NCBI GenBank assembly: GCA_030272155.1
Contig: CP126204.1
Span: forward strand, 3,773,501 to 3,837,500
DNA: 64,000 nt
Origin: Tetradesmus obliquus
Lineage: Eukaryota > Chlorophyta > Chlorophyceae > Sphaeropleales > Scenedesmaceae
Reading direction: 5' to 3'
In this document: positions 1 to 64,000 of the stretch, one piece after another
Layout of the letters: each line of letters begins with the position of its first letter
Numbering within the stretch: the stretch's first letter is position 1
Position numbers and translations under genes: made by a program
The notes under the pieces: model-generated
What the model saw: only the letters and a program-made list of their open reading frames with translations
Told to the model about the DNA's origin: nothing
Databases searched by the model: none

Positions 1-3000
1 ACTCAGGGAGGGCTGGCCCCCTCCGTACCTGCAAGCAGGCGGCAGACACCACACAGCGCGACACATGCAAACGCCATATGAGGCTGATCTGAAAGCTGTG
101 GCTTGTAAATTTTGGGCCGCCGTGAACAGCTAGAACGAGGGAGCAGCTGCAAAGCTTGCAGCGCAGCAGCTCCGCCAGAGACACTTGCTGTACAACACAC
201 ACATACATAATGTACGTGTAGGTTTTCACTCACAGAGAGTTGGTTTCGCTGATGCGTATGCCCAGTCGCTCCTTAGTCCCGATGCGCTGGTAATCCTTGT
301 ACTTGCTTACGCCAAAATCCTGCAGCGGCTGACTCAGCAGCTGCGTGGCAGTTACTGTCTCATTGTTGATGTAGGGGTAGACTGCACCAGGCGGCCAACA
401 GCAGCAGCAGCAGCAGCAGCAGAAACAACAGCAGAAACAGCAGCAGAAACATTCTTCAAGTGCAAGTCCTGCAGCGGATGGATCGGCTTCTGCGCGGCAG
501 TCACGTTCTTGTTGTTGATGTAGGGGTAGACAGCGTTGCACAACAACAAACATAGCCAGCAATAGCAACAGCAACAGCAACAATGCCAGCAACATCAGTG
601 CACGGCCAAGCGAGCATGTAACAGCACTACAGCACCCGCAGCACAGGCAACGCATGCAGGTGAGATTGTGCCTGCTGCTGGAAGTACAAAACATACTGGG
701 AACACAACCAGCTGCATCGCTGACAACCGTAGCAGTTCTGCAGGAGCTGGCCGTTGCAGGTCAAACACAGTCTTGACAGTATTACAGGACTAGGGGTTTG
801 AGGTGCTCACAGTGCACGTTGAGCTCCCGCAGGTAGCACTCCTTGCCCTGGTACAGGATGCGCGCCAGCCAGCTGACGGGCTGCGTGTTGACATTGCCTG
901 CATGGCAGCAAGTCAGCAGCAGCAACAGCGGCAGACATTGTGCAGCATAAGAGGAGCAACACCTTGAGTGACTAATGTTGACCAGCGGCTGTCTGACAAA
1001 CAGCACATGAGCTTGCTGTGCCTGAGACAGTGCACACACAGACTACCGCAAACATACCACAGCTCACAGGCTCACTCCGCTCAGGCCCAGCTAGCATCTT
1101 CTTTTGCTGCCTCAGGGGTTGATTGCCCACATGTTCTTGCTGCCGCAGGCGTTGATGGCAGCGCTACCTGGTGGGACCACTACAGCTGCACCCTGCCAAA
1201 ACCGCTGGCTGTGCCACAAACCCCCCTAAATAACAATCATAACACAAGTATGACGCTCACCCCAGCCAGGGCCTGACAGCATCTTCTTGCTGCCGCAGGG
1301 GTTGATGGCCAGAGCGACTTTGTGGAACCACTGTGCATAGGCCTCAAAGCCCGCCTTCCACTTGCCATCAGAGCCCCAGCCGCCGAGGCCGTTGGGCCAG
1401 AACTCAGGCTGCAGATCATAGCATGTGCAGGAGTAAGTTGCTGTGTAAAGTTTGAAATTATCAAGCACGTGCTGAATATGTCACTGGCTGTGTCCAGCCG
1501 CCCAGACCTTTTGGCCACAACTCAGGCTGCGATCAATTGCAGGAGTTGCAGAGCGGGTTGCGTTACAACATGTTTGAGGTTTAGCATGTTTGTAGTACAT
1601 ATGTCATCGTCCATGTCCAGTCACTCAGGCCTGAGGGCCAGGCTGTATACTGCTATTGCAGTAGGTCTTGGTATTGTTATTCGTCTGTTTCTATCTTTGC
1701 AGATTTTGATTTAAGCAACATTTACTACCTTTGCTATTGTCTGTTGCATTTTTGAAACTTGCATCAAAGACACAAGCACTGCTCGCTTTGCTTGCAGGGC
1801 TCTACTGCAGCTGTTCCTGCGGCACACACGTCACTGCCCAGCTCACAGCCGATGAAGGAGTCCCCCAGGTACTTGCGCGACTGCTCCCTCGTAACTCTTC
1901 CACAAAGCATGCAGCTGCTGCCGCTAGCACTCACCTCGTTGCCGAGCTCGTAGCCAATGACCGAGTCACCCAGGTACTTGCGCGACTGCGCCATGATCTT
2001 CTGGGACATGCCAATGGAGTTCTTGGGGAACAGCGGCAGACCCAGGATGAACCTGCAGCAATAAACATCATCAGAGATTAAATAAGATAGTTTCAGGCCT
2101 CGCCAGCCATCAAGAAGCACTCGCTAGCCATCAACAATGATCCTCTGGCAAATGGTCCGCAGAGTCTGCAGCTGCGGCGGCTGTACAGAAGTGTCGCCTG
2201 TCAACGCCATCTCAACACAGGAGACATTCATAACGCTGCATTCTTGGGCCAGACTCACTCAAGGCATGCTCACCTGCAGTTGGTGGCGTCCCTGAACTTC
2301 TTGAGCGCTATCCACACGTTGTCGCCAGGCACGCGCGTCATCTTGTCCTGGCTGGCGCCCCCCACCGAAGCCCACCTCCGCTGCCACCAGCGAATCCTCA
2401 GCAACAGCATTTGCAACTCATTGCAGCCGGCTGCTTGGCACATTCTTTCACCAGCCAGCGCAGTGCTGCCCCCCAAATACTCCAAATCAACCACACATTC
2501 CGTCGTCTTTCGCACCTGCAGTTGGTTGCGTCTCTGAACTTCTTGAGCGCGATCCACACGTTGTCACCCGGCACGCGCGTCATCTTGTCCTGGCTGGCAC
2601 CCCCCACCCGCACCACAGGCGAGGGAGACAGCATCTTGAAGATGTTGGCCCACGCCTGCGGCAGCAACAGCAGCAACAGTAACAGTGCTGTAGTGCCTAT
2701 CAGGCTAGCTCGGTTGCTGGCTGCTGTCGTCACCAGGTACCTCCTGCGCACCCCATCACGGTGCATGCTGCTGCGGGCACATCACATATCCTGCCCTGCA
2801 AGCTCTTCACCATGCAATGCACTAGGCGCTTGCAGAAGCCCCATATAAAACATAACAACACATGATTGTAATCATTCAGATCACACTCACGCTGACGATG
2901 CGCTCATCGCCATAGTCGCCAACCCTCAGGTACTCGTGCGAGGTGGCAAGGAAGGTGTCAGTGACACGCCTTCCGAGTGGGCCGCTGCTGATGCTGACTG

Positions 3001-3279
3001 TTGCGGTTGGCCAGGCACCAATCGGCTTGTCCAAGTTGTACTTCTGGCTGTAGGACCACCTGGCACCCAACATACGCGCAACAGGAGCATCTGCGCCATG
3101 CTGCTGCTGCTGCTGTTCTTGCAGCTGCATGGCAGTGCTGGAGTTGAAGGCGCTGCTGGCAGCCAGAACGGCTTCATGATCCTGCTGCTGCTGTTGCTGC
3201 TGCAGTGTGGCCAGCAGGGCTTGCACCTCTGACTGGCCAGCTGGGGAGCCTGCCGGCTGGCCTGCAAGCGGCATCATAA

Positions 3280-3314
<35 letters not shown>

Positions 3315-4342
3315 GCAGCAAAGGCATGAAGCGCATGTCGTAAGCTGCTTGATTTAATTCCTGTTCAAGTCCTTCAAAGGTTTTGCCAGGTGGTGGCACG
3401 CCGGCTTGTATCGGCGGTTTTCAGCTCAGCTGAGTGCATGTGGGCGATCATTTTTTGCGTAACGACATGTCAAGCACAGGGCCGCGGTCTGTCACCTCCA
3501 CAGAAGCCCCGCTTGCAGCGCTTGCCGGCTGCGCACTGGCTTCCCTCTGGCAGCGGCGTGCAGCTGCTGCCTGCTACGCTGCTGCTGAGGTCCTGCTGCA
3601 GACATTCCATGCTGAGTCCAGCACAGGTATCTGCAAAGATCGTCAAAAAAGACAGGAAAGGAATGGGCGGTCAGGAGTGGTCAAGGTGCATGCCTGTCAG
3701 CTGTGTCGGCTGCTAGCCCAAAGGCTTCCCGTGCTCTCACGACAATGACGGCTCCAAGTAGCGCTCAACTCAGCTGAGATTTCGTATGATCAATGTGTTG
3801 GCAGACAGGCACAACTCAAATCTGGGGTGTGAACTTCATCAATGCATGTAGGGAGGCCGGGCACAGTAACGTGCTGCGAGCGACGCGGAACATATGGCAA
3901 GCACAACCCGCCATAGTTGCTGCAGTTGAACGACCTGCTGTACGCAGTACTGATAAGTCTAGCTGCTTGTGAATGCAAGTGATGATGTGGTGTAGCACGC
4001 TGCCGGGCACTCACATGATGCAGGTGACGCTTGCTGCCAGGCACTGGCAACTGCCCACTTCTCATCCCCAACTGCCTGGCTGTATGCGCTGCACAACTGG
4101 CCGTGCATGCCAGGAAGGTTCCAGCAGGGATCTGCGAAGCTTTGCGCGTCGCTGGGCGCTGCCAGCTGCTGGAGTAGCGTGGTGCCGTTCAAAGGCAGCA
4201 GCAGCAGCACTACAGCCAATGTAACTGCCACGCCTGCTGCAGTCCAGGCAGCCGTCCTAACAGTACTGCGGAAAACACTGATCTCAAGTTGGGTAGCGCC
4301 TGCGTGGGCAGTAGGGCTGCCTCTGTCCCCTTCACGCCCCAT
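1..4342 (-). CDS. Membrane-anchored GH79 (heparanase/beta-glucuronidase-like) glycoside hydrolase, 3' end outside window
   Basis: Seen: nine exons, 4342-4015, 3630-3496, 3261-2891, 2655-2516, 2052-1935, 1408-1261, 897-811, 381-234 and 28-1, all GT-AG with agreeing phases, giving 501 residues before the window ends. Residues ~28-52 form one hydrophobic segment, so a type II signal anchor with an external or lumenal catalytic domain is likely. A Cys-rich module (exons 1-2) and a Gln-rich linker (exon 3) precede the catalytic region. GH79 hallmarks are RVGGASQDK, then YELGNE joined across intron 5 to PEFWPN (acid/base Glu in NEP), and RISETNSLYGGG (nucleophile Glu). Known: GH79 enzymes hydrolyse glucuronides, including heparanase and plant arabinogalactan glucuronidases. 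Inferred: action on uronic-acid glycans of the algal wall or matrix; the substrate is unknown. The start is the first Met of the open frame. Introns carry partial exon copies, listed separately. Confidence 0.82.
455..545 (-). repeat. Acceptor-side copy of GH79 exon 8
   Basis: Upstream of the working exon (381-234), this stretch repeats the acceptor and first ~28 codons in degenerate form: VYPYINNKNVTA here against FYPYINNETVTA in the exon. It is joined to no downstream coding sequence and ends in the intron. Confidence 0.75.
1492..1545 (-). repeat. Acceptor-side copy of GH79 exon 6
   Basis: Repeats the junction at 1408 (intron end plus the codons for PEFWPNGLGGW) about 120 bp upstream, with several substitutions. 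A still weaker trace lies near 1618-1640. Confidence 0.6.
1838..1895 (-). repeat. Donor-side copy of GH79 exon 5
   Basis: Downstream of exon 5 (2052-1935) this repeats the codons for QSRKYLGDSVIGYELGNE as QSRKYLGDSFIGCELGSD. The acid/base Glu is replaced and the donor is not well kept, so this copy cannot replace the exon. Confidence 0.7.
2272..2375 (-). repeat. Donor-side copy of GH79 exon 4
   Basis: About 100 bp repeat the second half of exon 4 (2655-2516) with its donor: GGASQDKMTRVPGDNVW through RDATNCR followed by GGTGAGC. It lacks the exon's first half and acceptor. Nearly all encoded residues match, so it is a fairly recent duplication. Confidence 0.8.
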
Positions 4343-5194
4343 TTTGTTGGGTCGCCGGGTGCGCCGCCCGACTCTTCCAAGACTTTAGCAGATAATATAC
4401 AGTTTGAATGTTAATTCGACCTACTTGATGCCCCTAGTGTGCTTGCAGCGTCAGTGTTCGGTGATGGATGGTCACGGTGGAGCAGGTGCTGACAGGCGAT
4501 CGGCGAACGTCGTGAAGCAGGCATCTATCTACTCTCTGGTCGCAGTGTACCCGACTGCAGCTGCTGAGTGGAGCGAACCAGGGCGTGGCGTCAGTGTAAC
4601 TAGCGTAACCAGGAACGACAACGAAGACCATGTGACGACCCGTACATGGCGCAATTGTAAACCAGATTCGACTTCAAATATCTGCAAATGTCGTTCTTGT
4701 GTCGGGCTCTCGACCAACGCCATGTTTGCTGTATGGTAGTGAGACGAAGAAGGTCTGCTGCTTGGGCGGGAAGCTTCACTTCTGACTGATCCATCCGATA
4801 TGTTGAGGGTCGACGCATGTCCCACAACATTTTCCCAGCATTATAATTTCTTCATGCATGGATGCATAGCAGCTGTTCTCACCATGCCAGAACCAGACAT
4901 GCAGGCTGGCATCAGTTGTGGAGGCAAGCCACTGCACAGCAGACGATGCCCAGCCTGCCACCAAAAGCTCCAAGTTGCCGTGTGCACAGCAGCACAAAGA
5001 GTGCACAACCATGCACGATCATGGCTCAAGTCCTGCACCACATCAACAGTGTGGCTTGCATAAAAGCACATCAGGACAACCGCCACAACTGCTCACATAC
5101 TTGTGCTCACTGCTACTCGCCCATGACCACTATGCATCTCAACACTGTACATACGCACCCCGTGCTAGTCCTTTTTGTACATCTGTGCCTAAAA

Positions 5195-6570
5195 TCACTG
5201 CTGCGCAGCAACGCCGGTGGAGCCAAAGCCGCCTGCGCCCCTGCTGGTGTCGTCCAGGTCTTCAACCACCTCCACATCTGGCGTCACGATGCACTCCAGC
5301 ACGAGCTGTGCAATGCGGTCGCCCTTTGCCACTGCAGCAGCACCAGCAGCAGCACGAAGAAAAGACAGGCACAGGCAGCAGGAGCAGCAAAGCATCAGCA
5401 CCCCTGCATACTGTCCCAACACACACCACCCCCCTTTGAACATCTCTCTGCGGTGATCGAGCAGCCCTATCACGCCTTGCCTGCATTGATGTGCTGTGTA
5501 TCCAACATCTGCACAGTACAAACGCCCACAACGCCCGCACTGCCAGTTGCCAACAAGCACACATGCATCTTCCGTGCCATACATGCTTGCTGGCCCCGCC
5601 ACGCACCCTTGAAGTCTGTGTCGTTGTGGTTGAACAGCAGCACCAGCACCTCCCCCCGGTAGTCCTCATCGATCACGCCAGCGCCCACATCGATGAAGTG
5701 CTTTGCAGCAAGCCCGGAGCGCGGCGCAACGCGGCCGTAGGTGCCGTGTGGTACGTGGATTGCAAGGCCGGTGTGCACTGCGTACTTGCCGCGTGCTGGG
5801 ATCACGCAGTCCTCGGCACTGCAGGATTCAAAGATACACGGCAGAGGCAAATGAATAGTGAGGAAAGTCACAGTCACCCCATTCCCGGGATCACACAGTC
5901 CTCAGCACTGCAGGAGGGAAAAGTCAGGGCAGCAGCAAAGGATGCTAAACTGGGAGCATGAGAAGGGCAGCGCAAGCTGGTGAGCACTGCAGCAGCACAC
6001 TGCATGCACGCCGCGTGCTGGGACCATGCAGTCCTCAGTGCTGCAGGAAGTTCTGCAGGAATGGTAACGAGGGATAAGGTGATAACGGAGGCTTGGTATA
6101 CAACTAAATAGCAGTGGTGGTTTGTGCAGCACAATAGGGGCAGGGCAAGTAAAACTACAGCAGCAGACAGCAGTGGTGCTGAATGCGCTGTTGCGTGGCG
6201 AGCAACATGCATGTCTGCTGACACAGTGCTATAACAAAGGACACAGCGTCGATGTTGGAATGTCACGCATACTTGAGATGCATGCGTGGCTGCAGGCAGA
6301 CAGCAGTGCATGCAAGAATGCTGCCTTCAAGCACACAGCTAGTAGCGCAGCAGCGTGTGCTGCGCTGCGGCAGTTCTGCTGCTGTGTCTTCCACGTTGCC
6401 ACTGCTCACCTGGACAGATCGTAGCCGGCAGCCAGTGCAGAGCCGCGCTTGGGTGCCTGTGCGTGCTCGTTGAGCAGCTTCACTTTGAAGCTGCTCTGCT
6501 GCTGCAGGCGAGGCTGCTTTGCTGGGGGCTCCATGGAAGGCAGGTTCTCCTGTGCGCTGAGGACCTGCAT
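5195..6570 (-). CDS. DUT: Deoxyuridine triphosphatase (dUTPase)
   Basis: Converts dUTP to dUMP and pyrophosphate, keeping uracil out of DNA and supplying dUMP for dTMP synthesis; homotrimeric in this family. Three exons, 6570-6410, 5818-5607 and 5331-5195, join in phase to 169 residues. Conserved motifs appear in order: [15 protein letters not shown] (motif 1, split by intron 1), [12 protein letters not shown] (motif 2), GVIDEDYRG (motif 3, catalytic Asp), [10 protein letters not shown] (motif 4) and [10 protein letters not shown] (motif 5, nucleotide-closing tail). All key residues are present, so an active enzyme is expected. Met at 6534 would give 157 residues; neither start has an obvious organelle signal, so nuclear/cytosolic action is likely. 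Intron 1 holds two extra copies of the exon 2 acceptor junction. It diverges from the gene starting at 7416. Confidence 0.93.
5884..5914 (-). repeat. First extra copy of dUTPase exon 2 acceptor junction
   Basis: Repeats TCCTGCAG plus the codons for SAEDCVIP that begin the working exon 2 (5818), 93 bp upstream of it. The copy loses similarity after about 24 exon bases. Confidence 0.75.
6010..6048 (-). repeat. Second extra copy of dUTPase exon 2 acceptor junction
   Basis: A third version of the same junction, about 220 bp upstream of the working one: TCCTGCAG followed by codons reading [10 protein letters not shown] in place of [10 protein letters not shown]. It is a potential cryptic acceptor. 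Confidence 0.75.
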
Positions 6571-7348
6571 GGTGCGATGACGATTTGTGCGGTCTGCTGC
6601 TAAACGCTGAGTGTTCAGCGATGGCCTGTGCAGGACGCGTAGCTGTGAACTCAAGCTGGTGTTGCACTCGCAGTGGCAGCGAGCAGCAGCAAGCATACAG
6701 CAATTGCAAAGTTCTAGCAAGTCGATAGAGAGTAGTGTTATTCGGGAGGCTTGGTCGCTGTTGATGTCACGGATGAGGCACTTGGCGCTCAAACACATTC
6801 AAATGCGTGACATGACACTATCTGGACCGGTTGCGCTTCCAGAAACACGTTTTTTGCATAACAGCATCATGTTGATAGCATATTATATAACAGTCAAATT
6901 TGCACCGTTGGAGTTCGCCAATGCGAGGAGTAGGAGCTGGAAGTCGCCAGGCATTCTGTTGCCAGGTAGGTCTGGCCTGCAACGCCCTTAAACTCAACAT
7001 AAAGCTGACATTGTGCTCATAAACCACAACTTACAGGCTTATAAACCCTGTGTTGCACTTGGGGCTTGGCGACCAACACCAGCCTGCTGGCATTACTGCT
7101 GTATGCTGCTATTGTGTGCTGCTGCTGATGTGCAGGACACTGAGCATACCCAGCAGTTGAGCATTATGCAGGGAGAAGTGTCAGTCTTATTTGCAGCAAG
7201 TTCAACAGCTTACTGCGTCCCTTCTGCTGCTGGAAGAGCCGTCCTGAGCAGCTGGCCTGAAGCAGAAGTAGCACAATAAGTGGCAGCAGCAGAGGCAGCA
7301 GCAGAGGCAGCAACAGCAACACCAGCGGTGTGCACCACTGACTGCAGG

Positions 7349-7395
<47 letters not shown>

Positions 7396-7415
7396 CGCAC
7401 AAGCAGCAAGCAGCC
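6571..7415. promoter_or_regulatory. Divergent intergenic region between dUTPase and the + strand gene
   Basis: 845 bp between two divergent start codons, so it should hold both promoters. An AT-rich patch lies near 6840-6900 and a (CAG)n run at about 7351-7385. I see no other coding exon and no clear TATA box. Confidence 0.4.
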
Positions 7416-9337
7416 ATGGCGACATCAGTAACACGTGCCAAACTTGAAATGGCTGCCATGCAGCTGTGCAGCATAGCTGAGTCACCGCAGCAAGTCCTGA
7501 CTGGCGCGGCAGTCAAAAAGATAAACAACATACGCAGCGTCCTGTCGGCTGCTGCAGTAGCTGCAGCAGCCAACCCAGGTGCTGTGCAGTTGCCGCCACT
7601 CATGCACCAGTATGAGCTCGTGCAGCTTGCCAGCAGGGCAGTGACAGCTCTCCTGCAGCAGCAGCTATTTGGGGATCCGGCTGCGCTGCGGCCATTGCTG
7701 CACGGCAGCAGCAACGCGTGCGTTGCATTTGCCAGCTGCAGCTGCCTAGCTGTCAGCTTGCAGTATGCTCTGGAGTTGGCCCTCAGCATGCTCGGCCGCG
7801 GGCTAGAAGTGCGGCTGATGCTCGCAAAGCAGCTGGTGGCGGCTGGTGAGCGCTGCTGTTGCTGCCCTGTTTTTTGCACGACCTACAGCCTTGTTTATCG
7901 CGCGAGCCACTGCACATCCTCTTATGTGACCATACTCTACAGCGCGTTGTTGTGGGGCTCAACATCAGCTGATGTATTGAAGAGGAGCCGCTGCAACACC
8001 CACACAGCTGCCTGGCAGTGCTCATCACCCAGAAGTTCAATAAGCAGCCACTGCATACTCATGCTATGCATCCAAGCAGCTGCGTTGCACCAAATACATG
8101 CATCAAAACCAGCCGTATTGCACTGCTTCTTGACTAAGCATTCACAGCTCACCTCCTTGTCGGCCCTGCTCTGTTTCCTCAATGCTGTTGCCGATGCCGT
8201 GTAGGCTTCCTGCCAGCGTTTGCAACAGCTGCCGCCAGCCTTGCTGCAGCTCTGGCGCCGCCTAAAGACCCCCACCAAAAAGAGCAGCAGCAGCAGCAGC
8301 AGGATTATCCAGCAGCAGCAGCAGCAGCTGCTGCTGTCCGAGCCAGCATCTCTGCCCACAGTGCCGGGCGAGCAAATGAACAAGCCATCCGTGCAGCTGT
8401 GTGTGGCCATGCTCAGCTTGGCATATCGCGCACTGCATCAAACCAGGCAAACTGCTGTTTGGTAACACAGTGGCTCAGCTGGCCCTCCCTATGGTGCGGC
8501 TGAGCCTGGCAGCAGTCTACAGCAACGACGCACATGCTGCTCCACAAGCAGCAGCAGATGCAGCTGGTGTAGCTGGGAGTGTGGCACAGGCAGCTGGGAT
8601 GCCTGGCAGGCAGGCCGGCAGCAGGACAAGCAGCAGAAGCAGTGCCGCAGCGCATGCAGGCGCCCGCAGTAGTGCTGCAGCCACTGCTGCCGCTGCTGTT
8701 GCTGCCAGCGGCAGGATCCCGGAGCAGCAGCTGCTGCAGGTGGTGCTGGAGGCAGTGAAAGTGCTGTGCTGCGCGCTGATAGACGAAGTGCACAGTGAAG
8801 AAGTACAGGGACAGGTGACTAGGATGGTCCTGACAGACCCCAGCAGTGCTGCGCTGCAGCTGCTGCTGTCAGCGGACTTCCAGACGCTGCTGCTTGTGTG
8901 CATTGCAGCTGTGACGAAGCAGCAGCACAAGCTGCGACGCGGCAGGTCAGCCGCAACAGCAGCAGCAGCGCTGGCAGCCGCGTATGCAAGGAAGCCAGCA
9001 TGGAAGCAGCAGCAGCGACAGCAGCAGCAGCAGCAGCAGCAGCAGGAAGCACTGGCGGTGCCTGAGTGGCACCAGCAGCTGGTGTCAGGCCTGGGTTTAA
9101 CCTGCTTAACCCTGCCTTCAGCATTCCTGCAGGATGCAGAAATGGTCCAAGTGACTGAGGTGCTGCTGTGCACTGTAGCAATGGTGCTTGGGTCAAAATG
9201 CACGCTTGCAGGGGCAGCCCACATCCCACAGCGAACCTGGGTAGTAGAAATCCCAGCTGCTGCTGCTGCAGCAGCCGTGGAGGCCCTGAAAGCAGGTGCA
9301 GCAGCTGATGCCAGCAGCAGCAGCAGCAGCAGCAACA

Positions 9338-9376
<39 letters not shown>

Positions 9377-9837
9377 CAGGAGCGGGGTCAGTGCTGCACT
9401 TGTGCTGTCCTCTGATCCAGCAGCAGCTTGTGCTGCCGCTGCTGCTGACTGCAGTCGAGCTGCAAGCGCTGCTGTGTGATGCTCAGCTGTCGTGCAGCAT
9501 CCTACCCTGCATGGCGGCTGCAGTCAAGATCTGGTCAAACCTTGAGCAGCAGCAGCAGCAGGGCGCCGGAAAGGCGGCTATGCAAAGGGTTTTGGCAGAT
9601 TCTGGGCTGCTGCCGCAGCTGCTGCACCTACTAGGGCCGGCACTGCTGTTTGCTGCTCGGGAGGCTGATAACCGCAAGTTTGGCGACGCAGTGGTGATGA
9701 GGTATGGGGAGCTAGTGCTGCAAGCGGCAGCAGCAGGTGTGGCACTTGTTCGAGGCAGGTGGCAGATGTTGATGTGTATGGCTTTTGTGATGAGCAAGGA
9801 TTTGCGTTGGGCCTGTCAATTCAACAGGACTGAGTAG
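7416..9837 (+). CDS. Unrecognised Ala/Gln/Ser-rich protein
   Basis: Exon 1 runs from ATG at 7416 to a clean donor at 7845 (GCTG followed by GTGAGC) and encodes ~143 residues of mostly helical, Ala/Leu-rich sequence. A second exon probably begins after an AG at 8238 in matching phase and reads through KPSVQLCVAMLSLAYRAL to about 8458. A long open frame from ~8466 to the stop at 9835-9837 looks genuine but lies in another frame, so an intron or base error near 8460 is unresolved. Low-complexity runs (poly-Gln ~9010-9050, poly-Ser ~9315-9380) interrupt hydrophobic helices, which could be armadillo/HEAT-like, but I find no diagnostic motif. No signal peptide. Function unknown. Confidence 0.55.
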
Positions 9838-10424
9838 AAGTGTTACCTGTTGTGTGTTTCTTGTACATCTGTGGACCCTGTGTTCATGTATGTACTTGCT
9901 CAGCATGAACACTTAACATATGAATGCTTGTCCGCATTGGTCCTGCCTTCTTGGGATCAAAATTCTGCTCATTTGACTTGAAAGGTGCCAACACCTACAT
10001 GCAACCTCCTTCTTCCTTCTCTTCAACCACTGAATGCTTTACTTCTTTAATGTATGCCGCGCCGCAGCTGGGCCAGAAGCGCTGGCAGCAGCAATGCAGC
10101 AGCAGCCAGGCTTCAGCTGACACATATTGCAGCTTATGTTGTGACTGAAAAGGTTACATGATGAGGAAAAAAATCTGATAGTGATTATTTGCATGTCTAC
10201 GCACTGTAGCATGGTGTACTTGTGATGTTGTGCCTTTTTTCAAACAGGCATTTGTGCAATGTTCAAAGTTACCAGTGCCGCAAACCGCATGGTGAGCATC
10301 GCCGGGTCACCTACTGTGACGGACATGGAAATATCTTGTCTGCGTCAATTGATGCTGCAAGGTGTTACACAAGGTTGCAATATCCCAAAGCACCTCATGT
10401 GCCAAGCCAAGGCTACAACCACAC
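9838..10424. other. Convergent intergenic region
   Basis: 3' ends of the 7416-9837 gene and of the C1A-LysM-LRR gene meet here. I see no coding exon. Confidence 0.4.
10365..10369 (-). terminator. Candidate TGTAA polyadenylation signal of the C1A-LysM-LRR gene
   Basis: TGTAA, the usual green-algal polyadenylation signal, lies 56 bases after the stop codon at 10425-10427 on the minus strand. Confidence 0.45.
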
Positions 10425-13400
10425 TCAGCAAAACCCTTTGATGCGTGTTTCAGCATATATATCTTCCTTCACGTCATTTTCTGACAGTTGTTGTCGCCAT
10501 GATGCGGGCAAGCAGCCGCCCAGTTGTGGATTTCTGGACATGTACACGCTCTTCAAGCTCCTCATGTTGAATAGTGAAGAAGGTACAGTGCCGCTGATAT
10601 TGTTCTCGCCCACAAATAGGTACTCCAATGCCGCTAATGCCCCAACACTGGCAGGGATAGACCCGCTCAGCTTGTTCTGATGTAGTAACAACACCTGTAG
10701 CCTGGTCAGGCTGCTGAGGTCAGGGATGGTGCCGCTCAGCTCATTAGTATGTAGGATCAACTCCTGTAGCCCCACCATGCCCCTGACACTTGCAGGGATT
10801 GACCCGCTCAGCTTGTTGGTGGATAGTTGCAGCACCCGCAACCCGGTCAGGTTGCTGAGGTCAGGGATGGTGCCGCTTAGCTCATTGACATAAACTGCTA
10901 TATCTTCGAGCGCAGTCAAGCCCCTGAAGCTTGCAGGGATTGGCCCGCTCAGCTTGTTTCTAAATAAATACAACACACGCAGCTTGGCCATGCTGCCCCA
11001 GGATGGTGGAATGCTGCCAGTCAAGGAGTTGTTTGCCACCCGGATGTCTTGCAACTGACTCAGACGTGACCAGTCTGCAGGCACAGTGCCGCTGATGCCA
11101 GGCTGATGGCTGATATCGATTTCAGTCAGGCCAGCAAGGCCATCAAATGCAGCTGCATGTGGAAGCGTGCCCGTGAGCCCATCATGAATGTGGATCTTGT
11201 ACACAGTGTGTGTGCCGTCGATGCATGCAACCCCGCGCCACTTGCAATATGCGCCGGCAACGCCAGCTGTTCTGCGCCACTCCTCCCGCTTCCCAGTCGT
11301 GTCGGTTGCCGCCTTGACCCTCAGTAGCGCCTCAAGCTGAGGGTCTGAGCCTGCTATCTGGCCCTTGATATTGTCTGCAATGACATGCACATTTTTCAAC
11401 TTACAACAGCTTTCAGAGCTGCAAGGGGTCCCTTACAAGCAATCAGCTAACATTGTGCTAGCATGTTCACAACAATTGCTTCACAGTCGAGGGCGTGAGG
11501 TGATCGGGACCAAAGCGGGTAGGTGAATATATTGCATGTGAGTCCTACACTTGGTAGCCGAGCAGAATCAGCGTCTTTTGCTGTAGTGCAAAGATTATGG
11601 GTACTGCTGTAGTAAAAGCAAGCCATGCAGTTGAGTACAACTCGGCACTTGGCTTCCTCACCTAGGGCGGGGTTGCACAACAGCAACCGACTTCCTTGCA
11701 AGCGTGCATCTAGGTCTTTGACCACGCCCGTGTTGTCAAGCATGAAATTGTCAAGGCGTATGCCAGCTAGCCATGCAACCCTGGACAGGTAGTCACCAGG
11801 TTGTGCCTGCAGCAACAAGTACACAAACAACTTGTGGCAGCTGAAACTAGCGACAATCGCGCACGTACTACGTGTGACATTTTGCAAAACCCGACATTTT
11901 TTTCGCACCTGCCACGTGCAACACACAGTTTTTATTTGCCTACAAATCATGCAGTAACACCACACACAGCTCAGCACACTGTGTGTAGGTGCCACCTACA
12001 TAATGATGATAATGATGTCAAATGATGACGACGACTGCTTAAATGCAAACTGCAATCTCATTATCAACACCAGGTAGAGCTCTCCGAGTGTGGTTGCAAC
12101 CCCGCAAGGTGCAAATTCTCCATTGGATGCAGGCAAAGACCACGATCACCTGATACCAGTAGCAACCTTTGCGCGGCCCAGTTGTCACTGCTAGCTGCAG
12201 CGCACCAGGCACGCTGTTGGTTGTCCATACAATGCCATAAGCTTCGCCTTTGTCAGCCGCCAAGATGGCACACACACCAAACGCGACCTGCAACAACAGA
12301 CACGATAATGCAGAGTTCCTTGTGCTGCATGCCGGGCCACTCACGCCCCACATCTGACGTGACTACATGACAATAAGCGCCAAACTTGCCTTTCAGGGGC
12401 CGCAAGTTGCGGCAAAGAATGCATTACATTACATTACATTACATGAATGCAAAGGACTACATGTCAGGGTTGATATTCCTTCTTTGTCAATCTGCCTCAA
12501 GGCTACTGACACCCTGCTTAACCTAGAAGCGTGCTAGAATCAGCAAGTACAGTTCAATCGCCGCAATAACATGAGACGTTTGGTTGCATTGTGGTTCTCT
12601 CTTGTGCTGCTGCCACTGCAGCAGGCCCTCTGTAGTGTGCTGCTGCCAGCGCAGCAGCACTTGCATTGCATTGACTGACATCACGCAGCAGGCCTGGCTA
12701 GGCAGCAACCAAGCTCCAGAGTCAAGTGTGCATCAAGTGCGGAACGCAGGCTTGCAGGCACAAGGCACAGGCTTGTAGGCGCAAGGCGCCCACCTTAAAA
12801 AGTCCCTTGTTCCCCCCTCTGCTGCCGTGGCTGTTCTTGGCCAGCCAGCATTGCTTCTCATTGTCATAGCCCACCTGCAATCAACAAAAGGAACGCAATG
12901 CATGCACATGCCATATTTGGAGCTGAAAAACCGCGCATGCTGCATCAAAACAAGGCACATATGTGCCTTGTTTTGTTATTAATGACCAGATGCTTACGCT
13001 TTGTGCAGTTGTCAGCATTAAAGAATACTACATACCCAAAGCTGCCAGAAGCAAAGGGCGCATATTTTGCGTGGCGGCTGAGCGTACCAGCGTGATGGCG
13101 TGGTATTCCCTGAAGGTGGCGTTGGCGCTAGGCCTATACACTGCCTGGGCGTAGCGCTTGTCATTGAAAAAGGAATTGAAGTCTGAGTACACCTGGAGGA
13201 GCAACAACGGAGCAGAAGCAACAACAAGCTTCTTACACGGGGACAATGGCAGCAGTGAGCAGGATTGTCGGCAACATGCGGTACATACAATCAAGGCATG
13301 CTGCTCATGTGCAACAGCACTAGCACTTGAAGGAAAGCCGACTCTACAGGCAGCTAGCACCTACTAGCCAGCATTTGACATACATAAACAATTCCGCTTA

Positions 13401-14423
13401 CGTCGAAGCGTGACACCACAGCGCCGTGCTGCCGTATGTGCTGCTGCGCCTTCCACACACTTGTGATCATCTGCGAAGAAAACTTGCCGCGCCCAGCATG
13501 CATGTTGGGGTTGCTACAGGGTCCATTGCACAGCATTGCCGCGCTCTGGTCGCCAAACAAATCTGGCTTGTAGGGTAAGCACGATGTTGTCGGCAAGGTG
13601 GGTCCCCGCTCCTGCAGCTGCTGCAAGCGGATTGCAGACTCCAACCCGCTTCACAACTCCTGACTGGTGCATTTGGTTCGCAGAAATACAGTGCCTGCAC
13701 GCTGATGCTGCACTGCTGCACGTCAACTTGCAGTGCAGCAGCCATGGCCGTTTCTGCTGCTGCTGCCACAGCAAAAGCGGTGCATGATCGGCAACCGCCT
13801 TGGTCTTGTGCGGGCGCCACTATGCGCACTCTGGTGCTACTGACGCTGCTGTATGCTTGAGGCGACGTTGCGAGCATCAGCTGAGCATAAGCATCTATTG
13901 TGCTTGATGCTTGCGCAGCGCACAGGCTTCCACTGCCTTTTGCTGAGCATGCTGAGCTTGGCCGCTGCTTGTAGGCGTCTTTCCATGCCTTGCTGTTCTG
14001 AAATTGTTGCCGCAACTGGCTTAGTGTACTGCTGGCGCCGACAGGTGGCACATGCGAGGGCAGCAGGCCCTGACCTGGGAGGACAGATATTCCAGTGGGG
14101 TAGCAGCAGCATTCATGAGCCATAGGTGCATCTGATACTGTCAGTTTATAGGATGCAGTGTGACACCAGAAACAACACTCCAGCAGCAGCTGCTGTTGCT
14201 GTGACAGCACCAGGGCCGTTCCTGTGACAAGGCGCCAGCCCCTACAAATGCAGCAGGCACGAGCTCGCTGCATCTGCTGTTTCAACACCTTTAAAGATGT
14301 TGTCTACACAACACATTCATTGTAAACGCCATCATCGCCAGGACGAGCGCGTTGATACCACCCACCTGCAACGTGCTGGGCGGCGCAGGCCAGGCTGAGC
14401 AGCACTAGCAGCACGTATGGCAT
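10425..14423 (-). CDS. Secreted papain-like (C1A) cysteine protease fused to LysM and leucine-rich repeats
   Basis: Seven exons: 14423-14366, 14137-13402, 13192-13088, 12874-12794, 12287-12150, 11806-11662 and 11374-10425, about 737 residues. Exon 1 is a signal peptide (MPYVLLVLLSLACAAQHVA). Exons 2-5 are a C1A domain: QDQGGCRSCTAFAV (catalytic Cys), YHAITLVGYD (catalytic His), LAKNSHGS (Asn), then GLFKVAFGVCAI. The triad is present, though Trp beside Cys and after Asn-Ser are Thr and His. Exons 5-6 carry a LysM module (QPGDYLSRVAWLAGI to GSRLLLCNP), which usually binds N-acetylglucosamine glycans. Exon 7 has about eight plant-type LRRs (LSGTIP/LSGSIP) and ends in a Cys-bearing tail. All introns fit in phase, but exon 2 needs a one-base shift near 13,640, between GWSLQS and RLQQLQERG, at a short C run: base error or recent damage. 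An extracellular, wall-associated protease is inferred. The exon 2 start is the least certain boundary. Confidence 0.82.
12420..12444. repeat. (ATTAC)n microsatellite
   Basis: About five units of ATTAC in intron 4 of the C1A gene. The same pentamer recurs at 57602-57622. Confidence 0.8.
12946..12975. repeat. Perfect 30-bp palindrome in intron 3 of the C1A-LysM-LRR gene
   Basis: The 15-base arm starting CAAAACAAGGCACAT is followed directly by its exact reverse complement, with no spacer. It lies between exons at 13088 and 12874. Confidence 0.85.
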
Positions 14424-16113
14424 CTCGATCGAGTAGGATTCCTTTTATCAATCAGCTGCAAGCATTGCAGACCGTGGGCTGCACTTGATGGGACTGCTTG
14501 CTCCAACAGCGCCTTCCTGTAGATCTCAGCGATTGAGGCTGTTGCGGCAGATAATCACTGTCGTGCAGCGATTACAAGAGCCAAATAAACTGCGAGCGAG
14601 ATCACAACGGGTTGTGGGACTTGCAGTGCATCTAGTGTATTACACTAGAACAGTTTAACCGTTCGTACGCTGCTCGAGTGACAGTCGACCAGTGACTTGA
14701 GAAGAGCTGTTCTAAATGTTCAATACTAATGTTGCTGACAAGCTGCTGCTGCAGCACACGACGCACCAACAGCAGTCACGACAGCTACTAGCCTGACCCC
14801 TTTCTAGCTCAGTGAGCAGCAATACACCCTGGTCACCAGGTGCTGGTCAGGTGGGTTTAGAGCCCCGCCTACACATGGCATGTGACATGTCAATCGTCAA
14901 CGTGTAAACCAAATTGCTGTTTACGCATTGACGCGATCACAGCCCGTACGTGTGATTAAAACACGCCGTGTGATGATCACGGTGTACATCGCATGTGGCT
15001 CTGCGGTGTGGCTCTGCAGTACTGCATTACGCTGCCAACAGTGCTGGCGAGCCATCCCTGGTATGTCTGACGTTCCTTGCATGAAAGGTAACACAAACAA
15101 CAGAAACAGGGAGTAGACAATGTGCACGACTTACTGGAGGCCGACACGTCACTGACTGCTGCAGTCGCAACTGCTAGTCTCAGTCCAGCTCATGAGTCAT
15201 GAGTGATTTTGCACTGGGGCAGGTGCCACCTGTGCAGATGCATCTGCCGGGTGACAACACATGCCATGCACGGCTCCAACAGTGTCACAATAGCATGGCA
15301 GAGTGCAGGTGTTCATGTCACGAGCCTCCGGGGAAAAGTAGGATCCAGGATACACGACAGGACATGCTTGCAACCAACGTGGTGATCACCACTGGTTGCG
15401 AGTTAGAAACGGACAGTCCAATTACTGTTCTGGCTATAGCCAGAACTGATCGAGCTAGATCCAAGAATGCACAGCTGTAGAAGGGCTGTCAACATCATGG
15501 GAATGAAAACCAAGTGCAGGAGCTCACCATTTCTACAAGTGGCATGGGGTGTGCATACTGCAGTCTGCAAGGAAGCCACACTGTGACAGATGCATATGAC
15601 AGTCCCCACTGCTGCATTCCGTTTGCACGTTCTCGTTGCTAACACAAGAGGGCAGGTTTCACAGTTGCAATGCAGCACTGTTCGCCACAGCACAGCGTGC
15701 ATGCTGAAGGAGACGTGTACGGGAGTTGCCCAGCTCTGTACAATGTGGCACTTCATGATGCAGTGATGCTCAGGCGGCCGTCAGGAAAACCTTTGTGAAC
15801 CCTATCACGGTCCACACGTCCGACCCTCCAGCAATACCCATCCGACAGCTGCAGCTGCAGCAGCAAGCAGTGCCCTCAACTGCAACCAACGGCTGCACCT
15901 CCAGCAAGCCCTCATCACACTTGTTAGTGCACACACAGCAGCACAGTTCAATCCTGGTGAGGTAAGTATTGAACTGAATTGAGGTCAACAACGACTACAC
16001 AATTATCACCGCGCCACTCTCGGCGTCATGCACAGCTAGCTGGAGCGCTCCAAATAAAATTGATCAAACCTTACTCAAAACAGCGCCAGAGCTTCAGCAA
16101 CATCAACTGATGA
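14424..16113. other. Intergenic region upstream of the C1A gene
   Basis: No exon I can support. The minus-strand stretch 15991-15770 is open and Cys-rich and could be a last exon of the unknown gene at 16114-17291, but I cannot join it in phase. Confidence 0.35.
15427..15446. repeat. Perfect 20-bp palindrome
   Basis: GTTCTGGCTATAGCCAGAAC is its own reverse complement. It lies in the intergenic region about 1 kb upstream of the C1A gene start, in a place suited to a dimeric transcription-factor site, but nothing shows use. Confidence 0.7.
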
Positions 16114-16980
16114 TCACACCCTCCAGAACTTACATGAAGGCTGACCCTCTCCCATCTGCACTGCCCCTCCAGCCACCACAGCTGCTGCCGCCTCTGCTGC
16201 AGCAGCAGCAGCAGCTGCTGCTGCCCTTGGCTGCCCTGCAACACCCACAGCATTGCTGCTGCTGCTGACTCCAGCGCTGCTGCTAGTAGCGGCTTCGCTC
16301 TCTGTGGAGGCTGCTGTGATGCTGTTGCAATAGGGCTGCATGTAATGCGGCCTGGGGTGCCCGCGGCGGAAATCGCGCAGCAGTATATTGCCTGCAGGAG
16401 CAAATCACAAGCGCGACAGCAACAGGACACAACACAAGCTTGCTGTTCGTGTTTGTTGTTGTGAAAGTGCCAGGGCATCAGTGTTGCTGCTGCAAAGCAG
16501 CAGGCATCAAGAAACCGGTGCAGCAGCCACTGCCACTTCCTCCATAGAATCCACAGCAGCTGTAGGTGCCATGTGCATAGCCGTATTTCTACCTTCTGAT
16601 TCCTTACATTGCAAACCTGACCTCAAGTGGCTTGGCACTCACCCAGTGTATCAACTGTCGCCAGCACTGGCCCTGCTGCTGCCAGGGCCACAGCCCCCGG
16701 CTCAAGCCTGCCCCAGCTGCTGCTGACGCTGCTGCCAGCACTTTCTGCATGACTGCCAGCCTCACTGATATGGTCATATGCCCCATCATCGCTGGCATCG
16801 GAAGGCTCCAATGCATCCTCAGATCCTGGCTCTGACTCTGATGCGCCTTCTGATCCTGCTGCTTCAACTTGCTGTGCAGCAACCGCGGCAGCCTGCTGCT
16901 GCTGCTGGAGCTGTAGTAGCTGCTGCTGCAGCGGGTGAACTGCTGGCTCGGCTGCGCCTACATCCAGCACGTCAACCCAA

Positions 16981-17019
<39 letters not shown>

Positions 17020-17291
17020 AAGCCCTCCTCTGCCTGCTGCTGCTGCTGCTGCTGCTGCTGCAAGCCCTCCTCTGCCTGCTGCTGCTGCTGGTGTATGATG
17101 CGTATCGCCTCGTCAGCATCAGCCTCACCCAGGGCCTGGATGAGCTCCCAAGCATCATTTGCTGCCTCGCTGTCTCGCCAGAAGGCATTGCCTGCTCTGC
17201 CTAGCACTTGCAGCTGAATGGCTGATGCCCTGCAGCCAAGCCACGGCAACAGCAGCCGGTGCAGTGGATGCTCGAGGTAAGAAGCTTGTGA
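16114..17291 (-). CDS. Unknown Gln/Glu-rich protein, or 3' continuation of the F-box/WD40 gene
   Basis: Two exons join cleanly: one open from about 17291 to a donor near 16643 (GATACACTGG before GTGAGTG), the next from about 16391, giving TVDTLGNILLRDFRRGHPRP. The first begins HPLHRLLLPWLGCRASAI and AFWRDSEAANDAWELIQAL, then two poly-Gln blocks each ended by AEEGL, then an acidic Glu/Ser-rich stretch; the second becomes Ala/Ser-rich. The AEEGL-polyQ block is a ~54-bp coding tandem repeat (about 16980-17095). No domain recognised. No start codon is convincing, and the F-box/WD40 stop lies only ~180 bases upstream on the same strand, so this may be its continuation by way of the GTGAGT that overlaps that stop. 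Confidence 0.4.
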
Positions 17292-17469
17292 GTCTAGGCT
17301 AAGGATGTTGCAAACTAGGTGTGTGTGACTTGCGAGCTGGTACTGTGATAACAGCTGCTATATCCTCACAGCGTATTTAGCACCTGCCTGAAGTCTATCA
17401 ACAGATGGCACGCACGCATAAGCAGATAGAAACACATCTAAACCCAAGAACGAAGACATTACATTAAAC

Positions 17470-17637
17470 TCACGTTGATGACAGCCTTTGCAGCCGCTGC
17501 CCGTCAGGGATGCTCCACACAGCCACACTGGCAGCAGAGTGCAGCGCTACTCTGCTGGTGGTTGCAACCAGCCGCACCCGACTCAGCTGCAGTGCCGTGA
17601 CCGGCTCGTTGTTTGGCATGTGGGCGCTGAATAGCAC

Positions 17638-17710
<73 letters not shown>

Positions 17711-18304
17711 CTTGTGAGTGCGGAGGTAGCAGCAGCAGCTGCTGCTGCCACAGTTCTTGTCCCCGTTGTACTGCCTGCAGCACTGCTTGCGCTTGCTTTG
17801 CTGTTGCTGGGGCAGTAGACACTGCTGCTGCTGCTGTTGCTGCTGCTGTGCTGCTGTGGGGGCATGCGCACATCCCACACCTGCACACCTTTGCGCCCGC
17901 CACCTGCCAACATGCTGCCATATGCAGCAGCGCAGTTCAGCCTACCAGACGGCCACTGCACCCTCAAAACCCCAGCTGCCCCAGACTCCCTAAAACCGCC
18001 TTTGACTCGCGCATCTAGCAGCATGATCGCATGGGAGCCGACAGCAGCAATGCAGCTGCCCAGATCTAGGCCACTTAGCAGCTGATAACAAGGGCTTGTC
18101 ATCTTCCATGTCATAACACATGACTGGCTGTTCACATCCCACAGCTTTATCCTGCAGTCCCGGCTGCAGCTCAACAGCCTGCTGCTGCCGCTGCTGCCGC
18201 TGCTGCTGTGGTCCGGCGGCAGCAGCAGATCTGTCACACAGTCACTGTGGCCACGGAGGGTGGCCAGCAAGGGATTGCGCCCCTGCTGCTGCTGCTGTGA
18301 TGTC

Positions 18305-18338
<34 letters not shown>

Positions 18339-19847
18339 GGCCGCCGCCAGGTGTCAGGGACGCAATGCGCCACAGCTTCACCGTCTTATCTGCACTGGCA
18401 CTAGCCAAGACAGCAGGTGGACAGCCATCACCACTGCTGCTGCTGCTGCTGTCACGGCAGTCACAGCCAGGCAGCACCAGCAGTGCTGTGACACTGCCGG
18501 TGTGGCCCCGCAGCGTGCGCACAGGGCGCACCATGCCGCTGGATGTCCTGCTGCTGCTGCTGCTGAAAGGCGTCCATAGCTTGACAGTTTTGTCTCGCGA
18601 GCCGCTGGCATACCTGCAGCAGCAAGTCACAGCTTGTGCATGCAACACACATGTGACACGCCGCTGCTGCATGTCCATACAGCAATTATACAGGCGCATC
18701 TGCAGGAAGCCTGGAGCGTGTGACACTTCCTGTCTTGCTCACTCTCCTACTCCCTCTATTTCTACACCAATCACGCACTTCTGCTGCATCCAAACCCTAG
18801 CTTATGAACCTAGTATATGAACTTACCCTGAGCTGCTGCCACCGGCAGCTGGCAGCTCCACCAGGGCATCAATGAATGCTGTGTGGCCATGCTGAGGGTC
18901 ACTGCATCTGAAAAGCATCCAAAGTGCATCTAAAGTGCATCTTGACGGTCTGGTGAACTTCACCCACTCACCGAAAGCTGCTGCCACCAGCAGATGGCAG
19001 CTCCACCAGGGCATGAATGAATGCTGTGTGGCCATGCTGGGGGTCACTGCACAGCCTTGTGCCAATATCACTGCAGCGCAGCAACCGCTGCTGCTGGCTG
19101 CCGCCTTTGTCTGCACCTGCATTACTGCAAGTAGCAGTGTCGGAAGGATCACTGCAGCTGCCGCTGCTGATGCTGCTGCTATCCATACGCCACCACACAA
19201 GGTGCTGGTCCAGCGCTGCTGCGATGCTGGGCGGCTGCCAGGTGGGCTGCATGCTTGCAGGACAGTGGCGGCTGCTTGCAAAAAGCTGGGCGCTTGCAGG
19301 ACAAGGTGCGCTGATCACCAGCTGAGCCACAGATGGTGGCTCGACTGCATGTGGTCTGCGTATGTCGGCGCTCCAAGGGTCTTTTGTGGACAGCTGTGCT
19401 TGCAGGCAATGTGCAAAACCAGCAGAAGTTGCGGAGAGGCTAAAACACAACCCAATCAGATGGTGCCAGTACACAGATGCATGGAACCGGGCTAGTGATT
19501 TCATGCAGGAGTTGCTGCCAAGCAGTACAGCTTGGCCAAACTGAGCAAAGGCAGCACAAAGCTGTACAGCAAAGGCAGCAGCAGCAGCGCACCTGGCATG
19601 CTGCAAGCACTGACTGCTTGTACAGCCCTGGCCAGTCGTGCACTCCAGATATGTTCTTGGCAGTTTCTGGCCACGAGCGTTTGAACTTGGAGCTCCACAA
19701 GCTGTGGTTGTGGGCTACCTGCTGATTCAGGCTCTTGCAGGCAGCAGACACCTGTGCGAGCGCGTCGCAACCCAGATGACCGCTGATAGCGACCCATGAG
19801 TCTGATATGAGGTCCAGAACAGTGGTGCTTGGCTCGCATGCTTCCAT
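17470..19847 (-). CDS. F-box/WD40-repeat protein
   Basis: Four exons, 19847-19593, 19393-18972, 18907-18827 and 18613-17470, join in phase to 633 residues. Exon 1 encodes an F-box (TVLDLISDSWVAISGHLG through SLWSSKFKRSWP), which normally binds SKP1 in SCF ubiquitin ligases. Exon 4 encodes WD repeats: YASGSRDKTVKLW, TLRGHTGSVTALL, LASASADKTVKLW, TLRGHSDCVTDLL, LSCSRDCRIKLWD, KGVQVWDVR and ASVAVWSIPDG, enough for a propeller. Poly-Ser insertions, one encoded by 22 CAG-type codons at 17639-17704, lengthen the loops. Exons 2 and 3 end in near-identical ~26-residue segments, an in-frame exon duplication. Known: F-box/WD40 proteins select substrates for ubiquitination; the substrate here is unknown. 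The stop overlaps a GTGAGT, so splicing to sequence further downstream is possible. Confidence 0.8.
17639..17704. repeat. (CTG)22 coding microsatellite
   Basis: 22 uninterrupted CTG units on the plus strand, read as poly-Ser (AGC) by the F-box/WD40 gene. Confidence 0.9.
18827..19050 (-). repeat. In-frame duplicated exon segment in the F-box/WD40 gene
   Basis: 19050-18972 (tail of exon 2) and 18907-18827 (exon 3) both encode CSDPQHGHTAFI(H/D)ALVELP(S/A)AGGSS. The ~80-bp copies differ at about ten positions, each with a usable donor, and exon 3 has its own acceptor. Phases 2 and 2 fit, so both can appear in the protein. Confidence 0.8.
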
Positions 19848-20356
19848 CCAGGCAGTTCGTGAATTCCGGAAGCAATTTTTGGCATAAAGCACATGACACA
19901 CAGCAGCTGACGCCCAGCATCAGTCGACAGTTAACCAAACAAACGCAACGCGATTCAATCACGACACAACCTGCCCTCCGTGCACTTCCATGGCACAGGT
20001 TGCAAGGCATAACCTTCTGTCCTACGGACTCGGGTAATAGCACAATGAGTTGCAGTGCCTCTGCCCATCGCCAACATGAAGACCTTAGTTAGGAGATTCA
20101 CTTCGTCCTGTGCACTTTGCGAGGGCTTTAACGCATCAGGTGAAAGCCAGCCAACTGCAACCGTTGCTGGGTGAGCACCCTGCAAACTCTTGCTACACTG
20201 CTTCACTGCATACACGTTCTGCAAACCTGCGACTCTGTCAGCCAATGAAACCAATGAAACATTGTGCTTGACTGTCTCCTGAACCCCTGAGTCGCTCGCT
20301 GCCCCTGCATCTAGTGGGCCACATCTACTGCCCTGCACTGCCACCAGTACAGATTT
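19848..20356. other. Upstream region of the F-box/WD40 gene
   Basis: An ATG-less minus-strand open stretch (20344-19955) is not obviously low complexity, but I cannot join it to a neighbour. Nothing else is seen. Confidence 0.3.
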
Positions 20357-20520
20357 TTACAACTCGCTTGCAACCACAAGCGTTGTTGTAAGCCGGTTGT
20401 AAGCCGGTTGTAAGCGGGTTGTACACTGAAAGTTGTAAGCAGGTTGTATAAAAGTGGGACTTGTAAATATGTTGTAAACATCAGTTGTAAGCAAGTTGTA
20501 AGCATGGTACAGTGTTACAA
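20357..20520. repeat. TTGTAAGC repeat cluster, left copy
   Basis: Opens with TTACAACTCG and then carries about six TTGTAAGC or TTGTAAAC units, including GGTTGTAAGCCGGTTGTAAG. The TTACAAC and GTTGTAA parts can pair as hairpins. Shared with the cluster at 22861-22945. Confidence 0.75.
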
Positions 20521-20920
20521 ATTTTGTGAATATGATGTGCTGTGCCACTGAATAATATCGCATTCACATGCACAACCAGTCATGTGGTCCTCTGACAGCA
20601 GGTAATACATGGCCAGTGGCTGGCCACATGCCGGACAGCATGAGCCACGCAGCGCATATGCATGCATGCACCATGCACCGACTTGGTGAGCAAGTGTAAG
20701 TGCCACCACACATACCGATAAACACTGCGCAACTCTGTACAAGGCGTATGCAATCAAACGCTTTATAGAAGTGACTTTCATCTGCTGTGCAACTTGTGCA
20801 AAAACACACAAGCACAACTGCTGCACAACAACAAGGTGTAACAATTTGTGCGTAAACATCAACAACAATGCTGATCACGCCGCACAGGCCGCCTCAACAC
20901 CACACACTCCACGATTGTGC

Positions 20921-21539
20921 CTAGTCTGACTTCGGCTCATTGCTGCTCTTGCCTTTGCTCTCGTCACTGCTGCTGCCACTGCCACCGCTCTGGTGTTCTT
21001 TGCCGGATGCCTTGGACCCTTCGCTGGCCTGATCTTCCTCATATCCCTCATGCCAGCTTGCACCTGCAGGCTGCCTGCATGTGGCACATGCTGCATTCGT
21101 GTGCTAAGAACACAAGAAGCAACCTCCTTTGCCGGGCCTGCTGCTGCTCTTGCTACACTTGCTTCAACAAAACATGGCACCTGCAGCCTGACCAAGCCAG
21201 GAAATGAGACAGCAACGGCAGCAACATGTTTGGCACACTCATGCTCGCAGTATAACTTTGTCATTTTACATGTTGTAGTGCAACAGGGCAGCAAAAAGTG
21301 TCGCGGCAGTTTCTTACGAAGGGCAACAGCTGCGTGTTGAATTTGGTTCTACTGAGCTGTGGTTGCGCCACATGCTGCTGAGCAAGTCATGGCACATGCC
21401 TGCACAGCTGACACAGCAGGTAGTACACTGCCAGTTGCTAATCACCCACCTGGCAGCACACCAAAGCTGATGCAGCCGTTCTCGTGCAGGAAGTATAAGG
21501 CATCCTTGGTGACAGCTAGAGCAGCGTCATCAATCTCAT
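20921..21539 (-). CDS. 3' part of an unrecognised gene
   Basis: Two exons, 21539-21450 and 21063-20921, join in phase. They encode DEIDDAALAVTKDALYFLHE, then NGCISFGVLPGASWHEGYEE, and end in a Ser/Glu/Lys-rich tail and TAG. The helix ending LYFLHENG recalls the EALFLLERG-type helix of tRNA-splicing endonuclease Sen54 subunits, but that is weak. An exon further upstream may read DEFIWLQDAKGP near 21,680-21,720, though I cannot phase it. The gene lies between the two TTGTAAGC clusters. Function unassigned. Confidence 0.45.
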
Positions 21540-22860
21540 CTGCGGACAAGGCGCAGCAGCAGACACGGTCGCAGCCAGGCAACAGTTGCAAGGCAATGCC
21601 TGCAACACGTGCACCAGGAGACTTGGGCAGGCGTCTTCTGGTCCAGCATTGCTTGAAGGTGCGGCAGCTATGCACCTACCACGGTCCTTTGGCATCCTGG
21701 AGCCATATGAATTCGTCCTGTTGCAGGTGTGTGAGCAGGAGGTGTCATGCGGCTGCCACTGCAGATCACAGACAAGCACATCTATCCCACACCGCCACCA
21801 GAATGTTTTGAAGGTGCTGAAATGTGCATGACCACGGCAACCCACCTGATTCTGCAAAGCACTGCTGTTGACTCCTGCAGCTGCATCCTGCAGGATGCTG
21901 TTGCTGCAGCAGCAGCTGGTGCTGCTGTGCCGGATCAGCACTGCTGCTACTGCAGCTTCAGCAGCACGTGGTGCTGTGCCAGATCAGCACAGATCTGACA
22001 TACATGGCCATCTAAAAGGCACCAGCACCAATTGTAAGCTGATTCGCTGCAGCGTAGTGCAGGCGCCTCGCTTGGTGCCTGTGAAACAGCGTGCAGTTGC
22101 TGCGTAACGTGCTGCTGCTTGATCTGCCCAACATACTGCATTGATCGATAAACAAACCCATGTTTGTCGCTTCGCCAAGAGTGATAAAGAGACGCTGACG
22201 GAGAAATGCCTTCGGGGAGGCAGCAATACTGATGTGTCTCGCCCACGTACGTAGCACCAAACAAGCTGAATATAATCCGTACGTAAAGAGCAACGACGGC
22301 ATTGAACCATCATAGAAGCTATGATCGCTGCCAGATCATTTAAAGTATAACAAATGACTGACATGACACGACAGGTATCCCCTTCGAACCCGGGGGTTCA
22401 CATGGCGTGTGGTGTATCTGCACCTACCCAGCTGGGTACCTGCAGCGGCAGCATGATACCGATATAGTGCTGCATAATGCAGTTAGTGCCACATAGAGCC
22501 ACATATTGCCAGTTAGTGACCCTTACTGCGACATAGTGGCCTGTAGCCCTAGTGTGCCATGGCCCCCTGTAGTGGGGGCCCCCACCGGGCCGCTCATCCA
22601 CGCATGCTTAGTTTTAATTCTGAACAACACTATCAGACTGGTGTTGAATAGCATATGTTCGAAATAGTTATTTGTGCGCCAGTGGATCAACTGGCAGCAG
22701 CAGCAGCAGCAGCAGGTGCTGGTCAGGCATGGCCAGATTGTGCAGCGGTCCAGCTCACTGAACAAAAACATAACTACGTATATTAAACATGTTTTTCTGT
22801 TGTCAGGAGCATCACACAGCCCAGTTTGAGCATGTTATGAGGCAAGCAGGGGCAGTACTT
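21540..22860. other. Region without a supported gene
   Basis: May hold 5' exons of the unknown minus-strand gene and the upstream region of the LURP-one-like gene. A GC-rich hairpin (GGCCCCC TGTAGT GGGGGCC) lies near 22561-22581. No clear coding sequence. Confidence 0.3.
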
Positions 22861-22945
22861 TACAATATGTTGTAAGTCCTTACAACTCGTGCTTACAACT
22901 TGGCTTACAACATGTGGTTGTAAGCCGGTTGTAAGCAAGTTGTAG
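22861..22945. repeat. TTGTAAGC repeat cluster, right copy
   Basis: Contains TTACAACTCG, two further TTACAAC units and GGTTGTAAGCCGGTTGTAAG as in the left cluster, in the same order. It ends about 100 bases before the LURP-one-like start codon. Confidence 0.75.
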
Positions 22946-23048
22946 GAATTCTGCCTTCCCACAATGCTGCTGCTGCTGTTTCTGCTGCTCCAGGCGCACC
23001 TACTGCTGACACATTCAACGTTTCATCCCATACAGCAGCGTAGCAGCA

Positions 23049-24170
23049 ATGACATCGGAGCTGCAGCGGCTGTCTGATCCCAACTATGCCATATCCCTGG
23101 CAGTTGGGCCTCCTTTCCCAGATTTGAAGCCGCAGCAACCTGGCAGCGGCCTGATACTGAGCAACCAGTGCAGCAGCCAGCCCCGCAGGTGAATTTTTTT
23201 AGAAAAATACATTTGCTGCAGATTTTGCTGATTTGTACTGTACGGTCTCCAGCAACTCGGTGAAGCATCTGCCACCCTACAGCTTCACTCGCAATGGACT
23301 CGCCACAACATGGTGTAGTCATGGTTGGCAGGAACTTCACCAATGGCCGTTGAGCTGTAGGGCCCATGATTGCTGCCGCAACTGCCATGGGTTCTGGCAT
23401 GACCACATGCGTTCAGCGTCCATATTGGTGTGAAGACAACATATCTCATGCAGAAGCAGATGATCAGACCATCCACATGCAGCAGCAACAGCAGCAGCAG
23501 CTGGACACCTCAGCAGCACCTGATTGTCGTCCTTATCCCAAACGTAGTCTAATAGGTGTGCTGCTTCGTGACCATTGCTTTCCACAACACAGGTTTGTCT
23601 TCAAGAAGGCGCACTTGTCACGAGATGACTTCCCGCATCTTTGACGGCAGCAGCGGCCGCCCAGTAGCAGTGCTGCGCCACTTTGGCAAGAACCCTTTCG
23701 AGAAGCTGGACCCACTGTCACTCGGCAACTTCAGTGATGCGCACCAGCACATGGTGAGTTCGTACATGTGGCCGTTTGAACATTACTTGGACATGTCAGC
23801 AATGCGCACCATCATATGGTAAGCAGATGTTTCAGCTTTTCTTGGCAACTGCAGCAATGCACGCCAGCGCATGGTGAGGTGCTGCAAGCCTGTCTCAGCT
23901 GCTTCAGCAAGGCCGCCCAGTGGCGGTGCTGCACCACTTTGGCAAGAACCCTTACGAGAAGCTGGACCCGCTGTCACTCGGCAACTTCAGTGACGCACAC
24001 CAGCACATGGTGGGCTGCATGCCTTGATGTTGCGATGAGCGACACAACCTGAACCTGCTGGGGTGTCACTAAGCAGCTTGCCTCTCACTGGCTCAAGCTT
24101 AAAACCATGCAACATAAAGCACATCAACTTGTGAGGCACCCGACTGGTGTTTTGTGATGCTTACTACGCT

Positions 24171-24249
<79 letters not shown>

Positions 24250-24447
24250 AGCTAGGGGAGTGGGAGAGTGTGTGCACAGTGACAGGGTACAACGGCATGC
24301 CCAGGTGAGCTGCTGCTGCTGTTATGTGACAATACTTGGCCTTGTGAACAAATAAAGTCATGAATGTATATGTTACTCTGCATGTGCTGTCAAGCTGGCC
24401 ACTGCTCATGTTGCTGCTGCGTTTAGCAAGGACTGATTGCGTGTGCC

Positions 24448-24482
<35 letters not shown>

Positions 24483-24972
24483 CAGCCTGAAGATCCGTCC
24501 CAAGGGCATCAGCAGGCACGGCAGAACGTTTACGACGGCAGCGGCCAGCGCCACCTCTTCAACATAGGCAAGGTGCGGGGCAGCTTCAAATCTTTGTGCC
24601 CACAGTTCTACCTAAGATTACGGCAAACTGGTGCTGCGCCTACAGTGCTGTATAATTCCTCAGGCACGGCACTGTTGTTAAAAATTCAGTCGCAATTCAA
24701 GGGGATGCATGGGCCTTGAGCTGCGGCAGCAGTACACAGCAGGTGTAAAGCCACCTAAAAGCTGCATTCTACTAGTTAAACGGGTGGCAAGGCGCGCGCC
24801 AGCATTGTTTTCGTGCTTCTGTTGTTGAAAATGTCATAACGCTGAATTTCTTGACCAAAACCCTGCATTGCTGATGGTGCTGCTGTTTGGTGCAGGCAGG
24901 AGAGCAACGTGAAGTCAATGGCACTGCGCTCCACCCCGTCAACCCTATGATGTTTTCCCGTAACAACGTTGC

Positions 24973-25032
<60 letters not shown>

Positions 25033-26763
25033 TGAGCCCTGCAGGAGAGCAAGCTGAAGGCTATGGCGCTGCGCTCCAACCTGGCTGTGAGGGGGCCGGG
25101 AGACAACAAGGACGTACTGTACAGGTCTGTTGTTTTCAGTATGTTGTGTGGGTTTCTGTGCATCCATGGCACACAAGTACATGAAAATGGGGGTGCAGGC
25201 GCATGCGGTTGGCAAGCGGCATGCAGCAATGCACGCCTCATTTACACACAGTAGTAGGTATGTTGGCACATACACCAAGCGTACGCTGCTGGCTGCTGCT
25301 GCTGCAAGGTGCTGCCTGACCTGATGGGGCGGACGCTGCAGATCGTGACACCCACTGATGAGCTGGTGTGCTTCGTGCAGAAGAGCACCAAGGCCCTGAT
25401 TCAGGAGGTGAGACAGCCAATGCTGTTGCTCATGCATTGATTCGGCTGGCATTTTGCACATGTCCCTAACGCAGCAGAACAGTGAAGAGCACCAAGGCGC
25501 TGATTCAGGAGGTGAGACAGCCATTACTGTTGCTCATGCATCGATTCGGCTGGCATTTTGCGCATGTCCCTAACGCAGCAGAACCGTGGATGAGCTGGTG
25601 TGCTTTGTGCAGAAGAGCACCAAGGCGCTGGTTCAGGAGGTGAGATGCCATTCCACATAAAAAGCGTGAATTGGCAGCTAATCAACAAGGCCATTTTTGC
25701 CGTTGTCATCGTCATAATCTGCAGCAGCAGTAGAGGCAGCGGCAGCAACAGCTTCATATACAACAGTTCAACCCGAGATCCACGACTTGGCAGCTATGTA
25801 GACCACAAAATGCAATGCACGGGCTGGAGAGCAGTGGTGTGATGGCTCAGCACTACTGTTGCCAGTCCTTAGGGGTCACTTGTTGCTTACTGTGTTTTGT
25901 TGGAAGCACTCAATGTGAACGCAGTGCTGTGCTGTCCTGCCGCAGGCTGCGCTGGGCTCTGGCAGTGAGATGATGATCGACGTGGCGCCAGGAGTGGACT
26001 GGGCCGCCATGATCGCAGTCATCATGGCGGTGCAGCAGGTGGGAGGGCTTGATTGGTTTTTGCATGCGTGTTCACTGTGTTGCTTCCCGTTTGGGTTTCT
26101 TGCTGAGCTGTGTTGTGCTTCAGACGTGGTGTGGACTGGAGCGCCATGATCGCGGTCATCATGGTGAGAAGACCCTGCTGCATGCTGCTCACCTACACCT
26201 CAAGAGGTCTCCCCCTCATGGTCAACCCGAACTGCATACCATGCTGTGCAAAGGCTAGCAGCCACCCTGCCCTGCGCAGTCGCAGACCTCCTTTCATCAC
26301 CCGTAGCCCCACGCCCTACATACGCTGTGCAGGTTGGCGCACACTGTGCCAAAGATGCTCTCAGAAACTATGTGCTGGGGCCCCTCAGTGCAGTTTACAC
26401 CCTTATCTGCTGTCCACACTGAGCTTAACACCATCCACGTTATGCTGCTTGCAGGTCGGTGCGCACCTTGTCAAGGATGCTCGTGGAAACTTCCTCATAC
26501 ACCACCGCACTGCACTTCACACCCCTGCCTGTTATTCACCTGAACTTCACACCATCCTTGTTTTGTCATTTGCAGGTGGGCGCGCACTTCGTGAAGGATG
26601 CTCTCGGGAACTTTGTGCTGGACCCCTCAAGGACTCGGCAGTGCAGGCAGCACTGTCGGGCTCAGGCATGGACGGGATGGCCAACAGTGCGGGCTCGAAT
26701 ATTGACGGCGCACTGCAGTTTGTGCGCAAGATGCAGATGATCCAGCAGATGTTTGCACAGTGA
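23049..26763 (+). CDS. LURP-one-related (LOR)/Tubby C-terminal-like protein
   Basis: Exons 23049-23188, 23593-23753, 24486-24572, 25045-25124, 25309-25407, 25946-26038 and 26576-26763 give about 282 residues starting MTSELQRLSDPNYAISLAVG. The order fits the LOR fold, a Tubby/scramblase-like 12-stranded barrel round a hydrophobic helix: FDGSSGRPVAVLRHFGKN, VYDGSGQRHLFNIGK, LQIVTPTDELVCFV, then IDVAPGVDWAAMIAVIMAVQ (the family's PGVD-hydrophobic helix) and VKDALGNFVLDP. A C-terminal extension ends MQMIQQMFAQ. Known: plant LOR proteins include defence-induced LURP1; biochemical role unclear. Two exons need one-base shifts, each at a C run (near 23,635 and 26,620), and the phase between exons 4 and 5 is not settled. 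Nearly every exon has a degenerate junction copy in the neighbouring intron. Confidence 0.62.
23841..24009 (+). repeat. Two donor-side copies of LOR exon 2
   Basis: 23898-24009 repeats 112 bp of exon 2 with its donor (RPVAVLHHFGKNPYEKLDPL through DAHQHM before GTGGGC). 23841-23873 is a shorter, more diverged copy (LGNCSNARQRM before GTGAGG). Neither has the exon's first part. Confidence 0.8.
24172..24249. repeat. (TGC)26 microsatellite
   Basis: 78 bp of uninterrupted TGC units in intron 2 of the LOR gene, the longest triplet run in the window. Confidence 0.9.
24899..24933 (+). repeat. Acceptor-side copy of LOR exon 4
   Basis: Repeats the opening of exon 4 (ESKLKAMALRS) as ESNVKSMALRS about 145 bp upstream. 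A (CTG)~19 run at about 24974-25031 separates copy and exon. Confidence 0.7.
25485..25650 (+). repeat. Two donor-side copies of LOR exon 5
   Basis: 25485-25520 and 25586-25650 repeat the end of exon 5 with its donor (KSTKALIQE and DELVCFVQKSTKALVQE, each before GTGAGA). The flanking intron sequence is repeated too, including CGCAGCAGAACMGTG. Confidence 0.8.
26118..26166 (+). repeat. Donor-side copy of LOR exon 6
   Basis: Repeats the codons for GVDWSAMIAVIM followed by GTGAGA, downstream of exon 6 (25946-26038). Confidence 0.75.
26452..26505 (+). repeat. Acceptor-side copy of LOR exon 7
   Basis: Repeats TTGCAG plus VGAHLVKDARGNFLI, 122 bp upstream of the working junction at 26576 (VGAHFVKDALGNFVL). 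Confidence 0.8.
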
Positions 26764-26929
26764 CAGACTTGCGGTATTGAACTGCCTTGTGGCAGCGGAC
26801 GATGGCCAGGTTCCTGCGCAACGTGTGTATGCAGCGGTGCAGCAGAGGTGTGTGCAACAAAGCAGCAGATGTGCGGTGCTGGCAGCACAGTGCTGCAAGC
26901 GGCCCGTGGGGGCGGTAGCACTGCCAGAG

Positions 26930-27285
26930 GGTTCGGGCATGGACGGGATGGCAAACAGTGCAGGATCTAACATCGATGGAGCGCTGCAGTTTGTGCGCAA
27001 GATGCAGATGATCCAGCAGATGTTTGCGCAGTAGCACTGGTAGCCTTGTGGCAGTGGACGGTGACCATTGCGCAACACGTACATGCAGTGGTGCTGCAGA
27101 GGTGCGAGCAGCAAAGCAGCAGATCTGCGGTGCTGGCAGCGCTGCGCTGCAAGGGGCCCGTGGGAATGGCAGCGCTGCAGGGCTTAGGCATGTATGGCAT
27201 AGCCTACAGTGCGGGCTCGATTATCGACGGCGCGCTGCAGTTTGTGCGCAAGATGCAGATGATCCAGCAGATGTCTGCGCAGTGA
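26930..27285 (+). repeat. Two extra copies of the LOR terminal coding segment after the stop
   Basis: 26930-27034 and about 27183-27285 repeat the last ~34 codons including a stop: GSGMDGMANSAGSNIDGALQ in the first copy, GLGMYGIAYSAGSIIDGALQ in the second, both continuing FVRKMQMIQQM(F/S)AQ. They lie 3' of the used stop at 26763 and should be untranslated. Confidence 0.8.
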
Positions 27286-30200
27286 TAAAGCACCTGCTGC
27301 TTCATTGCCCATCAAGCCTTACATCATCTGTGAACAGAAGCTGGACCGGCGGTACTGGCCGTTGTGTAGCAGCCAAGTTGCGGCGCACCAGCGGTGTCTA
27401 CTGCAGCATGTGCACAAGCTGCAGGTGATCCATCATAAGTTCTCCTTGTGATGGTGCACCACAGGTGTTCGTGAGCGATCATAATGCCTGTCATTGGCTT
27501 GAAATATTTACGGCTGCTGTTGGTGATCCAGAGAAGTTTGCGCAGCGATCCAGGCGGTTGCAGAGTAAAACGGCAATGTGCAACTGGCTTGAATAGGGCG
27601 ATGGTGCTGTTGGGTGATCATCACACACACACATGATGTGTGTGTTGCGCGTAGTGGCCATTGGCGCGTGTCTTGCTCATGCGCAGTGGCCGCCATGTGC
27701 ATGATGACAGTGAAGCGACAGATGCTGGTACAGTGATGCGCCAGATGTTTGGTGTGGTGTTTTGCGCTTGCAAGCGCCAAATTTGGGGCTGCACCTGCCT
27801 TGATCACTGCAGAATGTTGGCGCAGAGATGGCGGACGCGGTGCTGGGTTCACCACCTTTAACAGTGCGCTCAGCAGGCTTGTTGGTGCCACGTGCACAGT
27901 GTAGCAGTGCCACTGTGGCCGAGCGGCTTGACTCTCTCCTCCTTCCGCTCAAGTCACCTACCAAGGGCGGGGCGATGTACATGTTGCTATGGCTTCCAGC
28001 GATTGGTACCATCATGGATGACCATCATGTGGCACGTACAGTAGCTTTCATGTTTCCACACATCGCTTGCCTCTTTTGCCCTCTCGCATGATGAGACATA
28101 ACCTTGAGTGTTGGGTTTTGAGCTTTACACGAATGACATCATGCTGTAACCACAGCCACCGCATTGCCTGAAGTTTGTCAGGACCCTGATGCAGCAGAGG
28201 GACAGCACAACGCCCTGCACCCTAGCTGCACGCAGAGCAATGAAATTTGAATTCATGCATGGCGCTCATCATCCAGAGGATGCTCAATTCTGCACCTCCA
28301 TTGGAAACTGGCGGCCCTTCACTCCATTGGGATGTCGGGCCAATGGCGACAATGATGAGGCTGCGACGCCAACACGCATGATGACAAAATGAAGCCACAA
28401 AATCATGAGACGCAGTTAGAACTCACGAGGTAGAAAATTGCTAGCGAACCTTGTGCCAGGGGCTAACGGCACAGTCCCGGTGTGGGGAGCCAAACCTAAC
28501 TGACAAAATGGGCCTGCCAAGGCATGCAAACCACATGACGAATGAAATCCAACAAGCCTGAGCACTGCTTGCCGCTCTACCTGAGCAGCTGCCAACCCAC
28601 ACCAATCAGCGCACCAGCAGGCAAGCATCCATGCACAACGCTGCAGAGTCTCGTAGCACAGGAGAAGTCCACATGCAGCATGCCACAATGCGGAGATCCT
28701 GCAGGCAAACAATTGCATACCGGCAGCAGAAATATCATCTACCGCTGGCTGACATCTGCACTTTTAGCAGGTTAGCAGGCCATCCGTCACCAAGCCACCA
28801 ACCTCACACTCCGAGCAATCGATGAGGTCCCCAGAAGCAATGCTCACAGGCAATGCTCACAGGCAAAGAGGCAAGCGCTGAACAAATGGTGGATGCAGGT
28901 GTGCTTGCCAAGACCAGGGCTGACAAGAAAAGACACCAGCACAAGAGGGGCAAGAGTCACGGCCTGCTAACACTGTCACATGACACTTGCGCAGATGACA
29001 TTTGCGCAGAAGAAGCAACAGCAGGGCTGCTCCATTGTGCACCACGGGACTTTAGAGTGTTTGGACCCCACCCCACACCACTCCTGCCTCATGCTGCCTT
29101 TCATGGCAGCTCATAAAAGCACAGCACAAACATAACACGGCCAGAGGGGCGAGGCACGCACATGACGGTTTGGCTCCCCACATGGTTTACCAACGCAACA
29201 TGGCTTAGCAGAAGTAAGCAGGCGCCGACTGAGCACACCCGCTATCGAGTGCACTGCTGCTGCTGCTGCATGCTGCCTGACCGATTACACAGCCGATCTC
29301 ATGAAGCGCTGCTGGCTGCATGCCGCGATGCAACAAACTGCAGGTTGACTGCTGCACCATTGCAGCCAGTCAACTGCAGCCCATGCGCCACAAGCAGCCA
29401 GGTGCACCACACTCGGAACCCATGAAAACAAATCGAAACACGGTGCAGCAAACACACACAGCCGCAGCACCGCATGTGGGACATGTAGGATTGAAGGACC
29501 CTGCCGCTACTGCCTGCAGCTGGCTGCCGCTGCACATGACTCACAACACACTGAAAACACTACGAGTGGCCTTGCACCACGCACTACTACAAAAGGGGCG
29601 GGTCCAAGCTGTGGGGTTGCAGCACAGCTTGCATGGCACGACAGGCCAATCAATCCCAAAGCAACAGAAGCAGAAAACTGGGCTGCCTAGTTGTGTCAAG
29701 GGCAGCAGGCAACCACACGGCTGCGGCTGCTGGCCAGTCAGAGAGCGGGGAATAGCCGCCGCAGATTTGAGGTCAATATGCAGACAACATGTTACAGGAA
29801 GCAAGTCAAGACGTATGGGGAGAGCAAAGAGCGATGCATGCAAGCAAGCCGCATGTCCTAAACCTGGATTGGAGTCTATGCACACACATCAGACACACCA
29901 CAACACACAAAGCTCCGAGCAAGCCTCCATTGCAAGCAGCCAGCAGAAGCTGCTGCTTGTACACACACAAACACTCACGCCACCCCCCGCACATGCAACC
30001 TCGCTTTCGGCTCAGCAGACAGCAGCATAGCAGCTTGGGGACACCGCTCACTACTCAGGCCCAAGCCCCAGTATCCTGCCACCCTGCAACGCTGCGCGCC
30101 AGCCTACATGATAGTGACGCCCCATCCACCTGCCCCCGTCCCCCACACACAGTCTTTCACAGTGCTCTAGCAAGTGCTGGGTGCTGCAGGGACCCTGCAT

Positions 30201-30832
30201 TGCTGTTGCCGAAACAGCTGCAGCGGGCCAGTGGCTGAACCTGCAACAGCAGGCAGCACACCAGGCGCCACAAACACAAGCCACAGCAGCCACCAAAGCA
30301 CGCTGCAGCAGGCAGGGCTGGCTACACTCACAGCCCCCTGCCCCATAAACACATGCATACACATGGATACCACAGGCTCAATGAGCTCCTGCCATGCAAA
30401 CCGTAACAGCCGCCGCAGCTGCCGTGCTTGCGTGAGCGGCAGCGCACCTGCTGCTGCTGTGCTGCATAAATAGTGAAGCATATATAGCATAGTATATACC
30501 CAGCCATGTTCCAAAGGTAAGAGTTTCGACTGTACAAGACAAAGTGCCGCCGCGCATCTCTTCAGCAGCATGCGGCAGCGCAGCAACACAAGCCACCAGG
30601 CGCGCACCAACCCAGCAGCCACAGAAGCAGCACAGCCAGCAGCACACGCAGCCGCAGCCTGCAAAAGCTGGCACACCAAATCAATCAATGGCCCACACAC
30701 AAGCACAAGCACCAGCGCCGGCTGCTGCGACTGCCAGCCTGGACAAGACATGCCATCCAACTGCACATGCGCCCACATATGCCAACCATGTGCAACCAGG
30801 ACATGTGCCTCCAAAGCCTACCAGCTGGCAGC
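27286..30832. other. Long stretch without a gene I can support
   Basis: Several open frames lie on both strands but none has a recognisable motif or a consistent set of splice junctions. A minus-strand stretch near 28420-28600 and the hydrophobic minus-strand frame 30814-30167 are the least unlikely coding candidates. Some of this is the 3' region of the LOR gene. Confidence 0.35.
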
Positions 30833-32689
30833 TCAGGCCTCGCCAATCGTCGTCAGCGCCGCAGTCAGCGTCGACTGCACCGGCGTGCGCGCAACAGGCA
30901 AGCTGCTGTCGCCGCTGCCGCCCAGTGCCTGCGCAGGAATCGGCACTGCTGTGGCTGTGCCCTGGCCAGGCTCCAGGAAGCCAGTGCTGCGCAGGATTGC
31001 ATTGCGGGTGCGCAGGCGCTCCCGCTTCAGCGTCGCACTAGGCGAGGCGCCAGTGAAGCTGCGAGACGCAAGGAGAAGCAGCAGCAGCAGGCGCAGGCAG
31101 CAGCAGCATGTTGAGTGGTGCTATGCCAGCAAAATGGCTTCGAGAAGAACAAATAATCAGCCGCAGGCGCGGAGGGCAGCAATAACATGGTATGAGGCAT
31201 GGTGTTTCTCGCTGCTTTCCGCCCTCGCCACAAGGGGTTGCAGGACCTTGCCACACATGCCGCCGCACCGGCACGTGCGACTGGACACACCTCAACACAA
31301 CCAAACACAGCTGCAAAGGCCCACCCAAACTTTATCACTTTGTTCAACTGCTAGCTGCTGCTAGCTACAACAGCGCCATGCCAGCTGCCTGTCTGCTGTT
31401 CACCCTGTTAAAGCACTACTGCCTGCTGCCACCTGCAACAGCAGCAAGCCTGCCGCGCCACACCTGACCAGCAATCGTCCTGCTTGCTGCACCACATCAC
31501 ACATGCTGCTGGCTGCTCGCTGCCACAGCACTAAGCCAGCTGCAATTGTCCCTCCTGCAGCGCCGCACCTAAACATGAAGTCGTCCTGCTTGCTGAGCTG
31601 GTGTGGCGGGATGAAGGTGCTGGCTGCCTCCTGCTGCCCGCCTGCCTTGCCGTCGCTGCGCCAGCGGTTCATCATGTTGGGGATGGCGATGGGCGCAGAC
31701 GTGCCCTGCAGTCACGACAGTTGCGACGTGACACAATGCAGACATGACAAGACATGAAAGAGCATGAGCAAGCCACAGCCGATCGGTTGAATGACAATGC
31801 ACAGCAGACAGAGATAGACTCCGAGCACAAATGATGTTCTGGTAGTGATAACCCTGGATGTGCAAGGCAAGGCACGCTGGAGTTGCGGTGCCTGCCAGCG
31901 GGACTGCTGCTGTTGCGGTACCGCTGCACCTTAGATCAACTGCGCAGCCACTGACGCGGCATCTGCTGGTGTAAGCCCGTAACTCGCTGCTAGTGTAAAA
32001 ACACTGCATCCTGAACGAAAAGTAAACAAGCATGCATGCATGCATGCATGCATGCATGCATGCTGCTTGATGGTGCGGTGCACAGCCCATCGGCAGCAGC
32101 CGCCGGCACCTCTTCTGCTGCAAGCTGCACATGCACCGGCTTCAAGGCAGGTACTGCAAAGGCAGTTCACATTGATTTACAAAGCATTGACTTGGTGCTT
32201 GCATGCAGCCTTAAGCTCACCAGCCTTGGATACTGCAGATGAGCCCTTGCAGGATGAACACTGCTGCTGAGCTGTGCTGCCCGCCTGCTGCTGAGCGCAG
32301 GCACATCTACCGGGGGTGACGCTGGGGGCAGGCTGCTGCCTAGCTCATCATCTAGGCTGGCGTGTAGCGTGCTGCTTTGATGGCTGGCACTGCTAGCACC
32401 TGCACATGTATCAGCACACAACAGAGGTGGCCAAGGCGTGGGTGGGAAGCACGTCACACAACACAACAATGCAGGCCAGCCAAAGGACTGCCGCTCTTGG
32501 TAGATATCATAGCATGAGATATAGCCGAAAAGTACCTGTGATGTCAACGCCCTTCTGCTTAGCCCCTGGGAGGCTCTGCCTGCGGTCCTGCTGCTCTACG
32601 TCCTCCGCGCTGCCATCGCTGTGACCCTCGTCATGGTCCTGCTCGTCTCCACTGAACAGCTCCTCCTCATTGAACTCGTCGAGGGCCAT
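30833..32689 (-). CDS. Conserved plant/algal protein of unknown function (231 residues)
   Basis: Four exons, 32689-32536, 32399-32221, 31705-31569 and 31058-30833, join in phase to 231 residues. The N-terminus is acidic (MALDEFNEEELFSGDEQ), the middle Ser-rich. Then come IAIPNMMNRWRSDGK, TFIPPHQLSKQDDFMFSFTG and SPSATLKRERLRTRNAILRS followed by TGFLEP. The last block closely resembles a motif I remember from uncharacterised land-plant proteins with a VPPH...RxRNAxLRxTGFLE arrangement; I cannot name the family safely. No signal peptide or membrane segment, so nuclear or cytosolic is likely. The first Met after an in-frame stop is taken as start. Confidence 0.72.
32028..32066. repeat. (GCAT)n microsatellite
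   Basis: About eight GCAT units in intron 2 of the 231-residue protein gene; self-complementary. Confidence 0.9.
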
Positions 32690-33753
32690 CGCCAGCAAGC
32701 AGCCTTGCTGCTTAACCACTGGCGTGGCGCTGGAAGCCCCGCAAGCTGATGAGCGCAGAAGTACTTAGACGCAACAAGGATATAAGAAAAACACTAGGAA
32801 GCGATCGATGCTGAGCAATGCCACCGAGACTGAGTCCGACAGGAACAATCCACGAGTGTGCGACGAGTGAATATGCCAACAAGCGCAGTTGTGATGAAAG
32901 CTTACGTCGTTGTGATGTATGGAAGGGGGTGGCTGCCAACAAGGTAGGCTGCCAAGCATGACAAAGCATGCAACAGCTTCCAGCCACTGGTGCATGGTCA
33001 GTCATCTACAAAATCTTTTACAGTAAACCTCGTGAGGCCAGTGAACATCAAGACAACATGCTGGAACATCCAATTGAGAAGTGCAAGCGCCACAACAACA
33101 GCAACGCTGGCAAACCACCATGCCACGCACACGCATGCATCTAGTCTTGCACACTCTCCTGCTCTGGTGCCCAGCTGATTTCTTGTTCATCCACCAGATG
33201 CAGGCACATCATGTTGGGCATCAGATTGCAGTCAAGTCAAACTCAAATTGTACTTCTGCCTTACTCAGCCAGCAGCCAGCCTGACATTCAACATGGCAGC
33301 TGGTCCCAGATCCTTGGACTTGCACCATGCAACAAACGCTGCCAGCTGAAAGGCTACAACTGCCAGGCAGGTCGCTTACCAACGCAGGAACGGCACTCAA
33401 ACTGCAGAAGTAACAAACAAACAGCATACTGTTACACATACCACTTGAGTTGAGCCATGCATGTGTATCAGCTGCACCGCCGTCTCAACGTCCAGTCCGC
33501 TTGCTGACTCACTATGGCAGATGCCGCACATCAACAACATCAATAGCATATGCTGCAACGACAACTCAACCGTTTGTTGCATATGCCTTGCTGCAACAGC
33601 TCTCGCCATGCAGCAGCAGCACCAATGCAAAGCGGCAACGCGAGCAACACCGCAGCAGCATCACTTGCAGGAACATCTGAACGACCTGGACAATACCCAC
33701 AGACCAGACATCAGCATGAGGACTTATTTAAACACCTGGTTCTTGTTAATTTG
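32690..33753. other. Intergenic region
   Basis: Between two minus-strand genes; no coding exon recognised. Should hold the promoter of the 231-residue protein gene. Confidence 0.35.
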
Positions 33754-35053
33754 CTACTTCTTGTACTTGTCCATAATCCGGCGAGCCTCAGACAGGGGGT
33801 CATACAGGTCACCATCATCTGCCCGCTTGCTGCTGCTGCTGCTGCCACCGCCGCCACTGCCAGAGCTGCCCCCATCACCGCTACCCCCAGCATACTGGAA
33901 GTAAAACCAGGCTGCTCCACCCAGCAGCGCTATTGTCAGCACTGTAGACACCAGCTGCAGGCAGCAGGTGCAGCACAGAGCAGCAACAATGGGTAACAAC
34001 AGACTCTGTGATTTGTACTTCCACTCATGTGGCATGCACATGCTGTGGTGATATTCCACCTCAACGCTGCATGTGTCGCGCACGTTGCAAACACGGTGAC
34101 TCCTGCAAGCATGCCTGCAAGCTGCACTCCCTTCAGGAGCAGCACGCTCGACACTGCAGCACCACCACTAACAACCACACACGCTCACTGATCCAGCAAG
34201 CGTCGGTTCCGTCTTATACCACTTCTTTTCGCACCTTTTGCAGGACCCAAAATGCCACCAGGCCTGTTGCAACAGCCACGCCCGTCTTGGCCACTGGGCG
34301 TGGCACGTTTTCAGGCACCATGTTGGAAGCTGACTCAACAAAGCCCTGACCGGCACTGATGACAGCTGCAATACCAACAGCCACCGCACAAGCGGCCGAC
34401 AGACACATGGGCAGCAACAGCAGCATGCACCAAGTTTCAAAGACCAACTGAGAGTGTGGGAGTTGGTGTTTGCAAGGTGAGAGTTGGGGGTGTTATAGCG
34501 CACAGCAGGTCGCCACTGATGGTTCAGCACGCATGTATGTTGCTCTGCCTGCGTGAAAGCTCTTGCTAGTGCCAATGTGGGTGTAGCAACACATGCATGC
34601 GCTTCCTGCAAGCTGTTCATTAGCAAGGGCCAGATGCTGACAGTGGCTGGCTGGGTACTTGCTGCAGATGAATGTGCTGCATGTATGGGGGCCAAGGCAT
34701 TGTGTTCACAGCTGCAAACACTACTTGCTTAACGCCCTTGAAAGTAGCAGCGCACTTACTGTCGAGTGCAGCATTCCCTGTTGTCCTGTCCTTTGCCTGC
34801 ACAATCAAGGCTGACCTGTGTCTGCATGAGCTGCGAGTTGTCCAGCACAGCTGCTGCCGTGTCCTGCAAGCGCATGCATGCACAAATCAGGTGCATGTGT
34901 TACAATCATATCATCAACAGTGCCAATCAACATCAGTCCATCAATTGCTGTGCACTCAGTATGCGAAACTAGTTGCAGTGCCTGAGGCACCAGTACAGCA
35001 GCAGCAGCAGTTGCAAGTTGTTACCTGCCAGGGGTTGCGCTGACGCAACGCAT
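33754..35053 (-). CDS. Predicted chloroplast multi-pass membrane protein
   Basis: Exon 1 (35053-35025) and exon 2 (34863-34760) join in phase to a transit-peptide-like start: MRCVSATPGRTRQQLCWTTR, then RHRSALIVQAKDR with a VQA-type cleavage site. Later exons encode three hydrophobic segments: CLSAACAVAVGIAAVISAG plus TGVAVATGLVAFWVLQ (about 34440-34230), VSSVLLLKGVQLAGMLAGV (about 34160-34080) and VSTVLTIALLGGAAWFYF (from 33952). A Gly/Ser linker and the soluble tail DLYDPLSEARRIMDKYKK end the protein at 33754. Boundaries of the middle exons are not settled. Family not recognised; envelope or thylakoid location is inferred from the transit peptide and helices. Confidence 0.55.
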
Positions 35054-35607
35054 TCGCTGGCCTACGCACGCCTGCGTAGCACAAGATACATGGTCAGTTC
35101 GCAGAAGCTTCAACAGCTTTCGCAAGCAGATCTCTTCATACGTGTCGCACCTGCATGGAGAGACTGCTTCGAACGTTGCTTAGGATATGAGCTACGATGC
35201 TATGTTTAAGTTTTACAGCTAGTACAATAAGGAATACTTGTAAGCACGAGATCCGCTTGGCTGCTTGGCAAGACCTTGACACAACGTGTTCAGCTTTTCA
35301 GAACGTAGGGTGCCGTGCAAGCAGGATTGCTCAGCCACGTAGCCCAAAATATGCATATAGGATTCTTGTGGTTGAGTGGTGCACTCACACAGACAAGCGT
35401 CACTTGCAACAGCTCACACAGGGTTCGACCATGGGGCTTAGTCAGGCCAGTTCTCTGCTGGGCTGGAGCAGCGCCAACGTCTGTACTGCACCCGTGCTGC
35501 AAAATCACCAGATCACTTGAGGGGAAGGTTACAGCAACATTCTATACTTGAGATATCAGGCTGCGACAAAACCAGGAACTCAAGTCAAAAGTAACACAAC
35601 AAGTGCC

Positions 35608-38481
35608 TCAACTCAAACCTCGAGCAGTGCACCGCACGAACAAATGCAGCCGTTGATGGGTTTCTATAAACCAGGACATACACATGCCAACGAGCAGGGC
35701 ACCACCCAGCATCAGCCAGTAGACGACTGTATGCCTGACTCCCGGGCCACAGAATGCAGAGTCAGCTCCAGTAAGGTGAGCAGCAAGAACTTCATCAACC
35801 TGGACGTGCTGACAGAGCCAGGCTGGCCGACTGGAAGTGCAGCATACCCTGCACCAACAAATCACACAAGAATTCAATTGCACAGCTCGCCCCCTGCTGT
35901 GCACACCTGTGCCCAAATGTGGTTGGACAAGGCCAGGGCAGACGCTGCTGCAACACCGGACAGCATCACAGCCAGAATCAGGAAGCTTCTCTGTAAGCAA
36001 CTCTGCAGTCTCGCGTACTTTGACCAGATTGCAGACCCAAAGTAGAAAGAGCAGCTGCAGCACATGCGCCTGGCATCCCCAGGACCGCCAGCTGCACAGT
36101 CGCAGCACCTTCCATCTGCTTCACATGCGAAAAAAAAACTCTGAAAACTCCATGTAAACAGCAGCGCTCCCACACACCTCTGCCAGAGGTGGCTAGTGGC
36201 CACACAGATCACACACCAGCAAAGACAGCAGATCTGCGCAGTACATGGCCGCTAGGCATACAGTTGCCCAGTGGGGACCTCTGTCACTGCAGCCGCAACG
36301 CATTGCTGGCAGCTGCTGTTATGTTTCCAGATGGTTTCACATGCTCTTATACGGCTACTGCTAGCCACACAGAGCATCACCCTAGAGATTTCCTGCAACA
36401 ACATATCTGCACGATGCAGATGTTGCAAGAAACCTCAAATTACTTGATACCCATGCCATAGCAGCACGGCCGTGCGGTGTTCCATCTCGCAAGTGCCACC
36501 CCGCAATCACCAACTTTTGCTCTGCAGGGCACGCCTTTCTGCTGCTTTATAGCAGGCTCTGGCGTTCACAACACCGTGCACAAAAGGGGGGCTAGCGAAT
36601 GTATTCACATGCTTGCAACTCACAGCGCATGTCGATTCAAGCAACTCAGACAGCAGCGCCCCAGTGCGCACTGCTACAGAGACACACCTGTTCTGAACTC
36701 GGGCATTCAAAGAGCAGCTGCGCTTGTGAGCACGCTGCAAATGTGTCCTGGCAGCATAGTGACACACGCCCGAAGTTATGAAACGCACGCCTTTGTAGCA
36801 ACCCAAGCAGGGAAGCCAGCAAGTGTGCAGCTTGACAGCAGCCAGTTGGTGACCAGTTGACAAGGCGGTGCCAATAAATCAAACAATGTTTATCTATTGA
36901 TCCTAGCTCATCAACGCTGCTAGGTTCAAAGCATTGGACTTCACACAGGAGCATGCCAACGTCTACCTCAAACCAAAGATAGCTGAACTTGTGCAGCGTT
37001 AAGAGGACGCACTGTGCAACAAACAGCCACTGTAGCTGACTGGGATCTACCCTGTTGCAGCGCACGTCCAGATTGCGGCCCAGGTTTGCTGTGACAGCCA
37101 TACACAAAGCTATCCAGAGGGACAAGTGCTGTGCACTGCACTGCAGAACTGAATCCTGAGACCCTGATAACATCAGTGTTGCAATGCCACATTACTGCAC
37201 CAGTACACAGTCCTGCACTGACACATGAGCAGCTGCGCCAGCCAAAGCCACATGGTTGCTGCATGCACCATATCAACAGCAAACTGCATCAAGCAACTGA
37301 CAGCAAAGCAGTATCACCATGATGCACACACAGCTTCGACATTACGGTCTGAGCAGCTGGGGCAGCTAGGATGCAACTGCTTGAGTAACTCAGCGTTGCT
37401 TGCCGCATGTTTGCTGTCCTGTTGTCATACTTACATCCGGAGCCACAAACAAACAAGCAGCCGCCGCAGCTGGCACGGCCGCCGCAAAAAGTAAACATGC
37501 GTGCAGATGAAACACAAAGGGTACAGTTTACACCCCACCCGCGCCAACAGCAGGATCCGTTTAACTTCCTTTCTTTGCACATGCCGCAACTGCAGCAAGC
37601 TGTGGCACCACATATGTTACTTGTGAGTGCCACAAAAGGGTGTTGCCCCGCACCGTACCCAATGCCAATGCAGCAGTAAGCAATCAGAACAATGCCAGGC
37701 AATCGAGGCATCCATTTGGCAAAACCCTACAACTCAAGCAAGTGCCAGTACTCCGACCTGTGTCCAGACCACCCCCAACGCAGATCAATGCCAGCCAACA
37801 TGCGCAGCAAGTACGGCGCGCACAGCCAGCCCACATTTGCCTCCGCAGCATGCACTAATCGTGGCAGCAGTTGAGCAGCCAGATGTCTGTGCCGCGACTG
37901 TTGTGATGCACGCATGTGCACATGCAATGCCTGAGCATGAGAGCAGCTCAATTGGTGTGGGTGTGGCACAAAAACACCTGTCCAGGCGACAGCAGGCAAT
38001 TTGCCACGTGTGCCAGGGTTGATAGTAGATGCCGCCGGCACACAACACCCAATCCAAAGATTGGGGCACATGTATATATGCTGCACAGTCGAAAAACGCA
38101 GCACGGACATCTGTGGCACTGCATGCTGCTGCTGCTGCTTTGCATGCGTGCTGCTTACGGCAACATGTAGGAAGCGCACAACAGCAACTGCAAGCTGCAT
38201 AGGAAGCAGAGGGTGCAGCCATATGTCTGCATACCCTGGGGCCTGCACCAGCAATGCACAAAGCAACATTAAGAATGCTTTTTGCATGCTGTAGGAATAT
38301 GCAGCACCAGCAGTACAAGAGGACGAAGACAATGCAGCCAAAACACAACAGGAAATGACGACAGTAGGTCCAAACATGCAAGAAGCAACACACAGCTCAT
38401 GCACATGCATGCAGCTGCCACAGGCTGAGTGCGCCACACGTCACGGCAGAAAGTAGGGCACGTGACAGCAAGTATGTACAC
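35608..38481 (-). CDS. Possible polytopic membrane protein (exon structure unresolved)
   Basis: Several minus-strand open stretches in this otherwise empty region are strongly hydrophobic with plausible loops: about 38481-38272 (MYILAVTCPTFCRDVWRTQP and following helices), 38290-38160 (PGYADIWLHPLLPMQLAVAV), 37711-37625 (LPGIVLIAYCCIGIGYGAG), 37140-36950 (LQWLFVAQCVLLTLHKFSY) and 35815-35612 (VVYWLMLGGALLVGMCMSWF). Read in order they could be exons of one multi-pass protein. I could not phase them and recognise no family, so this is a weak call that also marks the region as otherwise empty. Confidence 0.25.
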
Positions 38482-38903
38482 AGACGGATGCCCTGGGATG
38501 CCGCACAGGCGCCGCTCTGAGTCTAATATATTAGGAAGTGAGACGGGATGCCAGTTGACTCCAGCAGGCCCCCACGTGTAATAAACTTAACAGCAGACCG
38601 CTGCAGCTGCAGACAGCTCCACAGCACCAAAAGTTCAGGTACACCCCCCACGCGCTTCCGCGACACTCAGTCCTCCCACGTGCCAACTGCACAACGTCCC
38701 ACACACACTATCAACCACTGCCAGCCCCCACAGCAGAGTAGTATCCTTGCTACTACGCAGCCAAAACCACCGAAAGTTCAAGCACTCTCTGTGCCATTTC
38801 CAGCAACCAATGAAGCGTCTCTCTCCTGGGACAACTGCCAAACGGAGTGCACCAGCTCAACCACGACAGCTGAGCCAAACAACTCACATCGGCAGCTTCC
38901 AGC

Positions 38904-39020
38904 GTGCACGCAGCGTGTGCAGCTTACTTGCAAATGGCGATGTCACTGCTGCAAACTGCAATGTCACTGTTGCAAACTGCAATGTAATTGTGCACGCAGC
39001 GTGTGTAGCCTACTTGCGAA
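38904..39020. repeat. Short tandem repeats just beyond the receptor-kinase stop
   Basis: GCACGCAGCGTGTG with its following ~20 bases occurs at about 38904 and 38992. Between them a 21-bp unit containing AATGTCACTG and GCAAACTGC is repeated about 2.5 times. The block lies directly 3' of the kinase stop codon at 39023. Confidence 0.65.
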
Positions 39021-39022
39021 CA

Positions 39023-42000
39023 TCACCATCCTGTGGGCCCCTTCTGAATTGCAGCACCCCCCGGCAAGCTCCAAGCTCCAGTCAGCTCCAAGCCAGCAGA
39101 CCCAGCACCGCCTGGCGACTGCTGCTGCTGCTGCTGCTGCTGCATGTGCTGCTGCTGAAGCATGTCCACAGCGGCTGCTTCAGCTGCTGCGGCTGCAGAC
39201 GCATCTGGCACCTCTGCATCTGGCGCTGCTGCAGACTGCACAGCCAGGCCGAGCTGCTGCTGGTGCTGCTGCTGCTGGTACGCGTGCGTCCAGAGCGCGC
39301 CTCCGTTGTGCAGCTCATCTAGGGACAGCTGCATCAGCTGCTCCAGCCGCGCAACTATCTGCTGGAAGGAGGGCCTGCAGGGAGAGAAAGCGTTATAGCA
39401 CATAACAACACATATGAGCCAGCGGCTGACCCTATCCTTCTAGTAACGCAAAAGATAGTGGATCGGTCGGTTGCTCAGGAGATGCTGACACTTGCTCCAA
39501 TCACAATCATGCACAATCCAAAGAACGCGTACAACCAGCAAGTAGTTGCGTTGCTTGTACTCAAAAATAACTAAATGTAACTGCGAATCACCTTGCAGCT
39601 GCCTCCTGCGCCCAGCACTGCTCCGTCAGCAGCCGCAGCGGCGCAGGCACGCCGGGCGGCCAGCCAGGCCGCCAGCGCTGCTGCACCACATTCTGCGCGA
39701 GCAGCGCAACTGGCACGCCCTGGAAGGCCCTCCGAGCAGTGAGCAGCTCCCACAGCAGGATGCCGTAAGCGTACACATCACTGGCTGAGCTGGCGCGGCC
39801 GTGCAGCAGCAGCTCTGGTGCCATGTGCGTGAGCGTGCCCTGTTGAATGCAGAGCGCGCGAGATGACGGCAGATGGACATGTTCAGGGTGTGCAGCTTCA
39901 AGCAGAAGACAAAGGCGACAGCATGCGGCATCAGCTGGAACGGATGGGCGGCATCTGGCACAAACAACGCTATGCTGCTGCTGCCGCGGCTTGTATGACT
40001 GGGCACTGCTGTGCAATGTGAGACCTGAATGGTTGGACGCAAGGATGCATTGAAGTGCAAAGAAAAATCATCAATGTAGGCAAGCACAAACACGCGCGAA
40101 AGCAATCAAGACAAGAGTGATAGCACTTTGCAAGAGCAGCAAAAGCAGCAACAGCTGCAGCTCACCGCGTGCATGTGAGACACGTGGGTGTCTCCAGGGT
40201 CCAGGCTCAAGCTCAGGCCAAAGTCAGCCACCTGCAGGCGCAAAATGACAACACAGAGCAACATAGGAACATGGTATAAGCTTCAACAGACTGTGCCAGT
40301 GAACCCACATTCGACCCTGTAGATGTAGCATCTCACATGTAAAGCTAGCATTGACCAGCGACTGCTAACAATGGCGTGAGCGCAGCAGCCGACAACCATG
40401 TAAGCAGCAGCTGACTGTAGTGTATGTTGTAGGGCAAGCAGGAGCACGCTGCACCAGTCAACAGTGCCCGTCTGCAGCACTTGTGCATCCAAATTGCACA
40501 CCAGGGCAGAACACGCTTTGCACCAATTAGGCTCACCTTGGCTATGAGCCTGCCCCCTGCTTTCGCCTGCGCAGCCGCCAGCAGAGCCACACACGACGCA
40601 TGGTCACCCGAGCCGTACCCAGCGCCAAACTCCTGCTGCAGCTGCTGCTGCTGCTGTTGTGCGGCATAGCCGCCAGGTGACATCAGATCTGCAGCGCTGC
40701 TGGCGCCAGTGCTGCTTGCTGCTGTAACTATTGGCGCGGTGCCGCGCGTGAGCAGGACATTGCTGGCCTTCAGGTCCGCATGTATCAGGTGCTCGCTGTG
40801 CAGGTGAAGCATTGCGCAGGCCACATCATGTGCCAAAGCCAGAACCATATGCAGCGCAGGCAGGGGAGCAGCGCTGCCGGCTTGGTCTGATAGCCGGCCC
40901 TGGTTTAGGGCTTGGCGCAGAGAACCCTGCGCATACACAGGCCAGCACAGGCAGCAGGCGCATCGTCCAAATCAACATGGTTGGGAGTGCTCAAACCTTC
41001 ACCATGCGCCAGCAAGCACAACAACCTCTGCATTGTGATGCGATGTTGTGGACTATTCGAATCATTCAAATTGACCTGTTTGTTGAATGCCAGTGAGCAT
41101 CTTGCTGTCCATCTTGCAGCAGTGCACACATGCCAGCACCTTCCAACCCAGACACCAGAAAGCACGCACCTCATCGCAGTACTCCATGACCAGCTGCAGC
41201 TCCCAGCCGCTGCCACATGCAGTGCCCTGCTGCTGCTGCAGGCCCTGCTGCTGCTGCAGCTGCTGCAGCTGCTGCTGCTGGCTGGCTGCAAGAGTGGGCA
41301 GCGGCTTCAGCGCAAAGGTGAATACCTGCAGGCACCGTTGATGATGTCATAACATCAGCACAGCGTGCGATATGAGAGCTTCAATCAGCACGCGCCCAGA
41401 TGAATCAAAGCAGGCGAATCTCGCACATGAGGCGCAGTCAGGCAGGCAACTTCAATCTCATTCCAGTCTTTGGTGCTGGGCTGGCAATGAGCCACGCACC
41501 TGCAAAATGTTGGGGTGCCTCATTGTAAACCAAGCTACTGCCTCCATGACTGCCATGACGACGCCACACATGAGGCAGCAATATGCACTCTGGCTTTCCA
41601 CTACTAGCTCAAGTTCATCAACCGCACCTGCACAATGTTGGGGTGGCTCATGGTAATGCTGACCACTGCCTCAATGACTGCCATGCCAACTCCACACATC
41701 AAATACGCACTCTGGCAGCTTCATTGCTAGCTTCACTTCAAAACACACACCTGCACAATGTTGGGGTGGCTCATTGTGACGCTGACCACTGCCTCCATGA
41801 CTGCCACGACAACACCACACATGAGGCAGCACTACGCACTTTGGCAGCGCCCATGCATCTACAAAAGCAGCTTGTACTAAAGAGCGCACCTGCACGATGT
41901 TCGGGTGGCTCATTGTAATGCTGACCACTGCCTCCATCACCGCCATGCGCTCGCGCGTGAGCAGCGCAGCATCGCCGCAGGGGTCAGCGCCTGGCTCGAT

Positions 42001-42069
42001 GGCCTCAGCCGGCAGCTGCACCACCTTGACAGCCACGCAGCGGCCGCGCCAGATGGCTCGGTACACACT

Positions 42070-42107
<38 letters not shown>

Positions 42108-44492
42108 GCACGGCGGATGACGCTAGAGTCAGTGCAACGAGCTTGGCCTGCTGCTGGAGATGCGATTTGACGCTGAGCACAGGGCGGACAACAACAGAGT
42201 GTCATAGGAACTGCACACGCACTTGCATTGGCGTCAATCTATAGCATGCCATTCACCTTGCCAAATGATAGCTCACCTGGCGAAGCTACCCCGGCCCACC
42301 ATATCCAGCAGCTGCAGCTGCGGAGGCGCGCCTGCTGCTGCACCACCCCGCAACTGCAGCGTGCTCTGCTGATTGTGCTGCTGCTGCTGCCCAGCTGCAT
42401 CGCCGCATTCAGCTGCTGCTGCAGCTGCTGCTCCTACATCGCCTGCTGTGGCTGTGACTGCCCTGGTCACTTCGCAGCTTGCTGCAGCAGCAGTGCCAGA
42501 GCCCGAGGAGGTTGCCTGGCTGCCTGCTGGGGCCATGCCGGCTTCCAAGCGCCGCTGCGTGATGCCGTGCTGCAACAGACTGCACACAGAAGAGTGCGAC
42601 AACATCACACAGCAGCAGCAGCAGCAGCAGAGCAAGGGTAGAAGTTGAGCAAGTGACACCATGCGGTTGTCAAGATCGGTTGCTGTCACACGCACTACAC
42701 CGAGGAGTCACTACCTGGCATACACTCGACAGCAAGATTCTCCCGAGGCTGCGTGCTAGCCCTGCAGACACGCTCATACACATCAGCCAAACAAACTCGT
42801 CCTTATAACATAACATCAGCGCTGTGGCTAGCTGCCAGCTCTCACCTGATGGCACATGACACCCGCTGCCACGGCTTGGAGGCTGCCTGTGCAAAGAAGC
42901 CCGCAGCAGCTGGAGGGCTGGCAGTGCTGGCAGCGCCTCCAGTCAGCTTGGTGCCGCGGCTGGCTACCGCTACTGCAGCTGTCGGGGTACCCTGCTGCTG
43001 CTGTTGCTGCTGCTGCTGTTGCTGCTGCTGCTGCATGTTCTGCTCCACAGGCGGCCCCTGCTCTTTTACTACTGTCAGCTGTTTCTGCTGCTGCTGCTGC
43101 TGGGTTGGGCTCACCAGGGCTGCTGTCGCTGCACTAAGGAAGCGCGTCTGAGTGCCGTACGCGCTAGCCACACGCTGCGGCTGCTGTTGCCGCTGTGAGC
43201 TGCTGCTGCTGCTGCTGCCGCCCTGGCTCAGTGCTGCTGCCGGCTGCTGCTGCTCACCCGCTACAAAACAGCCCATGGCAGAAGCAGCCTCTTGCGCTGC
43301 CTGCCAGTCATGCATCGGCAGGAACTGCGAGCAGCCTGCTGCTGCAGAGCTGCTGAACCTCAAGCCGTCCTGCACTGCGCTGCTGCTGCTGTGCGCTGCT
43401 GATCCCTCCGCCCAGGCAGAGCTTGTCTGATTCAGATGAGTGCTGCTGTCAGGCCCAGCAGCCTGCACCCCTTCAGGCCAAGCCTGATGATCCACAGCTG
43501 ACCGTGTAGAACCCAAGCCCTGTAGGCCGAGGGTGCCAACAGGCCACGCGCGCAGCAGCTGCAGCCCATGCTGCTGCAGCCCATGCTGCTGCAGCTGCTG
43601 CTGCTCTAGGCTGCATGCGTCGACGTCAGTGTCGGACTGCTGCTGCCGCTGCCGCTGCTGCTTCTGCTCTAAGAACATCATGTCGTTCTCTATGTCAGAG
43701 GTGAGTGCCCCTGCTGCTGCAGCTACTCCTGGAACTGATCTATGCCGCTGCTGCTGCTGATCATTGGCTGTAGCGCTGCCTGAATCCCGCAACCCCACCT
43801 CCCAGCTTACTCTGCGGACCCGGTGCTTCCGCGGAGGGCCGCCAACCTCAACGCAGCCAACATCTGCTGCTGCTGCCGGCCCTGCTGCGGCGCCTGCAAC
43901 TTCTGCCTTGCTGCAAGAGGAGCACACAGCCGCAGCGTCCTTGCTGCCGCTGAGTAGTCTGCTGCTGCTGGCGTGGCTGCTGCTGTGTATGCGCGAGGCT
44001 GCAAGGTACTGCTGTTCACTGCTGGACTGCGCATCCGCAGCTTGCGCCAGCAGCTCTGGCTGCAAGCTAGAGCAGCGGCTGCATCTGCTGCCGGGCCCTG
44101 CAGGCAACAGCTGATCATCGTAGCTGTAGCGGGCCTTCTCTTCGTCAAGCTTCTTCTGCTGCTGCTTGCGCTGCCGCCGCTTGCGCAGCAGCAGCAGCGC
44201 TGCTACAGCGGCACCCGCAACAGTCAGCACCACCAGCGGGACAGCAATCGCTGCTGCAAGCGCTTGACCTGCCAGCTTGCCACTTGCAGTGAGCACTATG
44301 CTGTGCACTTCGCCGCCTGGCCAGTAATACCCCCCAGGAATCTGAGCTGCTGATGGCAACGCAAGCAGCGTGAGGTTGCTGCAGTTCAGGCCGTGGCCTG
44401 TCAGGCTGCCGATGCGCATGCTGCTGCTGCTGCTGTCAGCTTCTACGCCATTGAGTACAAGCAGCCCGTCACCGTTCTGGCGCACATCACCT

Positions 44493-44534
<42 letters not shown>

Positions 44535-47500
44535 CCCGGGTCAGCAGCGTCGTGATGCAGGCCAGTGCACTGGCAGCTACTGCCCTGCAGCACAGCTGAT
44601 TACTCGCTGAACCGCCAACAGCTGCTTTTGCACTCTTCCAAGGCTTTCCCTCTGGCTGGCCTGCACTCACTTGCAAGCTTCAGCACGATCTGCCCCGAGC
44701 CCTCCACTGCTAGCTGCCGCAGCTGCTGGTACTCCTGCGGAGGCAGCTCCAAAGTGGTCCCGGACACTGCCACGCTCGCAACAGCGCTCCTGCACAGACC
44801 AATAACAATAAACATGCACTGTAAAGATTCGTCCTGTTACAGATGACAATGCACGTGGAGATGGCCCGCACGGCACAGCAGAAGATGATGGGTAGCAGCA
44901 GACTCGCCTGCCACGTGCATGTTGTCTGCTACTTTGCTGCCAGGCGTCCATGCTGTCATCTTCAGGTTCAGAAACTGCCAGAGCAGGCGCCATGTGACTG
45001 CTACCACATATCGCCCATCAGATAACAGCAGTACAGCTGTGTGGCTACAAGGCATAAGTTACACAGATGCTGCAAAAAGCGCAACAGCCCCTGCCACACT
45101 GCCGTGCTGCGCCGTATGATCCGAGCTAGCGAGGGCCCTTGCGTAGCAACACCAGCATAGCCCAACACAAGCGCAGCCACGCACCTGTTGACAGCCCACA
45201 GCAGCAGCGTCCACACATCAGGGCTGCTGATGGAGGGTGCTGCTGCTGCGCCAGGGCCCTGAGCCAGGCCCCGCAGCACCAGGTGCTGCACCTGCAGGCA
45301 CAATGTTCAAGGCAGGACAGCACTAAGCAGCACTTCCAGCACAGGGCGACTGCTTGCACTCAGCTGAAGCGCACCATGCACACAGTCGCTGCCATTGCAC
45401 AGCGTCTGCAGTGTCAGCAGCGCCCTGACTTGCCAGCACTCAACTCCCCACAATTCTATATCAATATCAAGACTAACAAACAATGCTGCCACCAAGCTAC
45501 GAGCGGGAACATAGTACAGCACCAGCCCACCTGCAGCTGTCCATCCTGTGCATCTCCTGGGACAGACAGCAGCGCGCGCCGGAAGCCCAAATCCAGCTCG
45601 CTGCTGCAATGCGTCGCAACATCGCTCAGCAGGCTGACAGGATATGGCACAGGCACACCGCCAGGAGGGACGCTCAGCAATGCGCTGTTATGCTGCTGGC
45701 TGCCGTTGCTGCTGCTGCTGCTGTCGCTGGCTGCTGCTGGCGGCAACGAGATGTTGGTGCGCAGCAGTATCACGTGCTGCCTGCCTGCTTCTGCACCGCC
45801 CAGCGGCTCCAGCTGGTCCTGCAAGTAGCAGCAAGCAGCAGCAGCAGCAGCAGCAGCATTGATTCCGCAATCAACAATTGTGACACGTCCCATTGTTGGG
45901 CACAGAAGCCGCAACACCAAGCACAATGACCACTGCAGGTTTCAATGGACGGCCAGTGCACATGCACAAGCTACTGCCCTAGCTCCTGCTGACATCAGAC
46001 AACAACCAGCTAGGGCCTGGCCAGCCTCAATCACCACAAGGTATAATCATTGCAGGGTTCGCTGCTATGCGTGCAGCTGCTGGTGACGTTTGGGCCAACA
46101 ACCAGCTATAGCCTGGCCAGCCTCAATCCCTGCCTGCTGCGCAACCCCACAGGCAGCCACCCACCAGCAGCATTGAAGCGTTGCTGACTGCCGACACCAG
46201 CGGCGACTTCTGCGTCTGCTGCAGCTGCAGCTGGGGGTCCAGTGCTGGCACAGGCAGCGGCGGTGCCACTTTGGGCAGCACTGTGTAAAGCGTGTCTTCA
46301 ATCACGCAAGAGCGTGCGTCCTGCTTGACCACCATCACTGACTTGTCATTCTCGCTGTCAGCCAGCTGCACGCCACACCAAATAGCAGCCAAGGCACAGT
46401 CAATACAAGTGAGTTACATCAGGGCATCAGCAGCAGCAGCATGGATGCGACCAGCGATCGGCGATGCTGTAGGTGCAAGCATGCTGGGCAGGCATGAGCA
46501 AACGCTCACTGGAGTGTCTGCATACAGTCACAGGTTGCCTCCCAGCCACAGCTCCTGCCATACAACAACCAGCTATGCCAGACATGGCTGACACAACAAC
46601 TGCATGACAGTGCATCCGCATGCACAAGGGACATGGATGGGGCAGCTGCGCATTGCACCATAAGCTACATGTGCGTGGTCGGCGCACCTGCCACTTTCTG
46701 ACTTTGATTACATCCCGGATGAACTTTGCCAGCTGCTTGAAGTATGGCAGCGAAGACTGATACACAGTTGCCCTGCAAGACGCAAAACAACTCAGCAACA
46801 TTGGATGAATGCAGTTGCAGCAACATATGCCAATGGGCTGGTCGCCGGTGCCGCACCTGCTGCCATGCACTGATAAACGCAACAACAGAGCCGCAGCCAG
46901 ACTGACAGCTGTGACCTGCCAACCGGCAGATGTGCACTGCATCAACTAATCGTTGCACAGCCTGCAGTCATCGCATAATTAGTGCAACCGCACCAATGGT
47001 TGACTCAAACTGCTGATCTGCGGGCAACCTGCTGCTGCGCGCCGCCTCACCAATACAGATAGTAGTCCAGCTCAGTCTGCGAGCCCATCACAAACGTGGC
47101 GTTGCGCAGCAGCAGCCGCTGTTCGCCCCGGGGGTAATACAACGCCCATAGGTTGTTGGCGCTGCTGACGCTCAGAGGCCGTGCCACCTCAGCGCTGCGT
47201 GCATCACCAGGCGCCATGTTCTCTAGCACCAGCGAGTCAACAGTCATGTTTGACCAGCTGCAGGACAGCAGGCAGACACGGTAGGTGAGTTAAAGCGCAT
47301 TCAGCTGATAGCTTGCTGTTGAATGTACAGCTGGGTGTATGCTCAGGTGCTGCGCCTCAGCATGCAGCAGTGTGTGCCTGACCGCACGTGCTGCTGACTG
47401 CATGGCAGTGGCGACTAAGCCATGCATGCAAGGTATTTGTGTGTGCAAGGACATCAGCCACCTGCTGGAACTGCTGCTTCCGTGTAACACTTGTACATGC

Positions 47501-49114
47501 GCTTGCATGCGTGTACTGCATGCATGTTTGCACTGAGCTTACCGGCCGGGTGTCGCTGCACACAGAGCAGGCCACATGGCATTGGCACTGCAGCTGCTGC
47601 ATGCATGTTCCGCACAACAGCATGCTTCGACAGGAGGTCGGCTGCGCCTGTGGACCTCCCACACGCACGGTCAAACAACCGGCTGCGTTGACCTCACTCA
47701 CGTGGAAGACATGATTATGCTGTTCCTCTGCATAGCCAGGTCAAGGCCGGTTAAAGTGAAGGACAGGCCCACAAGCGCCAGTGGCCGCTCCATTAGCATG
47801 CCTGTCTGAGGGACAGGTGGCTTCGACAGCGTGACATTCCCATCTACGTACAGCAGCGACTGCACAGGGGTGTCAACCCCACCCAGTCGCTCAAAAAGCG
47901 GCACAAACGTGGCGTTGCTTGCCGAAAGCACATAGCCGTACTTTTGCGGCGGTCCTGCAAGCGCCGCGCTGCTGCTGTTGCTGCTGCCGGTCAACCCTGC
48001 TGCGCTGCTGGTTGACCGAGCATCCTGCAAGCTGCTCGCCAACAGCAGCCCGACAGATTGCCAGCTTGCCTGCGGCATCCACACATAGTTGACATGCAAG
48101 AATGTAGCAGAATCCTGCAAGCAACGGCAGAGCAGGATAGCATGTCAGTGCTCGACTTTGGTGGGCCCAGCACAGAGGGCAGCACATATGATAGTTGCGT
48201 TGAAGAAGCCGGCGTCTCCTGACAGCAACGTTGCTCACATATGTGGGCATGCTATCAGTTGCTGCTTGATGTTGACAGCAGGCACATGGCACAATAGTGA
48301 TGCAACGCAATCGTGCAAAACACATGCGACCTAAAGCCAATGCAGTCTTCAACCTGTATGCACAACATAACGACAGCCTTTGCATAGCTGATGTTCTGTG
48401 AGTGATGCTTGGATTGAATATCACACACTGCTGGCCAGCGGGCGCTCGCGGCAGCTGCTGCTCACCGTGTATATCTTGACTTTGCCTTGCTGGCTGAAGT
48501 ACTCAACATGCTGCTGCAACGTGCTGCTGTCAACCAGGAGCCGCACGTCCTGCAAGGCAACATGCCCCCCACTAGCCGTGGCACTGCTGCTGGCTCGCAG
48601 GCCAACTGGTATAAGGCCTGCAGGACTGCGTGGATCTGGCAGCTCAAAGCCAGCCAGCACCACATAGGTACAGCTGATGGATGCAGCTGTGCCTGCAAGG
48701 AACACATGGGATCATAATTTAGCTGTTGCTGGATTGGTGGGGAGCAACGCCGTGCATGTAAGAGGTCCCATTGTCGTGCACCAAGCAATGCAGTGCACGC
48801 CTGCTAACAGGGCTACCAGGATAGCACTGCAGGCGTGCAAGGGCCTTACCAGATGCAGCTGCAGCTGACGTTTCCGTGGCAATATCCTTGATCAACGCTG
48901 GCGGGCCTCCCGGGAGCCCAAGCACGCCTGTGAAGGAGCTCAAGCCAGGCGTGTAACGACAGTCCTGCGATACGCTCACATCGCCTCCAGCAAGCTGAGT
49001 TGCTTCGGATACACAAGGGGAAATAGCCGCTGCTGCGGGCGGTGCTGCTGGCAAGAGCAGGAGAATGGGCAAGCACAGCAAGACCGCCCTTCGCCTGCTG
49101 CCAAACGGCCTCAT
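39023..49114 (-). CDS. Receptor-like TKL protein kinase with large extracellular region
   Basis: A ~10-kb gene. Exon 1 (49114-48850) encodes a signal peptide (RRRAVLLCLPILLLLPAAPP). Ectodomain exons include 48692-48466, 48114-47702, 47257-47051 and blocks near 46776, 46368, 45822, 45292 and 44789, with many N-glycosylation-type NxS/T sites but no recognised domain. The 44.6-42.85 kb exon holds the single transmembrane helix (AIAVPLVVLTVAGAAVAALL before RKRRQRK) and a long Gln/Ser-rich juxtamembrane region. The kinase follows: VGRGSFASVYRAIWRGRCVA with VAVK lysine, SHPNIVQ, HADLKASNVLL (HAD in place of HRD), VADFGLSLS, GTLTHMAPELL, SDVYAYGILLWELLT and RPSFQQIVARLEQLM. Catalytic Lys and Asp residues are kept, so it should be active. 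Stop at 39023. Probably a surface sensor phosphorylating Ser/Thr; ligand unknown. Not every ectodomain exon boundary was resolved. Confidence 0.85.
41498..41952 (-). repeat. Fourfold tandem array of a kinase exon-donor junction
   Basis: The working exon end (about 41952-41893, MAVMEAVVSITMSHPNIVQ before GTGCGC) is followed downstream by three diverged copies at about 41808-41751, 41686-41628 and 41560-41498, each ending in a GTG donor. Unit length is ~125-140 bp and includes intron sequence (CCACACATGAGGCAGCA and relatives). The oldest-looking copy reads AVAWFTMRHPNILQ. Copies 2-4 share bases not found in the working exon. Confidence 0.85.
44486..44532. repeat. (CAG)n coding run
   Basis: About 14 CAG units on the plus strand. 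The receptor-kinase ectodomain reads them as poly-Ala just before its last extracellular segment. Confidence 0.7.
46001..46131. repeat. Duplicated intron segment in the receptor-kinase gene
   Basis: CAACAACCAGCTAKRGCCTG and the following GCCAGCCTCAATC occur at about 46001 and 46097, a ~96-bp period, downstream of an ectodomain exon that ends near 46157. Confidence 0.65.
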
Positions 49115-49299
49115 GACTCTGGCATCATCCTTTCGATCTTTTCACTCCAACAAAACCATCAATCATAGTTCAGCCCCGCCTTCGAACAGTGTCCAGAAGA
49201 TTGCCCTCCAGAATCACCATCCATGTCTCGCCCGATATTGTCAAATCCGCGTACGTTTGTCAGCATAACACGATTCAGTTTCTATGCACTGTGTTTTGC

Positions 49300-49304
49300 T
49301 TACA
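49300..49304 (-). terminator. Candidate TGTAA polyadenylation signal of RPB7
   Basis: TGTAA on the minus strand 85 bases after the RPB7 stop (49389) and before the receptor-kinase start (49114), where a 3' end must fall between two tandem genes. Confidence 0.5.
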
Positions 49305-49388
49305 TGGCGTCACCCTTGGACCACACTATGCTGAGCCCCGCCACATGCAACACGTGGCACTGCAATCCAGAGCTGCTTCAATCTTCGC

Positions 49389-51556
49389 TTACGCCCCCTC
49401 GTTGATGACTCCCAGGTAGTCCTCCTTCATCGTCCCGATGCAGAACTGCAGCATCGCAGTAACAACAAGTGTAGGTCATTCAAGGCACGGGTATGCATCA
49501 GTACCCCTGCACAGTGATGCTGGCGGGCTGTGTAAGCTGCTTTAGGAGTAACAGAGCAGGATATGTAAGCATACAGTACCAGAGCAGTGTACAGCAGCAA
49601 GCCATTGACCTCAGGCTGCCCATCATGGCAGCAGTGCACCGCTCTGGTCATGAGACTCGAACGGTCAACACATGGGGTCACGCTGCAAAACAAAACAGCA
49701 GCAAATTTGCACTACAAAAAGGCAGGCAACTGCAGCATGTGGGGAGAGCACAATCAGCAGTGCAGGGGTGGCGCACCATGTCGTTTAGGTCTGTCCTCAC
49801 TCCCAGCACTTTGATGCGGACCTCACTGCCCTCCTTGATCTGCACAGCACCAGCAAAGGCACCATAAGATGTTTTGAAATTTGTGACAAAGCTTGCAGCC
49901 AGCACTGCAGAACACACACGGTTGATGAAGCTACAGGCAACGGGATCCGTGGAAGCAGCTCTCGGCTGCAGCCTGCAACAACTGCTTGCAGGACATGCCC
50001 CGTGGTCTGCAGTACAGGATATTCTGCGCAGCGTGGCGTAAGCTGCACCCAGCCACACCGCTTGTGGTCTATTCAGTAGCAAGTCCCAGCACCACCCCCG
50101 CCTGTGTGCAGCCAGCCTCCCTGCCCTATCCCTGCTTGTGTGTTCTGTCCACTTTTCACTGCGCACCTGACTGGTGGCGTCCAAAGAGAGGAAAGCGTCG
50201 CCGTTCACTGTGGAATACTCAAAGTCGTCCGGGATCAGCTGCAAGGTACAGAAGCCAGCAACACAGCAACAGCACCAGTGGGTGCATACTAGGGTGACTG
50301 GATTAGTGGAGTACTCAAAGTCATCCGGGATCAGCTGCAGCATGGAAAGTACAGTAACACAGCAACAGCACTAGTGGGTGCATACTAGGGTGAGTGGAGT
50401 ACTCGTAAACATCCAAGCTGAGGGTACAAACTTTGTGCTGCAGTGCAGTAACACAGCAACAGCATCAGTGGGTGCATACTGGGGGGAGTGACGCAATCGT
50501 ACTCCTGCAAGATGAGCTGCAGCCCAGAAAGCGAAGTTCAGAGCGCAGGTTTCATAGGTGCATTGTGCAACGAGCTGGACCTGCGCTAAAAGTGTGGACT
50601 TTTAGGCTAAAAGTCCACAGGGGGGCAAGAGCAAATCCATGCAATTTGTGAGATGTTTTCAGAAGTGCAGCTGATTTTGGCTGCTGCCTGCAGCTGCACA
50701 ACTACCCTGCAGCTTCCCTGAGCTGCACAACCTTGTGGCAGCAGCACCTGGCGACGCTGATGCTCTTGTCAAAACTGTCTTACTGCCTTAATCAAACGGT
50801 TTGTACCGCACCAAGTGTCTTGCTCAAACTGCTTCAGCTGCCTTTATGCAACTCACGTGGCTCGACACGAAGATCTGGACAGGCCCAGCATCAGCAAAGA
50901 AGCCCATCTGCATGAGCACATACGCAACGCAGCAGCGACAGCAGCAGCAACAGTATAAGAAGCAGCGGGGGAAACTCAGCAGTTTGAATGCAGCATGCAG
51001 GGGTTTCAGCGTGCTGGCTGAATCTCTCGAGCAGCTTTTTGTGGAGCCTTGGCTGTCACAGCAACCCTAGGATGATGCAGTTACGTGTAGCCCGTGTTTG
51101 CCAGGCACTGCTGCTGAAAGCACATGCGCCTCCTTTTAAGAGCCAGCTGGATGCGGCACATGGCCACAGTTGCCGCTGGCAGCCGCGCCTCGTTCACGCT
51201 GTTCACTACGCAGCCCAGCACACTTGGGAGCCGTATACATGACCCCTTCTTCACTGAAATGTAATAGCACAGAAAGGGCAATTGCAGTTGGCACACCCTG
51301 TGGCCATTGCTATGAGTATCATTAGTCCCTGTCATCATGAAATGACGAAAATGACACAGATCAGCATTGCTTGCAGGTGAACGGTTGTGCATTTTACCAT
51401 GCCTGAAACTGTCTTGTTACACATAAATTGTCATCACCTTGTTCACGCTGTTCACAATGCAGTCCAGTACTTCGCCCTTGAAGGGCCTGAAGGTGATGCA
51501 CTGGAAGTTGGCCTTGAACGTGGCCAGCCCGCTGCCATCCTGCCGGATCTTGCCCT

Positions 51557-51591
<35 letters not shown>

Positions 51592-52566
51592 CCTGAGTAC
51601 TGTGCGATTGAAGTTCGCCTTGAAGGTGGCCAGCCCGCTGCCGTCCTGCCGGATCTTGCCCTGAGCAGCAGCAGCAGCAGCAGCAGCAGCAGAGTGGCAG
51701 GCGAAGAAGCAGAGAAGAAAGGGCATCAGCAGCAGCAGCAGCAGCAGCAACAAGGTACAGCAGTGTCGCGTTGTTGACTCTGCCTTGACATCATTTAGCT
51801 CGTTGCCGTCCTCCCAACAGCAGTGCTGCTGTTGCTGCAACAAAAAAAGGCAGCCCAGCTGCAGCTGTTGCACAGCGCTGTGACTGGCAGCATCTTCGGC
51901 TGCCTGCGTGATTCCAGGCTGCTGATCACCCTGGCTTTTGATGAGAGGTCGGCTGATATGACAGCAAAATAACAGTAATAACAGTTGTAACAGTCACATG
52001 TGATGCTGCACACCTTGGAGATGTCATCCACTGCCAGCACTGACAGCACATAGCCATGCTTGGCACTGCATGTGCCCTCCACCTGCGGTTGCAGCACATG
52101 CAGAGCAGGACACATGAGTTGCAGCACAAACTCGCCACGCCACATACATGAAGGTGCTGCTGCTGGTCAGCAAATGATGAGTCGCATAACAGCAGTTCCA
52201 TTCACTATCAGTGGTAGTGAACGGATGTGCATGCAGCACTGGACGTGCCTTACGCGCATGCAGGCTGTAGCGTCAACTGCCGCTGGATGCATGCTGCTGG
52301 GCACAGCTGCTGCTGGCCTCTGAGTGCAACCGCTGGCACCTGCGGCAGTTGCAATTAAGCCAGCTGTTCTCTGTTGCTTCTGTTGGTGCTGCTGTTGCAG
52401 AAGCCGCCAAAATATGCTTGCAGGAACACGGTTGCTGCTGCTGCTTGTGCTGCAGGCAGCAGCACACCTTGTCTACAATTTTGAGCCTGATCGTCTCCCG
52501 CAGCTTAGGCCCGAAGTACATCGGCTCGAGGTCGATGTTCTGGCTGATGGTGACATGATAAAACAT
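49389..52566 (-). CDS. RPB7: RNA polymerase II subunit RPB7
   Basis: Seven exons, 52566-52468, 52082-52014, 51554-51438, 50907-50857, 50238-50167, 49839-49777 and 49445-49389, every one a whole number of codons, give 175 residues, the usual RPB7 length. The N-terminal tip domain reads MFYHVTISQNIDLEPMYFGP, VEGTCSAKHGYVLSVLAV, and FRPFKGEVLDCIVNSVNKMG with FFADAGPVQIFVSSHLIPDD. The C-terminal OB-type domain has EGSEVRIKVLGVRTDLNDMF and ends CIGTMKEDYLGVINEGA. Known: RPB7 pairs with RPB4 as the stalk of RNA polymerase II, contacting nascent RNA and initiation factors in the nucleus. All introns are phase 0, GT-AG. Introns before and after exon 3 and before exon 5 hold degenerate exon copies. 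It diverges from the LON-domain gene, with 576 bp between start codons. Confidence 0.96.
50209..50525 (-). repeat. ~92-97-bp minisatellite spanning the RPB7 exon 5 acceptor
   Basis: About 3.3 units of intron end plus exon head (LIPDDFEYST), at 50212-50246 (working), 50309-50343, 50396-50425 and 50488-50522. They are separated by equally repeated intron sequence containing ACACAGCAACAGCA and GTGGGTGCATACT. Divergence rises with distance from the working exon. Confidence 0.85.
51180..51235 (-). repeat. Donor-side copy of RPB7 exon 3
   Basis: Codes for VLGCVVNSVNEARLPA, a diverged copy of the exon 3 end VLDCIVNSVNK, in the intron downstream of exon 3. Confidence 0.65.
51603..51665 (-). repeat. 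Acceptor-side copy of RPB7 exon 3
   Basis: CTGCTCAG followed by codons for GKIRQDGSGLATFKANF, nearly identical to the working exon start at 51554, about 108 bp upstream of it. The separating DNA is a (CAG)n run, itself duplicated. Confidence 0.85.
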
Positions 52567-53142
52567 CCTGCCACTGTGCCCCTGAGGGCGCCAGGGCGCC
52601 TACAGGCCCTGCGCTGCTGCTACTGCTGCTGCTGTTGCTGGAGGCGTGCCTCAGCAATGGAACTGTGACACGGATACTCTAGCAAAAGCCGTAAAGCTCA
52701 GCCACTCAGGTATAAGAACCGGTTGTCGCGGACAAAGCTTTGAGAAGGATCAGCAGGCAGAAGTACTGCTCACAGAAGAGCAAGCTACTGCTATGACACA
52801 GGTCCAACGAATCCGGCCACCAGTAGCCGTGACACAAATACGTCAAGCTACACTACCATGCGCGAAGTTTTCGCTTATGCGGATGCACATGCAATTCAAG
52901 ACACGCGGGGTCCAGGACTGTCACTTTCAACTAGAACCGAGAACCGCTTCCGATTTCTCCACAGTCAAGGGTAAGGAAGGCGATCCTTGTCTACAATTTT
53001 GTATCGTCGAAAGCTACGTATTTCGCCTCCGCTGTTCACTGGCAGTATTCCAGCAGCACTCTCTTGCCACACTCTCAGTGCACCACACATCAGTCATTAG
53101 CACCACGGCGTCTGCAGCCACCCATTGCCTGCAACAGCCCAC
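52567..53142. promoter_or_regulatory. Probable bidirectional promoter of RPB7 and the LON-domain gene
   Basis: 576 bp between divergent start codons. A plus-strand open frame (52646-53146) crosses it, but lacks any recognisable motif and is best treated as chance. No TATA box is obvious. Confidence 0.4.
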
Positions 53143-53993
53143 ATGATTACTGCTCATCAGACACGCAGCCATTGTGCCAACAAGCAGGGCAGTAGCAGGC
53201 CTGTGCTGCTTGCTGTTAGGCAGCTCAGGCCACACCACAGGGCGAGGGCAGTGCAGCAGTTGGTCAGGGCAGCAGCAGATGACAGCATGGGAGGGGACCC
53301 TCTGGACAAGCCTTTCCTGAACAAACTGGACATGGGTGTTGTTTTCTCTCAGCAGAACAGTAAGTTTCTGCCTGCTGGGTAGCTGGCACACCCCTGCGAA
53401 GCTTTGAAACGGCTCTCTGAAGGCAAGAATTGCATGCAATGGCCAGGGCCGACCGTAATCAGAGCATGCATGGCTTGCACCATCAGAGCAGCAGCAACTT
53501 ACACAGTGAAACAGCGTGAGCCCAGCTGCCGATAACAACTGAACGATCTGCTGAGCCTGCTGCTGTTGCTGCCTGGCTGTCAATGCTGCACCAGGTGACT
53601 TGCAGGAGGCTGTGCAGTTCCCTATGGCGGTGCCGCTGCTGCCTTTTCCAGTGGAGGAAGTGTTCCTTCCAGGTGAGACCCTGTTTTTTTAACCAGTCAA
53701 ATAGATATTTATTTCTTTATGCAGCTATCAGATATGTCAGGGGGTGGAGCCATTTTTCTGTGGACGAAGTGTTCCTGCCTGGTAAGGAGAGTACTGTGGA
53801 GAGCATTGTTGCAGCTTCAGGGTTTGCGGGGGTACTAGGTGACGTCTGTGCAGGTGCATGTACTCACAGGCATGTATCATCGTGTCATATGTGGCAACGC
53901 AGCAGGCACTCTGCTAGATGACGATGCTGGTTTCACAGACTTTAGGCAGTCGTTCCACACCAGCACTAGCAGCAGCCTCCGTAGGCTGGCGTG

Positions 53994-54024
<31 letters not shown>

Positions 54025-54215
54025 CCTGCGCAGGCTCTGTCAAGACGCTGCACTTGTGCGAAGCCCGCTACCTGGCGCTAGCAGCAGCCTAACTACGCCG
54101 CCGCGCTTGCTGCTGCTGCTGCTGCTGCTGCTCCCTGCGCAGGCTCCGTCAAGACGCTGCACTTGTGTGAAGCCCGCTACCTGGCGCTAGCAGCAGCCTA
54201 ACTACGCTGCCGCGC

Positions 54216-54251
<36 letters not shown>

Positions 54252-55155
54252 CCTGCGCAGGCTCCGTGAAGACGCTGCACCTGTACGAAGCCCGCTACCT
54301 GGCGCTAGCAGCAGCCTAACTACGCTGCCGCGCTTGCTGCTGCTCCTGCTGCTGCTGCTGCTCCCTGCGCAGGCTCCGTCAAGACGCTGCACCTGTACGA
54401 AGCCCGCTACCTAGCAATGCTAGAGGAGGTGCTTTTGAACCCCGGGCGCAACAAATTTATTGGCCATGTGGTGGTTGAGCAGCTGGGAGACCCTGTCGGC
54501 AGCAGGGCATCTGCATTCCCACGCGCCTTTGTGGGTGACAACTTTGTGATGCTCATGGGCACACTGTGCAGGGTGAGTGTACAGTGAGGCGGCGCGGTTT
54601 GTTAACAGCTGGGTCCAGAGTTTTGGATTTGGTCAGCAACAGAAGTTTACTGTGGAAACAACATTGTGATGCTCATGGGCACTCTGTGCAGGGTGAGGCG
54701 GCACAAGTTGTGGCTAGTGTCAGCTGAAGCTGTGTCCAATTTATAACTAATTGTAAGTGATTGGGCGGCAGATGTTGTAAATGTGATGGGTGGCAGATGT
54801 ATTGCGCCGAGGACAACTGTGTGATGCTGATGGGCACACTGTGCGGGGTGAGCCGGCACAACTGTTGCTAGCCGCTGCAGCTGTGGCCTTATACTGTTGA
54901 AAGGAATGATCCAAGTCCTGTGTAAGGCGCAACTTTGTGATGCTCATGGGCACGCTGTGCAGGGTGAGGCGGCACAACTGTTGCGGTTGGCCAATGCTGG
55001 ACTCTAAACTTGTTCTTTGTAATCCACCCAACAAACTCTGTGGACAGGATGCAGACTGTGTTCAATGCATTCAGCTGCCGGTTAGCTTCGTGGCCACTGC
55101 ACTTTGGTGTACCAGTGCTGATGGTGACATGTACAGCTGTGTGATTCACCATAAA

Positions 55156-55208
<53 letters not shown>

Positions 55209-56745
55209 AGGTGCTTGAAGTGAAGAGCCTGCAAGTTGGTGCGCTTGTGAAGGTCCAGGCAGAAGCCCGGATTGCAGTCACACGCGTCACCCAGGTGCAG
55301 CCGTTTGTGCGGGGCAATGTGGAGGCGGTGCAAGATGGCCCGCTGCAGGACAGGCAGGCGGTGCAGCAGCAGCTGCAGCAGCTGCAGACAACAATGCAGG
55401 TGAGCAAGGGCGTTTGGATCTGTTGTGGCTGCAACTTCACTGTAGGTTGTTGAGGTGTTGCTGGTTCGTACAGCACAGGATAGAGTGAGGCACTTGCAGA
55501 TGCCACAAACACCGGCCGTGCTGCCCACACACCTTCACAGCTGGCTGCTATGCTCACTTTGTACGCGTCTCTCATCTGCATGCGGTCGCAAACGCCACAC
55601 AATCCGGCCGTGCTGCTCACACACCAAAACACAGCTAGCTGCTGTACTCACTTTGTACGCGTCTCTCATCAGCCTGCTATGCATCTTGTTGACTGTGCAA
55701 TTGCCTGCCTCTCATCTTGCTGAGTGTGCAATCACTGTGCAGATAAGCTCTGACCAGACCACAGCACGGCGCAGCATTCTTTGTTGTGGGAGTGTCACCT
55801 GTGCGCTTCTCCTTCTGCTGCTGCTGCTGCTGCTGCAGGATCTTCAAAACCTGTCAATGAAGTTCAGGTCAAAACACACAGCAGCTTTGCAGCATGCCAT
55901 GTACTGGTGGCCAAAAGCACCCCTCATACCAGCAGCAGCAGCAGCTGTTGAAGTTGAGGCAACACCCAGCAGCAGCAGCAGCAGCAGCAGCAGTAGCAGT
56001 CCTGACAGCGCTGTATTACTCAAGGAGGATCCATCCAGCACATCAGAAGCAGCTAACAACAACAGCAGCAGCAGCAGCAGCGGCAGCAGCCCTGCCGCAG
56101 ATTTAGCAGAGACAGCAGCCCGGCTGTCTTTTGCTGCCCTGCAGCATGTGCCTGAAGCTTCACCCAAGGTGCGCGGCAGCAGCAGCAGGAGCAGCAGCGG
56201 GAGCTCAAATGTTGGATGTGCATGGCAACGGTTGCGGCCGCCATGCCGCCTTCGACCTGCGCATACGTGGGATGATGATGCTCAGTGTCAGCTGACTGCC
56301 TCTACTGACCTACGTGAAGCTGTTACAAATAGACTTTGCCGAATTGTACTGTGTTACTGCCTGCAGGAGCAACTGAAGCTGCTGCGCTGCAGCGTAAATG
56401 CACTCTGCAGCACAGCAACTTGATGTGATTAGGCCCTACTTGTGTGACCACGGTTATGTTGCGCTGTCCAATCTGCCTGCAGGAGCAACTGAAGCTGCTG
56501 CGCTGCAGCGTAAATGCACTCTGCAGCACAGCAACTTGATGTGATTAGGCCCTACTTGTGTGACCACGGTTATGTTGCGCTGTCCAATCTGCCTGCAGGA
56601 GCAACTGAAGCTGCTGCGCTGCAGCGTGAATGCCCTTGAAACAGATGACACCAGCGCGCGGCTGGCGCTGGCGCAGCAGCACATGGGGGAGAGCCTGCAG
56701 CTGCTGGCGGCAAAGTGTGCGCTGAAGTCGCTGCAGCTTAGCTGA
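53143..56745 (+). CDS. LON N-terminal (substrate-binding) domain protein, probably plastid
   Basis: Exons 53143-53359, 53606-53672, 54373-54572, 55211-55399, 55839-56168 and 56599-56745 give ~383 residues. The first ~50 are basic and Ser/His/Arg-rich with few acids (MITAHQTRSHCANKQGSSRP), fitting a chloroplast transit peptide. The LON domain follows: FPMAVPLLPFPVEEVFLPGS, VKTLHLYEARYLAMLEEVLL, FIGHVVVEQLGDPVG, FVMLMGTLCRVLEVKSLQVG and RIAVTRVTQVQPFVRGNVEA. A Ser-rich insert (exon 5) and the helical end EQLKLLRCSVNALETDDTSA follow. There is no AAA+ or protease domain, so it belongs with stand-alone LON-domain proteins of plants and algae; role uncertain. The phase from exon 1 to exon 2 is not resolved; the others agree. 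The introns are full of junction copies. Confidence 0.78.
53737..53782 (+). repeat. Donor-side copy of LON exon 2
   Basis: Repeats the end of exon 2 (PFPVEEVFLPG before GTGAGA) as HFSVDEVFLPG before a GTAAGG donor. Confidence 0.75.
53990..54410 (+). repeat. 110-118-bp tandem array of the LON exon 3 acceptor junction
   Basis: Three copies of (CTG)n, CTCCCTGCGCAG and the codons for GSVKTLHLYEARYLAL precede the working junction at 54373; their acceptors are at 54032, 54142 and 54260. Each unit ends with CTAGCAGCAGCCTAACTACG, so a mis-spliced mRNA would meet a stop. CTG number varies between units. Confidence 0.9.
54536..54977 (+). repeat. Fourfold array of the LON exon 3 donor junction
   Basis: DNFVMLMGTLCR followed by GTGAG (54536-54578, working) recurs at about 54655-54700 (NNIVMLMGTLCR), 54817-54860 (DNCVMLMGTLCG) and 54931-54977 (RNFVMLMGTLCR), each before GTGAGSCGGCACAA-type intron sequence. 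Confidence 0.9.
55155..55209. repeat. (CTG)n run before LON exon 4
   Basis: About 17 CTG units that lead straight into the CTGCAG acceptor at 55210. Confidence 0.9.
56365..56640 (+). repeat. 116-120-bp tandem repeat of the LON terminal-exon acceptor
   Basis: CCTGCAG plus codons for EQLKLLRCSVNAL occurs three times (exon-like starts at about 56368, 56480 and 56599). The DNA between copies is almost identical (GATGTGATTAGGCCCTACTT and neighbours), so this is the youngest array in the window. Only the last copy continues into the open terminal exon. Confidence 0.9.
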
Positions 56746-58890
56746 CTCAGCACTCGGAGTGCTGCGCATGCAGGCTGGTGATGGCACTGTTGTGATTGGC
56801 CGGCCGGCTGGCGCTGGCTCAGCAGCACATGGGGGAGAGCCTGCAGCTGCTGGCGGCAAAGTGTGCGCTGAAGTCACTGCAGCTTAGCTGAGAGTACTGC
56901 GCAGATTGGCTGATGGCGATACTGTTATGATTGACGGCCGGCCATCATGTTTTGGGCCTGGAGTGTGCTGTGGTGTGACCATGTAACATCACAGCGCCAT
57001 TGCATTTAGTTTGGGCAAGCCCAAGCTGTACCGTATCAGCGACCATACTGTCTGACATGTCGCCTCAGGCTGGTTGATTGCAACGGAATGCGTAGTTGCT
57101 TGTACAACAACATGTTGTTAGAAGGCTGGGCCCCCTCCAGTCAGGCAGCGGCCGCCTATGACTCAAAGCCTGAGGCTGAGTCGTCTTTTAGGGCCTGCCC
57201 AATTACAGCAGCTGACGGCACAATCAGAAACTATGAAAACTCAGGTCTGCAAAGCAGACGAAAGCAGCAACGCCAGACAAGAAAGCACAACACAGCTTGG
57301 GGCACATGCGTATAAACCTTGGTTCAAGGTGTGATACGCTCTCGTGCACAAGAGCTTTTTGGCTGCACACTAAAATGAATCTGCCTCTCCCTTGGGGGGC
57401 TCTTACTGAGTAGGAACAGAGCCGTGAGTCACAGGCTGTCTCCCATGCCTCAGGGTGGTAGTACCACAAACACAGCCAGAGTAGCTGTGCAACATCACAG
57501 CACGCCGCCATATTGTCAGGTGGTCACAACTCAACAGTGGCATCATTGTTGTGCATGCTTCGCCGCGACAGACAACGCCACTGCACTGCTGCTTGTCATG
57601 GATTACATTACATTACATTACATGCTGCACTCAACGAGGAGTGGGAACCCCAATCATGCAAGTTCACAAGCGAAGCATCCATCACAGCTGCTTGCTTAAC
57701 CACTCCCTGCGTGCACTGCGCATGACTGGCTTACGCATTTTGACAAGAGTACAGTGACAAAGGAAAGGCACACGGCATGCACAGTGCTGTGCCAGCGAAA
57801 TCAGTCACTGGCTGTTTGCATGCAGGCTGGTAGACTTATTGAACAGCTGCTTGTTGCTTGCCGCATTAAACTGGCTGGCAGAACGCAGCAGCCGCCACAC
57901 CACATCACCCCTTCACATTACCTATTTGTTCGTGCAGTATGGTGTAGTGCAATGCCGCCCTGTGTGCAATGACAGGACCCTTCCAAACATGATCATAGAT
58001 GTGAGCTGTCATGGGATCATCCCCAGTTGCGTTGATGCGTGTGGAACATCAACCATACTGTGCACAACTGCACCATGAAGGGTTTTGTTTAATCGTATGC
58101 ATGATGCGTGCACGGCACACGACGTGCATTACAACGTGACGTTTTATGACTTGGGTAATGACAAGGGAGATGACCTCGGTTCAACAATGCAGCAGTGCCT
58201 GGCTCAAGCAGCAACGTACGTCAACCTTTGTCTGACGGAATAGTACTGCACGCACGCTCACCAGCTGGTTGAGGCTGATTTGAACAGCTTAGGTCCGCTG
58301 CTTACGTGTACAATGACAATCCTCTGTCAACAGTTTCTCGCGCTTGTCTGTGCAACTAGGATACAAGAGCTCTGCCCCACAGTCCCTGTCACTGCTAGCT
58401 CGCAGTCGGTGCACGTTCAACAGATGTACAATCCACAACTTGTCAGATCCACAAATTGAAGCCTCGTCAGTGCACGTGCTGGCTGCAGGGCAGCAGCACG
58501 CCTCACCAAATCCTCAACCAACCTTCTGTGTGTCGCAGTTTGCACTGCAGGGCTTGATCGCCAAACAGCAGCTCTTGCATGCGGCAGTGCTACAGCTTGA
58601 AGTACACGAGCGCGCATGTGCAGCAATCACAAACATCCATGCCCACACCGATGCTGCACAAGGCTTTCATCCTTCAAGTGCCATACAATGCACACTCCTG
58701 GATCGCCTGACAAACGGTGTATGTTCTCATCATCACCACTGATACTTGTACATACTTGCCAACGCAAAACATGCCCCGCACACAAAACACTTTAAAGCCC
58801 TGATCCACATGCACACGCCTGTACCCAGTCATCTGGTAGACCCAGCTACCGCAGCTTCAGCTGTTAAGCTTGGGTGCTTTTGGGATGAGT
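56746..58890. other. Intergenic region 3' of LON and of the small secreted gene
   Basis: No supported coding exon. Holds the 3' copy of the LON exon, a TGTAA at 56983-56987 that may end the LON transcript, and an (ATTAC)n run at 57602-57622. Confidence 0.4.
56808..56894 (+). repeat. Copy of the LON terminal coding segment after the stop
   Basis: Repeats RLALAQQHMGESLQLLAAKC, then ALKSLQLS and TGA, 60-150 bases beyond the used stop at 56745. Nearly identical to the working copy. Confidence 0.85.
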
Positions 58891-59917
58891 TTAGGGCAGG
58901 TATGGTGCCAGGCGTTCAGCCATGTCAAACGTTGCCTGGCCAGCGCCTGTACTGGGGTTGCTTGCAGCGTTTGCAGAAGCCCAGCTCATGAATGAGCCGA
59001 CCCTGCCTGCCCTTGCTGTGAGGCGTGGGTTGGCGCCCTCGTTGACAGCTTCTTCAATGGACTGCATTGCAGGGTTGCAGGGTTGCACGGGTGCACGGGT
59101 GCAAGTGAGGGCAGGTCGCACACAGCTTGTCAAAGGGACGCAGTAATGTTTGAAAGTGAAGCCACTTCTTGAGCAGCGGTGCGGTGCGGCTGAGCCTCTC
59201 TCGCTGCTGCGCAGGCTTGTCTCATCAGGATACGTGCTTTGCACACCGTGGTTCAAACACCCTGCCTCACCCCTGAATCAGGCTTGATCAGGCATAGTGT
59301 GAGGTGATAACAGATACCTCGATTGCCACTGCGAAGCAGCTACATGCAGCATCAGCCCCTGTAACATGCCATGTGGCAGTGTTATTGTTTGTTTCAGTTG
59401 GGGTGCTGGCTACTGTCTCTGTGCAGCAGCAGTACATCGGCAATCCGGCAAAACACTTGTGCAGCTGCTGCTGGTCAGGCCTGCTGCTGCTGCGTCAGCA
59501 CGCGCGGTGATGCCGCAGCAGCGCCCTATCTTTTAGCCACTCCGATCTTACAATCTCAAGTGGCGTGTGGTCACCGATAGGAGGACGCTGCTGCTATCTC
59601 GAGCTTTTACCTGGGCGGTTGTAGCCTGAGCACGCTGGTTGTTCGCCATCATCTGCTCCGGGCTTATGCGGTCGACGCCCAGCAGACCTCTGACGGTAAA
59701 CTTGTTCATGGGTCGAGCTGTTCATGAAAGAACCCACGGAGAAGGGGTTTGGCTGTGAGTTACGCCACTTCCGGAATTGCAGCCATCCTCTGTGGCCCGA
59801 GTCCGATCCGGATAAAAGCATGCAGACAACACAATGGTTTTTGCAGGTAATATGCCCACCTTGTGCGGCCAGCACGCACGCCAGCAGCACCATGACCATC
59901 ACTGCTTTTCCAGACAT
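58891..59917 (-). CDS. Small secreted protein (111 residues), unrecognised
   Basis: Three exons, 59917-59860, 59717-59611 and 59061-58891, all GT-AG and phase-consistent, give 111 residues. Exon 1 is a clear signal peptide (MSGKAVMVMVLLACVLAAQ) with cleavage likely at AQA or ARP. The mature part, MNKFTVRGLLGVDRISPEQM, MANNQRAQATTAQSIEEAVN and on to FDMAERLAPYLP, has no Cys and is mildly amphipathic, so no disulfide-rich toxin or peptide-hormone type is suggested. I do not recognise a family. A TATA-like element lies 79 bases upstream. Extracellular or wall location is inferred. Confidence 0.72.
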
Positions 59918-59994
59918 GTTGTTCTATGCTCTGTGTGATTGACGATTGAGTTGGAAGGTCGTTGTGATTGGATTCCACTCAAATCATGTGCGAG

Positions 59995-60004
59995 CTATAT
60001 ATAG
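59995..60004. promoter_or_regulatory. Candidate TATA box for the small secreted gene
   Basis: CTATATATAG, a palindrome, lies 78-87 bases upstream of the ATG at 59917 on the minus strand. That leaves room for a ~50-base 5' leader. Confidence 0.5.
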
Positions 60005-61167
60005 CCGACGTGTGCAGCAACTCCCCTTCCTATGACCCTGTTCTAACACCTTCAACTGCAGGTCAACTGCAGGTCAACTGCAGCTCAGGTGAACATCATC
60101 AGAACGACTTTGAGTCACACCAACATGCGCCATTCATATAAAGCAATTTACCGTGCATACACTCGTGTTGTGAATCGAGTTGCTGCATCCTTCTGCTTAC
60201 ACTGGCACCACCTACAGCACCTTGTTGTCACCAAGCCGCAAGTGGTAACAGGGCACAGCCGCCGCCCACCCGCAGCTGCAGCGGCAGTGACGCAGCTCAC
60301 AAGGCCACAAAGCACTCAACAGCGACAAATCGAAACAAGCATTGCTTACTGCGTAAGTGAGCAGTGGAAGAATGTTACACGTCGGAAACACCACACCTCC
60401 GCAGCAGTAACCGTTGGAACAGTCATACAGTCCCCGTGCCAAAAGAGAGCATTATGCAGCATGACCAGCAGCCACACGTGTGGCTGTGCACAGTGAACAG
60501 CCACCTGCCAAGCGTTATGCTGCTGCAGTACCTCGCTTGAGTCGCCACACAGGCTGCACTTCTACGCTAAAACACAAGGAGGACACAAACACCTCCTGGC
60601 CCTAGCCAGTAGCTCCTGCAGCAACGTTGCATGCCCGCAATTGTTGCCTCGCATGAGTTTACAAGCTGTGCACGTAACTGCGCCGAGTGCAAGCGCCGCG
60701 CACGGCGCAAGACCATAAAAATGAGCAGCACCGTGACCGCAGCAGTCAACTAAGTGTGTGTGTGGCATCAACTAAACAAACCAACCTCCAGGTGTACCAC
60801 ACACACCACCCCTTGCCTGAAAGAGGCACCAGGCCGCAACTTGCTCAGCGACGCATCTCACGCAACCAGCCACTAACCAGAAAATACTAGCCCAGCTCCC
60901 TAGCGGCGGCCAGACAGCAAACAAGACGAGAGTAATGATACATGCTGCAGCAGCAGCAGCTGCGACAGCAGCCTGATGATGCCTAAGCAGCTGCAAATCT
61001 CATGCAGAGCAACCAAGTGCCAGTGCGTTGCACACTTCTGGCACACACTGCTTGCTTGCAATCGACCTTCCGGCCAGCACATGCATCTGCCGCTGCTGCT
61101 GCAGCCGCCCCCAGCAGCAGCTGGCCTCCAGCAGCAGCAGCAGCAGCGCCAGCAACAGGTGCTGCCG
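60005..61167. other. Intergenic region
   Basis: No supported coding exon. Contains GTCAACTGCAG-type 11-bp units repeated three times near 60056-60085. The rest is the upstream region of the small secreted gene and the 3' region of RAB2. Confidence 0.4.

Positions 61168-64000
<2,833 letters not shown>

Follow-up and report, generated by a model that had tools for sequence, protein, structure and literature searches.

Several described kinds of duplication invite comparison with the one reported here, among them the paired-nick duplications of plants reportedly treated by Schiml et al. 2016. In primates, repair-mediated duplications (RDs) arise by the capture of proximal DNA, and exons and splice sites are among the sequences copied (Pace et al. 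2009, PMC2671141). The accessible passages of that paper give 824 human cases, found only as insertions in transposable elements and with a mean copy length of 162 bp, place the donor within 5 kb with a seeming peak at about 1,200 bp that the authors regard as perhaps made by the method, and state that copies within 50 bp of each other were excluded from the survey (PMC2671141). Small tandem duplications at staggered breaks are ascribed, in the available text of a further study, to overhang fill-in by Pol alpha-primase/CST (PMC8355091). For the RdRp gene of potato the consulted part of the source describes a duplication across an intron–exon boundary that is reused by splicing, and it names tandem duplication as one proposed source of introns of which proven recent gains are few (PMC4974935). 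Tandem exon duplication with mutually exclusive exons also leaves repeated exon sequence within one gene, some of it synonymous-biased according to the excerpt available (PMC9013439). Among the five algae tabulated in the Raphidocelis paper, as far as its accessible sections go, Tetradesmus obliquus has the longest mean intron with 462 bp (PMC5966456).

Here we analyzed a stretch of 64,000 nucleotides of T. obliquus, in the following called the window (contig 14, positions 3773501-3837500, of a 104.66-Mb genome in 17 contigs), by comparing it with itself after masking of simple repeats. At offsets below 600 bp this yielded 42 direct versus 0 inverted repeats at a score of at least 50 and 51 versus 2 at a score of at least 40. 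At a cut-off of at least 45 the real window holds 25 clusters, and five order-3 Markov shuffles of it gave one pair in total. A 50-kb stretch of E. coli, used as a control of the method and not as a eukaryote control, gave two pairs, both in one intergenic array. The genome was sampled by twenty 10-kb stretches at fixed, non-random places (base 500,001 of all 17 contigs and base 1,500,001 of three), of which one (L010) is all N and was excluded, leaving 19 readable stretches. Direct repeats at a score of at least 50 were present in 15 of these 19, with 181 direct and 0 inverted repeats at offsets below 600 bp. Window and sample merged contain 104 clusters in 254 kb, corresponding to 4.1 per 10 kb, and 33,456 of the 254,000 bases (13.2%, leucine-rich repeats counted in) lie inside local copies. 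A preliminary description of the window had reported copies in a series of named genes and proposed them to be a frequent, genome-wide feature; the self-comparison detected them in each of these genes, and the positive stretches of the sample together with the near-empty shuffles bear out the wider claim. The copies had also been called degenerate, which holds for part of them: pair identity ranges from identical to about 75%, and among the gapped pairs of the sample 33 reach 90-100% identity. One sampled stretch (L021) has roughly equal numbers of near repeats and of repeats at distances of 1-9 kb, and composition rather than local copying may be their cause there. Arrays in which many copies are crowded into 1.6-2.0 kb, giving 12-18 repeat pairs per array, were seen at L020:487-2486 and 2751-4377, L016:4375-6001 and L021:3342-5196, the last of which may be caused by low complexity, and a 16-bp minisatellite (7.7 copies, 99%) lies at 61424-61546 of the window. 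A search of the open-access literature, judged from listings and passages, gave no description of the pattern in green algae.

As read by eye, 19 of the 25 clusters of the window touch an exon end, and eight were also selected automatically with good splice sites in both copies (Table 1). Pfam supports dUTPase, WD40, protein kinase and Ras in frames of the window and gave no family in the four frames taken as GH79 or in the RPB7 frame; the names GH79, LOR, RPB7 and LON are assumed from the preliminary description and from known sequences. The F-box/WD40 frame has its best protein match in T. obliquus (73% identity), and the copy in this gene had been taken for a whole exon. This could not be upheld, as the T. 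obliquus protein P0001 aligns unbroken from 19252 to about 18971 and the exon is thus longer than the 76 bp copied. The first two copies of the last-exon end of the LOR gene differ by 10 synonymous and 0 non-synonymous changes. Elsewhere in the LOR frame (window 26571-26650) one extra base seemingly is needed, by eye, between NFVLD and PLKDSAV, which may be due to an indel in the assembly, to an intron that was overlooked or to a copy that is broken. The repeats at 10637-10996 of the window (69 and 140 bp) were rejected as junction copies, since by eye they are leucine-rich repeats inside a coding frame.

Table 1: Local copies in the window, with positions counted from its first base; a slash within a sequence marks the exon–intron junction.
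Gene	Feature	Position	Strand	Basis
GH79	exon head, two copies 149 bp apart, 80% identity	315-385, 464-534	-	exon read by eye
GH79	copies 1130-1181 and 1280-1332 (150 bp), 1049-1127 and 1234-1310 (185 bp)	1049..1332	-	self-comparison
GH79	head of exon starting QPEFWP: true 1376-1434, upstream copy 1494-1546 (118 bp)	1376..1546	-	
GH79	exon tail (..YELGNEV/GTGAG) 1910-1992, copy 1806-1887 (104 bp)	1806..1992	-	
GH79	exon tail and donor 2513-2608, copy 2271-2366 (242 bp); coding differences synonymous 6/6	2271..2608	-	
dUTPase	exon head TGCAG/TGCCGAGGAC, copies 5887-5942 and 5998-6048	5776..6048	-	Pfam supports dUTPase
F-box/WD40	exon tail 18976-19051, copy 18831-18906 (145 bp, 95%)	18831..19051	-	
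LOR	segment of 102 bp with a GTG donor at its end, present twice at a spacing of 256 bp, 93%	23655..24012	+	
LOR	exon head, two copies, 145 bp spacing	24896..25081	+	
LOR	exon tail with donor in triplicate (25357, 25484, 25589); a 104-bp tandem unit includes the middle copy	25357..25652	+	
LOR	exon piece, two copies, 137 bp spacing	25991..26164	+	
LOR	exon head after TGCAG, three copies ~122 bp apart	26328..26629	+	
LOR	last-exon end including stop codon, three copies ~254-268 bp apart	26646..27285	+	
receptor kinase	exon tail and donor, 3-4 copies at ~123-128 bp	41493..41948	-	
RPB7	exon head TGCAG/CTGATCCC, repeated at a distance of 96 bp, plus a third, weaker copy	50210..50516	-	
LON	exon head with acceptor, four copies at ~109-119 bp; the last runs on into the exon	54030..54415	+	
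LON	exon tail and GTGAG donor, four copies at ~117-155 bp	54537..54984	+	
	two copies 92 bp apart, without junction assignment	55496..55677	.	
	exon head following CTGCAG; tandem unit of 116 bp, 2.4 copies, 99%	56357..56636	+	
	part of an exon with a copy at 146 bp; 2 synonymous, 0 non-synonymous changes	56659..56942	+	
RAB2	exon tail (..HNVEE/GTGCG) 62098-62155, copy 61941-61998 (157 bp)	61941..62155	-	
RAB2	exon head CTGCAG/CACCGGCG 62165-62220, upstream copy 62278-62333 (113 bp) that runs into a stop codon	62165..62333	-	

The spacing of the copies was determined by a diagonal scan to 400 bp with units of up to 18 bp masked. Planted units of 40-60 bp were recovered in 18-20 of 20 cases up to 10% divergence, and units of 30-40 bp at 10-15% divergence in 5-18 of 20, so that the lowest bins are less sure. 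Eight of the 105 clusters have offsets of 19-39 bp, 5 of 40-89 bp, 75 of 90-159 bp and 17 of 160-400 bp. This agrees with the spacing of mostly 90-160 bp that had been noticed before, and adds to it a true depletion at 40-89 bp. The preferred range holds for the window alone (20 of 26 clusters) and for donor-type (22/31), acceptor-type (20/25) and other clusters (32/42), and one of the seven clusters of the scan that have no match in the earlier list falls into it. The floor near 90 bp persists under the diagonal scan with its planted control; a blastn self-comparison was dropped as proof of it, as planted 30-50-bp units were missed there too (0/20 each). A minisatellite growing by replication slippage was rejected because the unit spectrum does not fall with length, 90-159 bp and not short units being the commonest.

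In 68 of the 104 clusters the aligned length is less than 0.8 of the offset (gapped), in the remaining 36 it is at least 0.8 (tandem-type), and the median offset is 122 bp. The gapped clusters show a layout R-X-R, in which a piece R is followed by an unrelated spacer X and by R again; in LON four R alternate with three X, and in the 33 gapped pairs of at least 90% identity R measures 28-90 bp and X 36-103 bp. The copies are frequent and genome-wide, as supposed originally, but simple tandem duplication of about 100 bp is insufficient as an account in view of the gapped majority, the little homology of the flanks and exon parts that are more alike than expected of neutral copies. The flanks of 83 gapped pairs reach a mean score of 17.7 versus 13.3 in the null, with 18% of 165 flanks above its 95% point (P 2e-6), and several of the high-scoring ones adjoin CAG/CTG runs. 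When 88 spacers were compared within the sample, only five weak matches (score 38-40) appeared outside their own local arrays, and each of two spacers searched genome-wide, with very common words passed over, matched at a single place. An introner-like or other mobile element was thus rejected, these spacers not being common to different loci. A splice-bounded look of the copies was first measured on ungapped blocks, which overstates the effect, and was corrected with gapped alignments. In these, 41 gapped pairs share a median of 11 bp of intron and 47 bp of exon, and in the 19 gapped pairs with an identity of at least 0.92 the shared intron part has a median of 9 bp; the 16 tandem-type pairs have a median intron part of 122.5 bp versus the 11 bp of the gapped pairs.

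In order to assign the copies to a side of the exon we used a codon-usage score that picks the side where the exon continues. By this score the copy lies on the allowed, that is the intron, side in 80 of the 104 clusters and on the wrong side in 24. Good splice sites were found in both copies of 57 of the 70 scored allowed-side pairs, the site having been chosen to fit both and no null having been run. An analysis independent of gene models gave CACC, ACCT and CCTG as the 4-mers with the strongest enrichment at R edges, matching the donor CAG/GTG read in reverse complement, with CACC at 24 of 208 copy edges versus 6.8 expected; splice dinucleotides at the edges, counted on both strands, are in modest excess only. 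The selection of ungapped coding blocks biases the splice-site, edge-motif and frame results as well as the divergence of 32 pairs given below. If the copied site was used with the spacer retained, 38 of the 57 pairs would shift the frame, 12 would meet a stop and 7 would stay open in frame, and the spacing modulo three (19/17/21) has no bias towards multiples of three. A partner splice site within about 15 bases is present in 18 of 32 and 10 of 25 copies, about the background rates of 0.57 and 0.42, as worked out and compared by hand. Mutually exclusive or full alternative exons were rejected on the absent partner-site excess and on the mere 7 of 57 pairs that are in frame and open. Recursive splicing was rejected as well: 21 of 32 donor-type ends carry AG/GT by eye, a share ordinary for exon ends. 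The earlier idea that copies survive where splicing or termination hides them is in line with the intron-side majority and with the 50 of 57 frame-breaking pairs. Tracts of (CTG)n stand directly 5' of acceptors and of their copies at L033:1159-1510 and L034:1926-2150 (reverse-complement numbering), where they apparently act as the pyrimidine-rich stretch and may promote instability.

Exons defined by a protein were available for a transporter gene on the same contig as the window (L022), which matches P0088 (jgi/Sobl393_1 SZX61996.1) with 82% over a joined query that omits stretches and with about 99%, by eye, when all ten exons are joined; we take Sobl to be Scenedesmus (now Tetradesmus) obliquus. 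Joined at GT/AG, the ten exons reproduce P0088 but for a few residues, and P0088 omits the copies. For this gene, the only one checked so, the copy next to the exon was thus exactly confirmed to leave the gene intact; with regard to intron gain, P0088 shows no more than the absence of the copies from that product. By our count copies touch 7 of the 18 exon ends, and 11 of 17 repeat pairs, not all of them independent, link exon and intron. In this one gene, random placement with one copy forced outside exons gives a share of 0.49 +/- 0.12 (P 0.14), and selection against copies within exons may suffice. The placement is not significantly above random and is compatible with randomness plus a coding filter, so that an attraction to junctions is not supported. 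Intron and exon parts diverge in a ratio of 2.1, with 1 gap column per 489 exon columns and 26 per 376 intron columns, gap columns being non-independent. At L022:5157-5350 the tail of the working exon has A/T-ending codons (GCA CTA TCA GCA GAA CTA ACT), and its intronic copy encodes nearly identical amino acids with codons that, as elsewhere in the gene, mostly end in G or C. A general recoding of working exons was rejected, GC3 being 0.82 in the true and 0.81 in the copied parts of 61 pairs.

GH79 paralogs on contigs 6 and 4 (L033 and L034) carry a copy of the same exon head as GH79 in the window, namely that of the exon starting QPEFWP. The copies in L033 and L034 clearly match the exon of their own gene, and the copy in the window is, by eye and over the first 33 bases, about equally far from its own exon and from the L033 exon. 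The resemblance of the paralog copies to their own exons argues that copies arise often or are refreshed. In L033, by eye, about 25 bp of other sequence connects three units that each consist of an intron end and an exon head. Recurrence was also seen in a second collection named 'lgn', which presumably holds independent assemblies of public reads: the read-through of exon, spacer and copy in L022 matches P0144 over its full length with 99% protein identity (four sequences on three contigs). In the same collection the predicted proteins P0121 and P0128 read through exon, intron and repeated exon end, with duplications at the same exon end as in L022 and at another one. The remaining 15 of 18 matches contain, by eye, no duplication within the predicted stretch.

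For the divergence of the copies we took from the 57 splice-site pairs the 32 in which the exon and the intron side each have 15 or more aligned bases. Exon parts differ by 0.093 versus 0.230 in the intron parts, a corrected ratio of 2.76 (95% CI 2.0-3.8), where neutral copies are expected to give about 1.5 assuming an exon dN/dS of 0.1. Codon differences were counted in 61 of the 104 clusters, namely those on the allowed side with a score of at least 13 and 8 or more codons, after exclusion of two clusters of leucine-rich repeats. They comprise 165 synonymous and 145 non-synonymous ones, a synonymous share of 0.53 (CI 0.46-0.61) of 310; constraint on the true exon alone would give 44%, and a lack of constraint on both copies 28%. 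Synonymous-rich pairs (10/0, 8/2, 7/2, 6/0 and several 4/0) stand beside non-synonymous-rich ones (0/5, 1/6, 4.2/8.8). Perhaps the copies are not fully neutral, and the constraint on the exon parts could be explained by re-copying from the working exon, by occasional exon use or by both.

Taken together, we favor a very frequent local duplication of the repair type that is tolerated where splicing or termination hides the copies, and give this reading a probability of roughly 0.58. A stretch of some 30-150 bp would be copied to a place starting about 90-160 bp away, often with about 30-100 bp of unrelated sequence between the two copies, in a process resembling either the capture of nearby DNA or a repair that adds filler at DNA ends which are broken or staggered. 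Copies that preserve the frame would persist inside introns, across one junction on its intron side or past a stop, the spliceosome would skip the outer splice site, and copies would be born and lost repeatedly. The reading builds on the observed frequency, spacing, gap and side of the copies, on their lack of a partner-site excess and on their recurrence in paralogs and in a second collection; to these it adds that the process would be one of repair, that the skipping would occur in RNA and that most copies would be neutral. We prefer it because the repeats at a score of at least 50 are direct only, the offset peak is common to all cluster types, the R-X-R layout comes with unshared spacers, copies lie mostly on the intron side and mostly break the frame, P0088 is free of them, the placement in L022 is near to random plus a filter, exon, spacer and copy recur in 'lgn' contigs and the L033 units are joined by short other sequence. 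It is weakened by the slow decay of the exon parts (2.76 versus about 1.5) and the synonymous share of 53% versus 44%, by the short intron part shared in gapped pairs and the enrichment of CACC at the edges, by the flanks above the null and by the composition of L021. The cause of the 90-160-bp ruler is left unexplained by it, as ordinary repair predicts no 90-bp floor.

The same slow decay, with its few gaps, would be expected if the duplications were older tandem ones in which the working exon, through repeated re-copying or gene conversion, maintains the likeness of the exon part and the spacer and intron parts decay; high identity would then say little on age. Sharp-edged copies with little flank homology and the GH79 copies of L033 and L034 resembling their own exon also speak for this account, but the synonymous-only differences (6/6 in GH79, 10/10 in LOR) indicate that conversion is rare there and about 50 bp of homology is short for gene conversion, so we regard it as unlikely, if still worth considering. 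The synonymous excess, strongest in the synonymous-rich subset, and the splice consensus in both copies, with the reservation on its fitting made above, would suit copies held by selection as alternative exon ends or as decoy ends tuning splicing. Against such a function stand the non-synonymous-rich pairs, partner sites near background, the even spacing modulo three, the frame-breaking majority and the omission of the copies from the compared proteins, which make it quite doubtful. A coupling of the copying to splicing or RNA, either by pre-mRNA-templated repair or by retention only of units long enough to form their own intron, would set a 90-bp floor and edges at splice sites, and the floor, the donor motif at edges and the short shared intron part of gapped pairs all fit. 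Clusters without a junction, some of which may be missed junctions, nevertheless have the same spacing, the splice-dinucleotide excess is modest and the AG/GT share ordinary, and we consider this coupling improbable. That the copies are an artefact of assembly or haplotype merging appears highly improbable: one sampled stretch is indeed all N, but the recurrence of exon, spacer and copy in P0144 at 99% makes an assembly artefact less likely, and P0121 and P0128 are similar.

A bolder version seems speculative and rather unlikely to us. In it a copying process with a built-in ruler would act on the genes of the alga, preferentially with its start or end at a splice site and thus in coupling to transcription or splicing; it would continually supply introns with copies of exon ends, some of them coding-constrained, and be one of the main origins of long introns and of new splice structures in Scenedesmaceae. 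With about four visible clusters per 10 kb, at ages from identical to about 75% alike, the genome would make it possible to measure directly how duplicated splice junctions are born, hidden and lost, and the 90-bp floor calls for a mechanism. The copies are also an annotation hazard, as gene finders may call them as exons; ab initio gene models from a self-trained HMM (254 kb) were dropped, as copies were predicted to be exons after a drift of the model (donor G 0.87, T 0.72).

Compared with known systems, the copies of the alga are, like primate RDs, short, local and non-adjacent (most of them gapped), and the sequence between them may correspond to filler, whereas about 4 clusters per 10 kb and a ruler of 90-160 bp distinguish them from the RDs as described in the accessible passages. 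With the duplications at staggered breaks they have in common the small size of the duplicated units. Those duplications are, however, tandem units in the available text (PMC8355091), which mentions no spacer of about 60 bp, no splice-junction pattern and no natural density of the kind seen in the alga. Unlike the potato RdRp case with its reuse by splicing, the copies are many and mostly unusable in frame, and unlike mutually exclusive exons they are mostly exon ends without an excess of second splice sites and mostly frame-breaking. Thus density, ruler and spacer set the alga apart from RDs, staggered-break duplications and the potato case, and the RDs are the closest kind.
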